Origin: Chondrosia reniformis
Taxonomy: Eukaryota > Porifera > Demospongiae > Chondrillida > Chondrillidae
Assembly (NCBI GenBank): GCA_947172415.1
Contig: OX359195.1
Location: 2,418,001-2,482,000 of the forward strand
Length of the DNA: 64,000 bases
Direction of reading: 5' to 3'
Of the stretch, positions 1 through 64,000 are shown in pieces. The notes under the pieces are model-generated. The model was not told where the DNA came from. It was given only the letters and a program-made list of their open reading frames with translations, and searched no databases. Each line of letters starts with the position of its first letter. Positions within the stretch are counted from its first letter, which is position 1. The position numbers and the translations under genes were made by a program.

Positions 1-596
1 TCAAGATACACAAGTATGTAACAAGTTAATTGTTCTGATGTAGTCCTGACCACTTCTGTAAGAGTGATGTGATGGTCTTTCCTTTCCTTCCCTGTACACT
101 AACTTTAACCTGCAGAGGAAGTACGTAGGGCATCATTCATTTACAAGCAACACTATTGACTACTACTTGGTAGCAGACCTTCTTTGATTTCTTCTTCTTT
201 GGTTCTGAATCACTGTCCTGACTCGGACTGCCTTCTCTTGACCCCACAGCACCTTCACTGGTCACCTACAGGTGTTACACGTCCATTTCAGTGTAGAGAG
301 ATCCCTCTAAAGTGATCACCCTGGACCATAGTTTGAAATGTACCCTTGTATTGTGAGGAACATGGATCATTTGAGTGTTCATGTTTCAGACATGTACATT
401 GGGACATTGACACTATTTGTTTTCCCAGCATCCTTAGATTTTAGCCACCTTATATGGGAGGATTTCATTTTGACTATGTGACAACTTTAGTTTAGCTTTT
501 ACACTGCAGCTGTCTTTTACACTTTTAATGTTTGTAATAGCCTTGGATACCTTTCAATTTTAAAATATTTTATTATTAAAGTGCTATAGTGTACTA

Positions 597-725
597 GAAA
601 TATTAAAAATTTTCTACAAAAATAGCGAAGATGTAGGGATGGCACAAAAAGTAGAGAAACAAGAAAGGGATGTTACACAGTGAAGTACGGTACATATCAC
701 AAGTAACTTTACGAATTCCGCGGAT
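597..725 (+). repeat. Left terminal inverted repeat of element 1
   Basis: The sequence from GAAATATTAAAAATTTTC through the run ending GTGAAGTA near 695 is repeated in inverse orientation at 3891-3981. Weaker similarity continues to about 725, matching 3803-3835 on the other side. One mismatch is visible in the outer 95 bases (tagCgaag against tagTgaag), suggesting a young element. Confidence 0.85.
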
Positions 726-990
726 CTGCCGCATAGGTAATCCGCGGCTCTTCTGCGGAATCCTCGCAGAATATCTGCAGATTCCTCTAAGGGTTCCGCG
801 GAATCGTCGCAGGGCATCTGCGGAATCGTCAAAAGGCATCTGCGGAATCGTCGAAGGGCATCTGCGGAATAGTCAAAATTGTCAAAGGGCATCCGCGGAA
901 TCGTCAAAGGGTAGTCGTGAAATCGTCGCAGGGCTACTGTAGCCGTGGAATTGTCGAAAGGTAACCGTAGAATAGTCGATCGATAGTTAT
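715..990. repeat. Left subterminal array of about 22-bp repeats (element 1)
   Basis: Degenerate direct repeats of the form GGGCATCTGCGGAATCGTC at a spacing of about 21-23 bases, at least five units. A corresponding GC-rich array with GTTCCGCGGAAAGGC units lies at 3625-3800. The shared core is close to CCGCGGAA. These could be protein-binding sites for transposition; that role is inference. Confidence 0.7.
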
Positions 991-1017
991 TTAAGGTGTT
1001 TAACAGCCCTAAAGGTC

Positions 1018-1175
1018 AAGTGTCACATACGGCATAGTTGTGGTCAACCAATATCTATTTAATATAGCGCAAAAGGTCAAGTGTCACATTTGGGGCATAG
1101 TTGTGGTCAACCAATGTTTATTTAATGTGCAATATTTGTTTAACAGCGCAAAAGGTCAAGTGTCACCTGGAATAC
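1018..1175 (+). repeat. Short tandem repeat next to the transposase 3' end
   Basis: AAAGGTCAAGTGTCAC occurs three times (about 1012, 1074, 1151), and GGCATAGTTGTGGTCAACCA twice, in an irregular tandem arrangement of about 62-77 bases inside element 1. No coding role is visible. Confidence 0.7.
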
Positions 1176-1254
1176 AATTAGAATCAATTAAGCTTGTACA
1201 TGCAAGTAATAACAAACAAAACAAGAATAGTCACTGCAATAAAAAAGAAATAGT

Positions 1255-2280
1255 TTAATGCCCTGAAGGGGCTCCCTCTACTTGCACTACCACAGGCATC
1301 ACCTTCTGCAGGTGATCGATGTAGCGCGTACATACTTCAGGGGTAAGCGTGGACCAGTACTTTCTGATACCCTCTTTCAACTCACCAAGATTTTTTGGCT
1401 TGAGCTTGTCTCTGATGAAGTTCTTCATCGACCCCCACATCAATTCTATGGGGTTAAGGTCTGGGGACTCTGCTGGACTCTTCCACCAGTTCACTCCATT
1501 GGCTTCAAAGTAACACTGAATATATTTGCTTGTGTGCTTAGGATCATTGTCCTGGTACAGCCGATGACCATGTGGGTACATCTCTTTCAGGAATGGCACA
1601 AGAGAGGCTGACAAGATGTCCGAGTACCTGGTGGCATTCATGATCCCGCTAAACATCACAATTTGAGTGGCACCTTTCTTCGATATTCCAGCCCACACAT
1701 GTATCTTCGGTGGGTGTTTGTGTTTGTACTTCATTTTTCTGGGCATATTCTTCTTCCGGAAGCACTTCCTTCGATGGCACTCCAATTGGAAAGTGGACTC
1801 ATCTGTGAAAATGACATCATCAAATTTCTCTTTCTCAGCGATGAGCTTTGTACACCAGTCAAGCCTCTTCTGTTTGTTGGCATCCCTAATTGCCTGACAG
1901 TATCTCGCTGTTGTAAATGTCCATCCGAGCTCATTACGGATCCTTGCTATGGTTCTTTCTCCATATTGGACTTTCTCTACTCCAAATTCTTTGATGAGTA
2001 TGTCCTTCAGATCTGAAGCAGTCAATTCATCATTGTCTGCCATGGTATCATCGATACACCGAGAGTGGCTTTCAGGCACTTTCGCAGGGGGCCCACTTTT
2101 TGGACAGTCTCTTGTGCTCTTGGTTAAATGCCATCTTGAAATTGTATTGCTAATCGTCATAGAAGTGGTGATTATCCCCTCCAAGGCCAGGATTCTTCTC
2201 ATCTGTGCCAATGTCCATTTACCCTCACACTGGGTCCAAAGGGCTACTATTCTTCCTCTTTGATATTCATTCAAAGGCAT
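1255..2280 (-). CDS. Tc1-family DD34E transposase (element 1), apparently intact
   Basis: About 341 residues from the ATG at 2280 (MPLNEYQRG); an upstream in-frame GTG is unlikely to be the start in an animal. The N-terminal half holds helix-turn-helix-type DNA-binding segments. The catalytic triad is D in VIFTDEST, D in YQDNDPKHTSK and E in PDLNPIELMW, with exactly 34 residues between the second D and the E, the DD34E signature of the Tc1 group. Also typical are the KIHVWAGIS and HRLYQDN motifs. The enzyme would bind the element ends and cut and paste the DNA at TA sites in the nucleus. No stop or frameshift is present, unlike its relative at 23629-24627, so this copy could still be active. 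It lies head to head with the BEN-domain gene at 2561. Confidence 0.9.
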   Translation of the reverse strand: MPLNEYQRGRIVALWTQCEGKWTLAQMRRILALEGIITTSMTISNTISRWHLTKSTRDCPKSGPPAKVPESHSRCIDDTMADNDELTASDLKDILIKEFGVEKVQYGERTIARIRNELGWTFTTARYCQAIRDANKQKRLDWCTKLIAEKEKFDDVIFTDESTFQLECHRRKCFRKKNMPRKMKYKHKHPPKIHVWAGISKKGATQIVMFSGIMNATRYSDILSASLVPFLKEMYPHGHRLYQDNDPKHTSKYIQCYFEANGVNWWKSPAESPDLNPIELMWGSMKNFIRDKLKPKNLGELKEGIRKYWSTLTPEVCTRYIDHLQKVMPVVVQVEGAPSGH

Positions 2281-2560
2281 CTTAATTGTCAAAGTCGCAA
2301 AAGGCACACACACTGAAAAAACACGTTGATTTCGATCAATCAGATAATATTTTAATATTACATTTCGGTCTATTTAATGTTTAATATTAAGCGGACCAGA
2401 ATGTAAATAATATTATATCTGATTGGCTGCGGATAATCTCGCACCTCGAGTGTGCACGTACGTATAAATACAACTTAATTTGATAAGTAATTCACCCACC
2501 TTTCAGTGTGTTCCTACCTTTTGCGAGTTATACTGCCTTTGTGAGTTATCATTTGGAGAG

Positions 2561-3458
2561 ATGGAGAAGATCCTTGTACGATGGAGCGACGGAAAATCCA
2601 AGGGAACGACGTCCCTCGTGAGGAAGAGCGCCGTCAAAAAAGGGACGATTGTTGTTGGGGAGAGTAGTCTCTTGGGGAAAATCAAAGAAAAACTTCAACG
2701 CTGAAGTGATCGATGTCAACGGCACTCAAGCACCAGCATCACCTGCCACTACCAGGAATGAGCCTGAAGAGCAGTTTACTTTTGAACTGGCAGCTCCAGC
2801 TCCAACAACTTCCACAGATTCGCGTGCACCCGAAGGACAGCAGGATGATAGGTTTTATACTATCTTGCAGAAGCTGGAAAGCTTGTCAGAGAAGTTGGAC
2901 AGTTTGTCAGACACGGTGTCTGGCGTTGAAGCGTGACTGGTGTGCCGTCTTCGGACATTAGAGGAGAAAGTGTACACTCTGCAGCCTCCAGTAAGCGAGT
3001 ATCCACTGCTACAGGAAACGCCTATGCGTGCACCCCCCATGGAGATGGCGACACCAGTGCCTCCTTACTTCTGGCAAGAAATTCCCCCGACACAACTGGA
3101 GTCCCCTCATGATATGCCTCTGCAAGACATTACGAGTCGGATGAACGTAGGAGACGTATGCATCCCACCAAAAGACATCAGTTCTGCCCTGCAAGCTTGC
3201 AGGTCACGTAGAAACCTGGCTGCAAGGCTTGCAGCCAGGATGTTCCCGCCACGAGAGCGTGTTGGAAGCAACTGCAGAGGAGTCCTGGGCAAGAAAGCCT
3301 TAAACGGCCCAAAAATCAAAGCTATCTATGCTGCGTGCATGCAGCATTTCCCTCTGCAACGGCTGGAGTCGGCAACTACGTTGGAGAAGGAAATGAGGTG
3401 CGCGATTGACGAAGTCTGCCGCAAGACAAAGCCTCCAGAAGAAATAGAAAATTGTTAA
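2561..3458 (+). pseudogene. BEN-domain protein gene inside element 1, broken by one frameshift and one stop
   Basis: Starts MEKILVRWSDGKSKGTTS at 2561. The frame shifts by one base near the GGGGAAAATC run at about 2680, where GKIKEK should read GKSKKNFNAEVIDV. The second frame runs through an acidic or Ser/Thr-rich linker and a leucine-heptad stretch (about 2860-2925) into an in-frame TGA at 2934-2936, then continues in the same frame to 3458. The last 85 residues or so match a BEN domain (NLAARLAARMFPPRE, SNCRGVLGKKALNGPK, ending near AIDEVCRK). BEN domains bind DNA or chromatin proteins. Because every other part aligns without gaps, single-base lesions are a simpler explanation than introns. 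A role in transposon regulation or end binding is inference from its position. Confidence 0.7.
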
Positions 3459-3802
3459 CTTTTAACCTTTGTTACGATTGTTCTATTGTTACTATTATTA
3501 ATATTACGTTGTTGCTCGTTATTAAACGTTATTGTTTGTGGAAATGCTTGGCTTAGACCGCGTAGTGTGCAGATACGTACCAGTACAAACCTTGTGCGCA
3601 ATACGGCAGAGGCGTTAACGTTCCACGGATAAGGACAAAGACAATCCGCGGACAGGGAAGACGTTCCGCGGAAAGGCAAGAGACGTTCCGCGGAAAGGCT
3701 ACAGACATTCCGTGGAAATAGTACGGTAACGCCGAGGTTAGCTGCGCGGATTCCGTGCGGAATCCGTATGGAATCCGCACGGAATTTCCGCAGAATTCGT
3801 CG

Positions 3803-3981
3803 GATTTTGTAAAGTTTCTTGTGACATGTACCGTATTAGCTATGCATGAATCGTACAACACCCTTGCTTGTAGGATTCATGTATAGCTAATACTTCACTG
3901 TGTAACATCCCTTTCTTGTTTCTCTACTTTTTGTGCCATCCCTACATCTTCACTATTTTTGTAGAAAATTTTTAATATTTC
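3803..3981 (-). repeat. Right terminal inverted repeat of element 1, split by a 55-bp palindrome
   Basis: Inverse copy of the left end. Positions 3836-3890 interrupt the match and form a near-perfect hairpin with 18-base arms (ttagctatgcatgaatc and its counterpart). A TA flanks the palindrome on both sides, so it looks like a tiny element that inserted into the terminal repeat. Confidence 0.75.
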
Positions 3982-3983
3982 TA

Positions 3984-4505
3984 GTTTCTGTACTTTTTAT
4001 GGAGTATGGGCTAGGAATTATAATTGTATACCATTTTGGTTTTGCAATCTTCAACTGAATATGACATCATTAAAATGGCGAAATTATCGAGGCCTTGACT
4101 CTGGGGCCATGAAAACCGTCATACTCAATAATAGCGTTATCGCTCTCGCTTCTACAAAAGAATACAGCTCGGAAAATTTGCAATAATTTCGTTTAATAAT
4201 TAGTCCAAAACCTTGTATAGTTTTTTAGTTATGGCTGACGAAGAATAATAATAATAATAAGAAGAAGAAGAATATGAAGAAGACGAAAATGGGAATTTTT
4301 AAAGTTTATTATTTCGCCAGCAGGACATATTCGCTTGCCTTTAAGGTCTATTTAGAGTATGTATATTGTATATTTAGCTATACATAGCCTTGTTTTGTCG
4401 ATTTTCGGCCTATTTCGGGATTTTGCTCCTATACCGATTTATGGGGAAAACGAAAAAAAACGCGTCATCCCTACATATAGTCGTATAGTAGTATATCCCT
4501 GATAG
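3984..4505. other. AT-rich insertion adjoining element 1, no gene
   Basis: FNBP4 copy 2 (about 54530) runs straight from the base before element 1 to the sequence at 4505, so this 520-bp stretch is extra in copy 1. It has (AAT/AAG)n-like runs near 4245-4275 and ends with CATCCCTACAT, a motif also seen in the terminal repeats of element 1 and in the repeat at 56925-57690. Probably the remnant of another short element. The stretch 4506-5082 is ordinary intron shared with copy 2. Confidence 0.45.
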
Positions 4506-5960
4506 TGTTAATAAGTTATGGTCAATATTTTACTCCTCCTAAGTGTATATACTTTTCATACACTAGTGTAAAACTGAGATTTATGGTTAAGCACTTTTAA
4601 TCACTACTGTATACAATATTTTTATGAAAAGAAATGAACTTTACAGTTATAATCATGGCATTACAACAATATTAATTGTGTAGTGATTAACATTAAATAT
4701 ATTTCTATTATAAGCATGCAGAAAATCAAGGTTATTTTATTATAGAATGATTCTTCTAAAATGAAAATCCTTGTTTAGTCAGTACATTCATAAGCAGTTA
4801 AAATCAGGTGATAGTGGAAATTTTCACAAACTCGGACTATATTTCACCTTTTTTTGCAAACCAAAATCATGAATCATTAAAATTTCCTCGATCGATTCCT
4901 CCGCCATTTTTCTTGAGTTTCACGTGTTTTACCTCTCACTCTCAGAAACAGTGAAAATAAGAATCACATTTATTCTGAGGACCTTTTCAAAGATTCACAA
5001 AAATTTCTATCCTCAAAAATATCCCGCTTTATGTTACCAGTTTATGTGATATATACTGTACAGTTCACATGAGTAGACTTACATCACTCAATCTTCCGGG
5101 AGGACCCACTGGACCATAATAAATTTGAGGCTCAGCTTTAACTATAAATTCTTCAGGATCACTCTCACTTTCATCTTTCTCAGCTTCTTCATCTGGAGGA
5201 GGAGACGGGGGAGTTGGAGGAGAGGGATGGATTTCCCCTTCTTCTAAGGAAGGAGGAGGACCTTACCACACCCCCTCAACTGTAGGCGGAGCAATTAATT
5301 CTTCAACACCTACAGTATGTATAATAAGAAGTTCATTGCCTAGCAGGTAGCTATATAGGTTAGGTGAAATTATTTATAGTAAATCCTGTGAAAGAGGTCA
5401 CCTGAATAGACCAGTCACCTCCTTATTATGGTCACCTCTTAAAGTTCTATATATATAGCTAGTTAAATGATACATGTACATGTAAATGAATAATGCTACA
5501 TCTGAAAGGTCTATAGGAAACTATATAAACTTAATGAGAACTTCTCCATACATACAATAATGGGCCATACATAAGGTTTTCTATAATGCACCCACCTCTC
5601 TAATAAGGCCAGGTTCAGCTGGACCCACTCACTTGTTCATTACTTACAGAACTCATAGTGTGATGCATTGAACACGTAATAATATTATTATAAGGTTAAG
5701 CACTGTAGAGGAAACTCTTCATTTGTAATTATAATTCTTGAAACATATTTCTACTTTGTCTCATCAGTATATAGATTCTAGAATTACCCCACCCACTCAT
5801 GTCTCCTGAGGAGCTATATGTAGCACACTTAATGGAAACCAGGAAGACTCTGGTTCCCATTAAGGGAAGTTCCAGAACTCCAGAAATGAGACATCGGAGC
5901 CTAAGATCAGCTTTTGATCTGAAAGTCCCTAATTTGTTTGTCTTTACTTGATATAGCTTA

Positions 5961-6253
5961 TATACCTGGTGGAGGTGTGGTCTCTCTTGAGTGGGAGGAG
6001 TGTACATTATATACCTGGTGGAGGTGTGGTCTCTCTTGAGTGGGAGGAGTGTACATTATATACCTGGTGGAGGTGTGATCTCTCTTGAGTGGGAGGAGTG
6101 TACATTATATACCTGATGGAGGTGTGGTCTCTCTTGAGTGGGAGGAGTGCACATTATATACCTGATGGAGGTGTGGTCTCTCTTGAGTGGGAGGAGTGTA
6201 CATTATATACCTGATGGAGGTGTGGTCTCTCTTGAGTGGGAGGAGTATACATT
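5961..6253. repeat. 49-bp minisatellite at the end of the second WW exon (six copies)
   Basis: Units begin at 5961, 6010, 6059, 6108, 6157 and 6206. On the minus strand each unit carries the end of FNBP4 exon 7 (coding SSHSRETTPPP) followed by a splice-donor-like CAG/GTATAT. The paralogous exon at 55810-55905 has only two units, so the array has changed length since duplication. Confidence 0.85.
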
Positions 6254-8261
6254 CTTCCTTTTGATTGGAGTCTGTTCCTCACTAGCTTCTCTTCCCTGTC
6301 CTATGACCCCGCCCTCTATGACGTCATCAGCGGGAAAGTCCCATGAAGCCTTATCAGTGACAGCATTATAATAGTAATACCTTTCAAAATCACTACATTA
6401 CAATGGAAGAAGCGATATCGTGTCACTAGAGGAACTGAATAGAGTTTAGTACAAAAGCACTGAAAAGCAATAGAAATGTTCAATGATTGCGACTAGATAG
6501 CATATTTGTAAATATTTAAATGTTAGATACACAATTTAATAAGAAAATATAGATAATTCTTTGATCAGTAAAATGCATGTACATATGTTAGAAGATAACA
6601 ATCCAAATTATTCATTACCATGGCAACTCACACCTTCTAACTGACTACATCAAACTTGCTCTGCCATGAGGAAATCCCTATAATCAAACTTCCCTCTGGT
6701 GTACTGAACGAGTTACTATGTCTCTAGGGAGACTAGTGCAAGCCACACTTTCAGAGGCTTAGTTTCAAAGATTTATTACAGCACAGTTTGTCAGTTAAAA
6801 TGTCATGTGACTATCATGTGATCTGAAGTGGGTATACCAAATGCATAAAGCACCCACCTATCCCAAACAAAAGTCCATCCAGTTGGAGCTACTTGAGTCT
6901 CATATTCTTTCAGGGCAAGGGTAGTTTCCTCTAATTTCTGCAAGAGATATTGTGTTGGTAACACCCCCTCTCTCCAATCATTGACTCTGACCTGTAAAAT
7001 GAGATGCTACCTGGCAATAGTGGAGAAGAGCAGTGCAATATATTATATATGTACAAACCTCAACTTTGATTAATTCTATAATAAGTGGATGTGTTCCCAT
7101 GGTAACAGCTCCTAGTAGGGCTAGCCTCTTTAAAATCATTTTACAAGTGAATTCTGTAGTCTCCTAATACAGTAGAGAGGAAAAACACAGTAATTGAATC
7201 ACGAAAACACAAAGAAGCAATTGAATCTTATGACCATCTTTAGTCTTTTGAACACTTCAACAGAAATTGACTGAAGAAGATCGCCAGGGTAAAAACGTTT
7301 GAATCTAAAAGAACTGACTGCATCTCTAGACATTCAAAAGACTAAAAGATGAACCATCTCAAAGACAGTGTACATATACACAACAAAATAGGCATAGCAT
7401 TTAGGAAAATGGTATCTTAGATTTTTCATATGTATATATATACGTATATAGAATTACGCAATCTTATGAATCTATTACATAATGTGTACTATCTATGCAT
7501 ATATACCTCAATCAATGCATACCTTATTAAGATTGGGATTACACGAGTTCTCCTCCTCAAAACAGTCTTGCAGTTGAGGCCGATTACTTCCATTGTTGGG
7601 CTTCAAGTTAGCCACTCCCTCTTTATCACCAGTCACACCCACTTCCATACCATCAACATCATCTTTATTGCTATCATCTCTAGTAACACTTTCTTCATCT
7701 TCTAAATTGTCTGCTATTCTTGCCTTTTTAGCTAAAGGACTATCTGGACCAGCTTCTATGATTGGTTTCTGACTGGTTGGCAGTGTGCCTCCGTTGCGTG
7801 GTCCCTCCTCCAGAATAGCCTCCAGTGCACTGTCAAGAATGTTATCAATGTCCGACTCGTCTGATTCTGAAGGAACATAACCCACTAAACTGACTCCATC
7901 TTGATTGGCTTCTGAATCCTCATTCCCATTTCCATTTTGGATATCCAATTTCACAGTGGTACCAGTCTTGTCAACTTCCTCAGGATCTACATTCTCCTGG
8001 AGATCAGCCTCCTCCTGTATCTCTGCCGTGCATGGGGAGGGGTAGGGGACACCTGACTCCGCCTCATCCAGGCCTAGGATGGTTGGGCCATACACAGCTT
8101 CACCTGTGTTCTCTTCACTCACACTCTTATCAAGGTTAGAAGTGTCCTTGTCCTGTAGGTTGGTGGGCGTGACCCCTTGTGGGAGTGTCCAGGATACATT
8201 GTTAGTGACAGTATTCCAGTAATAGGTATAGCCAGAGTTTTGATCAGTGCACATCTGCCAT

Positions 8262-8466
8262 TCATCCTGACTGCAGGTAATAAAGATATGCCAACCACAA
8301 CTTTATTAATATTCATCTTGACTACAGGTAATAAAGATATGCCAACCACAACTATATTAATATTCATCTTGACTGCAGGTAATAAATATATGCCAACCAA
8401 AACTATATTAATATTCATCTTGACTACAGGTAATAAAGATATGCCAACCACAACTATTTTAATATT
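8262..8466. repeat. 51-bp tandem repeat spanning the exon 4 splice acceptor (four copies)
   Basis: Four 51-bp units starting near 8260, 8311, 8362 and 8413. Read on the minus strand, each contains TTACCTGCAG or TTACCTGTAG, so the acceptor of FNBP4 exon 4 exists four times in a row. Only the innermost acceptor leads into the open WW frame; the outer ones run into a TAA within a few codons. Confidence 0.8.
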
Positions 8467-8787
8467 CATTTGTTTAGTATACAATTGTAAAGTGAGTTTT
8501 GAAAAAGGTCTTAGAAAAGAGTATATTCACAGCTTGTTAAGTATAGAAATTTGCTGTATCAGCATATTTTGTGATTCTTGCATGAATTACTAACTGATAG
8601 CAACTACACATATGTATATATATGTACAGAGTTAATATAAGACAACCACAACTATTTTTCTAAAAGATAAGCAAACACAATTTCTGTATTTTGTGATTAA
8701 TCGTCAGATGGTTTTAAGGTCATCATGACTACAAAATGAAGTTACAAGAAAACCGGCAGTTTCATTATGAGATGTAAGAACTAAGAG

Positions 8788-8872
8788 ACAGACAGACGGA
8801 TGGACAGATGGACGAACGAACGGACGGACGGACAGACAGAGAGACAGATAGACAGACAGACATACAATTTCT
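8788..8872. repeat. GACA/GACG microsatellite
   Basis: Imperfect four-base repeat (gaca, gacg, gata units) in FNBP4 intron 3. The overlapping reading frames of low-complexity sequence are not genes. Confidence 0.85.
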
Positions 8873-9127
8873 TTAAAAAGGATACCTGTTTCCACAGACA
8901 TGGATTTTTGAGCAAGTCCTGCAAAATTACAATATTTTTGATAATATACGTACATATATGTACCTTGAGGATTCCTCCATTTGGTTGGAATTAACAGGAA
9001 TGTTTTCAGTAGATTCTCCTTCAGTTCTCAAGTGGTCCCTCTACTCCCTCTCCTCCCTCTTGTCGTCAGAGGTCTCCCTGACTGGGGAGGAGGGCGGAGC
9101 ATTGTCAGACTCCAGTGTGCTGATAGC

Positions 9128-10277
9128 CTGAGGAGAAGAAACATGAAAAGAATCATTTCTATATTTCATTCACATTAAATGAACAATTGTTCAATGAGGT
9201 GGTCATAAAGCAGGCAAAAGTAAACAAGATTGAGGGAAATTCCAAACAAGATGGTCTAAGTGATTGGAACCACAACAATCATAATGATGTACTAAAAAAA
9301 AATGGTGGCACCACAAGTTACTGAAACTAGTCATTTTAACGATGTAGTCATGGGGATTCCCCTGACAGTCACATGACACAATATGACAATCCACTCACTG
9401 ACTTAACAATGATATCAAGGGTTGCAGTTTGGGGGACATTTGCCCTGAGCTAAATACCATTCTTAAATTGTACAACCTAGAGGTATATAAGGATAGCCAA
9501 TCTAGAACTCTACCTCCAATACAATAAAACATTAGCGTCCATACTTTTCCTTCAATATTACTTGGAAACTCCTCCTGGATGAGTTTTTAAATTATATAAT
9601 ACTGGATGTGATTGAATGATGATAATCCAATTAGATTATGGAAAAGCTGCCAGACATTAACTAGATACTTTAACCACAAGTGTTCTCATGTTGAAAATCA
9701 GAGTCTGGTGGAGTGAGAGAAACACATTTATGGATTCTCCATCTCTTTGTGACCCTCTAGTGCTACCTAAATTTATGTACGTTCACAAGACATGGCCACT
9801 CTTTCATCCAAGCATCGATCTTCATGAGGAAATATTTCAAATGTTTCAAAGGGCACTACTGGTCTTTGAGGCCACTTGTAGAGGTGGCCGTTGCTAGGTA
9901 ACCACGGATACAATCATGTACAGGAACATGTCTTTCGTGACTAAACTGGTGGTCTCCGTGGAGAGGTGGAGAGATTAAACGGCTGAAAGTTCACATTTGT
10001 ATCTAGAGAGGAAATTCCGAATCATTTCTGGATAAAGCCATAACTGGGGTCCAATGAAACAGAAGCAGTAATAACTGTCTCCTGGCCAGTTACAGATGAC
10101 CTGGCCAAATCATCACACAAGACCACAGACAACAAGACAAAGAATAAATTTAAAAAGCAATTTGTATATTTAAAAAATTATATATACAGGAAGACATAAA
10201 AATCCATTATTCATAAAATCTAGCACTTGATTAACAGAAATGTATCAGAAATGTATCAAACAGATTCACATTCCACT
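9128..10277. other. Left part of FNBP4 intron 2, no gene seen
   Basis: AT-rich intron sequence between exon 2 (14112) and exon 3 (9127). No frame here shows a recognisable domain, and no RNA gene or terminal repeat was found in this part. Confidence 0.5.
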
Positions 10278-10464
10278 ACAAGTATAGTATAGCAGTATAG
10301 TAGTATAATAGTATAGTAGTATAGTAGTATAGTAATAGTATAGTAGTATAGTAGTATATATAGTAATAGTATAGTATATAGTATAGTAGTATAGTAGTAT
10401 AGTAGTAGTAGTATAGTAGTATAGTAGTATATATAGTAGTATAGTAGTATAGTAGTATATAGTA
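10278..10464. repeat. TAGTATAG low-complexity repeat
   Basis: Long run of TAGTATAG and TAG units in FNBP4 intron 2. It yields artificial Tyr/Leu/Ile-rich frames on the minus strand, which are not genes. Confidence 0.9.
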
Positions 10465-10540
10465 GCAGCAGGAGTATAATCATTACAATTACACTTCATC
10501 ACTGCAGATGCACTTGACATCTTAATCATAGGCTACAGGT

Positions 10541-11058
10541 AATGGACCAGAGACTGTAAGAGGTCACAGGAAGTGCTATATGTCTATATGTATCCTAATG
10601 GACCAGAGACTGTAAGAGGCCACAGGAAGTGCTACATGTCTATATGTATCCTAATGGACCAGAGACTGTAAGAGGTCACAGGAAGTGCTACATGTCTATA
10701 TGTATCCTAATGGACCAGAGACTGTAAGAGGTCACAGGAAGTGCTACATGCATGTCTATATGTATCCTAATGGACCAGAGACTGTAAGAGGTCACAGGAA
10801 GTGCTACATGTCTATATGTATCCTAATGGACCAGAGACTGTAAGAGGTCACAGGAAGTGCTACATGTCTATATGTATCCTAATGGACCAGAGACTGTAAG
10901 AGGCCACAGGAAGTGCTACATGTCTATATGTATCCTAATGGACCAGAGACTGTAAGAGGTCACAGGAAGTGCTATATGTCTATATGTATCCTAATGGACC
11001 AGAGACTGTAAGAGGCCACAGGAAGTGCTACATGTGTATATGTATCCTAATGGACCAG
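10541..11058. repeat. 56-bp minisatellite, nine full copies plus a partial one
   Basis: Units starting AATGGACCAGAGACTG at 10541, 10597, 10653, 10709, 10769 (after a 60-bp unit with an extra CATG), 10825, 10881, 10937 and 10993, with a partial unit at 11049. Units differ by only one or two bases. There are no unique spacers, so this is not a CRISPR array. Confidence 0.92.
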
Positions 11059-11595
11059 GGGCACAGGTTAATCCTATACAATGGGATTGTTCTCAAGTTT
11101 TCTTTCCAGATTACTTGATCTTTATTTCATTTTACACCCAGCACTACACCTTATACTAACTTCATTAATAAGAGCTAATTCATTTCTCAGACCAATTAGC
11201 TCTGTTTTTCCTTGTCACTAAATGTCTGCATGCTAACACAGTTAGTCTTACATTTCTTGACCAAACCTCTCTCCTAGAGGAAAAGAGAGCTTTGGAGGAA
11301 AGTTTGAGGTACACCTCAAGACTAAAGTAGGATGAATGGAGACGTATTTAGTTTTAACCTTTAATCCACCAACATAGATATCAAATCCTTATCAATTTAA
11401 CTATCTCCAATCATGTAAAGTAGGATGAATAAAGACATGAGGTTTCTTCTAACTTATCTTGAAAGGGTCTTTCCGTCTCTTTTGAACATCTAAAGACAAT
11501 TGCTGAAGACGACCCCCTGGGTCCAACAAGAAGTTCACATCAAAAAGTAGATGCTCAAAAGGAATTTAAGATGAACATTTTCAAAGATAAATGGA

Positions 11596-11695
11596 AACAC
11601 CTCCTCTCCAATCCAACACCTCCCCAATCTACCACCTCTCCAATCCATCACCTCTCCAATCCACCACCTCTCCAATCCACCACCTCTCTATAATC
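11596..11695. repeat. 16-bp minisatellite
   Basis: CCACCTCTCCAATCCA-type units repeated about six times with small changes, in FNBP4 intron 2. Confidence 0.8.
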
Positions 11696-13047
11696 ATCCT
11701 TAACTCATCTTTGTTAATAGTTTCTCTCTCAGTTGTAAACAGAACTGTACAGCTACTGCACTATACACAACTTCCTGAGAACCAGTTCCATTACACAATC
11801 TGACCAGATGGATACACAACATTAACAACAACTTCATCATGTGATATAGAAATACCACCTGCACCTCCTCTTATGTAAGCACTGTAGTCATTCAAATAGA
11901 GTACAAGTGCAGTACAATTTACACAAATATTTACTACTCATTATATCATCTGCCAGTTACATCCACATATGACCATTGGCTGTCACACAACACATAACAC
12001 TACTTAAAATTCTGTAAAGGGAGGTTCAGAGAGGAACACACAATCCAATTTTATCACAACAATAAGAATCCAATGAAGGAGAAACAGATGTCTGTGGTTT
12101 TTAAGACTATTTCTATATTGGATGACTTGGAGATTTATGATCACTGGCTGCCTTTTAATAGCACTTTAGTCCACCAACCAAGATAGGACTTTGGTCACTT
12201 GGCTGGTAGGTGTAACAACTAGTTATTATTCATGTTTTCAATAAGAACAACAGTTCTAAAAGATATATTTATTAAAATTCCTTTTGTTAATTTGTAATTC
12301 ATGCTACAACAATTTTTGTTTTCTAAACATTTAGTGATTTCAATCAACAATGTATTAGATGAGCTAATATTATTCAGAAAACTGCAGTGCTCACTGGTCA
12401 TTGGTGAAATAATTCTTGGAAACAGCTCTTTGGGGGTGTAAAGAAAGCAAGTGAGAAGTATATCATGGTATACATATTACATTAATACAGTGCTGAAATA
12501 ATCTTGCAATTTGAGGAAGTCAACTTGATTTAAACCTCACAAGCTTTCTCTTCTGAAATATCACAAAGAGAATCAGAAGATATTAAAAGAGGGCAAACTA
12601 GTTCAATACTATTACTATTATTATTATTATTAAAAATTGGCTATTGATTTTCTTATTTTTTTGGCATTTTCAAGGAGCGAAGACAAATTCAAAGAAAAAA
12701 CCCATGCATCTTTGTAAATGCTGCTAAACTATAATTGATGTACCCTTCCGATTCACATCAGCTCATGGCTATATAAAGATATGTATCTTTGTACAGTTAG
12801 GAAATGAACCACACATTTCCTCAAGGGAAAAGATTGATACAAATGGTTCTACAATACTTATGTACTGTACAAATATGTTTATTAAAATTATATATAAAGG
12901 GTAGGAAGTATTTGCTGCGAGAAATGTACTCATTTAAATTAGCTTTGTAATCTCTCCTTATCATATTGCTGATGAAGACCTCCGGGTCGTAACGTCCATT
13001 GAATCTATGTTGCTGATGCTAAAAAATCAAGATCAAGAAAAGACAAA

Positions 13048-13252
13048 GATTCCCAGGGTCACTGATGAAGGGTGGAATTCCCAGAAACAGCTGTCTGACC
13101 CAGTGGAGCAGAAGAATGAATAGAAGAAAAGAAGAAAAAAGAAAAGACTCCTGTATCTTCATCCAAAGCTCTCCATGTTTAGTTCTCCTATAGGCTTTTA
13201 TATAGAGTATGCATAGAATGTAGGAAAATGGTGTATTAGATTTTTCATGTTC
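13048..13252 (+). mobile_element. Short retroelement-like repeat with a hammerhead motif at its 5' end
   Basis: About 200 bp from the hammerhead motif to GTAGGAAAATGGTGTATTAG near 13240. Related copies in the same orientation lie at 37262-37425 and 35490-35640. The three share the 3' end but start at different internal points (the second lacks the CTGATGA core, the third starts at CCCAGTGG). A common 3' end with variable 5' truncation is the pattern of target-primed retroelements. A further 3'-end-like fragment is at 7388-7430. No coding capacity. Confidence 0.6.
13056..13101 (+). ncRNA. Hammerhead ribozyme motif (type I, minimal stem III)
   Basis: Stem I is GGGTCA (13056-13061) paired perfectly with TGACCC (13096-13101). 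The core CTGATGA is at 13062-13068. Stem II is GGG (13070-13072) with CCC (13080-13082) around a seven-base loop, with an A-A mismatch next to the core. GAAA is at 13084-13087. Stem III is the A-U and C-G pairs (A13087/T13094, C13088/G13093) closing an AGCT loop. The predicted cleavage follows GTC at 13093-13095. Every conserved core base of the family is present. Such tiny-stem-III hammerheads are known in Penelope-like elements and retrozymes. Activity is unproven; the mismatch in stem II may weaken it. Confidence 0.7.
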
Positions 13253-13711
13253 AATAAATCATGTACGTATATATCAATTAATTGTACACCTTATGAAACA
13301 GATTAAACAATAACATTATAGTATTGGATTATATAGCTCTTAATTGCTTACTACATGTCTAAATAATTGGTATTCTTTATAAGCCTGTATATTATAATAC
13401 TATATTCGTATCTTTGCACATTTGACACTTGTAAAATAGTAAATAGTTAGTCGCATGAATCAAATCCGTCAACAACAAATTTACAAAGTGATTACGATAG
13501 CTTGGTTAACAGAATTTTAACATTTATCATTTTAGAGTTAATTCAATAAACAACTAGAGAAAGTATTAAAAGTGTCAGAATCTGGATGAATACGTAATAT
13601 ATTGAATAACTTTACTAAAATAAATGTCCCAGACTATAGAATATGGTACATGATATATTGCAAACATATCCTATCTTTGCATATACTATATTGTATGTAT
13701 ATGTACGTATA

Positions 13712-13906
13712 CCATATAGCCGGAAATATAGGCATAATATATTTTAACAATTTGGCCAATTTCACACGAATCGCCAAATTGTGATCCACCAATGATAGTG
13801 ACGTTATCCATTGTAACGTTGGTAACCACCAAAATTAAAACCACCAATATTTAAATCTGTCCAAAATCGCCAAATATTCTTCCCACCAATATTTCCGGCT
13901 ATATGG
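13712..13906. mobile_element. MITE-like inverted-repeat element (about 195 bp)
   Basis: CCATATAGCCGGAAATAT at the left end is repeated in inverse orientation (ATATTTCCGGCTATATGG) at the right end. The interior repeats CCACCAAT and CGCCAAAT motifs. No gene. A clear target duplication was not resolved. Confidence 0.7.
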
Positions 13907-13972
13907 TGTTATATTTAGTAACATACTTGTAACCATTTGCAAATATAAAAATGCAAAATCATTGTTTGTATA

Positions 13973-14069
13973 CAGTAGAATCTCAATTCATTCAATATAG
14001 TGAATATTCAATATAAAGAACTTAATTTGTTCCCCGTTTAGCTTCACTATAATGAGATTCCACTGTATA
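13973..14069. mobile_element. Tiny MITE-like element beside FNBP4 exon 2
   Basis: TATACAGTAGAATCTCA at the left is inverted as TGAGATTCCACTGTATA at the right. The ends resemble short Tc1/pogo-type termini flanked by TA. It lies about 40 bases past the exon 2 splice donor. Confidence 0.6.
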
Positions 14070-14557
14070 TATTGCTATGAGTACAAACAACACTAGAGTA
14101 TAATGCAGTACCTTCAAAAAGTCTTCCATTTGTGTGTCCATTGAGGTTAATGATTTTCCAACTGACTTTTGTTTCGTATCATTTGAGGGATCACTGTTGG
14201 ACACGCCCACTCTATTACTGACCTCTTCTTGAACAGCTTCCCCTTCCTCGTCGCTATGGTAACCACTCATCATTCCTAGAAGTGGATTGGCAGGATGGCT
14301 TTCAAGTTTTTGCCATTTTCCTCCTACAGTCGATTCTATAGTTGAGATACGTACAAGAGAAACATTGCTTTAAAAAACAAGTAAAAATATCAAGGAGCAA
14401 CTACTGCTCCACTTCAGAGAGGTAGCAACGAGTATTGGTGCTTGAATAGATAATTCTGCTCTATACAGAGTCATTCCCCTCCAGTACACACACACTTAAC
14501 AGTCTTAGGCGATAAGAAAAATAATGATTTTAATGACACACTTTCAGAAGCTTCCAT

Positions 14558-15777
14558 GGCAACGGTTGCTTAGTAACTGGCTCTTTGAAGAATAAAGTGG
14601 ATATACTTTTCACTTACATGGACAAGGTAAGCTATAATTGTTATAGAAATGCTTCCTTCATGTTTCTCCTCTTATACTAACTACAAAATAGTTGTAATCT
14701 TCATTCACTAATTAGTGGTGATTCTCCTTTCAGAACAAGCCGATACTCAAGACCCAGCTCATTCCCACATTTATCATCAATACCTTTAACCCTTAAAGAC
14801 TAATACAGTATATTTGTATACACACAAGTATACCAACCCATATGTAATATGTCTACATAGAGCGTATAAATACAGTAATATTATACATTACAGAAAGAAA
14901 GAAATAATTGTGGAGAAGAGAACTCGTGCATAATGTATACTTGGTTCAGACCAGCCACTACTGCTCCAAGTCACGTGACATATATATGTAAATAATGCGA
15001 GTAGCTAACTGTTGAGGCATATCTTCTTCCAGCATATCCCGCCCTCAGTGAAGAAGACTCGAAACCAAACACTAGCGCCAACTTCGTCTGTTTACTTTAG
15101 GAAACTCTCAACTAATGCTCCAGTTGCTGATGTTTACGTCTGTTCCTACCTCCATCTTGTCCTTATATGCTTTGAAGTCAGCCGAGGGGCATCCCCGTGT
15201 CTACGCCCTCCGCAAGTAGGCCTATATACGCCCTTCCACCTTTAGACTGTATCTATATAGACTGTATGTACGTATGAACGTCGAATAAGGTCTCTGACTT
15301 GACATTCTTAGACATCGTCTTCTTATATCCTGAACTGTACATTGGCGTGTCTCTGTTCGCAAGGACGAGATCTCGTTTTGGTTGAGTTGAAGGTTAGTTG
15401 AATCAAGTACATTCTAGTCCAATCAGGTAGCCATTTTGACTGTAGAAACCAGATAGACTGATAGGTTGTGGAACTAGACCCATTTCTAATTGTCATTCCA
15501 TTCGACAGTTAACAATTGGTTTCAAAGCTTAATTAATAGATAGTCCTGCGTGTAAGTGGAATAGTAGCTAACCGTTCCATTCATAACACTTAGCTACACT
15601 AGCTGCGCGGCCGATCTCTAAAAGTTTATTTGACAAACTGTTCTAATCTGAGACAAGCTTGGATATAAGTAATGTTTGTAAATGGACTGCTACTCAGTAG
15701 AGTGTGGGTGGTTAACTATATATATAACCTGATCTTTATTTACTTTACTCGTGTTCTCACTTCTTTATGTTATAGTT
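14558..15777. promoter_or_regulatory. Head-to-head intergenic region between FNBP4 copy 1 and NLR1
   Basis: This 1.2 kb separates the two start codons. A palindromic E-box, TCACGTGA (14971-14978), and a block at about 15290-15395 (GACGAGATCTCGTTTTGG then AAGGTTAGT) are conserved upstream of NLR2 (about 44505-44600) and NLR3 (about 58500-58595). The NLR1 start codon lies two bases after an AG acceptor, so the conserved block ending in AAG/GTTAGT is a good candidate for a non-coding first exon. No TATA box can be assigned with confidence. Confidence 0.5.
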
Positions 15778-18700
15778 ATGGGAAATGTGCTAGATTTTGT
15801 ACGTCCTTCACCAGTGACACCTCGTTTAGAGGAGGAGCAAGCTGAAAGTGAGCGATTACACTAAACCATTACTTTCCTATCTAGCTAGAGAGCTAAGGAA
15901 ACATAAAGAATACTCTAGACATTCACTTGTGTCTCCAACTTATAATCTAATCCATGCACCGCTTTTCTACATCAAGAGGCTAAGGATAGTTAAATTAAGT
16001 ACATTCTAGTCAGGATATAGCCATCGACTGACTGTCGATTGTGCTGTTCGACTACTGATTGATCAGACCAGATAATATTACTGACAATGATAACCTCTTA
16101 ATACTATGACTTTACTGTTTGCATCCAAATTGGTCCAGTTCATTCCTTCATGTGTGTATGTAATAGTTATGGAACCAAACGTTCAATGTGAATGTGAGAG
16201 TGAATGTCAGTTTTACCAATTTAACCACTGTAGTGTCAGTATATAGAACTACGTACATATATAGTTCCACATATAGTGATAAACATGCAGAATGAACAGA
16301 GCTAGTTCTACCATATAGATCTTATATACTGAATTGGTTCTCCATAGGCCAGACCACTATCTAACCGCCATTTTTATTTGAGAATGTAAAAAGGAGAAGT
16401 GCCAGTGAAATGAATAGAATGTTCTTTACTTTATTAGGAGAATGTGAGTCATCAGGGTTATCCCAAACAGAACCACAAGTTAGTCAAACTGCAGATCAGA
16501 CAGAACCACAAGTCAGTCAAACTGCAGACCAGACAGAACCACAAGTCAGTCAAACTGCAGACAAGACAGCAACCATCACAAGTGAGTCAAACAGTTTTAA
16601 CTCGTACTGTACAGGCTCTGGTTAATGAATACTTGTGTGTAGTCACTTATGTGTACTATTAATCTTTATTATACTCTATAACTATAATGAATATATACGC
16701 TCCAATAAAAGTGTTTTATACTGTTATTCTCTGCATGTAGTAGGTGACACACCAGTGAAGCCAACCATCCTAGATCTCCAGTATGTGGCAGACTCTGTGG
16801 CACTTGGTCACTCAGATGGGATCTGTAGACGATTAGGGGTCAGTGAGGCAGTGCTCAGAGAGGCTGAACAAACTTACCCTCTCAACACTGCTGGAGCTCC
16901 AGCAAAGAGGTTCATGTTTGGCTTACAGGACTGGTACAATGGAAAAGGAGTCCTCCATGGTAGAACCGTACCAGTGACACTTTCAGTTCTCTGTAAGGCA
17001 CTCAAGGAGAGCAGGTATAGAGGTGTGGCTGAAGAACTGAGGAAACAAAGTACGTACATACACATAACTAAAGATGTAATAAACCACAAGTGTTTTACAT
17101 AGAGCAAGCATATATGCATGACATGAAAAATGCTTTCAACAGTTTATCCAATGAATATTATACATAGGACCATGGTCGTAATGTTACCTTTATGTCATGG
17201 TCCTTCTTCAGGTCAGGGAAGACATCTTGCTATCTCCACCTCTCCTCACAGTGATGTTACTCCTGATCATAGTGAAGTAAGTGTATTCACATAGCAACCA
17301 GTTGTATTTTGTATAGTTTAAGTCATGACTTACATCATGCAGCTAGCAAGTCATTAGATGAAATTGTTCTCTTCTTTAATAGCCTTCTAATTAGTCTGTG
17401 TGAATTTACTTCTATAAGTTTCCCGGTTTAATTCTTAGTAATTGTTGAGTGAGGATTCCAACACAATAATATTTTGCATGTTAAATGTACATTTTTATCA
17501 ATTTCAAAAGTTACATGTTCATTTGCATGGTCAAGTAGTTTTTATAAATTAGAACTGATGCTTTCTACTTAAATAATAGTTAGTGAAATATACTCCTTCT
17601 TCCTAATGTGCAGAATGCTCTTACCAATCTTAAGAAGGTGTACCAAAGTCCAGTCATATCAAACCACTGGTTACTGAAGCTAGCTATAATGGACTTTGTC
17701 AAACTCCAACTTGTAGAGTCACCAGAATTGAAAGTGAGAAAAGCTAAGCTACAGTGCGCTCCATCTGTAGTTCTAGCATCAGCTACTGGTCAGTCACATG
17801 ACATCAAAGGAAAGTCCATTGGCCTGCAAGAGACCTTGGAGTACGAGCCTGTACAACCTCCGAGGAAACGCATCCTGCTGGAAGGAGAGCCTGGTATAGG
17901 CAAGTCCACTCTGACCAAACAGCTATGCTACAAGTTTGCTGAGGGTACATTTGCCAGTGAATACAAGCTAGTCATTCGCGTAGTACTCCGAGGTCTCCCT
18001 TCCGATACAACACTGAGTGTAGAGGACCTAGTTTGCAGCTGTACCAGTGATGTTGGGGCAAGTCTTGATGAAGAAGATGTGTCCACTTTGAGTCAGTACA
18101 TCACAGCCAACAAGGGAAAGGACACACTGTTCATCATGGATGGCTACGATGAGTTCCCTGCAGAGCTACAGAAGAAATCTCTGGTTGCAGACATTCTAAA
18201 TGGCAAGACCCTCCCCCAGTCCTCCTTCATCATCACATCCCGACCACAAGCATCAGCCCCTCTACATGACAAGATAGAAAGACGCATTGAGGTGAGTGGA
18301 TTTGGAAAGGAAGAGATTGAGCAGTTCATAAGAGAGTACTATGGAGAGTCATCTAGTTCTGTAGCTGATGCTTTACTAGAAAGGCTGAACTCTACAATGC
18401 CTCGAATCAAAGCCATGTGCTTCATCCCTCTGATCCTGCTGATGACATGTTATGTCAATGATGTCCTTGATGCCCCTCCTGATACAATCAGTGGTCTATT
18501 TAAAAGCATCATCTGCCTCACTGTGAAGCGACACTTTGAGAAGAATGGAGTGGAAATGAAAATATGCAGTTTTGAGGATGTCCTGAGACTCTGTCCCCGT
18601 TTGATCAAACTGAGTCAACTTGCCTTGGATGGTGTGCTGAAAGATGTCATCATTTTCCACAATCTGGAGCTGTCAGAAGATGATCATTTTGGTCTAATGA

Positions 18701-21700
18701 ACTGCATCTCTTATCGAAGTGCCTTTGGTGGATTCACTGGATCATACCACTTTCTTCACAGAACAATTCAAGAGTTCCTTGCAGCTTGTGCAGTAAAGCA
18801 GTTACCTGCCGAGGAACAGGGAAAGTTCTGGAAAGAGAGACTTGTTCTTGGGTACAACACGGAGGGAGATTTTGTCTTGTCAGACTCCAACTACGAGATG
18901 CCATTCCTTTTCTTCTGTGGCATTGGAGGACTAGAGAATGATGCTGTGAGAGACCTCTTGTTTGAGCCACTTGCGTTTTTCAATGATCGCAGGTTCGCTA
19001 GAGGGACCCCTTTCCCTGAGATTGCTAGAGCAGTAGCAGAGAGCAGAAATGAAGAGCTGTGTCAAAGGGTCATGGAATATTGCAGTGAAGCAAAAATGTT
19101 TGGTCTCAGTCCCCTTCAGCTCAACAGTTTGGCATACCTTATGACCATCAGCAGACACATCAAACGACTTGTGGACCCAACTGATTCCTTTTTTAAGCAA
19201 ATATCTGGAAAGGTGACATATTTGGAAGAAGTCACAATTAGAGGTGAGTTGATATTGTAAGTTGAGATGTGTGAATAAAACACTTTTGTAGACTATTGAC
19301 ATGCCATATATAGAAGAAGTTACAAATTAATAGATCCAGTACAGTGTGTATTGATTGCTCCTAATACCTTAAGCTTGTGATTATCTTTGAAGTGTGAATA
19401 TTCAACTTGACTGAAGACACTCATAACTTTCCTTCTATAGCTTCCTTGGTAAGTCAGCAAGAGTCAAGGGTCTGGGCTACTTGAAGAATTTCTAAATTTG
19501 CAAAATTCATTAAATAAACTGACCTTTATAGTAGAAGAATGGGTAAGTCCAGTAGTTGTATGGCTTCTTTAATTGTCTTCTTTTGTAAATATAATACATT
19601 ACATTTTATGTAAGTATATGTGACCATCCATGCGAAAAGGGGCATTTTCTCGCTGTAGCAATATGTTCAATATATTTTCGGGTGTTTTAAAAACGTTGTG
19701 GTAAAATTGTCAAACCTGCAGTTTTCTTTTAATATTATTAAACATTCGTTACTCTAACCTTTCCCAATGTTGCCGTCATTGTTTTGGTCTTCTTTGTGCG
19801 ATTAATCCGATCTTATTAAATAGAAGCTACCGTAAATAAACCGTTTTGTAATATATACGGAACTGTGAATATTATTATCGTTCAGCTAGATTTGATTTGA
19901 TTTGTGTGAGATTGCATAATCAATGATGTCATCTGTTTATACCTAAACAGAAGTAAAATTTTAAAAGCAGTTTTACCATAATGCGTTTGGCAACAGTTCT
20001 GTTTTCAAAGTGTCGTAACTTTGTATCCGTAACAGCTATGACACTTCTGATTGCACCTTTGCTAGCACTACGGAACCCTTTCAAATGATAGCAATTTCAG
20101 TTGCATATGCGAAAATGCCCCTTTTTGCATGGTTGGTCACATATATTGTACTGTTTAATGGTACATTTTACTTCTGTTCAGTTGTGTGGACCTTCGGTGA
20201 GAGAATATTGCATTTCAGCGATGTCTGGCATTGTTTCAGTTCATTCAGAGGGACTTCAACACCTTGTGATACGTTTCCATGGTGAGTCTTTTCAACTGTG
20301 TACTGTTTATTCAGTAAAAAAGTTAACGTTCTACGCCCATTCAACGACTACGAGTACGGGCGTAGAACGACAATGAGTACGGGCGTAGGACGGCAACGAG
20401 TACGGGCGTAGAACGGCTACGGGTACGGCGTAACATGACTACGGGTACGGACGTACTACGTCTACCGCTACGGGCGTACTACGGCAATTACTACGGAGGC
20501 GTAATTGTACTGTTAAAGAGGCGGGAAACAGCATTCGTTCCGGTAAGCATTCTTTCGTTTGTCAGTTCTGTTCAGCAAGAATGAGCGCCCGCTTGGCCAC
20601 GAAACAGTTCAGTAAGTTCTCCTAGCGCGCATGGACATACGACTTAAGGTTTACTTACGTACATACAATCAATTCCAAACTTCCACAGAGGATCATGTGC
20701 TTGTTTACTGGAAGGAGGAAGACTGCGTGAGCATTGTGCCACTGAGGGACATTGTAGATCCGTGTCCCCTTGTGACAAACCAGAGTTGTACAGTTCAGAC
20801 AGGCAAGAACACCTACTACGGTTTGGCAGTTCAAATGGGTACGCTTATAGTGACTGTATACGTACGTACATAAATACATTACACCGTAAAACAATGCCTG
20901 CATGGTCCATGGGTGGGACAAATGCTATTCAGAGTTGGACTTTCGATTGGTTTAACGTTCTTTCACATTTAATAAATGATTTAACGCCGGACGTTCGGAT
21001 TGGTTTAATGTTTTTACATTTGCAATTAACGATTTTTCATTTGCTTTAATTAATTAATAATAAAATGGAATATAGACGTTTTAAGACTAAACAAACATTT
21101 GCAGATAAATGTATACGCTATAGAATTGTCGTCCAAACTACTTCTATACATACACACAATTGTAAGAGTCTCTTTCGAGAGTAAACTATAAATAAAAATT
21201 ATAGTTATAGTACGTAATTACACGATAAATGCTACATATACGATATAGAAAATTGTATATACCTACGCATTCTTCCTCTGTATTCTTGCTATCATTTTTT
21301 GTTGAGGAGAGTCATGCATTATATAGGATGTTTATCTAGGTATCTAAAATGTGCCTAATGTGACAAATCTAGCCTTATACACTTTTCTATACATATAGCT
21401 TTGATTGTTTAGGCTAGTATACTGATAAATGAAAACTAATTCAGTTTACTGTCGAAAGCGTTTTGGACGTTTCTTCGCTAAAACTTAATAGCAAAATTAA
21501 TTCTCTCACAGGCTCGAAACAAGAGATGCTTAAGTTGGAGGACAGCTTTGTAGATGGTTCATTTGTAATCCCTGGGCAGGGTAGTGAGGAATCAAACCAA
21601 AGGGAAGGTCAGAACATAGAGTTGGTAGACAAAGGACCAGAGATCACCAGAAAGCATGGAGTTTCAGCAGGCAATGTGCCACGTGTTGCTTTTGCAGACC

Positions 21701-24700
21701 TAGATGTCAATGCAGACAAGAGGAAGAAATAGGTTAAGAAAAGGAAAGTGGAAAAGAAGGAAGAGCAGCAGCCAACTGGAGTTATTCTTGCTAATGTGGC
21801 TCATGACAAAAGCAACAATGCTTGCAACACTGCCGTAATGCTTAAGCATGTCCTCAGGCTTGCCAATTCGCTTTCCAATGTGACAGAAAAAAATGGAAGA
21901 TGCGCATGAGAGAATAGAAGAACAATTGAAGGTGCTACATGTGGATGTGCAACAACTCTGAGATCGCCTAGAGCAGTACATCAAAAATGAAAAGGAAAAT
22001 TGCCCCATCTTTAATGATCCAGCTATGACGTACATGGATGCTAACAGCATGCAGCCTGAAATGTTAGCTGAAGTAATGCTGCAGCAAACGCCGCCACCAG
22101 CCACAAGTTCCATGCTCAGACCCATTGTTGCAGTGAGTGAGAAGAATCTGGAATTACCATCAGAGGAAATAGTCAGATCAGGACTGAGATCCATCCCTGA
22201 GGTACTGCAGAAGTATCCAGAGTTGCAAACAGATGCCAAAATGGGAGTCCTAGGGGTAAAGCTAGCCCGTGAAGCATTCTTTGGAGATGACATCCTGAAA
22301 CGGTGTACTCCCAGAGGGTGGCAAGACCTCCCTGCTCTGCCACAGGGGCAGCTCTTTGCACTCAAGACTACACTGTGGAATCAGTTTCCACGATACTGGA
22401 GCTGCCCTGAGGCATTTGAGAAGAAGTGGGTCACAGTTCAAGAGGCAGTGGCACAGGCATGCAAAAGACTGAGGAATTTGAAGAAGTAGATTTAGCATAG
22501 TAACTTCATGGAGTTAAATGCTAAACCTACTTCAGCTACAACTGCACACATAGGACAAACTACATAGGTTGTAAACAATGATTAATAGGAACTAGCTCAA
22601 CCACAGTGGTTGGGTGAGAACTTACGTATAGGTAAACATATCTTCTCAGTGTATATTGTTTATTTTAATTGGCTAAATAAACTCAATGCACAAATGGGTG
22701 GGTGACTGGGTGTAGCTACAGCTTCACAGTTGTCATAGGCATAACAAATGGAGATGATACACTACGACAACCTCCCCTTTCTATCCTTGAATTGCTAAAG
22801 GAATCTGATTTCAGTCCCTTTTCTATCACATGTATACAAGACTAAACTACTAAGGAATTGTCTCTTCCCACATCATGTACACGGAGATGAGCTACTAAGG
22901 AGCCACTATCTGAAAATACATTCCTTCTGTCCGAAAATATATAGCTGAGAACAGGCATCATGATGGTGATTTGGTTTCTCCAAAGGTAGGCACACCCAAG
23001 GGCTACTCGCAGTAGAAATTGTAGACACCCTCTGCTAATACTTTCGCCCTTATTGGGGTTTAATTAAATAGTTACAATAGCAATGATCATAAATTCATTT
23101 CATCATAGTAGTCAACCTATCTTCATTTAAATTCACACCACCAGTCGAGGCACAGTGGAATTGTTTTTTTTTTACTGGGTTATAGACCCATTTTCATTTA
23201 AAAGCGTCGAATGAACTTTATTATGATGCCTACAATGTAAATAAAGACTACATCAGCACATAAACTTCATTTTAACCTTAACAGCTTCATGTTTTCTTGA
23301 AGAAAGGTGTCCGATAATAGATGTCCCCAGGACGTCTAATCAAAACAGCTCATTCTCTGGTGTCTTAAAACGTTAGAGCCTACAATTTCTGCTGCGAGTA
23401 GCCCTTGGGTGTGCCTACCTTTGGAGCAACTAAAAGTTGATAACTGAACCGGTTTCGAAGTTTATGGGCCAAATACAAAAATACATGGTGTCTGAAAATA
23501 GAAGCAGTGCCCTAGATATAGCTACAATATATACGTATATTCCCCAGCATAGATTATATAGACTACGTACGTAAGTGTAATTTATGGCTACAGTAATAAA
23601 GTGACTTGAACATGGAAAATTTCTGAAGTTAATATCCTGTTGCAGCTCCCTTGCACTCAATCACTGCTGGTATGACTTCCTTCAAGTGGCCTATGTATTT
23701 CTGGCACTTTTCCACCGTCACGGTCTCCCAAAATGCCTTGATTCCAGAAATCAATTCAGACTTTGATGTAGGCTTCACTTCCCTCCTGATATATTCCTTC
23801 AGCTCATGCCACATATTCTCAATTGGATTCATGTCCGGAGATTCAGGAGGAGTTGGCCACCAGTTGACTCCCTCCTCATCATAGAATTTCCGTGCCAGCT
23901 TGGAGCAGTGCTTTGGATTGTTATCTTGTATGAAACGATGACCATCTGGATAGCTGTCCTTGATAAATGGCAGAAGGGTGGACCTCAAAATTGATATAAA
24001 TAAAGAGGCATTCATTTTCCCTTCAAAGATACATAGACCTGTTCTGCCACGATGGCTGATGCCTGCCCAGACATGTACCTTCACAGGATGCTTTGGCCTT
24101 GGCTTGTAACGAGGCTTGCATCCTCGTTTGTAACAGCAGGTATGCCTATGCGTTTCTATCTGAACTGTAGTTTCATCCGTGTAGATGGTGTCCTGAAATG
24201 TCATGTCTTTGTTTTCTTCAGCAAACTTTAGCCTCTTCTCCTTGTTGACATCTCGGATCACCTGGCAATAACTACTGCCTTTGGATGTCTAGCCCAGATA
24301 CTTCCTCCATTGATGTATGGATGATTGTGCTACATCAAACCCCTCCTTCTTCAGTAGTTGTTTGAGCTCCTGGATAGTTGTTTCGTCATTTTTTTGCATT
24401 TGGTCTTCAATAAGCTTGCGAATTTCAGCGTTAACTTTGGAAGTTTGGCCTGATCCTGGTTCACGGGCAATTGTTCCACTCTCTTTGTATCGTCGAATGA
24501 ATTTGTAGACGTCGACTTTACTTGCATTGTACCCTTCTTCTGCCAGGTTCCGAACGATTTCCGCGCCGTTCTTCTTTGACTGGTGATAAAAAAGGATCCT
24601 TTGTTTTACATAATCAGAATAAACCATCTCCTCGGATGCTGCAAAGAACGCAAATCACACTCTATGGGTGGGGAAACGTTTGTGGGCCCTGGAATAGATG

Positions 24701-27476
24701 CAAATCACTCGGGGGAGGCGGAAACTAACAATTCGCTCGCGTACAAGTAAATATGCAACCGGTACGGGTACGGTAACGAGTGTACGTACGTACTATATGG
24801 CTACGGCTACAGCTACGGGCGTACTACGGCTATGGCTACGGGCGTACTACGGCTAGGGCTACGGGCGTGCGTGCGGGCGTAGAACGTTAACTTTTTTACT
24901 GAATATACCGTATGTGTATCTGAAATTAGTTCCAAGTTTATGTACACAGGATCTGTGAAGGGCTGTACAGAAGCTACTGACTAGTATTGCTTCTTAAGTA
25001 TAAGGACATAACTAATTTATCTTTAGAAGGTTCACTTTGATACTCCTGTTTAATTGATAATGTGTAGCAGTCTTATGGCTATCCCATAGTTGATCTAAAT
25101 AATTTTCTTCTTCAAAAGTTATGTAATAACTGTGTTGTTTATCAGTGAAAGTGATCCTTTGAGAAGAGAGATGTATTTTGTGTAGTGCAAATTAGTTCTA
25201 ATGGTCAATCCTTCTGACCAGTCCAATCCATTTGATTATTAGAGAGTGCTCTGCTCATTCACTGTTCTCTCAGATCAACTGGTACATATGTAGAGACTGG
25301 AAGTGCTGTCTCATTTCCATGTAGTTATTCCATCCACACAATGTTTACATCATGTCAGCTAACCTTGTTCTGTGCAGAAGACATTTTATTGTTATATCCA
25401 CTCAATTGTGAGGGATATTTCAGTTGACACTTTTGTATAGTGTATTCTCATGTGTATATCACATCTCTGTTATGTGTGGTGTATACAGGAAGGTCTCACT
25501 GATCTTGTTGAATGTGGAGTTGGACAGTGCAGGACACTCACGAAGGTCACCATGATAGCTGGTAGACATCAAACACTGACCTCCAGTATATTAAAGGGAA
25601 TGATCCAGAATCCTTCATTAGAACAAGTTGAACTGTGGAGTTGTGAATTTGAAGGTAGGTTTTATAACTTTATGTACAGAATGTATTGCCTATGGAATTA
25701 TTACGTTTCATCAACTATGAGGATCATGTACTCTATACAGTCATCTCAATAGAATGGTTGTGTTCAGTAAAGTGTCCCTTTCAAGTGATTAATAGCCAAT
25801 ATATAGCCTCTCTCTGCAACATTTCAAACTATTGCATAAGCATTAAATATAAATTTGCCGTGTGTTAATGTACTGTAATCTGATTTGTTCATTTAACTGA
25901 CAGGAAATGGAGCATTACTTGTGAAACTGTTACAGAGAAAAAATGGATTGAAGAGTATTAGCTGTTTTAACATAACTCCGAGGGACATTGCTAATATTAT
26001 TGGATGTCTTCATGACAACAAAGAACTCACCATCTGGACTATTACAGACCAGTCTGAGGTACACTTGACTGCCTATCACTAGTAAACATTACTTTCCCTT
26101 ACTAATTATAGGTACTTATATCCAGTCTGCTTATTTCAAAGTTTACTGTACTCTCTAAGTTGGAATGGCCGGAAAAAATATGGCTGCCGTATCCAATGTA
26201 TTAGCAAGCGACACCTCATAAATCACCAACAAAGCAATTTTGGTTATATTCTGTTATTTGCACGCTTTTCTAAATGCCAGAACATGTTTCCACGCTCTAC
26301 AACGTTCAAAAAGCAGCTAATCCGGAATACGCCCATTTCCAAAATTCATTTTTTCTTCTTGTTTTTCTTCTTCTTTTATTGAATGGACTACCACTAATAT
26401 GTGAACGTATGCAAGTATGCAAGAAGTATGTTAATTGTGAAAGCGAAAATTGTGGTCTTCCCGGCTGCCATTTTTAAATAAGAGAATATGGTTTTCAGCA
26501 CATTTCTCTTGCCTAGAACGTTATTTCGAGATTTTCGCCAAGAAAACTTTCTAATTAATTTAAAACAAGTAATATTAAGGAGAAAAAGAGGGAATACAAG
26601 TAAATATAAGACATTTACAAACATGATGTTAGAAGTGGGAATGGCAGTGTTCACTAATACATCTGCAAAAAGTATCGAAACAAGACATTGATTATATGAT
26701 AAGGCTAATCATACAGAAGTTGCATATACGTATATACTGAAATTTAAATAACTTAACCATACACTTCTGTGTTTGGGAGCACCATTCCTACTTCAGTTTG
26801 GTGCACCATCAGGACTGTCACAGACCAGTCTGAGGTACACTTGACTGCCTATCACTAGTAAATGTTTTTTTTATTTACTTGTGTTTATTTGACAAAGTTT
26901 AGCTTTATTTGAATAGCTTATTGCAGTCTATGGCCTCTGAGTGTTTTAGATTAAGTAATCACTTCATATTGTAGTGCATGTATTTAATTGTTCTGGATAC
27001 ATTTTTACAGAATATCCAGGATGTCACTGAAGAAGATGTCTTGACATCCGTTGAACAATCTGTCAAGGAGAACACTACACTGGAGAGGTTGACAGTTTAT
27101 AGTCAACGGAGTAAAATAAACTGGAGGAATGTTGCAGAGAGCATTCTAAAGGGAGCAGCAGCCAATCAGAATCTCAGAGAGTTGGAACTGTTAATGAATA
27201 AGGACTACAAAGAATATGCTCCTAAACAGGAAGTGATTGATAATGTAAGAAAAGTCAACAAGAAATTGAGACTCATTGTTGGGTTAAGTAAGTGAATGTC
27301 TTTCATCATCTGTGTGTACATGTAATCGCTACATTCATTGACAGTAGATTTGCTAATTTCCAATCCAAATAGTGTCACATGTGGACTGTGTTATTTATAG
27401 GAATACATTATCTAATGTATGTAACTTGTAAATGTGTAATTCTTTTTTTGCTCCAGGGACACTTAATTACTTGTGA
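15778..27476 (+). CDS. NLR1: Death-NACHT-LRR innate receptor-like gene, LRR part disrupted by a transposon
   Basis: Exons: 15778-15847 (MGNVLDFV start), 16438-16581 (QTEPQVSQTAD repeats), 16744-17049 (Death domain: RRLGVSEAVLREAEQ, KRFMFGLQDWYNGKG, ALKESRYRGVAEELRK), 17212-17276, 17614-19243 (NACHT), about 19441-19542, 20182-20281, then 25489-25654, 25904-26058, 27011-27287, 27457-27476. The NACHT exon has Walker A GEPGIGKST and Walker B LFIMDGYDEFP and an undamaged 543-codon frame. Exon 6 is one base out of phase unless the acceptor at 19453 is used. Exon 7 ends in phase 1 but the next surviving exon begins in phase 0 and would hit a stop after three codons; three LRR exons present in NLR2 are missing, replaced by element 2. 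The expected product is therefore Death-NACHT with very few LRRs. NLRs sense danger or microbial signals in the cytosol and signal through death folds. Confidence 0.75.
16464..16565 (+). repeat. 33-bp coding tandem repeat in NLR1 exon 2
   Basis: Three in-frame copies of the 11-residue unit QTEPQVSQTAD. The same exon with the same repeat number occurs in NLR2 (45564-45675). The repeat forms a hydrophilic linker between the N-terminal part and the death fold. Confidence 0.85.
19615..20146. mobile_element. MITE-like element in an NLR1 intron (about 530 bp)
   Basis: ATGTGACCATCCATGCGAAA at the left is inverted at the right end (about 20111-20146), with the match running 36 bases and few differences, flanked by TATA. 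The corresponding introns of NLR2 and NLR3 lack it. No gene. Confidence 0.8.
20325..20515. repeat. Left subterminal array of about 22-bp repeats (element 2)
   Basis: Degenerate repeats of CTACGAGTACGGGCGTAGAACG type at about 22-23-base spacing, six or so units. The inverse array lies at about 24755-24890. The motif is unrelated to that of element 1, but the spacing and position are alike. Confidence 0.75.
20631..22489 (+). pseudogene. BEN-domain protein gene inside element 2, decayed
   Basis: Exon 1 from the ATG at 20631 encodes a module (DHVLVYWKEEDCVSIVPLRD ... GLAVQMG) similar in position and pattern to the start of the element 1 BEN protein. It ends at a GG/GTACGC donor (about 20838). 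The frame resumes after TTCTCTCACAG at about 21511 (SKQEMLKLEDSFVDG). Damage follows: in-frame TAG at about 21730, a one-base shift in an A7 run near 21890, and an in-frame TGA near 21958. The last 75 residues or so match a BEN domain (KLAREAFFGDDILKRCTPRG ... QAVAQACKRLR pattern). A lysine-rich stretch and a coiled-coil-like stretch precede it. DNA binding is expected for the family; a transposon role is inferred. Confidence 0.65.
22980..23427. mobile_element. Inverted-repeat element nested in element 2 (about 450 bp)
   Basis: CTCCAAAGGTAGGCACACCC at the left end is inverted at the right end; the match runs about 48 bases with two or three differences. It separates the BEN gene from the transposase. 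No coding capacity and no clear target duplication. Confidence 0.8.
23629..24627 (-). pseudogene. Tc1-family DD34E transposase (element 2) with a single nonsense codon
   Basis: Starts MVYSDYVKQRILFYHQ at 24627. An N-terminal helix-turn-helix region (NLAEEGYNASKVDVYKFI) and a linker run to KYLG, then TAG at about 24290, then the same frame continues TSKGSSYCQVIRDVNKEKRL to the end at 23629. The related transposase in element 1 has LGW at this place, so a Trp-to-stop change is the simplest explanation. The catalytic residues are kept: D in TIYTDETT, D in FIQDNNPKHCSK and E in DMNPIENMW, 34 residues apart. Total about 332 codons. Without readthrough the copy cannot make enzyme itself. Confidence 0.85.
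26140..26680 (-). repeat. Dispersed AT-rich repeat between NLR1 LRR exons
   Basis: Reverse-complement similarity to 57060-57680: both share AATACGGCA-CCAT, a T-run, GGCCAT-CC-ACTTAGAGAGTA at one end, and ATTTACTTGTATTCC, then GGCGAAAA-CTCGAAAT inside. It is flanked by a duplicated exon end (see 26046-26089 and 26817-26862). No gene. Confidence 0.6.
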
Positions 27477-27892
27477 AACAGACTGTTATTCTTCGAAACT
27501 GTCTTTGTTTGAACTCATGATTAAATGAAAACAAAACAAACATGCATTTTGTATATAAGTTGTTGAATAGCAATTAACTTTACATTCAGTCTAGATCTCC
27601 TAGCAACCAGTCCCATGTGGGTGGGGTCTACATACCTTGTATGGCCTCCCGCTGGTCCACCTTCATTCAATGTAGTGATATATATCTGAAGAGATGATAT
27701 ACGGAGTACAGAGAACGCTTTATGCATCTCTCATTGGTAATGTGAATCATATGGTATATTAGTTATAGTGTTAATTATAATAATTATACAATAAAAATCA
27801 GTATAGAGGTGCAATATCTCATTTGAGAATTTAAATCAATCAATACAGATCTAGATAGACTTGTAATCAGAATGTACAGAAAATATTTTCAA
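27477..27892. other. Tail-to-tail spacer after NLR1
   Basis: The spacer contains CTCCTAGCAACCAGTCCCAT and GTATGGCCTCCC blocks that recur after NLR2 (about 53240-53350 and 53625-53720), so it belongs to the duplicated unit. No open frame with a recognisable product. Confidence 0.6.
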
Positions 27893-28160
27893 TGTTTAAT
27901 TCAAGGTACACAAGTATGTAACAAGTTAATTGTTCTGATGCAGTCCTGACCATTTCTGTAAGAGTGATGTGATGGTCTTTCCTTTCCTTCCCTGTACACT
28001 AACTTTAACCTGCTGAGGACGTACGTAGGGCATCATTCATTTACAAGCAACACTATTGACTACTACTCGGTAGCAGACCTTCTTTGGTTCTGAATCACTG
28101 TCCAGACTCAGACTGTCTTCTCTTGACCCCACAACACCCTCAGTGGTCATCTACAGGTAG
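27893..28160 (-). pseudogene. Remnant of the FNBP4 last exon (third copy)
   Basis: This stretch matches 1-270 and 53935-54195 with scattered changes. The lysine-rich KKKKSKK stretch is shortened by a 15-base deletion, leaving EPKK before VCYQVVVN. No upstream FNBP4 exons follow; similarity stops just after the acceptor, and the LRR-Ig gene begins beyond. Confidence 0.8.
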
Positions 28161-28435
28161 AGGGACCAGATGGAGCACTAAGTAGTAGGTAGAATATGAG
28201 ACCATGATAAGGGTATACTAACAATTACTGAGAGAGGCATTCCATAAGATTAGCTAGTATTCACTCTTTGTGAATAGTTATGTATCTGAAGGGTATTACA
28301 TAATTACCATGTGCATACTGAAATGAGTCTATGTCTATACTCATAAGTAGTATAGTCAAGCCATAGTTGGAGCTCCCAATTAAATAGTCATATTATCAAT
28401 TCTGGGCTATAGTTGCACTTTATACAGGTTGTTTA

Positions 28436-31400
28436 TTACTTACGCACACGCAGTACACTAAGTTCTACTGAATGAATCTGTTCTCCAGCTGCATTAGCTA
28501 CTCTACAGATATATGTCCCTTGGTCGTCAGGTGCTGCATTCTCAATTACCAGTGTGCCTATTCCAGTCCCTGTACATTTGTTACACGCCTTCCTCCTTCT
28601 GTGGATACCACATTTCCATCTTTGATCCAAGAAACTACAGGAGGAGGTCTACCATTTGCTGTACAAGGAATTTCCACGCGATTAAGTTCCTCAACAATTA
28701 CTTCAGTGGGCAGATTGGCCCTATCAAAGGATGGTATTGCTACAATATAAAATAGACAATGATTATTTATATGTACAATTGGCATTTGAAAAATGTACAC
28801 AATCTAAGAACTGTAAATGCATGTATTATTAGACTACATAGAAAAGGGTTATTTCAAAAGTTTAATTACACAGCACAAACATAAATGACTTAACAAGGTC
28901 CTTAACGTTTAATGAGAATATTGTTAGTTTCTATAATTACTGCTAGCTAATGGAAAAGGTTATCTTTTATAAACTTAACACTGATATAACATACATATGT
29001 ATGTATGTATTGATACACAAAGCCATAAGTTATTATTCAGAAGGTAAACTTCTATGAGAACAGTATTATGTAGAAAATAAATTTCTACTTACAGTATACA
29101 GTTAGAAATGCTCTTCTACTTGTTAAAAGTCCAAGACGTGATGTAGCAGTGCAATAGTAGTAGCCTTCGTCACTGCTTCTACTGTGCAAAATAATCAGCC
29201 TCTCATCATTCACAAAGACTTCACCAGAGGATGTGACTTCCCTTTCAATGCCTGTTTTGTTACTGATAAAGAACCAGCGAATGCCAGGCTTAGGATTGCC
29301 TGCGGCTGAGCAATAGAATTGGGCAGCTTTGGTTGGAGGAACCCCAAGGTCTTCGGGTTGCCTAGAAAAATAGGGTACCACTATATAGAAGTGATACAAT
29401 GCAAAAATAGGAGTAAAGACATATAATAAACAGACAAATTAAGTGGTGTTCAAAAGACAATGATTTAAAGAAAAACGAATGATCATGTAAAAATGTAAGT
29501 TTGAGGGCCATCCTGAATACACACTACAGCATAGAGGCATTCAGTGACTTACATGTTACATCCACGTTAGCAATTAATTGGTCAACTCCTGCCTCATTTC
29601 TAGCTATACACATATATTCTCCCTTGTCAGCACTATCAGCATTCAAAATGACCAAAGTCTGACCATCATTAATTAGCTAAGGAAAAGACATATTGCATAT
29701 AACACAATGTTTTATATAATGTATGATGAAATAATTTTTGTATTTGTTGTGTTTATAATGAAAAGGTAGGTATATATTAGAGTATCAGCAACACTTATAT
29801 TCGAGAAATAGAGATTTGAATGCTTCAAATCTTAGGTATTCTCAACAATGATGTATAATATATGTATGTGTTCTGATGTATACAAATGATTACTTGTGTA
29901 GTGATTACCGCTTTGCAATTGATTCTCTATAAGTTTAATGATATGCTTGAGAATATATAGTACATTTTATAAAGTAACAATGAATTAATTAATCCAACAA
30001 AGGTGTGAGTATGTATAGATGATTTTGGGTGAAACTTACACTTACACTAATAATACTATCTTACATTCCTATATGTTTAGTCTATAGATGATATACAAAT
30101 AAACAAACCCTTATGAGTGTATTGTTGTTAAACGTCTGTTATGAATAAGAACAGTCTTGCTAGTTACCCAGATACCTACGTACCTGTTTTTTATGTAGTA
30201 GCTGTCAATTGTCAAAATTTATCTACCCATTCATTCTACATTTCTACTCACCAACCCATCAAACCAATCCTAAACAAATTTACATTCCCTGTAAAACATC
30301 CACTTATGCAATAAACAGTCAATACAAAGGCTCTCACATCACACATACATACTTCATATTCCGTTCCAAAGAAAGCATCCCTTATTGGCCAACCATTATA
30401 GAACCAATCCACTGTAAAGTCTGAATCAGACATAACAAAACAGTTAATTTCTCCTCTGTCACCTCTTGCAAATGTTACGGCCAAACTTCCATTGCTCTTA
30501 TCAATCTTCGGAGACAGATTTGCAATAGGAACTAGAGTGTTATAGAATATGAGTAGTAAATAAAGACAACAAACAACATACGTACTATTTAGGTTTAAGA
30601 ATACCAACTACCAATATCTCCATGCATGTAGTCTAAGTTTTTAACTATTTAAAAACTTTAAAAAAATATATATATATTTATACTTTTAAGTGAAAAGAAA
30701 TTGCTATATACATCAGAAACAAGGTTCATGTGATAAACTTCATATAGGTACATGGTACGTACATATATATGTAACTGATGTACATAGATTTGGATTTACT
30801 AAAAGGATCCAGCAACTGATGCCATCACCTGACTAATTAGGAGAGTCTACTGCTCAAGTCAGACATTTTATTGGAATTCATAACTTTACATGTTTTTACA
30901 TAATTCTTAAACCTAATAATCTTTGAACATTGTCAAAAAGGGAAGAACCTTGGGAATATCCCATTGAATGTTTCTCCCAGTAATGTTAATTGCTTCCATG
31001 ATATTATATATGTACCTCACCCGTATAGTACGTACACGTATCTAATACATTTCTTTGTTCTTTACTATGTTTTACATTTATTTTTATGAAACATAACCTT
31101 TGTATATTATCCATTGTTATTTTACTCTGTAATGTCCTTAAACTCCACAAGTTCCCCTATATTATATTGTATGAACCATATATTGACTGCGTGTGTCTAA
31201 AGAATGCAAGATTACAAGTTTTACCTCCTAAGTAATTCTGTGTACTAGTTCGTTCAACTTAAGCTTCATCTTGTAGTCACAATGTTTTACTTACGTATAC
31301 GTAGGTAAATATAAATCACAATCTATTTAATTCCTGATATAAAGTATGTATATTGTATATTAAACAGATGACTTATCTACTGCTGACACATAAATTTATT

Positions 31401-34400
31401 GATGACCGGATTAGACAGGTTTCACAGCACGGTACTGCAGTGTGTGCGGTTGAATGCACAAGGTGATTTACTTTCAACTTCCAACTGATACTGAATTGTG
31501 TCAGAGCCAAGGATGTTTCTAACTGTACATTGATATACCCCTTCATCACTAGACATTATGTTTATCAACATTAGTTCATTACTAATAGTTACAGTGTGCC
31601 TCGGAGGAATTGGTAAGGCGTCTGCTCGTTCCCAAATATGATCTAAATCTTCAGTTGAATCAATCCGAGGATCACAGGGTAATTTAACATTTTCCCCTAC
31701 AAAATGCTGCTGAAGTATTGGTGTGCTGTCCTCTCTGTCAAAGGATGGTTGTCTAAGCCCAATACCAGAAAGAAAAACGTCAATCCCATTTGAAGCCACA
31801 CCCTCGGAATTACCTAAGAAGATGATTCCCAATTGAAATTAAATGTTATAGATATACTTATGTATATACGTAAGTATGTATGTACATTTTTAAAATGAAA
31901 CAACGTACGTACATATGCATATATTAAATTCATTGCCAGAACAATTTGGTCTGTACGAATAATATGCACACATAATGAGGGTATGTGCATTTTAGGTACG
32001 TACAGCTTTCAGATTTACGTACCTGCAGCACAAAAGTAACTGCCTTGATGATCAATTGTAATATTAGGTATAATAAGGGTATTCTCTTCCTTCACATAGC
32101 CTTTGCGGGAGGACACTAGTCTTCCATTCCTTGACCAGTGCCATGAAGGTTGTGACAGACCACTTGTATCACAAGTCAGCTTTAAAGTGTCACCAGTAAA
32201 TACAAACTTTTTAGATTTTTCAATTCTAACTTCGGGTGTGGCTAAGGAAGAAAAAGTAAACTACTTGTCACATTACTATTAAACATCCACAACACTAACT
32301 TTGTCAGGGTACATACGTAAATACAGTTTTTTCAAACAGGAAGTCAGTTAAGTATCTATGAACAGCATGTTTGATCAACTTATACTTGTGTAATTACGTA
32401 GCATGATACAATATTGAGCATAATCTGTTAAAACTTATTGTATACACTAAAGGTGATATCAAGCAAATATATAGTAGATGGAAGGTAATACATACTGTAC
32501 CTAAGCAAAGTTTATTGTAAAACAAAAATTTAAATACTATTAAAAAGGCTCCTATATACATATGTGTATGGGTGTTGTAGACAATACAAAATTTAATTCT
32601 TGGACACAGATACATAATGACTTGTACTCAAGTACAAATTAGCTAAATACACATAAATTGTAAGGTATAAATTCTCCCTTCCAAAACCAATCAATCTTTC
32701 ACTGTATATAAAACATTTCACCTTTTAGGGTACACAAATACATTCACAAACTCTTTTGATAGGACAGCATAAACTCACGACAAAGTAGATTTTCATCTTG
32801 CAAGTGGACAATATGGAATTCATCTAGAGCTTTAGGTCGGGAGCACCTTGGACCAATACCAAGGTTTGGCCTTGTTTTCATCCATTCCCACAACCAAATT
32901 GCATCACAATCACAACTAAAATCATTGCCATCAAAGAATCTATAAAAACATAAAAATATTAGTATCCATTCTCTATACGTATGTCATACAGATGTTACAA
33001 TGTTCATATGCACATATGTAGATGATGCAGTACGTATGAAGCAATGATTATGCAACTGCTACTAAACGTACAACCTATTACAGACATTGGATCCAAGCAA
33101 ATATGCATTAGAGAGATATAATGTTTGAAATTTTGAATTGATTATTTTAACAGACATGCCCTACAGCCAGTGGCTGGTCTACTTGGTAACTTAGCACTTC
33201 CAGAATGTTACCCAGTGGTATATAATACTGATAAGGAGTGGTATTCTTTGAAGGGCCTTCCAGTACAGTGGTGCATACGTACCTTAGTTAAGAGTACCTT
33301 TTTTCCTGAGACCTTTTTAACATAAAGGTTAATATCTGATTTGCTGTGATGTATTGCATGTATGCAGAACCAGCTAATTTGGATGTATATACTATGATTG
33401 ATAGAGGATATAATTTGCTAACTTACATGACTCGCAAACTTGGTAAACTGTTGAAGGCCTCTGATAGGATGTTTCGAATTCTATTTCCACCAAAATGCCT
33501 ACAAGTAGAGAAAGAGACGTCCTAAGGTAATTTTATCTAAATAAACTGAAAGGATAAATGATATCTATCAAATTGAAAACTGTTGCACTTTTAACATATA
33601 CATATACACATTAAAAGAAAGAGTTGGTGCTTAGTAGATTCAGTACTGCTGCTTCTATGATTTTAATCAATATATAAAATAACTCTCTGCATTCATAAAT
33701 TTCTATATGACTAAATTGTAAAAACATTTATATATGCCAATGTAATCTATGCATGCATGTATTCTATTTTGATGGATCAGGTGTCAAGCGTATTATTTTT
33801 CTACTTAAGTACAGAATTCAGGATATTTCAGTGTGTCTAGTTAATGCATATAGATTTTAAGACTGAGGTAGGCATGTAGACATGAAACGTAACATAATGC
33901 AATGTTGATGCATGAACCATCTTCAATCAATTTCTCAGCTTAGGAGAAAAAGGGCAGTTAACCAGTGTATTCTAAAGAATAAACTACATATATTGCATTG
34001 CAAAGTCTTATCTCAAACACCTACACAGACAGTAATGGATTAAACCATTGAACACAAGTATGCATGTCATTGTGAGCATATAAATTAGCTTTTGCTTATA
34101 AATCTCTGATCAGTTTGAAACTGTCAAATCTTGACATGTATCATATAGTGGGAATTTTGTTGGTATATATTTTGTAGAATAGTTCTTCTGGAGTTTTCGC
34201 TATTTAATTTTCAAGGAATACTTGCATGTATGCTATATTATTATTCATTGGTGATTGTGATACAATTTCAGGGTAAAAAAATACAATTTGAGTGAAATTT
34301 TTTATTCCTCTTAAAAAACTATATACATATGTATAGTAAAGGGACTCTACACTTAGTGCTCCTTCGACTTCATTAAAACCTCAAGTCATGAATATCATTA

Positions 34401-37400
34401 AAACCAATTGAAACCAACTAGGCAACCATTAAGTAATATTGACCTCCCAAAGTATCCTTACAAATGACTAATACTGTAAATCCCAAATTAAAGCGGTCCC
34501 TTTCAAGTTGCACATATAATATCATGGAATTACAAAATTAATGGTACGTAAGTCATTTTGCCAATGGGACAATGACGTCACGTCTCTGTCAAGATGTGGC
34601 TGTATCAGTTGTTCGCTACCAGATCCAGAGGTAAAGAGTTGCAGGACACTTGAAGCAGAAGTCCGAGAAGCAAATAAGGTACTGGTAGAGTTGTGAAGGA
34701 AGAGACCAAGCTCACACCATCCTAAACTTCGCGCAAAGATTAGCAAGTTTGCCGCTTTATCTAGCAAAGAAGCTGCTGTTGATGTTTAAAGGCCACTATT
34801 CTACTGATACCATTACAATCATTAAATAAAAGGGACTCCATATCAATGTATCAAATACCTTTTGTACAACAAAAGGAAGAAAAAGAAAATTTCAACTCTC
34901 AGCAGCTAGGGGACCCCATTGCCTAGGATGAGTACGATTAATTTTACAAGATAAGACTTTAATTTTTTCTAATGCACTTTATGGCTTACATACGTATGAT
35001 AACCTTTCACAATAAAACTAAGAAAAACTATCTGATTGATGATAGACACTGCTGTACATGCATACACACAAGCACACGCATATATAAATTTGAAACTTCA
35101 TACCTAAAATTCTACCACTTAATAGATAAATCTGTCAAATAGCAATATATCCAATACAATTAGATTAGCCAGGTGATGCTAGTCAATAAGTATAAAAACC
35201 AGTGCTTCAATTAATATTTAATACACACAAAACCACCAATGAATGTATCAATAATGGAAAGTGATAGTATGTGAGTGAGTGCCAACTTTTATTGGTTCTG
35301 CTGTTGGGTATCCCTTGGTAACAGGTGCAGGTGTACTGTGTTTTGAGTATTGCCAGTAAATTAACACAGTTTGCGTGCAATTGAAACCAACAAAGGGAGC
35401 ATGTTTATGGACACTGTGGCTTCTACATAGCTTTATTTGGTCAAAATGGAGCTTATGACCAAACAATGTCATACATGTGCCCCAGTGGAGAAGATGAAAG
35501 AGGATCAAAGAAAGGAGAAGAAAGAAAGACTTCCATATCTTCATCCAAAAGCTCTCTTCAGGTTCAGTTCCATATAGGCTTTTTACAGAATAGGCATACA
35601 GCATGTAGAAAAATGGTGTATTAGATTTTACGTATACTAGCATTTACAAAGACTATACGTACGTAGAGCAACTTACACGTATGACAATCTAGACAAATTA
35701 TCAAAAGCCTTGCTGTGGACAACTTCAATTTGGTTATCACGAATAGACCTACGTACAAGATACCAGAGAGTCAGTTGTATTCACTCCAAAATATATAGGA
35801 CATTTTGTGCACATCCTAGATACGTAAGTCATACGTACATAATTTTACATATATAACTGCATGAATTAAATCCTCTCATTTATGTTACTATTAAAAGTGT
35901 TTCCAATGTAATATAATCACACATATATACACACGCACATGTATACACACACGTTTGAAAACTTACAATCTTGTCAATAACGGAAGATTTCTGAAAGTTC
36001 CAGACTTCAGATTAGTCAGTTTATTGTCATCAAGGTTCCTGAAAAGTGATAACTGTGGTATGTATATATGCATGGCTGTATTACAGTTGTAGTTATAGTA
36101 AATCCTCTAAGCCAAGTACATACAGTTTAATGGCGCAGAGGTATCTTTCTATTTAAAGCACACCCAGGGTGTGGTTCTGCACCTACATGATAGTGCATCC
36201 CAGCAATGGATCAAATGCGCCGATTTCAATAGTCCTTACTCCAGTATTGTAAACTTCACTGTACAGAAGACATAGAAAATTTAAAGATTAGAGTTTTTAA
36301 AAATCAATAATACATACATATACTTGGAAATATACTTTAGTGGTACAGTTACAAGAAGCATCACTTTTAGTACACTTACAGTTGTCTTAGTGATGTCAGA
36401 CCTTCAAATGTTCCATTTTGAAATTGTTCTATGTTGTTGTCATATATATTTCTAATGATTTTGTAAAGTATGAAAATAATCAAATGTATTGTATGTAGCG
36501 TAAAGATAATTGCTCTACTTTGCACATTAATACCTTGAATACTTTCAACAGTTAACATTAATCTTAGCTTAGCTAAAGCTATGGGAACAATACAAAGGCA
36601 GTGTTTTAATATAAGGATTGTTACTACATATATATTTCCTTGAATCTTTAAATGTCAGAGCAAGGAAAAAAAGATCTCTTTTTTCAATAATGTGTTTGTG
36701 TTCATGGGTGCATTGGTAAGTCACATAGGTTACAGAGTAGCCGCAGCTGTCATGAAAGGTATGGATCTACTGAATTAATCATAACACCTTCATTGACACA
36801 ATTAGCAGGAGGATTTTTAAAATTCCAATTATATAAAAATTATTCCAAATCTTATTATGGATCTACCATTATACACAGTACATATACATTACATCACATA
36901 AGAAATTACAGATAAAATCCATATATGTATACAGGAATTAACTAAGCCAGCTCTTTCCCTAACAGCTAACTAATCATTATGTATAGTATGTAAGTGTACT
37001 GTATAAATTATATATTCATAGATATATAGATGTACCATAATTTGGGAAATTTCGTGGTTTGGGCCAACCACGAAAATATCTTAACAACCAGAATTACAGT
37101 ATATATGCAAGTGTAATGAGTAAAACGTTAAAAACTTACAAAACCTGCAAACTGTTTAGGTTCTTGAAAGAACCAATTTCTATTGATGCTATTTTGTTGT
37201 TTTGAAGGTGGCTACAACAAACAGAAAGTAACTTATATTACGCCAAACAACATACATTGAATGGTGGAATTCCCAGAAACAGCTGTCTGGCCCAGTGGAG
37301 CAGAGAAAGAAAAAAAGACTCCAGGACCTGTATCTTCATCCAAAGCTCTCTCCAGGTTTAGTTCCCAAAGGCTTTTTTACAGAGTAGGCATGGCATGTAG

Positions 37401-38711
37401 GAAAATGGTGTATTTGATTTTTCATTGAATGCCTTATGGATCACATATAATTAAATCTGAAACAACAAATATTGTCAACAAATATTTTTAGTCAAATAAA
37501 TCTAAAAAAACAACTTCATATACAGAATATGTCTATAGAGCCAAGGATGCAGTTTCATGCACACAATAGTATGAGGTAAATAGACTTAAAAATCTGCATC
37601 CTAATACACAGTATATATGTAGGTGAAAATCTATAATAGATAAAACCTGGAATGCTTTATCTAAACAAACATACATAAGTAAGTACCTTAATGAACCACA
37701 CTTATTTCTTTACACAGTTAACCAAACCAACAACAGAAGGTGGGAGATAAATTAAAACCCATTGCTATAAAACTTTAAAGCTACCACACATAGTAATCTA
37801 TTAAGCAAACCTAATAGATTACACAAACAAATCCATTAAGTACAGCAAGTTTATTTGACCACAACTTCAGTAATTGTGGTTACACTTAGACAAAACCACA
37901 GACAAGACTGCATTTTGAAACAATATGGATACAACATTTATGCACAATGACCATTACTAAGTGAAATGATATATCAATAACATTTATTACTTCAATGAGC
38001 ACACAAAGGACGCCATGTTGACATTTAGAGAACAGAACAATACATCACAAGTAATTTACCACATTACCCAATTACTAGTAATTGTCCTTAATTGAAAGTA
38101 AATTGCTTACTAATAATTGTCATAAACAATATCTCAAGCACTTCAAATGTAGATCAACTGTTCATTAGAATACCACTAAAAGACAAATTGTATAGGTTTT
38201 TGCTTACTAGTTCAATGATTTCCCCTGAAAAGTGTTTCTTTCGATAAATTATTGGTGAACTTAATGAAAAGCTAATTATATATTATAGATATTCTTAAAT
38301 ATCAAAATATTGGTCTCTTAATAGAATTTTCCGATATTTATTGCACTCACAGATAAAGCAATTGTGTTAATCCAGCCAAATCAGTGGCTCTGACAGCTTT
38401 GATCGCATTATCACCTACATCGCTACAGAAAAAAAGAATGGCCATTAAAACAAAAAATACTTATTCCTGAGTACAACCAGAAGGCGACCTAACTATTAAC
38501 GTATCGGGTTAGTTTACCGAAAGAAAACTCACAGATGAACTGTATTCCTAGGTAAACCGGCAGGAATGAATCCCAAGTTCTTAGCGCGACAATCTACAGC
38601 ATACTGCGTACCCGCTGGATCGAAGGTAAAGCAGATACACTCACGGGGACACTGCGAGATAACATGGCGAATCAGCAAGAGAACACAGGTGATGGCCACA
38701 AGAGCCTTCAT
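28436..38711 (-). CDS. LRR-immunoglobulin secreted or surface protein (frameshift in last exon)
   Basis: Fourteen exons, right to left: 38711-38533 (signal peptide MKALVAITCVLLLI plus cysteine-rich LRR cap CPRECICF), six 72-base LRR exons (38422-38351, 37211-37140, 36451-36380, 36038-35967, 35748-35677, 33498-33427), 32939-32779 (C-terminal cap NDFSCDCDAIWLWEWM), then immunoglobulin exons 32241-32023, 31813-31472, 30531-30353, 29676-29553, 29380-29093, 28739-28436. All join in phase. Typical Ig cysteine/tryptophan pairs are visible (LTCD / YFCAA; EINCF / YMCIA; FYCSA / YYYCTA; EIPCTA / YICRVA), about five domains. The layout resembles the N-terminal half of peroxidasin or LRIG-type receptors, which bind extracellular ligands or matrix. 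In the last exon the frame breaks by one base near 28572, between VTNVQG and GIGTLVIEN. No transmembrane segment is seen: either the protein is secreted, ending VLRVRK, or a GTAAGT donor there leads to exons now lost. Confidence 0.8.
33499..35676. other. Large intron of the LRR-Ig gene, no gene seen
   Basis: 2.2 kb of AT-rich sequence between two LRR exons. The frame at 34522-34767 (minus) has no recognisable domain and is flanked by AAGGGACTC-type repeats, so it is probably a repeat remnant. The stretch ends in a truncated copy of the hammerhead-associated repeat (35490-35640). Confidence 0.5.
35490..35640 (+). mobile_element. 5'-truncated copy of the hammerhead-associated repeat
   Basis: Matches 13100-13250 from CCCAGTGGAG through TATCTTCATCCAAA to AAAATGGTGTATTAG. 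The ribozyme part is missing. Confidence 0.7.
37032..37106. mobile_element. Remnant of a CGAATTACGG-type MITE
   Basis: ACCATAATTTGGGAAAT with an inverse partner near CAGAATTACAG, and an internal GGGCCAACCACGAAAATAT shared with the element at 43405-43599. Located in an LRR-Ig intron. Confidence 0.6.
37262..37425 (+). mobile_element. Second copy of the hammerhead-associated repeat, core lost
   Basis: Shares GGTGGAATTCCCAGAAACAG and everything downstream with 13071-13245, but the CTGATGA core is replaced by unrelated bases, as expected for a copy truncated just inside the ribozyme. Confidence 0.75.
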
Positions 38712-39489
38712 ATCTCCAGCAGACTGCAAAACGTATTAGCAGCTAGTCCATCCAGCCCCCGGATAGGTGTGTACATACTATTGCATAATATCGTTTTGCT
38801 CTCTGCGGCCTTGACAAAGGCTATTGTGTCCTAAAATGGCCGTCTTATTAGTTTCCATAGTAACAAATTACTTGTTTTGAAATAATTATTACAAATCTGC
38901 ACCTGATCATGAAGTGTACCTAGTGCATCATCCCAGATTATATATAGAATGAAACTATATCCGAAACCATGTGTATTAGTTACAGTACTAGTTAGTATCG
39001 ATGGCATGAAGTGGATGATGTACTGCGTTCACCTATTAAAAGTATTGCGCAATTTATCCGACAGTACAGATGAGTTCTGATTTTGTCGACCCGTAGATAT
39101 GACTATGCATATCTGTACCTAATTGTCCAGTGGCATTGCGGAAGTTGCTAAAATTTCTCAAAATCTGTAACAATTGCTTTTCTCTGACTGGACTCCCTTA
39201 TCGCGGACAGCTACCCTTAATATTATAAACGATTCAAACTACGGTTATTTCATTTCAAAAAATATATTATCTAACATCTGAAACTTAATGCACATCTGCA
39301 CCTACAGCTCAGAGACCAAGAGTCTAAGACGACAAGTATAATGCTTTACTCTAAAGTGTACATATCGAAGATCGATATATCGACCGCCGATCTTTGAACA
39401 AGACAAGACAAGTATTAATTAAGGTTCGCATAAAATTTTTCATCGCAATTTTCCCAACTGCAAGTATCATGAATCAGTACTGCTGAGAT
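38712..39489. other. Region upstream of the LRR-Ig gene, no gene seen
   Basis: The region lies 5' of the LRR-Ig start codon and ends where similarity to the Myt1-like gene begins. It presumably contains the LRR-Ig promoter, but no specific element can be assigned. Confidence 0.4.
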
Positions 39490-40170
39490 ATTCAGGTAGA
39501 ACTGAAGGCGGTACTGAAGTATATTGATTGTGTGTACTTTGAATTAATGGTTGTATACTTCCTGTGTGGTTTCAAACTTTCAAATGTGCAAACACCTTGA
39601 TCAAACATCTAGCATGTACACATACTTGGGTGAACTTTATATTACGTGGGAAGCACTTCTTTATACCTATATATATTGTTTATGATCTTTAGCTTAGGAG
39701 CTAGCATTCTGGAGGTAGCAAGTGATCTAGAGTTACCTGGAAATGGACCACTTTGGCATAGCCTGTGCAGTAGCTGTATTCCAGAGGAATTTAGAAGGAA
39801 CCTGTCCAGTAATATGAGCCATTTGATTGGTCGAATGATGCAGCAGCTGCAGCAAGACCTACTACGGATGACATTCTACAGTGTCCCTTTATCAAAATGG
39901 TAGGTTTACATACTCAGTGCATCAATCAATCAATCAATCTTATTTTAGGTGGGAGGGCCTATTAGCCAAATTGGCTACTTTACAAGGATCCCACCATAGT
40001 GCATAGTTCAAATGTATTCACATAATGATTACACTTTGTGTTATATATCCCTTTTTAATATTATGCAATTAATAGAAATGCATAAGTACATGTATGTATA
40101 AATTACATTTTGTTAACATGTATTCTCTTACATTTTGTAGGCATTCAGTGATACTGATTTTGACTGACTT
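39490..40170 (+). pseudogene. PKMYT1: Myt1-like kinase fragment (C-lobe exon plus last exon), frameshifted
   Basis: From TATTCAGGTA the sequence parallels 41895-42320 and then 43780-43815 of the longer copy. The exon 39697-39900 encodes [20 protein letters not shown] and on to HLIGRMMQ, where a four-base deletion shifts the frame before [12 protein letters not shown]. The final short exon (AFSDTDFD, about 40140) is kept. The other exons are missing, and a CAAT-repeat insertion with GGTGGGAGGGCC lies in between. It cannot encode a kinase. Confidence 0.8.
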
Positions 40171-40824
40171 ACTACATGCATAACAATATTACCTTACCTT
40201 TGCCTGAGTAGTGATTAGAAATACGTTACCACTTTTTTGAGTGTAACATGCGCACTACATGGGAGTACTCGCTTTAATTAACACGAATTAAAGTGACACG
40301 CTCGACTAATTCGTATAGTGTGAAATCGAATCGAAGCAATTCTAGTCGTTTTGAACAAAGAAATGTCTTGCAAACGAAACGAAATCGCCGTGGCATGGCT
40401 CGAGTTGAAAGACAAAGGATTAATTAATCGTGTCAATAATGTCAAGCATATCGAGAGCGAACTAAGGAATACCAAGGAAGTAAGCGAAGTAATCATGAAA
40501 CTTGGGACAAGAAGATACCGTGGGCGATGTTTATCCACCAAACTGTAACTCGATGTCTACCTTCTATATAATTTCCCCTCACATGTACATAATGTCATCT
40601 GAAGAGATACGTAACATGGAGACAGAGAACAGAAAACACTTTAAATGTATCTCTCAATGCCATGGTAATGTGAATCATATATACAGAATTTATTAATTAT
40701 TGTACAATTAAAAACCAGTATAGAGGTGCCATATCTCATTGGAAAAGAATTATAGATAAAACTCATCATCATCATATTATACATAATATATACGTCAATA
40801 GACTCTTGATCGAAAATATTTTCA
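40171..40824. other. Spacer with no convincing gene
   Basis: A 65-codon plus-strand frame at 40351-40548 (MSCKRNEIAVAWLELKDKG) has no domain I recognise, no visible splice context and no paralog in the window. The right part (40660-40824) resembles 27720-27890, the DNA just outside the FNBP4 3' exon. Confidence 0.4.
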
Positions 40825-41315
40825 ATGTTTAATTCAAGATACACAAGTATGTAACAAGTTAATTGTTCTGATGCAGTCCTGACCACTTCTGTAAGAGTGA
40901 TGTGATGGTCTTTTCTTTCCTTCCCTGTACACTAACTTTAACCTGCAGAGGAAGTACATAGGGCATCATTCATTTACAAGTAACACTATTGACTACTACT
41001 TGGTAGAAGACCTTCTTTGATTTCTCCTTCTTTGGTTCTGAATCACTGTCCAGACTCGGACTGCCTTCTCTTGACCCCACAGCACCTTCACTGATCACCT
41101 ACAGGTGTTACACGTCCATTTCAGTATAGAGAGATCCCTCTAATGTGATCACCCTGGACCATAGTTTGAAATGTACCCTCGTATTGTGAGGAACATGGAT
41201 CATTTGAGTGTTCATGTTTAAGACACATATATACATTGGGACGTTGACACTATTTGTTTTACCAGCATCCTTAGATTCTAGCCACCTTATATGGGAGGAG
41301 TTCATTGGACACTAA
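40825..41315 (-). pseudogene. Remnant of the FNBP4 last exon and following intron (fourth copy)
   Basis: Matches 1-450 and 53925-54400 closely, including the exon coding SREGSPSLDSDSEPKK and intron sequence up to TTATATGGGAGGAGTTCATT. Similarity stops there, and the Myt1-like gene follows on the other strand. Confidence 0.85.
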
Positions 41316-41681
41316 ACACAATCCTAATTGACCATTCATTAAAACAAATTAAACAGAGAAAATGAGAGAGCAACAATAGTCTTCAAAACACTGCATCCTT
41401 TATACAATAGAGTTACCTTTATTAGACTGCTGTTCTGGATTGCAGTCATCAATAAGCGTTATACAATGGAAACTGTGTAAGATGGTCACCATTAGGATCT
41501 GTCTATATAACATATACAGGATGACCTAGCTAGTAATATACACAATGTACAGAGTGTATAATAGGAATTTATTTGACCTTTTCCTATATATTGACTACTT
41601 GTAATTGGTGATGGCTTAACTCAGCTGACCTCTGACAAGTGTACCAATTTAACATTAATATTAGGCAATGCCAATTGGTAG

Positions 41682-43815
41682 GGTTTGAAGCACCTTCAGA
41701 CGTACAGGTTGTGTCACTTTGACATAAAGCCAGCCAACATATTTATTGGTGAGGACGGTTGGACTTGTAAACTTGGAGACTTTGGACTGGTTGTCTCATT
41801 GGACAGCAAACAAGACATGCAACATGCACAAGAAGGTGACCCCAAGTACATGGCACCAGAGCTGCTACAAGGACACTTTGGTCCTACTGCTGACATATTC
41901 AGGTAACACTGGTGGCACTGATGTACTGATTATGTGTACTTTAAATTAATAGTTGCATGCTTCCTGTGTGGTTTTAAACTATCAAATATACATACTTTTC
42001 AAACACCTTGATCAAACATATAGCAAGTACAGATACTTGGGTGAACCTATTATCATGTGGGAAGTACTTCTTTATACTTACGTATATATTGTTTATGACC
42101 TTTAGCTTAGGAGCTAGCATTCTGGAGGTAGCAAGTGATCTAGAGTTACCAGGAAATGGACCACTTTGGCATAGTCTGCGCAGTGGCTGTATTCCAGAGG
42201 AATTTAGGAGGAACCTGTCCTGTAATATGGGCCATTTGATTGGTCGAATGATGCAGCCTAGCCCTCCAGCAAGACCTACTACGGATGACATTCTACAGTG
42301 TCCCTTTATCAAAATGGTAGGTTTACTCATACGTATACGTACACACTCAGTGAATAAATCAAGTGTATTCATTTAATGATTAACTTGTGCCTTCCTTGTA
42401 TATAGTTTGAAGATAAAGAATTAGAGGACACAGGTAATGTTGCTTACTATATACTTGTCATACAACTTGGAATACTGTTGCACTGTCTTCCACAACACTC
42501 TAGTAACATATGTAAAGCAAGCCTACAGAGCTCATAATGCATTCGCTATTCTTTCAGGTCAGCACTGTCGTCCCAAGTTAGTGCTACCACAAGGAGACGC
42601 CTCATTCCACCTGACAACTGAAGACTGTCCCTTCCTCCATTCTGATGAAGAGGATTCCCACCTCTTCCAATTCAACGGCAGCAGCTCTGACGAGAGTGGT
42701 CCCTCCACTGTGGAGAGGTCCTGGCTACAGAGCCCTGCTGTGGAGCCGTCCCCACTCTACTGCGGCCCTCCTATTCCTCTGAACTTTGGAGAGTTGGCAG
42801 ACAGCGACAGTGACATCATGGATGATACTTTAAGTCACATGCCTTCATTTCATGTACAGTGAGTATTAATTAGTTACCATGGTGATATACACTGCATGTG
42901 ACAGTCCCTTGTTCTTTTTAATACACTTTAACTTTCAAGTGTTGGGCCTTATTAACTTTATATTTAATAGAATTGAAATCTTCTTTTCTAGCATATTCAG
43001 AATGAATCTTTTACCATGTACATATTCTCTACTATGTATGTCCATAGTGTAGCAAATGACAAACATTTTGCACTATAATTTGTATGCATGTGTACACATT
43101 TAATAGGACATCGGTCTCCAAGCCAAGATCAGACTTTGGTCACTTGGTTGGTGTAATTACTTGCAGGTGTAATGTCTCCAAGTGATTATTTCTATCACAC
43201 TTACTATTTTATATATTTCTTTATGTTCTTTCTTTGTTGGTTTTAATGATTTTATAGATCCAGATCGGAACACTTTAGAGACACGTCATCTCCCATCAGT
43301 TTGAGAGAGATTAGCTTGAACAAGACACCAAGTGAAAGTTCTAATGAATTGAAAAAGTCTCTAACAGTAGCATTCTTTTTAATAGTTGCCTATTTAAAAG
43401 AATTTACCGTAGTTCGGGAAATTTTCGTGTTCGAAAATTTTCGTGGGAAAAATTTTCGTGTTAAAATATTTTCGTGGTCTGGGGGTTACCACGATATTGT
43501 ACAACGTGTTATTATTCGTTGTTAAATATATTTCGTGTGATAAATTTTCGTGGTTTGAGCCAACCACGAAAATATTTTAACATTTCCCGAATTACGGTAT
43601 GTTGCAGTTGCTCAATAATCTCAGTATCCCATATAATATATTGAGTGTCTATAGAATTTAATAGTTGTTCTATAAGGTATACTTTATTATCCTTTTTAAT
43701 AGTATTCAATTAATAGAAATACATAATATGTATATATATATATGTATAAATTACAGTTTGTTAATATGTATTCTCTTACATTTTGTAGGCATTCAGTGAT
43801 ACTGATTTTGACTGA
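41682..43815 (+). CDS. PKMYT1: Myt1-type inhibitory kinase, 5'-truncated (no N-lobe exons)
   Basis: Exons 41682-41902, 42106-42316, 42406-42433, 42558-42858, 43258-43366, 43789-43815 join in phase. The first holds the catalytic loop [10 protein letters not shown], the DFG motif (LGDFGLVV) and the activation segment and P+1 loop [14 protein letters not shown]. The second gives [15 protein letters not shown] and [14 protein letters not shown]. These are hallmarks of Myt1/Wee1-family kinases, which phosphorylate Cdk1 on Thr14/Tyr15 and hold cells in G2. The C-terminal part is acidic and serine-rich ([12 protein letters not shown]), ending AFSDTDFD. The glycine-rich loop and the ATP-binding lysine are nowhere in the 340 bases upstream, which lead instead into an FNBP4 remnant. 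The copy is therefore probably a non-functional duplicate, although all visible exons are open. The 43366 donor is uncertain. Confidence 0.7.
43405..43599. mobile_element. MITE in a Myt1-like intron (about 190 bp)
   Basis: Ends CCGTAGTTCGGGAAAT and ATTTCCCGAATTACGG, flanked by TA, with many internal TTTTCGTG motifs. It starts about 40 bases after the presumed exon end. Confidence 0.8.
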
Positions 43816-44149
43816 CTTACTACATGCATAACTATGTATATTACCTTGTCTATAATAATATCTACGTATGTATGTAATATATCTACATGGCCATAGAGAA
43901 TATAAATTACCAACATCTAACCATTAATTTTGGGTGCTACAATTTGAAGTACATTTGGTACTGATATTCTATCAAATAGAGAGTTATGAAGAAGATAAGA
44001 CTTATTGTATAAATAATTGGTATCACCACTCTCAGATATCCATATATAGCCATACATTTGCTAGCTCAAGTTCTCCATACATAAAGTGATAATCAAACCA
44101 CAAGTACTACAGTTGAACATATACGTAAGCAAAGGAAATATACATTCCA

Positions 44150-44734
44150 ATAATTGTGGAGAAGAGAATACCCTTTGGTTCGGACCACTCAGCACTGCTC
44201 CAAGTCACGTGACAGTAATGTGAGTAGCCAACTCTTTAGGGTATATATATCTCTTCTCCAGCATTCTCCCGCCCTCAGTGTAGAAGACCCGAAGTCAATC
44301 ACTAGAGCACCAACTTCTTCTGTTAATGTAACGAAACTCTTAACTAATGCTCAAGTTACTATATACGTCCGTTCTTACCTCCGCGTATACATTGTCCCAA
44401 CTGAGGTCAGCCGAAGGGGAATCCCCGTGAGTACGCCCCCCGTAAAATAGTAGGCCTACGCCCTTCCGCTTGCACTTATTTCTGTGTGTCGTTGGGTGAC
44501 ACTCTAAGACATCGTCTTCTTATATATCCTGAACTGAACGTTGACGTGTCTCTGGTCGAAAGGACGAGACCTCGTTTTTGGTTGAGTTGAAGGTTAGTTC
44601 AATCAGGTCTAAGATTCATTCAACATTATTTTTAATTTAAATTTCCTATTGTCTATTTCCATCAACTGACTGTTGTAGAACTACTGCTTGATCTGACCAG
44701 ACAACCTCTACTATACTATAACTTTACTGCAGGT
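44150..44734 (+). promoter_or_regulatory. NLR2 upstream region with conserved leader block
   Basis: Aligns with 14930-15420 (NLR1) and 58130-58620 (NLR3). The palindrome TCACGTGA is at 44205-44212 and the AAGGACGAGACCTCG leader block at about 44560. The NLR2 ATG lies two bases after a TTTACTGCAG acceptor, again suggesting a non-coding first exon. Confidence 0.5.
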
Positions 44735-47700
44735 ATGGCTTCCACAGAGATATCTCCCAGAGAAGTGAGTGAGTTCCTTCAGAAGTCTCTCCATCCAGCC
44801 CTCGAGGGGTGTGACGTGAGAAGAGTGGCAGATCACCTGAGAGCAGCTAATGTTATCTCAGCTGACGAGTGTGTGACTCTGAAGGGCTATCAGAAGAGGA
44901 TGGATGCTAACAAGTTCCTGTACAGTCTCCTTGAAGGAGATCCTTGTTGTGACAAACTGGAGGCTCTCTGTGATGCACTACAGAAGGACACTACTCACAG
45001 AGGTCACAGGAGACTGGCTGAACTAGTGAAACAGTTCCTACCAGGTCAGTAAACCTTCTTGGATGATTTGTTAAACCACAACTGTTTTATTCAGTGCATT
45101 GTATAAATAAGAATTGATAATCGCTGCAGTGATAGAAAGATTTAAGGAGTGGCAATCCATTAGAACAATTAGTCGTAGATAGTCTAATTATAATTCAATT
45201 TACTTCATGAGAAAGTTTAGGACTTTATTTCCTTCCTTTTTAATCACTTGTGTAGAAGACTCTGTTCCACTTCCTAAGAAACCGAAATACAGTGATGGTG
45301 AGTGTCACATGTAATAGTGAAGCAGTTGGTTCTACTTCAATATGAACCCCTTTAATCTACACCATGATCACTAGTCTGTATTGAGTAGTGTCAGTATAGA
45401 GCTAGTCCCACCATATAGATTTTACATACTGAGTTGGTTCTCCATAGGCCAGACCACTATCTAACCGCCATATTTATTTGAGAATGTACAAAGGAGAAGT
45501 GCAAGTGATATGAATAGAATGTTCTTTACTTTATTAGGAGAATGTGAGTCATCAGATTTATCCCAGACAGAACCACAAGTCAGTCAAACTGCAGACCAGA
45601 CAGAACCACAAGTCAGTCAAACTGCAGACCAGACAGAACCACAAGTCAGTCAAACTGCAGACCAGACAGAACCAATCACAGGTCAGTTAAACAGTTGTAT
45701 GACTTATTAAAAGGTTCAAGTACTGCATGAATGGCAAATGAATACCTGTGAAAATCATTTCACACAAAGCCAGTACAAAGTACAATCACTAGTGTCAGTA
45801 CATCACATATAAAGTGCTTATAAGGTGGACATGGCAGGTTACCATTAAATATTTAGTATAATTGCAGTTTACCATTTAGATATAGAGATATATACATACG
45901 TACGCGTATACATAGATATACAGCTTCACTGCATGTACGTAAATGTATAGTAGTTCATAACTTTTTTGCAGAATGTATGCTACAATAAGTAGATATTACA
46001 TAACTTTAATAAGTAAGTAAGGCTTTACATATGTGTTTTATATATAGCAATGGAAAGGAGACCAAAAGAGGTTATTGCATTCCTAGACAAGCACAGGGAG
46101 AGTCATATAAAGTACTGTGATGCGAAAGCAATACGTTTTGATCTTGAACGTGAGCATGTCATATCTCAAGGACAGAGACAACAGTTGGACTCTACTTCAA
46201 GTGCAGCTGCTGCAAATGACCTGTTCTACCAGTTCCTACACAATGACCCAGCTCCAGAGACACTTGGAGCAGCTGCTAAAGTACTACAGGAAGCTCCTAA
46301 TACTACAAAAATGAATAAGAAGTTTGCAAAGGTTATTGAAGATTTCTTGTCTCAATTTACCTCATCAGGTGGGTATTTATGTGTAACTATATAAGTGACA
46401 TCCTTGTAAACATATAACCTGGCTTTACCTTTCTAGACTGCTTTAGTAAAGTCAGAAATATACGTAATTCGACAATAAAATAGTATAATTATTAAGTAAA
46501 CATAAACACAGTTTTAAACTTGTGTGCTTATACTCGTGTTCTCACTTCTTTATGTTAGTTAAGGGGAATGTGCATGTGATATGGCATAGTATACCTTCAC
46601 ACAAATAGTCTAAACACGTGTGAAAGCAAAGTGCATGAGACAATTGTCTTTCCGGAACTTGAGGACATTGCCTCCTCAAATGACAAATACATATATATGC
46701 TTGACAGTGTATATACGTATAACACTTATGCCATGCACTGCACTTTGGTGTATATGGATTTCGGAGATACCCTTGACCTGAATGTAGTCGTTTATAAACC
46801 ACAAAGTATTCTCCATTCATTCTCATCTCACAATATATATTTTATTAGTGTTTTACATGTCTCAATCACTTTCTGTTCTGCTGCTATTGTGTTTGTAGGT
46901 CCATCCACCAGTCAGTCCAAAGATCCAACGACTACAGACACCAACCAGACCTCTGACATTGTACGTTCACATGTACCTGTTAAATAGTTTATTACATGTG
47001 GTACCTACGTAGAATATAATTACTTGTAGAAAAATAGGGGAACTTTAAGATCTAAATCCAATCCTAAAGCATCAATATCATTCAGAGTTTAATGATGATA
47101 TTGATGCTTTAAGATTGGCTTTAGATCTTAAAGTTCCCCTATTTTTCCATATTAGTGATCAGCCATACTTTTGGGTGTACCCCTTATCTACTTTTATGGA
47201 AACCACAAGCTTTTTAGCTTTTGGATGTACTTACAATAGCAGACTAGCCACTCAAACTTCCATCGTATGCCATACTGAGGAGTCCTAATAAGGAAGAAAC
47301 AGCTGTCTATGGCCCGACCATCTTTTTGAGTGGCTAGGGGGAGAATCTGGTTCCCATCAAGCGAACTTCAGTTCTGCCCATTACCTCATAATGTTCCTCA
47401 GAGGACATGAGTATATAATATCCAGAGTTCAATGATGATGTTACTTGTAATTAATCTGTCACCAAAAACAGTTTATATTATACATTTTATTTTAAAGGAG
47501 AAATTAATTTTAACATATTTTTATATCTGTAATACTTTAAAGGAGAAAGCCATTCAGAGCCTCAAATTACTCTACAGAGGTCCCGTCATAGCTGACCACT
47601 GGCTACTGAAACTAGCTGAGATGGGGTTTGTTAGACTTCACTTGGTCAATCCCTCTGATCTGAAACTGAGAAGACCAGAAGATGCTGCAGCTGTGAAATA

Positions 47701-50700
47701 CGCCTGTTCTACACCACACAGAAGGGAACCTTTCAAGGGTGGACCAATTGGCCTGCAGGAGATCTTGGAGTACAAGCCTGTGCGACCTCCAAGGAAACGC
47801 ATCCTGCTAGAAGGAGAGCCTGGTATAGGCAAGTCCACTCTGACCAAACAGCTGTGCTACCAGTTTGCTGAGGGTACATTTGCCAGTGAATACAAGCTAG
47901 TCATTCGAGTAGTACTCCGAGGTCTCCCTTCCGATACCACACTGAGTGTAGAGGACCTAGTTCGTAGCTGTACCAGTGATGTTGGGGCAAGTCTTGTTGA
48001 AGAAGATGTGTCCACTTTGAGTCGGTACATCACAACCAACAAGGGAAAGGGCACACTGTTCATCATGGATGGCTACGATGAGTTCCCTGAAAAGCTACAG
48101 GAGAAATCTCTGGTTGCAGACATTATAAATGGCAAGACTCTCCCCCAGTCATCCTTCATCATCACATCCCGACCACGAGCATCAGCCCCTCTACACGACA
48201 AGATAGACAGACGCATCGAGGTGAGTGGATTTGAAGAGGAAGAGATTGAGCAGTTCATTAGAAAGTACTACAGAGAGTCATCTAGTTCTCTAGCTGATGC
48301 TTTACTAGCAAGGCTGAACTCTACTATGCCTCGAATCAAAGCCATGTGCTTCATCCCTCTGATCCTGCTGATGACATGTTATGTCAATGATGTCCTTGAT
48401 GCCCCTCCCGATACAATCAGTAATCTATTTAAAAGCATCATCTGCCTCACTGTGAAGCGACACTTTGAGAAGAATGGAGTGAAAATGGAAATTGTCAGTT
48501 TTGAGGATGTCCTGCGACTCTGTCCCCGTTTGACCAAACTGAGTCAACTTGCCTTGGATGGTGTGCTGAAAGATGTCATCATTTTCCCCAATCTGAAGCT
48601 GTCAGAAGATGATCATTTTGGTCTAATGAACTGCATCTCTTATCGAAGTGCCTTTGGTGGAGTCACTGGATCGTACCACTTTCTTCACAGAACAGTTCAA
48701 GAATTTCTTGCAGCTTGTGCAGTCAAGCAGTTACCTGCTGAGGAACAGGGAAAGTTCTGGAAAGAGAGACTTGTTCTTGGGTACAACAAGTATGGCAAGT
48801 TTGTCTTATCAGACTCCAACTACGAGATGCCATTCCTTTTCTTCTGCGGCATTGGAGGACTAGAGAATGATGCTGTGAGAGACCTTTTGTTTGAGCCACT
48901 TGCATTTACCAATGATCACAGGTTTGCTGAAGGGACCCCTTTCCCTGAGATTGCTACAGCAGTAGCAGAGAGCAGAAATGAAGAGCTTTGTCCAAGGGTC
49001 ATGGAGTATTGCAGTGATGCTGACATTGGATATCTCAGTCCCCATCAGCTCAACAGTTTAGCTTACCTGATGACCATCAGCAGACACATCAAACGACTTA
49101 CAGTTAGGAACTCATCTTATTCAACTGATGCAAATCAAATTGATTCCTTTATTCAGCAAATATCTGGAAAGGTGACATATTTGGAAGAAGTCACAATTGA
49201 AGGTGAGTTGATATTGTAAGTTGAGATGTGTGAATAAATACTTCTGTAGACTGTTGACATGCCATATATGGAAGAAGTTACAAATTAATAGATTCAGTAC
49301 AGTGTGTATTGATTACTACTAATACCTTCAGCTTGTGATTATCTTTGAAGTGTGAATATTCGACTGGACTGATGACACTAATCACTTCTATTTCCTTCTA
49401 TAGATTCCTCAGAGAATCTAGAATCTGTTCTACTTCAAAACTTTCTAAAGTTGCCAAGTTCACTAAATAAACTGACCTTTCAAGTAACAGAGATGGGTAA
49501 GAGATGGGTAAGTTTCCAACTCCAAGTATAGTTTTATGGCTTCTTGAATTGTGTTGTTTTGTAAGTGTTTACCAAACTTATATACAGAACATTTATGTAA
49601 GTAAATAGTACTGTTTAATATACATGGTACATATTTTATATCTGTACAGATATCTGAGAGAAGAGATTACATTTCAGTAATGTCCGACGTTGTTTCATTT
49701 CATTCAAAGAGACTTGAACACCTTGCGATACATTTCGATAGTGAGTCATATCAAATGTGTATGTCAATGGAATGTAATGTCTTCTCGTTAGTATTGTGTG
49801 AATATCATTGAAAGTGATCATCTAAATATAGTCACATGTGACAGTCACTAGTGTGTGTACATACTGCACAAGTCTGAGTTACTTGTGTTGTCATTCACTG
49901 CACAAGTCATGTTGTGAGGTTGCTAACTTTAAATGATACCACAAACTATATCCTTTCTTGTTGCTATGTAGTTCTTAATGAGAATGTGAAGGCAAGTGAG
50001 ATAATGAGCTCAGTAGTTACTTGTCATCAGTTGAAATCTCTTAGTCTGGAGAGTGTCAACTTTACACATAAAGACTTAAAGGTCTTACTTGACAACCTGT
50101 CACAATTGGTTACCATGGAGATGATTGGATGTGATTATGAAGGTGGTGCTATGGATGCCAGTGTCAATGTGAGTTGTGGAATGAATACAAGTGTAAAGAA
50201 CAATAAAACCTCTCTACAGAACAACTAATATTTTATTTTTAGAAAGTGAATCTTTATGGACAAGTATTTAGTCTATTAATAGTAAATATTGTATTTGGTC
50301 AGTGGTCACTTTATATTTGTTCCATTCCACTGAAATGTGTTCATATTCTATCCAGCTATATAGTGTATCATGTATGTGATACAAACCAGTGAATGCAGCT
50401 ATGGGACAACTCTATATCAGCTGTAGTCACTACATGTGATTGGTTGCTGGTCACTTGAGATCTCACTGTATGACACTTGTGTGCAGTGTTAAGTGTGAAT
50501 GTCGAGATATGTCTTCATGTGTAGTAATTCTCTACTTGTATATATTGTTATTCTTGAGTGATCCATCAACGTCTTTATACTCTAGTGCGTTAGGAGGCAC
50601 CCCAGTCTGGAAGATGTGACATTAAGTTGGGAGTGTAGTGTGAATTTGATTAAAGTGTTCTTGTTTGGTATCAAAGACAGACTAAACATGAAGAAAGTAA

Positions 50701-53100
50701 ATGTTGACTTTACTGAATGTTCATGTAAGTGTATTGTTATCAAAATATTCAAGTCTATTGATCTCTAATGAATGTTTTTATACATTTTGGGTGAATATTG
50801 TAGTAAAGTTGTTATAACTTCTTAACTTGTCAATATGAGGTCTAGTCCTGATAACCTGGTGGTGTGTGATTGTATGTAGTATATTTTGTAACTTTTGTAG
50901 ATGCTGATTGTGTAGAGTTACTACCATGTGTTGTGAGTTGTATGAAGAAGAGCTCACTAAAGACACTTTGTCTCAGTGGGATGAAAGGAGTGCCACAATG
51001 TTGTGAAATGTTTGACTGTCTTAGAAGCAGTGAAATAGAAGAGTTTGAGTTTGAACTTAAGTACAAAACTTCATTACCTGTGAGTGTGATGATGATATAT
51101 AGAATATATAGAATACTATCTTCTCCACTTCACTCTCCCCATTCACCACTCTGGCCCATACACACCTAACACTATATCCCCTCATAACTATATAGCCCTT
51201 GTATGTGTATCTGAAATGAGTTCCAAGTGTATCTAGACAAGATCTGTGAAAGGTTGTGCAGAAGCTACTGACTAGTATTGCTTCTCAAGTATATGGACAT
51301 AACTAACTTATCTTTAGAGGGTTCACTTTGTTACTCCTGTTTAATTGATAATGTGTAGCAGTCTTATGGCTATCCCATTGTTGATCCAAATAATCCCAAA
51401 TAATTGTTATGGTTGTTTCAAATAATAATTAATTAAAAAAATGTTCTTATACAAAAGTTATGTAATAACTGTATTGTTTATCAGTGAAAGTGTTCATTTG
51501 AGAAGAGAGAGGTGTGTCTTGTGTGGTGCAAATTAGTTCAAATGGTCAATCCTTCTGACCAGTCCAATCCATTTGATTATTAGAGAGTGCTCTGCTCATT
51601 CACTGTTCTCTCAGATCAACTGGTATGTAGAGACTGGAAGTGCTGTCTTATTTCCATGTAGTTATTCCATCCACACAATGTTTACATCATGTCAGCTAAC
51701 CTTGTTCTGAGCAGAAGACATTTTATTGTTATATCCACTCAATTTTGAGGGAATATTTCAGTTGAAACTTTTGTATAGTGTATTCTCATGTGTATATCAC
51801 ATCTCTGTTATGTGTGGTGTATACAGGAAGGTCTCACTGATCTTGTTGAGTGTGGAGTTGGACAGTGCAGGACACTCAGGAAGGTCACCATGGGAGCTGG
51901 TGGACATCAAACACTGACCTCCAGTATATTGAAGGGAATGATCCAGAATCCTTCATTGGAACAAGTTGAACTGATAGAATGTGACTTTGAAGGTTGGTTT
52001 TATAACATTATGTACACAATGTATTGCCTATGGACTTAATAAATTTCATCAACTATGAGGATCATGTACTCTATACAGTCATCTCAATAGAATGGTTGTG
52101 TTCAGTTAAGTGTCCCTTTCAAGTGATTAGTAGCCAATGTATAGCCTCTCTCTGCAACATTTCAAACTATTACATAAACATTTAATATAAATTTGTAGTG
52201 TGTTAATGTACTGTAATCTGATTGGTTCCTTCATCTGACAGGAAATAAAGCATTACTAATGGGACTGTTACAGAGTAAAAGGGAATTAAAGAGTGTTAGA
52301 TTTGGTCACTCCTTTCTAAAATACAATACCAAATTTACCTATACATGTTTCAACATCACATCGAAGGACATTGCTAATGCTATTGGATGTCTACGTGACA
52401 ACACTTCATTGAAAGAACTCACCATCATTCACCAGTCTGAGGTACACTTGACTGCCTATCACTAGTAAATATTACTTTCCCTTACTTATTAAAGGTATAT
52501 CCAGTCTGCTTATTACAAAGTTTAGGTTTATTTGACTAGCTTGTTCCAGTCTATGTCCTCTGAGTGTTTTAGATTAGGTAATCACTTCATATTGTAGTAC
52601 ATGTATTTAATTGTACTGGATACACTTGTACAGAATATCCAGGATGTCACTGAAAAAGATGTCTTGACATCAGTTGAACAAGCTGTCAAGGAGAACACTA
52701 CACTAGAGAGGTTGACAGTGAATAGTGATTTGGGTAAAATGAACTGTAGGAATGTTGCAGAGAGCATTTTAAAGGGAGCAGCAGCCAATCAGAATCTCAG
52801 AGAGTTGGAACTGGTGATGAATGAGGACTACAAAGAATATGCTCCTAAACAGGAAGTGATTGATAATGTAAGAAAACTCAACAATAAATTGAGACTCATT
52901 GTTGGGTCAGGTAAGTGAATGTCTTTCATCATCTGTTTGTACATGTAATAGGTAGTTTGGTTAACAGTAGATTTACTAATTTTAATCCAAATAGTGTCAC
53001 ATGTGGACTGTGTTATTTATAGGAATACGTTATATTATGTAACTTGTGAATATGCAATTCTTCTCTTTTAGTTCCAGGGCCATTTGATTACTACTTGTGA
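44735..53100 (+). CDS. NLR2: CARD-CARD-NACHT-LRR innate receptor-like protein, intact
   Basis: Fifteen exons in phase: 44735-45044, 45256-45297, 45538-45681, 46048-46368, 46899-46960, 47543-49202, 49404-49507, 49650-49740, 49972-50168, 50586-50724, 50901-51079, 51827-51992, 52242-52441, 52634-52910, 53072-53100; 1306 residues. Residues 1-103 or so form a CARD-like helical bundle (VSEFLQKSLHPALEG, ANKFLYSLLEGD). A short basic exon (PLPKKPKYSD) and the QTEPQVSQTAD repeat linker follow, then a second CARD-like fold (VIAFLDKHRESHIKYCD). NACHT begins near residue 375 with Walker A GEPGIGKST and Walker B LFIMDGYDEFP. The rest is about eight exons of ribonuclease-inhibitor-type LRRs. Cytosolic NLRs use the LRRs for sensing, NACHT for ATP-driven assembly and CARDs to recruit CARD adaptors or caspases; the ligand is unknown. 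Confidence 0.85.
45564..45675 (+). repeat. 33-bp coding tandem repeat in NLR2 exon 3
   Basis: Three copies of QTEPQVSQTAD and a partial fourth, nearly identical at the base level to NLR1 16464-16565. Confidence 0.85.
46529..46590 (+). pseudogene. Fossil of the MGN start exon inside an NLR2 intron
   Basis: ACTCGTGTTCTCACTTCTTT, then TATGTTAGTT and the start-exon bases, parallel the start of NLR1 (15745-15795) and NLR3 (58920-58960), but the start codon reads AAG instead of ATG. It lies between exons 4 and 5 of NLR2. Confidence 0.65.
47030..47153. repeat. Long near-perfect hairpin in an NLR2 intron
   Basis: Two arms of about 58 bases (from GAAAAATAGGGGAACTTTAA to its inverse) around a loop of about 8 bases, with only two or three mismatches. 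Related diverged sequence (AAGATCAGCTTTTGATC) occurs at 5905-5930 and 55755-55785. Confidence 0.8.
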
Positions 53101-53909
53101 AACAGATTTTTATTATTCTTGTTATTGTTTGAACTCGTGACCAATTATTTTGTATAAGTAATTAGAGTTATTAGAGAAGAGAGTCAGTTGTAAAGAGAAA
53201 TGATATATAGGTCTGCTATTTAGTAATTCCACTTCAGTCTCCTAGCAACCAGTCATATATGGATGGAGTCCACCTTCTAATGTGTAGAGGTATACATGTA
53301 GAGGTATAGTTGTCTATTTATACCTTGTATGGCCTCCCACTGGTCCACCATGCTCAGTAACTTTAAAGAATTATAGATAAAACTCATCATTGTATAATAC
53401 GTATGATATCAGTAGACGCGTGATAAAAATGTATTGAAAATATTTTCAATGTTCAATTCAAGGTACAATTCTTCTCTTTTTGCCAGATGTTTATTATAAT
53501 TATACTTGTGAAACAGATTGTTATTGTTTCAAACTGTTTGTACTCACAATTAATTAACCTTAAGCTTTTGTTTGAAACAATGCATTTTCTATATAAGTTG
53601 TTGAATAGCAATTAACTTTATATTCAGTCTCCTAGCAACCAGTCCCATGTGGGTGGGGTCTACCTTGTATTTTCCATTCAGTCTCCTAACAACCATTCCT
53701 GTCTACATATGCCTCCCACTGGTTACCATTTGAAGAGATAACATGAGAGAATGAGAGAACAGTAAATATGCATCTCGCATTGGTAATGTGAATGATATAG
53801 AAGATGAGAGAAGAATTATAGATATATATATAAGCTTAATTTAAAACTCATCATCTAGCTTATGCGTATGATATCAACAGATCTAGATACTAAAATTATT
53901 TAAAATATT
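53101..53909. other. Tail-to-tail spacer between NLR2 and FNBP4 copy 2
   Basis: Contains internally duplicated blocks (CTCCTAGCAACCAGTC near 53238 and 53630) and matches the spacer after NLR1. No gene seen. Confidence 0.6.
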
Positions 53910-54059
53910 TTCAATGTTCAATTCAAGATACACAAGTATTATAACAAGTTAATTGTTCTGATGCAGTCCTGACCACTTCTGTAAGAGTGATGTGGTGGTC
54001 TTTCCTTTCCTTCCCTGTACACTAACTTTAACCTGCAGAGGAAGTACGTAGGGCATCAT

Positions 54060-56811
54060 TCATTTACAAGTAACACTATTGACTACTACTTGGTAGCAGA
54101 CCTTCTTTGATTTCTTCTTCTTTGGTTCTGAATCACTGTCCAGACTGGGACTGCCTTCTCTTGACCCCACAGCACCTTCACTGGTCACCTACAGATGTTA
54201 CACGTCCATTTCAGTATAGAGAGATCCCTCTAAAGTGATCACCCTGGACCATATATAGTTTGAAATGTACCCTTGTATTGTGAGGAACATGGATCATTTG
54301 AGTGTTCGTGTTTCAGACATGTACATTGGGACGTTGACACTATTTGTTTTCACAGCATCCTAAGATTCTAGCCATCTTATATGGGAGGAGTTCATTGGAC
54401 TATGTGGCATCTTTAGTATAGCTTTTACACTGCAGCTGTCTTTTACACTTTTAATGTTTGTAATAGCCTTAGATACCTTTCAATTTTAAAATATTTTATT
54501 ATTAAAGTGCTATAGTGTATAGTGTTAATAAGTTATGGTCAATATTTTACTCCTCCTAAGTGTATATACTTTTCATACACTAGTGTAAAACTGAGATTAA
54601 TGGTTAAGCACTTTTAATCACTACTTCATGTATACAATATTTTTATGAAAAGAAATGAACTTGAAAGTTATGATCATGGCAATACAGCAATTTTAATTGT
54701 GTAGTGATTAACATTAAATATATATATTTCTATTGTAAGCATGCAGACAATCAAGGTTATTTTATTATAGAAAGATCCTTCTAAAATAAAAACCCTTGGC
54801 CATATAATTGTTTAGTCAGTACATAGGGGTACTCCAAGCAATGACAATGTATGTATGTGTTTCACAGAGTAGTTGAATTAATATAGAAATTTTCATTACA
54901 CTATGTGACAGCTAGTACATCAGGTGCAACTCCCCAAAATCATGAATCATGAAAATTTTCTCCGCCATTTTTCTTGAGTTTCACATGATTAGCTCTCACT
55001 CTCAGTAATAGTGAAATAAGAATCACATTTATTCTGAGGACCTTTTCAAAGATTCACAAAAATTTCTATCCTCAAAAATATCCCACTTTATGGTACCAGT
55101 TTATGTGATATGTACTGTATAGTTCACATGAGCAGACTTACATCACTCAATCTTCCGGGAGGACCCACTGGACCATAATAAATTTGAGGCTCAGCTTTAA
55201 CTATAAATTCTTCAGGATCGCTCTCACTTTCATCTTTCTCTGCTTCTTCATCTGGAGGAGGAGATGCGGCGTTGGAGGAGAGGGAGGGATTTCCCCTTCT
55301 TCTAAGGGAGGGGGAGGGGGAGGAGGACCTTGCCACACCCCCTCAACTGTAGGCAGAGCAATTAATTCTTCAACACCTACAGTAATGTACATAAGAAGTT
55401 CATTTCATGGCAGGTAGGTAAGGTGGAATTATAGTAAATCCTGTGAAAGAGGTCACCTTAATAGACCAGTTACCTCCTTATTATGGTCACCTCTTAAAGT
55501 TCTAGTTAAATGATACATGTACATGTATATGAATAATCTTACTTTTTCAACATGCTACATCTGAAAGGTCTATAGGGAACTATATAAACCTAATGAGAAC
55601 TTTGGAAGAGTTTTTGCCTTATATATGTCTCCTGAGGAGCTCAATGAGCTAATGGATGGAACTGTAGCTCCCTTAATAGAAACCAGGAAGACTCTGGTTC
55701 CCATTAAGTGAAATTTCCGAACTCCAGAGTCCGCTGATGAGACATCGGAACCTAAGATCAGCTTTTGATCCGAAAGTCCGTAATTTGTTCATGATATAGC
55801 TTATATATATACCTGGTGGAGGTGTGGTCTCTCTTGAGTGGGAGGAGTGTACATTATATACTTGGTGGAGGTGTGGTTTCTCTTGAGTGGGAGGAGTGTA
55901 CATTTTTCTGGCTTTTGATTGGAGTCTGTTCCTCACTAGCTTCTCTTCCCTGTCCTATGGCCCCGCCCTCTGTGACGTCATCAGAGGGAAAGTCCCATGA
56001 AGCCTTATCAGTGACAGCATTATAGTAGTAATACCTTTCAAAATCACTACATTACAATGGAAGAAGTGATATTGTGTCACTAGAGGAACTGAATAGAGTT
56101 TAGTATAAAAGCACTGAAAAGCAATAGAAATGTTCAATGATTGCGACTACATCATATGTAAATATTTAAATGTTAGACACTAAATTTAATAAGAAAATAG
56201 ATAATTCTTTGATCAGTAAAATGTACATATGTTGGAAGATAACAATTCGAATTACTCATTACCATGGCAACTCACACCTCCTAGCTGACTACATCAAACT
56301 TTTTCTGCCATGAGGAAATCCCTATAATCAAACTTCCCTCTGGTGTACTGAATGAGTTACTATGTCTCTAGGGAGACTAGTGCAAGCCACACTTTCAGAG
56401 GCTTAGTTTCAAAGATTTATTACAGCACAGTTTGTCAGTTTAAATGTCATCTGATTATCATGTGATCTGAAGTGGGTATACCAAATGCATAAAGCACCCA
56501 CCTATCCCAGACAAAAGTCCATCCAGTTGGAGCTACTTGAGTCTCATATTCTTTCAAGGCAAGGGTAGTTTCCTCTAATTTCTGCAAGAGATATTGTGTT
56601 GGTAACACCCCCTCTCTCCAATCATTGACTCTGACCTGTAAAATGAGATGCTACGGTAACCTGACAATAGTGGAGAAGAGCAGTGCAATATATTATATGT
56701 ACAAACCTCAACCTTGATTAATTCTATAATAAGTGGATGTGTTCCCATGGTAACAGCTCCTAATAGGGCTAGTCTCTTTAAAATCATTTTACAAGTGAGC
56801 TCTGTAGTCTC
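54060..56811 (-). pseudogene. FNBP4: FNBP4-like gene copy 2, 5'-truncated and frameshifted
   Basis: Exons 56811-56707, 56635-56502, 56046-55862, 55376-55142 and 54188-54060 correspond to exons 5-9 of copy 1 with the same phases. The second WW domain (GWTFVWD, YYYYNAVTDKASWDFPSDD) is intact. Exons 1-4, including the first WW domain and acidic region, are missing; an insertion (56925-57690) occupies the place. The proline-rich exon lacks the stop of copy 1 (it reads GVWQGPPPPPPP) but has lost one base near 55270, turning PPTPPSPPPDEEAE into PPTPHLLLQMKK and a stop. The far end of the duplication continues as intron sequence at 57691-57980, matching 8465-8750. Confidence 0.8.
55810..55905. repeat. 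Two-copy version of the 49-bp minisatellite
   Basis: Paralog of 5961-6253 with two units instead of six. The donor here reads CCAA/GTATAT. Confidence 0.8.
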
Positions 56812-56924
56812 CTAATACAGTAATAGAGAAGAGAGGAAAAACACAAAGAAGCAATTGCTAGGAATCTTATGACCATCTTTAATTTTTTGAACATTTCGAC
56901 AGGGCGCATCATGGCGCATCATGG

Positions 56925-57690
56925 ATATACTAGAAGTAGGGATCGATGCGCTCAAACATAGAAGTGATGTGTATAGTTAAGTTTCAGTATGCCACTTTTG
57001 CAATGTTAGCCTTACCATATGATCACTTTCTTGTTTCGTTACTTTTTCTAGATGTGATAGGTACTGTTGCAGGGACTGCCATCCCTACTTCTCATTTCAT
57101 TTTTTAAATGCTTTTATTTACTTGTATTCCTTCTTTTTTGTAATGTTATATACTTATTAAAATTAGTTTTGTAATTTTTTTTGGCGAAAACTCGAAATAT
57201 AACGTCGTAGTCGAAGGCAATCAGGAGATGACCAAGAACTCCTAATTAGAAAATGGCGACAAAAAGGTTCCAATTTGCTTACGCGCCACCGAAAACCGTC
57301 TTTGCACAAATCGTTTGAAGACAGAAAGGTGCCTATTCCCTAGTTGCTAAAACTTTTAGACGATATGCCCCTAAAATGTATTTATCTACAAGCGCGTTTA
57401 TGCACTAGCGTGAAATAAAAGGAAGAATAATAAGAAGAATAAGAAGAAAATGAGGAAAACCGGAAGTAGGCCTGAAACCGTTTTACAAACTTGGAGCCTT
57501 TATGCGCTCTTGAAAACAGCTTCCCTCAATTGAAATTGTACAAAAAAGACACATTATGAGTTTAAAAGAGGTAAAAACGCATTCGCTGCCTACTTATAAG
57601 GTAACCCGTAATACATTGAATACGGCATCCATTTTTTTTTCGGGCCATCCCTACTTAGAGAGTACTACCGTACTCTCTGATATTCATATA
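56925..57690. mobile_element. Insertion of dispersed AT-rich repeat in FNBP4 copy 2
   Basis: Breaks the alignment with FNBP4 copy 1 (7250 on one side, 8465 on the other). Contains GAAGTAGGGATCG near 56932 and its inverse near 57085, and ends with GGCCATCCCTACTTAGAGAG. Similar to 26140-26680 in inverse orientation. No gene. Confidence 0.65.
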
Positions 57691-57980
57691 TTTGTTTAGT
57701 ATACAATTGTAAAGTGAGTTTTATGGAGTTACTGAAAAAGGTCTTAAAAAAGAGTATACTCACAGCTTGTTTAAACATTTGCTGAATCAGCATATTTCGT
57801 GATTCTTACATGAATTACTAACTGATAGCAACTACACATATGTACATGTATACAGTTAAAATAAGACAACCACAACTATATTTCTAAAAAATAAGCAAAC
57901 AATTTCTGTACTTCGTGATTAATCGTCAGATGGTTTTAAAATCATCATGACTACAAAAATGACGTTATAAGAGCAAAGGT

Positions 57981-58950
57981 TAAAAAATATACACACGCCT
58001 AAATCCGTATGAGATTGAATCTCCTCTGAGGGATGCTGCATGAGGATAAGACAATGTAGTATCTCCTCTTTCTCCTCCTGAAAGCTGCCGCCTGTCTGTC
58101 TGTCCCTCTGTATTGTAGAGAAGAGATCTCGTACATATTAAATGTATACAGTCCTTGGTTCAGACCAGCTCCAAGTCACGTAATACAAATGTAAGTATTG
58201 CGAGTAGCTAACTGTTCAGGGCTATCTTCTCCAGCGTATCCCGGCCTCAATGAAGAAGATCCGACGTATACAGTACGAAAGTGGAGAATTAGTTAAGAGT
58301 TACATTCACAGACAATTAAATTCGAAGTTGTCGCTGTAGTGTTTAATGTCCTCCACCTTACATAGACATCTTAACCTTGTTCCAACACGCTATGAGGTCA
58401 GCCGAGGGGGACTCCCTGGGGTAGGCTTCCACATAGTTCGGCATAGTTTCTTGTACGTGCCTGATCGTCGAGTGTGTCGTTAGGTAAGATTTCTGACTTG
58501 ACACTCTAAGACATTGTCTTCTTATATCCTAAACTGAACGTTGACGTGTCTCTGGTCATAAGGACGAGACCTCGTTTTGGTTGAGTTGGAGGTTAGTTGA
58601 ATCAAGTACATTCTAGTCCAATCAGGTAGCCATTTTGACTGTAGAAAAACCAGATAGACTGATAGGTTGTGGAACTAGAAACATTTCCAACTGTTATTCC
58701 ATTCAGCGTTTCAAAGCTTAATAGATAGTCCTGTGTGTAAGTGGAATAATAACTAATCGTTCCATTCATAACGCGTAGCTACACCAGCTGCGCGGCCGAT
58801 CTCTCTAAATGTTTATTTGACAAACTGTTCTAATCTGAGACTAGCTGGGAAATAAGTAATGTTTGTGAATGGAGTGCTACTCAGTAGAGCGTGGTAACGA
58901 TAACCTGATCTTTATTTACTTTACTCGTGTTCTCTCTTCATGTTATAGTT
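57981..58950 (+). promoter_or_regulatory. NLR3 upstream region with conserved leader block
   Basis: Aligns with the NLR1 and NLR2 upstream regions. The E-box is altered to TCACGTAA (about 58175). The GACGAGACCTCGTTTTGG leader block (about 58561) ends in GGAGGTTAGT, and TTATAG lies two bases before the ATG. Confidence 0.5.
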
Positions 58951-61900
58951 ATGGGAAATGCGTTGAATTGTGTGCGTCGTCGAACTGCTTCACAAAGGGC
59001 ACATCAGGACAGGACACGTCATTCAAAAAAGGAGCAAACTGGAAGTGAGTGATTAACACGAGTAATCTAATACCATTACTTTCTTTACGAGAGGCAGAGA
59101 ATTCGAAACTAGACAGCCATTTTTGCCTCCAACCTGCTATAGATAGTGGAAATATCATGCAATATTAATGTTAATTGTTTTTGCTGATCAATCAGTGGAA
59201 CTTTTATCTTACGTTAATAAAGTTATGTAATTCTATAACTATACTAAAAAAATTAATCAAATTGCACACAACCTTATTGAGCAACATGAACAATAATTTG
59301 TGTGAAAAGCTCATGCACCTACGTATATGCAGCAAGCACATTCCCTTCAAAATCTTATATAGCAAGAGAGGGAACTCTAATAACTATTTTTCACTCTTAC
59401 TTAATGTGTTTAAAAAGGACACACCTCTCCACCATTTTTTGAGTGTCTATATCCTAAACACACTATTATACCATGCAGTGGTAATTTAGCAGTAGTGGGA
59501 AGCCAGCGCCACTATATGGTGGGTTATGACAACCACCTTTTTACAGTGCATGTGTAGACCTAGGACTATCTAGGACTTCTAGTGAGTTTTTGACTATCAC
59601 AAAGGCATTATAACCCTATATATACCTATAGGCAGTATTCTCTAAAATGTTTGAGAATTAGTCTGAGTGCTGAATTTAGAAATCTAGAAAGGGGTTTGAT
59701 AGTACATTTGCAAGAGTCAAACATTTGTATAACTTATTAAAATGTTCAGGTTCTGGTCAATGAATACTTATTTTATTTACCAATGAATGTATTTAGATGT
59801 TGTTAGAGAGTTCCTCAGTGAGACTGTCCATTCATTTCTTGGGAGATGTGATTTTAAAAGAGTTGGTGCTTCTCTGAGAGCAGCTAATGTCATTTCAGTT
59901 GGAGAGTTCCAGAGACTTCAAGCTTGTCCCCAGTTGGAGGATGCTAACAGGTTCCTGTACAGTCTCTTGGATGGAGACCCTTCTACAAGGAAACTTGGAG
60001 CTCTCTCTGCAGCACTGAAGGATGACACTACACATGACGGACATCAAGAACTAGCTCAACTGATTGACCAGTTTCTACAAAGAGAGGATATAGGTGTGGG
60101 TGTGGTCATTTATATATCGAATTACAATCTTTGTCATGAACCACATTTATTAACCACAAGTGTTTTAGTGTTATGTACGTATATATACCGATGATGTATA
60201 CAATTAACGTATTATTAATGATGACACAATTTCTCTCTTCAGATCAGGGAAGACATCTTGATATCCCCACCTCTCCTCACAGTGATGTTACTCCTGGTCT
60301 TAGTGAAGTGAGTGTATTCACATAGCAACAGTTATATATGTACATTTGCAATACTTCATATACCCCGTTGCCGGGGCAACCACCTGTGTATATATTTCGT
60401 AACCGGGATATATCAGGATTTAAGAAGCTATATACTGCCATCGGATTCTTAAATCCTGTTATATCCCTGCCCAAATATGGTAAACTAAGACGTTTCTACT
60501 TGGAGGGTGGACAATTCTCCTTATATTTAGGACAGTTGGAGTAGTCAGGGCAAGAGCATTCTATAAAGTCATCAGCGTTTAAGCCAAACTAACCAGACGC
60601 CAGATGAGCCATCCTGAAAGTCACGCCAAAATAACGATAAGAAGCTACGGAGTATATATCACTTATACCATGGCGCTTCGGTGTATATGGGTTTATATAC
60701 ATATTCGCGCCCTCGTGACTCGTACGTATAAAACCCATTTACACCTCAGCGCCGTGGTATAACTAATACATATACTGTACCAGTCAGTGAACATTTTACG
60801 GGTTGTACCCGTAGGTATATTCGTACGGTTTGCTCACGGGTTTCCAGTGGTTTTACGATGAATAGCAATACTTGCAAAGTGAACGGTTTTACGGTTTCTA
60901 CTGACGTATTAACAAAAGGTATTCGATACGTACGTACGTTATTCAAGAAGCGCTACAATCGTTCGGTAGTGTAAAAATATTGCATATAAACATTCCTTAC
61001 ATTAACAACTTGACGTTGACAGACAGGTAAAACTGTTGCAAGATTAGAACAAGTTTATTGAACAGTTTACACCGGGTACGGGTACGGGCTTTGACTGTTC
61101 AATTTTTACTGACTGGTACCGTAGCTTGCATTTTATTAGAGTAAATTGTTCTTTTTATTTATAACTTTAATTAATCTTCAGAAAATAGAAATAATAACTA
61201 TTCTTATAGAAGTATATTCTCTGTATGTGTGTGACCCAACCAGGTTTTATATTAAATACAACTTTGCAGCTAAGTTATGTGTTCAGTTAGTCATATAATA
61301 TAGAGCTATTTTACTTCCTGAATACTTATACAATAGTTAATGATATACATACTCTCCTTCTTCCTAATGTACAGAATGCTCTGACCAAACTTAAGGAGAT
61401 GTACCAAAGTCCAGTCATATCATACCACTGGCTGCTGAAACTATCTAAAGTGGACTTTGTCAAACTCCAACTCATAGAGTCACCAGAATTGAAAGTGAGA
61501 AAAGCTGAGCTACAGTGCACTCTATCTGTAGTTCAAGCGTCAGCTACTGGTCAGTCACATGACATCAAAGGAAAGTTCATCGGCCTGCAGGAGATCTTGC
61601 AGTACGAGCCTGTACAACCTCCAAGGAAACGCATCCTGCTGGAAGGAGAGCCTGGTATAGGCAAGTCCACTCTGACCAAACAGCTGTGCTACAAGTTTGC
61701 TGAGGGTACGTTTGCCAGTGAATACAAGCTAGTCATTCGCGTAGTACTCCGAGGTCTCCCTTCCGATACCACACTGAGTGTAGAGGACCTAGTTCGTAGC
61801 TGTACCAGTGATGTTGGGGCAAGTTTTGATGAAGAAGATGTGTCCACTTTGAGTCGGTACATCACAGCCAACAAGGGAAAGGACACACTGTTGATCATGG

Positions 61901-64000
61901 ATGGCTACGATGAGTTCCCTGAAGAGCTACAGGAGAAATCTCTGGTTGCAGACATTCTAATTGGCAAGACCCTCCCCCAGTCATCCTTCATCATCACATC
62001 CCGACCACAAGCATCAGCTCCTCTACACGACAATATAGACAGACGCATTAAGGTGAGTGGATTTGGAGAGGAAGGGATTGAGCAGTTTATAAGAGAGTAT
62101 TACGGAGAGTCATCTAGTTCTGTAGCTGATGCTTTACTAGCAAGGCTGAACTCTACCATGCCTCGAATCAAAGCCATGTGCTTCATCCCTCTGATCCTGC
62201 TGATGACATGTTATGTCAATGATGTCCTTGATGCCCCTCCCGATACAATCAGTGGTCTATTTAAAAGCATCATCTGCCTCACTGTGAAGCGACACTTTGA
62301 GAAGAATGGAGTGGAACTGAAAATTGGCAGTTTTGAGGATGTCCTGCGACTCTGTCCCCGTTTGATCAAACTGAGTCAACGTGCCTTGGATGGTGTGCTG
62401 AAAGATGTCATCATTTTCCCCAATCTGGAGCTGTCAGAAGATGATCATTTTGGTCTAATGAACTGCATTTCTTATCGAAGTGCCTTTGGTGGAGTCATTG
62501 GATCGTACCACTTTCTTCACAGAACAGTTCAAGAGTTCCTTGCAGCTTGTGCAGTCAAGCAGTTACCTGCTGAGGAACAGAGAAAGTTCTGGAAAGAGAG
62601 ACTTGTTCTTGGGTACAACAAGAGAGGAGAGTTTTTCTTATCAGACTCTAACTACGAGATGCCATTCCTTTTCTTCTGCGGCATTGGAGGACTAGAGAAT
62701 GATGCTGTGAGAGACCTCTTGTTTGAGCCACTTGCATTTACCAATGATCACAGGTTTGCTGGAGGGACCCCTTTCACTGAGATTGCTACAGCGGTAGCAG
62801 AGAGCAGAAATGAAGAGCTGTGTCAAAGGTTCATGGAGTGTTGCAGTCATGCTGACACTAGTGATCTCAGCCCCCATCAGCTCAACAGTTTAGCTTACCT
62901 GATCACCATCAGCAGACACATGAAACGACTGTCAGTTTTGGATAAAAATCGAACTGATTCCTTTTTTAAGCAAATATCTGGAAAAGTGACATATTTGGAA
63001 GAAGTCATAATTAAAAGTGAGTTGATATTGTTAGTTGAGATATGTGAAAAAACACTTTTGTTAACTGTTGACATGCCATATATAGAAGAAGTTACAAATT
63101 AATAGATCCAGTACAGTGTGTATTGATTGCTTCTAATACCTTAAGCTTGTAATTATCTTTGAAGAATATTCAACCATTAACTGATGACACTCATCACTTT
63201 CCTTCTATAGCATACTCAGTGAGAGAGTCTGTTGTACTTCAAGATTTTTTAAAGTTGCAAAGTTTCCTAAATAAACTGACCTTTCTATTAGGGGTAAGTT
63301 TGAAGTCCAAGTCCAGTTTTATGGCTTCTTTAATTGTGTTGTTTTGTAAATGTTTACCAAACTTATATAAAGTACATTTAAACTTATATATGTATGTATA
63401 TACTGTACTGTTTAATATACGTTTTACATCTGTACAGGAACCTGAAGTGAGAGAACATTACATTTCAGCGATGTCTGATATTGTTTCATTTCATTCAAAG
63501 GGACTTGAACACCTTGCGATACATTTCATTTATGGTGAGTCATGTCAACTGTGTATGTCAGTGAAATGTAATATCTTCTTGTTACTATTGTGTGAATATC
63601 ATTGAAAGTGATCATCTAAATATAGTCACATGTGACAGTCACTAGTGTGTGTACATACTGCACAAGTCTGAGACACTAGTGTTGTCATTCACTGCACAAG
63701 TCATGAGTTGTGAAGTTGCTAACTTTAAATGATACCACAAACTATATCCTTTCTATGTAGTTAGTCAGAATGTGAAGGCAAGTGTGCTAATGAGCTCAGT
63801 AGTTACTTGTCGTCAGTTGAAATCTCTTAGTCTGATGAGTGTCAACTTTACACATGAAGACTTAAAGGTCTTACTTGACAACCTGTCACAATTGGTTACC
63901 ATGGAGATGATGTTTTGTGAATATAAAGGTGGTGATATTGATGCCAGTGTCAATGTGAGTTGTGGAATACATACAAGTGTAAAGAACAGTAAAACCTCTC
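58951..64000 (+). CDS. NLR3: CARD-NACHT-LRR innate receptor-like protein, runs off the window
   Basis: Exons in phase: 58951-59044 (MGNALNCVRRRTASQ), 59797-60093 (CARD-like: VVREFLSETVHSFLG, ANRFLYSLLDGD), 60243-60307, 61375-63016 (NACHT), 63211-63293, 63438-63534, 63761-63954 (LRR), continuing beyond 64000. Walker A is GEPGIGKST and Walker B is LLIMDGYDEFP. The N-terminus MGN with a cysteine at residue 7 fits N-myristoylation plus palmitoylation, so this receptor may be membrane-anchored; that is a prediction. The NACHT exon is nearly identical to those of NLR1 and NLR2, while the CARD differs clearly from both CARDs of NLR2. No stop or frameshift in the visible exons. Confidence 0.82.
60385..60465. 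repeat. Imperfect palindrome in an NLR3 intron
   Basis: GGGATATATCAGGATTTAAG near 60410 pairs with CTTAAATCCTGTTATATCCC near 60450. Probably a short foldback element. Confidence 0.65.
60655..60765. repeat. Second foldback element in the same NLR3 intron
   Basis: TTATACCATGGCGCTTCGGT pairs with the inverse near 60750 (CAGCGCCGTGGTATAA); the arms are about 35 bases. Confidence 0.7.
60780..61116. mobile_element. MITE of Tc1 type in an NLR3 intron (337 bp)
   Basis: Ends CCAGTCAGTGAAC and the inverse of CCAGTCAGTAAAAATT, flanked by TA (60778-60779, 61117-61118). Subterminal CGGGTACGGG motifs recall element 2. No gene. Confidence 0.8.

Follow-up and report, generated by a model that had tools for sequence, protein, structure and literature searches.

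Does a Tc1-like transposon of a sponge encode, besides its transposase, a reader of the repeats at its own ends? This question is raised by the window, a stretch of 64,000 nucleotides of Chondrosia reniformis, in which the initial annotation had described two Tc1-like elements, each with a DD34E transposase, a BEN-domain gene, and dense repeats inside both ends. I followed it up in a single genome of 117,379,552 bases on 15 contigs, from which all the counts below were taken.

Two Tc1-like elements and their boundaries

The features of element 1 are as follows.
688..3833, element 1, a Tc1-like transposon with a BEN gene (limits from the TIR and an empty-site comparison)
686-720 and 3801-3835, TIR of element 1, including TA
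686..687 and 3834-3835, TA target-site duplication, left and right
593..687, + strand, left arm of the palindromic MITE hosting element 1; not a TIR of element 1
3834..3985, + strand, right part of the same MITE (arm 3891-3985)
715..985, left array, 22-bp phase, with the TCCGCGGA palindrome and TCGTC units
1255..2280, - strand, transposase, DD34E, frame open
2561..3458, + strand, BEN protein gene, broken in the window by a frame break and a stop
3610..3800, right array, about 22-bp phase, with TTCCGCGGAACGTC units

Those of element 2 are as follows.
20303..24910, element 2, a Tc1-like transposon with a BEN-like gene (TA at 20301-20302 and 24911-24912)
20330..20497, left array, 23-bp phase, with TACGGGCGTA units
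20691..20850, + strand, N-terminal module stretch of the BEN gene (DHVLVYWKEEDCVSIVPLRDIV...), from translation
22025..22489, + strand, BEN-like C-terminal part
23629..24627, - strand, transposase, interrupted by an in-frame stop
24773..24882, right array, 23-bp period (TRF); weaker autocorrelation at this end alone (9 of 200 shuffles as strong)

The two transposases are indeed Tc1-like. They match Pfam DDE_3 (4.5e-19 and 6.4e-21), and the DD34E spacing was read in all 18 transposases measured, including that of element 1 and, via the copy at C7:1163k, that of element 2. The best PDB match of the family transposase profile is Sleeping Beauty (9.3e-38), while matches to N-terminal HTH models fall under the Pfam cut-offs. 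No relatives were found when viral contigs were scanned with the transposase. The single-gene layout usual for Tc1/mariner is absent here, most copies carrying a second, BEN gene; membership stands because a single gene is a usual, not a defining, feature of this superfamily. Intact copies of these Tc1-like elements would be autonomous.

Element 1 is shorter than the initial annotation had it. A start at 597 was ruled out, since the 95-bp arms taken for its TIR are those of a MITE into which element 1 inserted. Joining the flanks of the element gives an uninterrupted MITE, as in two MITE copies (L080 and L082) that were both read; this MITE is palindromic and high-copy, with at least 86 matches listed (40 candidates scored). 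Element 1 moved as a whole unit, inserting into the MITE with a TA duplication. Besides this filled and empty site, TA stands at the termini of the other elements read too. Five near-full-length copies of element 1, including that of the window, have both genes between the same ends, and the copy on C6 (L069) has an unbroken BEN frame of 331 codons. For element 2, one independent copy with both genes was found (about C7:1163607-1169267), and its flanks differ. C7:2549935 was considered as a second insertion of element 2 and rejected as a segmental duplicate. Another pair of copies, C2:640k and C2:2094k, is 99.7% identical as far as the TIR and different beyond; in pairs of this type, the whole unit moves.

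The gene orders are opposite, as first described, element 1 being divergent and element 2 convergent. The statement that the terminal sequences differ was wrong: the left terminus of element 1 is TA-CGGTACAT, the ends of element 2 are TA-CGGTATAT (right) and TACTGTTTAT (left), and 10 of the 12 families whose ends were read, both elements included, start with TA-CGGTA at one or both ends. Two families of group A4 begin with TACAGTA/TACTGTA.

Association of the BEN gene with the transposase

Is the second gene a regular partner? An opposite-strand BEN match lies within 4 kb at 36 of the 47 long transposase places, defined by at least 300 matched query residues with the degenerate C5:4197086 and C1:5178948 left out. 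Eleven of these pairs are divergent (the element-1 clade) and 25 are convergent; one further place has a same-strand match only, 3.9 kb off, and 10 have no BEN match within 4 kb. At one more of the 47, L056, a BEN-like ORF was picked up by profile. All 66 transposase places together comprise 14 divergent, 35 convergent, and 2 same-strand cases and 15 without a BEN match. Some short places had been chosen for a nearby BEN match, so that the set of 66 is not random, and the figures for the 47 long places are therefore quoted. Seen from the other side, the Pfam BEN cut-off is exceeded at 16 places in the genome, 15 of which have one of 69 transposase places no more than 2.4 kb away. The stretches up to 2.2 kb from these 69 make up about 0.3% of the genome, and the chance level is somewhat above this share because the full list of transposase matches exceeds 69.

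The second protein begins with an N-terminal module of about 50 residues, followed by a linker that probably contains a coiled coil, and ends in a BEN or BEN-like domain. The combination of a transposase, such a protein, and phased repeats inside both ends, noted at first for the two elements, recurs in other families. The N-terminal module of element 2 resembles, by eye, that of group A3. Groups A1, A2, and A3 are each set apart from the rest by a single branch, in the transposase tree as in the BEN tree, and A2 and A3 join at 100/99 in both, while A4 is a single branch in neither. The match between the two trees, a comparison suggested by the initial annotation, extends to three of the four groups; BEN diverges faster than the transposase. 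In two close pairs, dN/dS is 0.28 and 0.34 for the transposase and 0.40 and 0.39 for BEN, and in six wider pairs pN is far under a saturated pS. As judged from these comparisons, the BEN protein is co-inherited with the transposase and under purifying selection.

This selection bears on the idea that the BEN protein acts as a self-limiting repressor or controls copy number, coating the ends and repressing transcription or transposition like known BEN repressors. The genes of the element-1 clade diverge around one shared intergenic region, as would suit a repressor, and Drosophila BEN-solo proteins are reported to serve repression and insulation (PMC6911014). However, a pure repressor would not be expected to keep purifying selection through the lineages of a selfish element unless it aided spread, and I regard this reading as improbable.

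How firmly is the second protein a BEN protein? Against Pfam BEN, the window copy of element 1 gives a weak match (17.9 bits; cut-off 23.2), and that of element 2 gives none at E<=1. At E<=0.1, a match is found in eight of nine A1 proteins (best 1.6e-6), all five A4 proteins (best 3.6e-7), one of six in A2 (E 0.014), and none of six in A3. A profile of A4, whose members are Pfam-significant, finds members of A2, the group of element 2, at E 2.7e-5 to 5e-4; in a search of 724 ORFs with this profile, no non-BEN ORF was among the 43 matches listed. The copy of element 2 itself matches an A1+A4 profile at 0.0036, and hhalign relates A2 to A4 (81%, E 1.2e-5), while a direct comparison of A1 with A2 found nothing. 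The homology of the element 2 protein to BEN rests on profiles, by transitivity through A4. Both AlphaFold models, made from single sequences, were too poor for use (pLDDT 45 and 54).

Among solved structures, the A6 profile (four A1 and five A4 proteins) matches BEND3 (6.3e-13) and BANP (1.8e-8), with no other BEN protein among the matches listed at E<=1. A PDB search with A2 gave no BEN structure; its remaining matches (E >= 0.04) were taken for chance. BANP and BEND3, the nearest solved structures to the A1 and A4 BEN domain, are host genes with no transposase partner; BANP shares the layout of coiled coil plus BEN, while the element proteins carry another N-terminal module. Both are reported to recognise CGCG DNA and to be repelled by methylation, the selectivity of BANP for unmethylated CGCG coming from oligomerisation, and an arginine in alpha-5 (BANP Arg316) is described as the mark of CpG-reading BEN proteins (PMC11472053). 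At this site, located by the residue spacing given there and by alignment with BEND3 rather than BANP, Arg is found in eight of nine A1 and all five A4 proteins, Lys in all seven A2 proteins, and Gln in five of six A3 proteins (the sixth unread). C11_1420 has Gln, yet TCCGCGGA arrays are present.

CpG-rich arrays at the ends

The phased repeats reported inside both ends were recovered. TRF gives periods of 22/44 (element 1) and 23 (element 2) at both ends, and the autocorrelation of pooled ends peaks at 22/44 (z 11.5) and 23/46 (z 7.4), values equalled by 0 of 200 dinucleotide shuffles for either element. The array motifs are mostly clade-specific CpG motifs, often palindromic and two helical turns apart, and they differ from group to group. 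CCGCGGA is counted 13-16 times in element-1 ends and 0 times inside; the inner windows of some elements have other 7-mers counted up to 10. The observed/expected CpG ratio is 1.24-2.07 at the ends of all 15 elements examined and 0.25-0.83 in their interiors; the window as a whole has 0.44. In family C2_6612, ends were looked for and none found, and it counts neither among these 15 elements nor among the 12 families. F_C1_5376 lacks an enriched 7-mer, its level being reached by 38 of 200 shuffles, and the period in F_C3_683 is not significant (26 of 200), while the ends of both are still CpG-rich.

Such ends might be ordinary CpG islands of promoters, or tandem repeats that have expanded, with no protein dedicated to them and the BEN gene a passenger. 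Slippage expands tandem repeats, the arrays are weak in some families, and each outer end of the convergent elements is also upstream of a gene. In the element-1 clade, however, the genes diverge from the middle and the outer ends are CpG-rich nonetheless; the top array motif is missing from the interior of element 1, element 2, and C2_4370; and BEN is under purifying selection. This explanation is very improbable.

Shortened copies suggest that the ends are required in cis. Fifteen derivatives of element 1, 745-1604 bp long, have lost their coding sequence mostly or wholly, and in 12 of them each end survives over at least 150 bp. At six shorter places (111-597 bp), only parts of the ends are left, and the 111-bp one at C10:5152624 has little beyond the TIR. 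This survey took in 31 of 38 matches to the left end and 28 of 46 to the right end.

Which protein goes with the array? The array motif changes with the group, a comparison that the initial annotation had proposed. In partial Mantel tests over the 12 families, the array correlates with BEN given the transposase (0.32, P 0.012) and with the transposase given BEN (0.36, P 0.03), while the outermost 20 bp or so follow the transposase (0.56, P 0.001) and not BEN (0.06, P 0.34). On these correlations, the outer box of about 20 bp (mostly TA-CGGTA...) is clearly the transposase's. The CpG-rich ends begin about 24-37 bp inwards from the terminus, and the first array unit falls within the TIR.

The array itself could also be bound by the transposase, as an expanded IR/DR, with BEN a separate regulator such as a repressor or a chromatin tether acting elsewhere. 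Tc1 transposases bind internal direct repeats, as in the IR/DR of Sleeping Beauty, and both the position of the first unit inside the TIR and the correlation of array with transposase would fit. Against this, the array follows the transposase less closely than the outer box does, which follows it strongly; several of the motifs in the arrays are palindromic CpG sites resembling those reported for the nearest BEN relatives; and so many sites per end would be unusual for a Tc1 transposase. I consider binding of the array by the transposase rather unlikely.

It is instead likely, to judge from sequence comparison, that the BEN protein binds the array of its own element, an idea strengthened by the kinship of BEN to CpG readers together with the CpG-rich ends. 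Somewhat less firmly, the elements are probably a two-protein, two-site Tc1-like system, in which the outer terminal box would serve the transposase and the inner array the BEN protein. The BEN protein may oligomerise as BANP does and then bind several CpG motifs per end. Binding may require unmethylated CpGs, so that the array could serve as a licence sensitive to methylation: ends with bound protein would remain open and expressed and/or be paired for the transposase, whereas host methylation would leave ends silent. Methylation-sensitive binding with the effect of countering silencing or licensing movement is put forward tentatively, with the chances slightly against it; a purely architectural role in end pairing is doubtful. 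CpG variation among three element-1 copies is 14/72 and 14/68 in the arrays versus 29/142 in the interior, and because array CpGs vary at the interior rate, resident arrays appear unprotected from methylation-type CpG decay. The most specific version, that sponge Tc1-like elements encode a BANP/BEND3-type reader of phased CpG palindromes at both ends, which counters or senses methylation and changes together with its motif in each family, is possible but on balance unlikely to hold in full.

Known systems and what the sponge elements would mean

The sponge elements are like Tc1 and Sleeping Beauty in transposase kinship, DD34E spacing, TA target, and TIRs, and differ by the second BEN gene, the CpG-rich subterminal arrays, and a size of 2.8-4.7 kb. 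To my knowledge, the Tc1/mariner members known so far have been described with the transposase alone, and the literature surveyed by title and abstract held no contrary report of a member with a second gene. PIF/Harbinger transposons likewise have two genes, for a transposase and a second DNA-binding protein, but the latter is Myb-like and the superfamily is another. En/Spm of maize has subterminal motif arrays as the sponge elements do, while it belongs to the CACTA superfamily, lacks BEN, and has another target site. VANDAL is a plant transposon, and its protein VANC is unrelated to BEN.

VANDAL of Arabidopsis resembles the sponge elements in encoding a DNA-binding protein other than the transposase, in having dense tandem motifs of its own family in non-coding parts, and in the joint change of protein and motif between families; methylation loss is reported there by experiment, whereas the sponge system is known from sequence alone (PMC5735166). 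TnpA, encoded by En/Spm, brings about activation that correlates with DNA demethylation, and VANC, TnpA, and MURA are all reported, from experiments in plants, to cause methylation loss (PMC10398659). By analogy, the sponge system would act like Spm TnpA or VANC, from unrelated parts. An animal DNA transposon that has a dedicated reader of CpG motifs is not known to me, nor was one described in the literature surveyed by title and abstract.

If the proposal is true, these elements would be the animal counterpart of VANC and TnpA and a new set of CpG-specific DNA-binding domains. The genome would offer a large number of naturally occurring reader-array pairs, diverged to different degrees, and the co-evolution of transposons and DNA methylation in animals would become directly testable. 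The finding that 15 of the 16 Pfam-BEN places lie beside such transposases bears on the origin of BEN domains; as a bolder corollary, such transposons may have been the source of some of the BEN genes in animals and in animal viruses.

Boundaries and genes of the two elements

The initial annotation began element 1 at position 597, at the arms 593-687 and 3891-3985 (95 bp). It was found that these arms are parts of a separate palindromic MITE, which recurs genome-wide (86 matches listed in the census, 40 candidates scored). The features of the window, which spans C7:2418001-2482000 of the genome, are as follows.

593-687 and 3834-3985: palindromic MITE, about 245 bp long; many of its genomic copies are 97-100% identical
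688-3833: element 1
1255-2280, minus strand: element 1 transposase, a DDE_3 protein
2561-3458, plus strand: element 1 BEN gene, broken in the window copy
20303-24910: element 2; right end starts TACGGTATATTCAG, left end TACTGTTTATTCAG
near 20691 (N-terminal module) and 22025-22489 (C-terminal part), plus strand: element 2 BEN-like gene
23629-24627, minus strand: element 2 transposase, a DDE_3 protein with one in-frame stop

Joining the window flanks across 688-3833 yields the uninterrupted MITE also found at two other loci, L080 and L082 (GTGAAG-TA-TTAGC), while the filled site in the window reads GTGAAG-TA-[CGGTACAT...ATGTACCG]-TA-TTAGC. The joined flanks restore this MITE, so element 1 spans 3,146 bp and is bordered by a TA duplication, and both its genes and both its arrays (phased subterminal repeats) moved together into a MITE copy. 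The element 1 copies on contigs C6 and C12 have ends of the same kind.

Elements 1 and 2 had been described as differing in their termini. At the outermost bases this is wrong, since 10 of the 12 families with both ends read, elements 1 and 2 included, carry TACGGTA at one or both ends. The other two families belong to A4, one of four groups (A1-A4) of element BEN proteins, and start with TACAGTA or TACTGTA, or with TACAGTG at one end. The proposed DD34E transposase was confirmed in both elements; this spacing is present in all 18 transposases measured, and Sleeping Beauty is the best solved relative of the family.

A 55-bp inverted repeat (22970-23024 and 23380-23434), possibly another MITE, is nested between the two genes of element 2. 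The right part of element 2 with its flank (22134-26127) is segmentally duplicated at C7:2549935 (98.7% identity). An adjoining open frame at 17608-19260 (LLEGEPGIGKSTLTKQ...) is presumably NACHT/NLR-like, and a 33-bp tandem unit, CCAGACAGAACCACAAGTCAGTCAAACTGCAGA, occurs at both 16463-16592 and 45563-45674.

Transposase-BEN pairs in the genome

In a search of 117,379,552 bases on 15 contigs, transposase places were matched with BEN places up to 4 kb away. Of the 47 long transposase places entered (300 or more query residues), 36 had an opposite-strand BEN match, the gene order being convergent in 25 and divergent in 11; no match was found at ten, and one had only a same-strand match, 3.9 kb off. 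Over all 66 places entered, which are not a random sample, convergent pairs number 35, divergent pairs 14, and same-strand pairs 2. The other 15 lack a BEN match, and at least four of them (L053, L056, L057, L060) have a BEN-like ORF detectable by profile only. All 14 divergent pairs fall in the clade of element 1, in which the transposases share 61-100% identity with that of element 1. Conversely, such a transposase lies no more than 2.4 kb from 15 of the 16 Pfam-BEN places, a count that may miss intron-split host BEN genes, and no more than 3.7 kb from the 16th. The pairing of transposase and BEN is a genome-wide system. In the C1_2100 family (L015 2520-2860, L018), both open frames start with a near-identical leader, FVHAFG.YESLRLEE, so an inverted duplication may underlie their divergent promoter region.

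A BEN domain had been assigned to both elements. For group A1, to which element 1 belongs, this held: Pfam BEN matches 8 of 9 A1 proteins (best 1.6e-6) and 5 of 5 in A4 (best 3.6e-7), and both groups are plain BEN. For element 2, a member of A2, it held only through profiles; Pfam BEN matches one of six A2 proteins (at 0.014), not the window copy, and none of six in A3. When 724 ORFs, drawn from the window and the loci, were searched with the A4 profile, it ranked A4 first, A1 and its copies next (down to 8e-12), and A2/A3-type proteins with one A1-clade fragment third (6e-6 to 5e-4), and all 43 printed matches lie at BEN positions. The hhalign probabilities were 98% for A1-A4 and A2-A3, 81% for A2-A4 (E 1.2e-5), 36% for A1-A3, and 0.4% for A1-A2. 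A2 and A3 are taken as a divergent BEN branch on these profiles. The whole A2 profile found no BEN structure among solved structures. The N-terminal module is common to the groups to a degree (A1-A3 92%, A1-A4 41%, A3-A4 8%). The putative coiled coil remarked ahead of the BEN domain has weak library matches. In several BEN proteins the linker consists of tandem peptide repeats (L071 545-656, L065 535-853), recalling the tandem peptide motifs described for VANC proteins (PMC5735166).

Against solved structures, the A1+A4 profile matched BEND3 (6.3e-13) and BANP (1.8e-8) and nothing else at E<=1. As described in PMC11472053, both recognise CGCG sites in DNA but are repelled when these are methylated, BANP selectivity depends on oligomerisation via a coiled coil or C-terminal domain, and an alpha-5 arginine (BANP Arg316) is common to CpG readers. 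The equivalent site, located from the BEND3 alignment and from the residue spacing given in that paper, is Arg in 8/9 A1 and 5/5 A4 proteins, Lys in 7/7 A2, and Gln in 5/6 A3.

Subterminal arrays and their candidate reader

The arrays of about 22 bases reported for both elements were borne out by pooled subterminal autocorrelation against 200 shuffles. The period is 22/44 in three element-1 copies, 23/46 in element 2, 22 in C11_1420, 21/42 in C12_2329 and C12_5107, and 11/22/33 in C2_4370 (at most 1/200 shuffles as strong in each). Weaker or other periods were seen in C12_5099 (45; 0/200), C2_2094 (45; 2/200), C5_2116 (20; 1/200; 42 at one end), C2_7299 (15; 1/200), C1_2100 (8; 0/200), and C1_5376 (20; 0/200); no significant period was found in the C3_683 ends (26/200). 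The top 7-mers are confined to the ends, with none inside: CCGCGGA in element 1 (13-16), GGGCGTA in element 2 (8), and GTACGAA in C2_4370 (15). As controls, some elements have inner windows in which other 7-mers count up to 10, and 38/200 shuffles equal the best 7-mer found in the C1_5376 ends. In 15/15 elements of 12 families, CpG o/e is 1.24-2.07 in the ends versus 0.25-0.83 inside and 0.44 in the window.

Which protein reads the array? Across 12 families, the outer box (outermost ~20 bp) of the terminal inverted repeat tracks the transposase (partial Mantel 0.56, P 0.001) and not BEN (0.06, P 0.34), whereas the array correlates with BEN (0.32, P 0.012) and with the transposase (0.36, P 0.03) alike. 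A match of the two trees had been proposed as a check; among 19 pairs, A1, A2, and A3 are each set apart by a single branch in the trees of both proteins, while A4 is not one branch in either tree and the placement of C5_2116 is unsure. No gene swap separating transposase from BEN was found among these pairs. BEN, which is under purifying selection, has stems about 2.5 to 5 times longer than those of the transposase, the longest touching the midpoint root. Since the array motif shifts with the faster-changing protein and the terminal box follows the one that changes more slowly, BEN is favoured as the reader of the array, short of proof.

Copies, methylation, and a possible mechanism

The comparison of copies took in 31 left ends of the element-1 type, and 27 of these have a partner right end. 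Five of these pairs, the window copy included, are near-full-length, so that both genes do lie between the same ends elsewhere; one is damaged. In fifteen pairs of 745-1604 bp, little or no coding sequence is left, and 12 of the fifteen retain 150 bp or more at both ends; the fifteen derivatives fit a cis-requirement for the arrays. Six shorter pairs (111-597 bp) with partial ends, foremost the 111-bp one on C10, speak against a strict requirement, unless they are decayed remnants. Short derivatives (L088, L089, C4:4839683, C2:6246726, C1:6015851, C13:4193618) keep about the first 60 transposase codons, and such truncated pieces could act as competitors. A cluster of element-1 end fragments at G000:C5:8008749-8055960 was apparently amplified locally.

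Among three element-1 copies, CpG differences amount to 14/72 and 14/68 in the arrays and 29/142 inside (about 20% each), mostly CG to TG or CA; non-CpG differences (11/246 and 2/190 in the arrays, 50/1995 inside) are about 7-8 times rarer. Because array CpGs vary as much as inner ones, and in this manner, the resident arrays seem to have once been methylated. DNA methylase domains were found in the genome, and heavy methylation is possible in sponges, according to the values given in PMC7385117 (81% in Amphimedon, 37% in Ephydatia).

No title or displayed abstract describing such an element was found in literature searches, some of which covered the top 10-20 of many matches, and in PMC5704228 the BEN domain appears solely in the references. 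The elements are filed as a variant of Tc1/mariner transposons. Precedents for such systems are plant VANC, as presented in PMC5735166, and Spm TnpA, as presented in PMC10398659. In the most likely mechanism, the transposase would recognise the outer box, and a BEN oligomer would occupy the CpG motifs of the two ends, its binding probably being confined to unmethylated sites; its presence there would license or assist transposition. The CpG-dense array in every family suggests that selection for the array is renewed at each round of movement.
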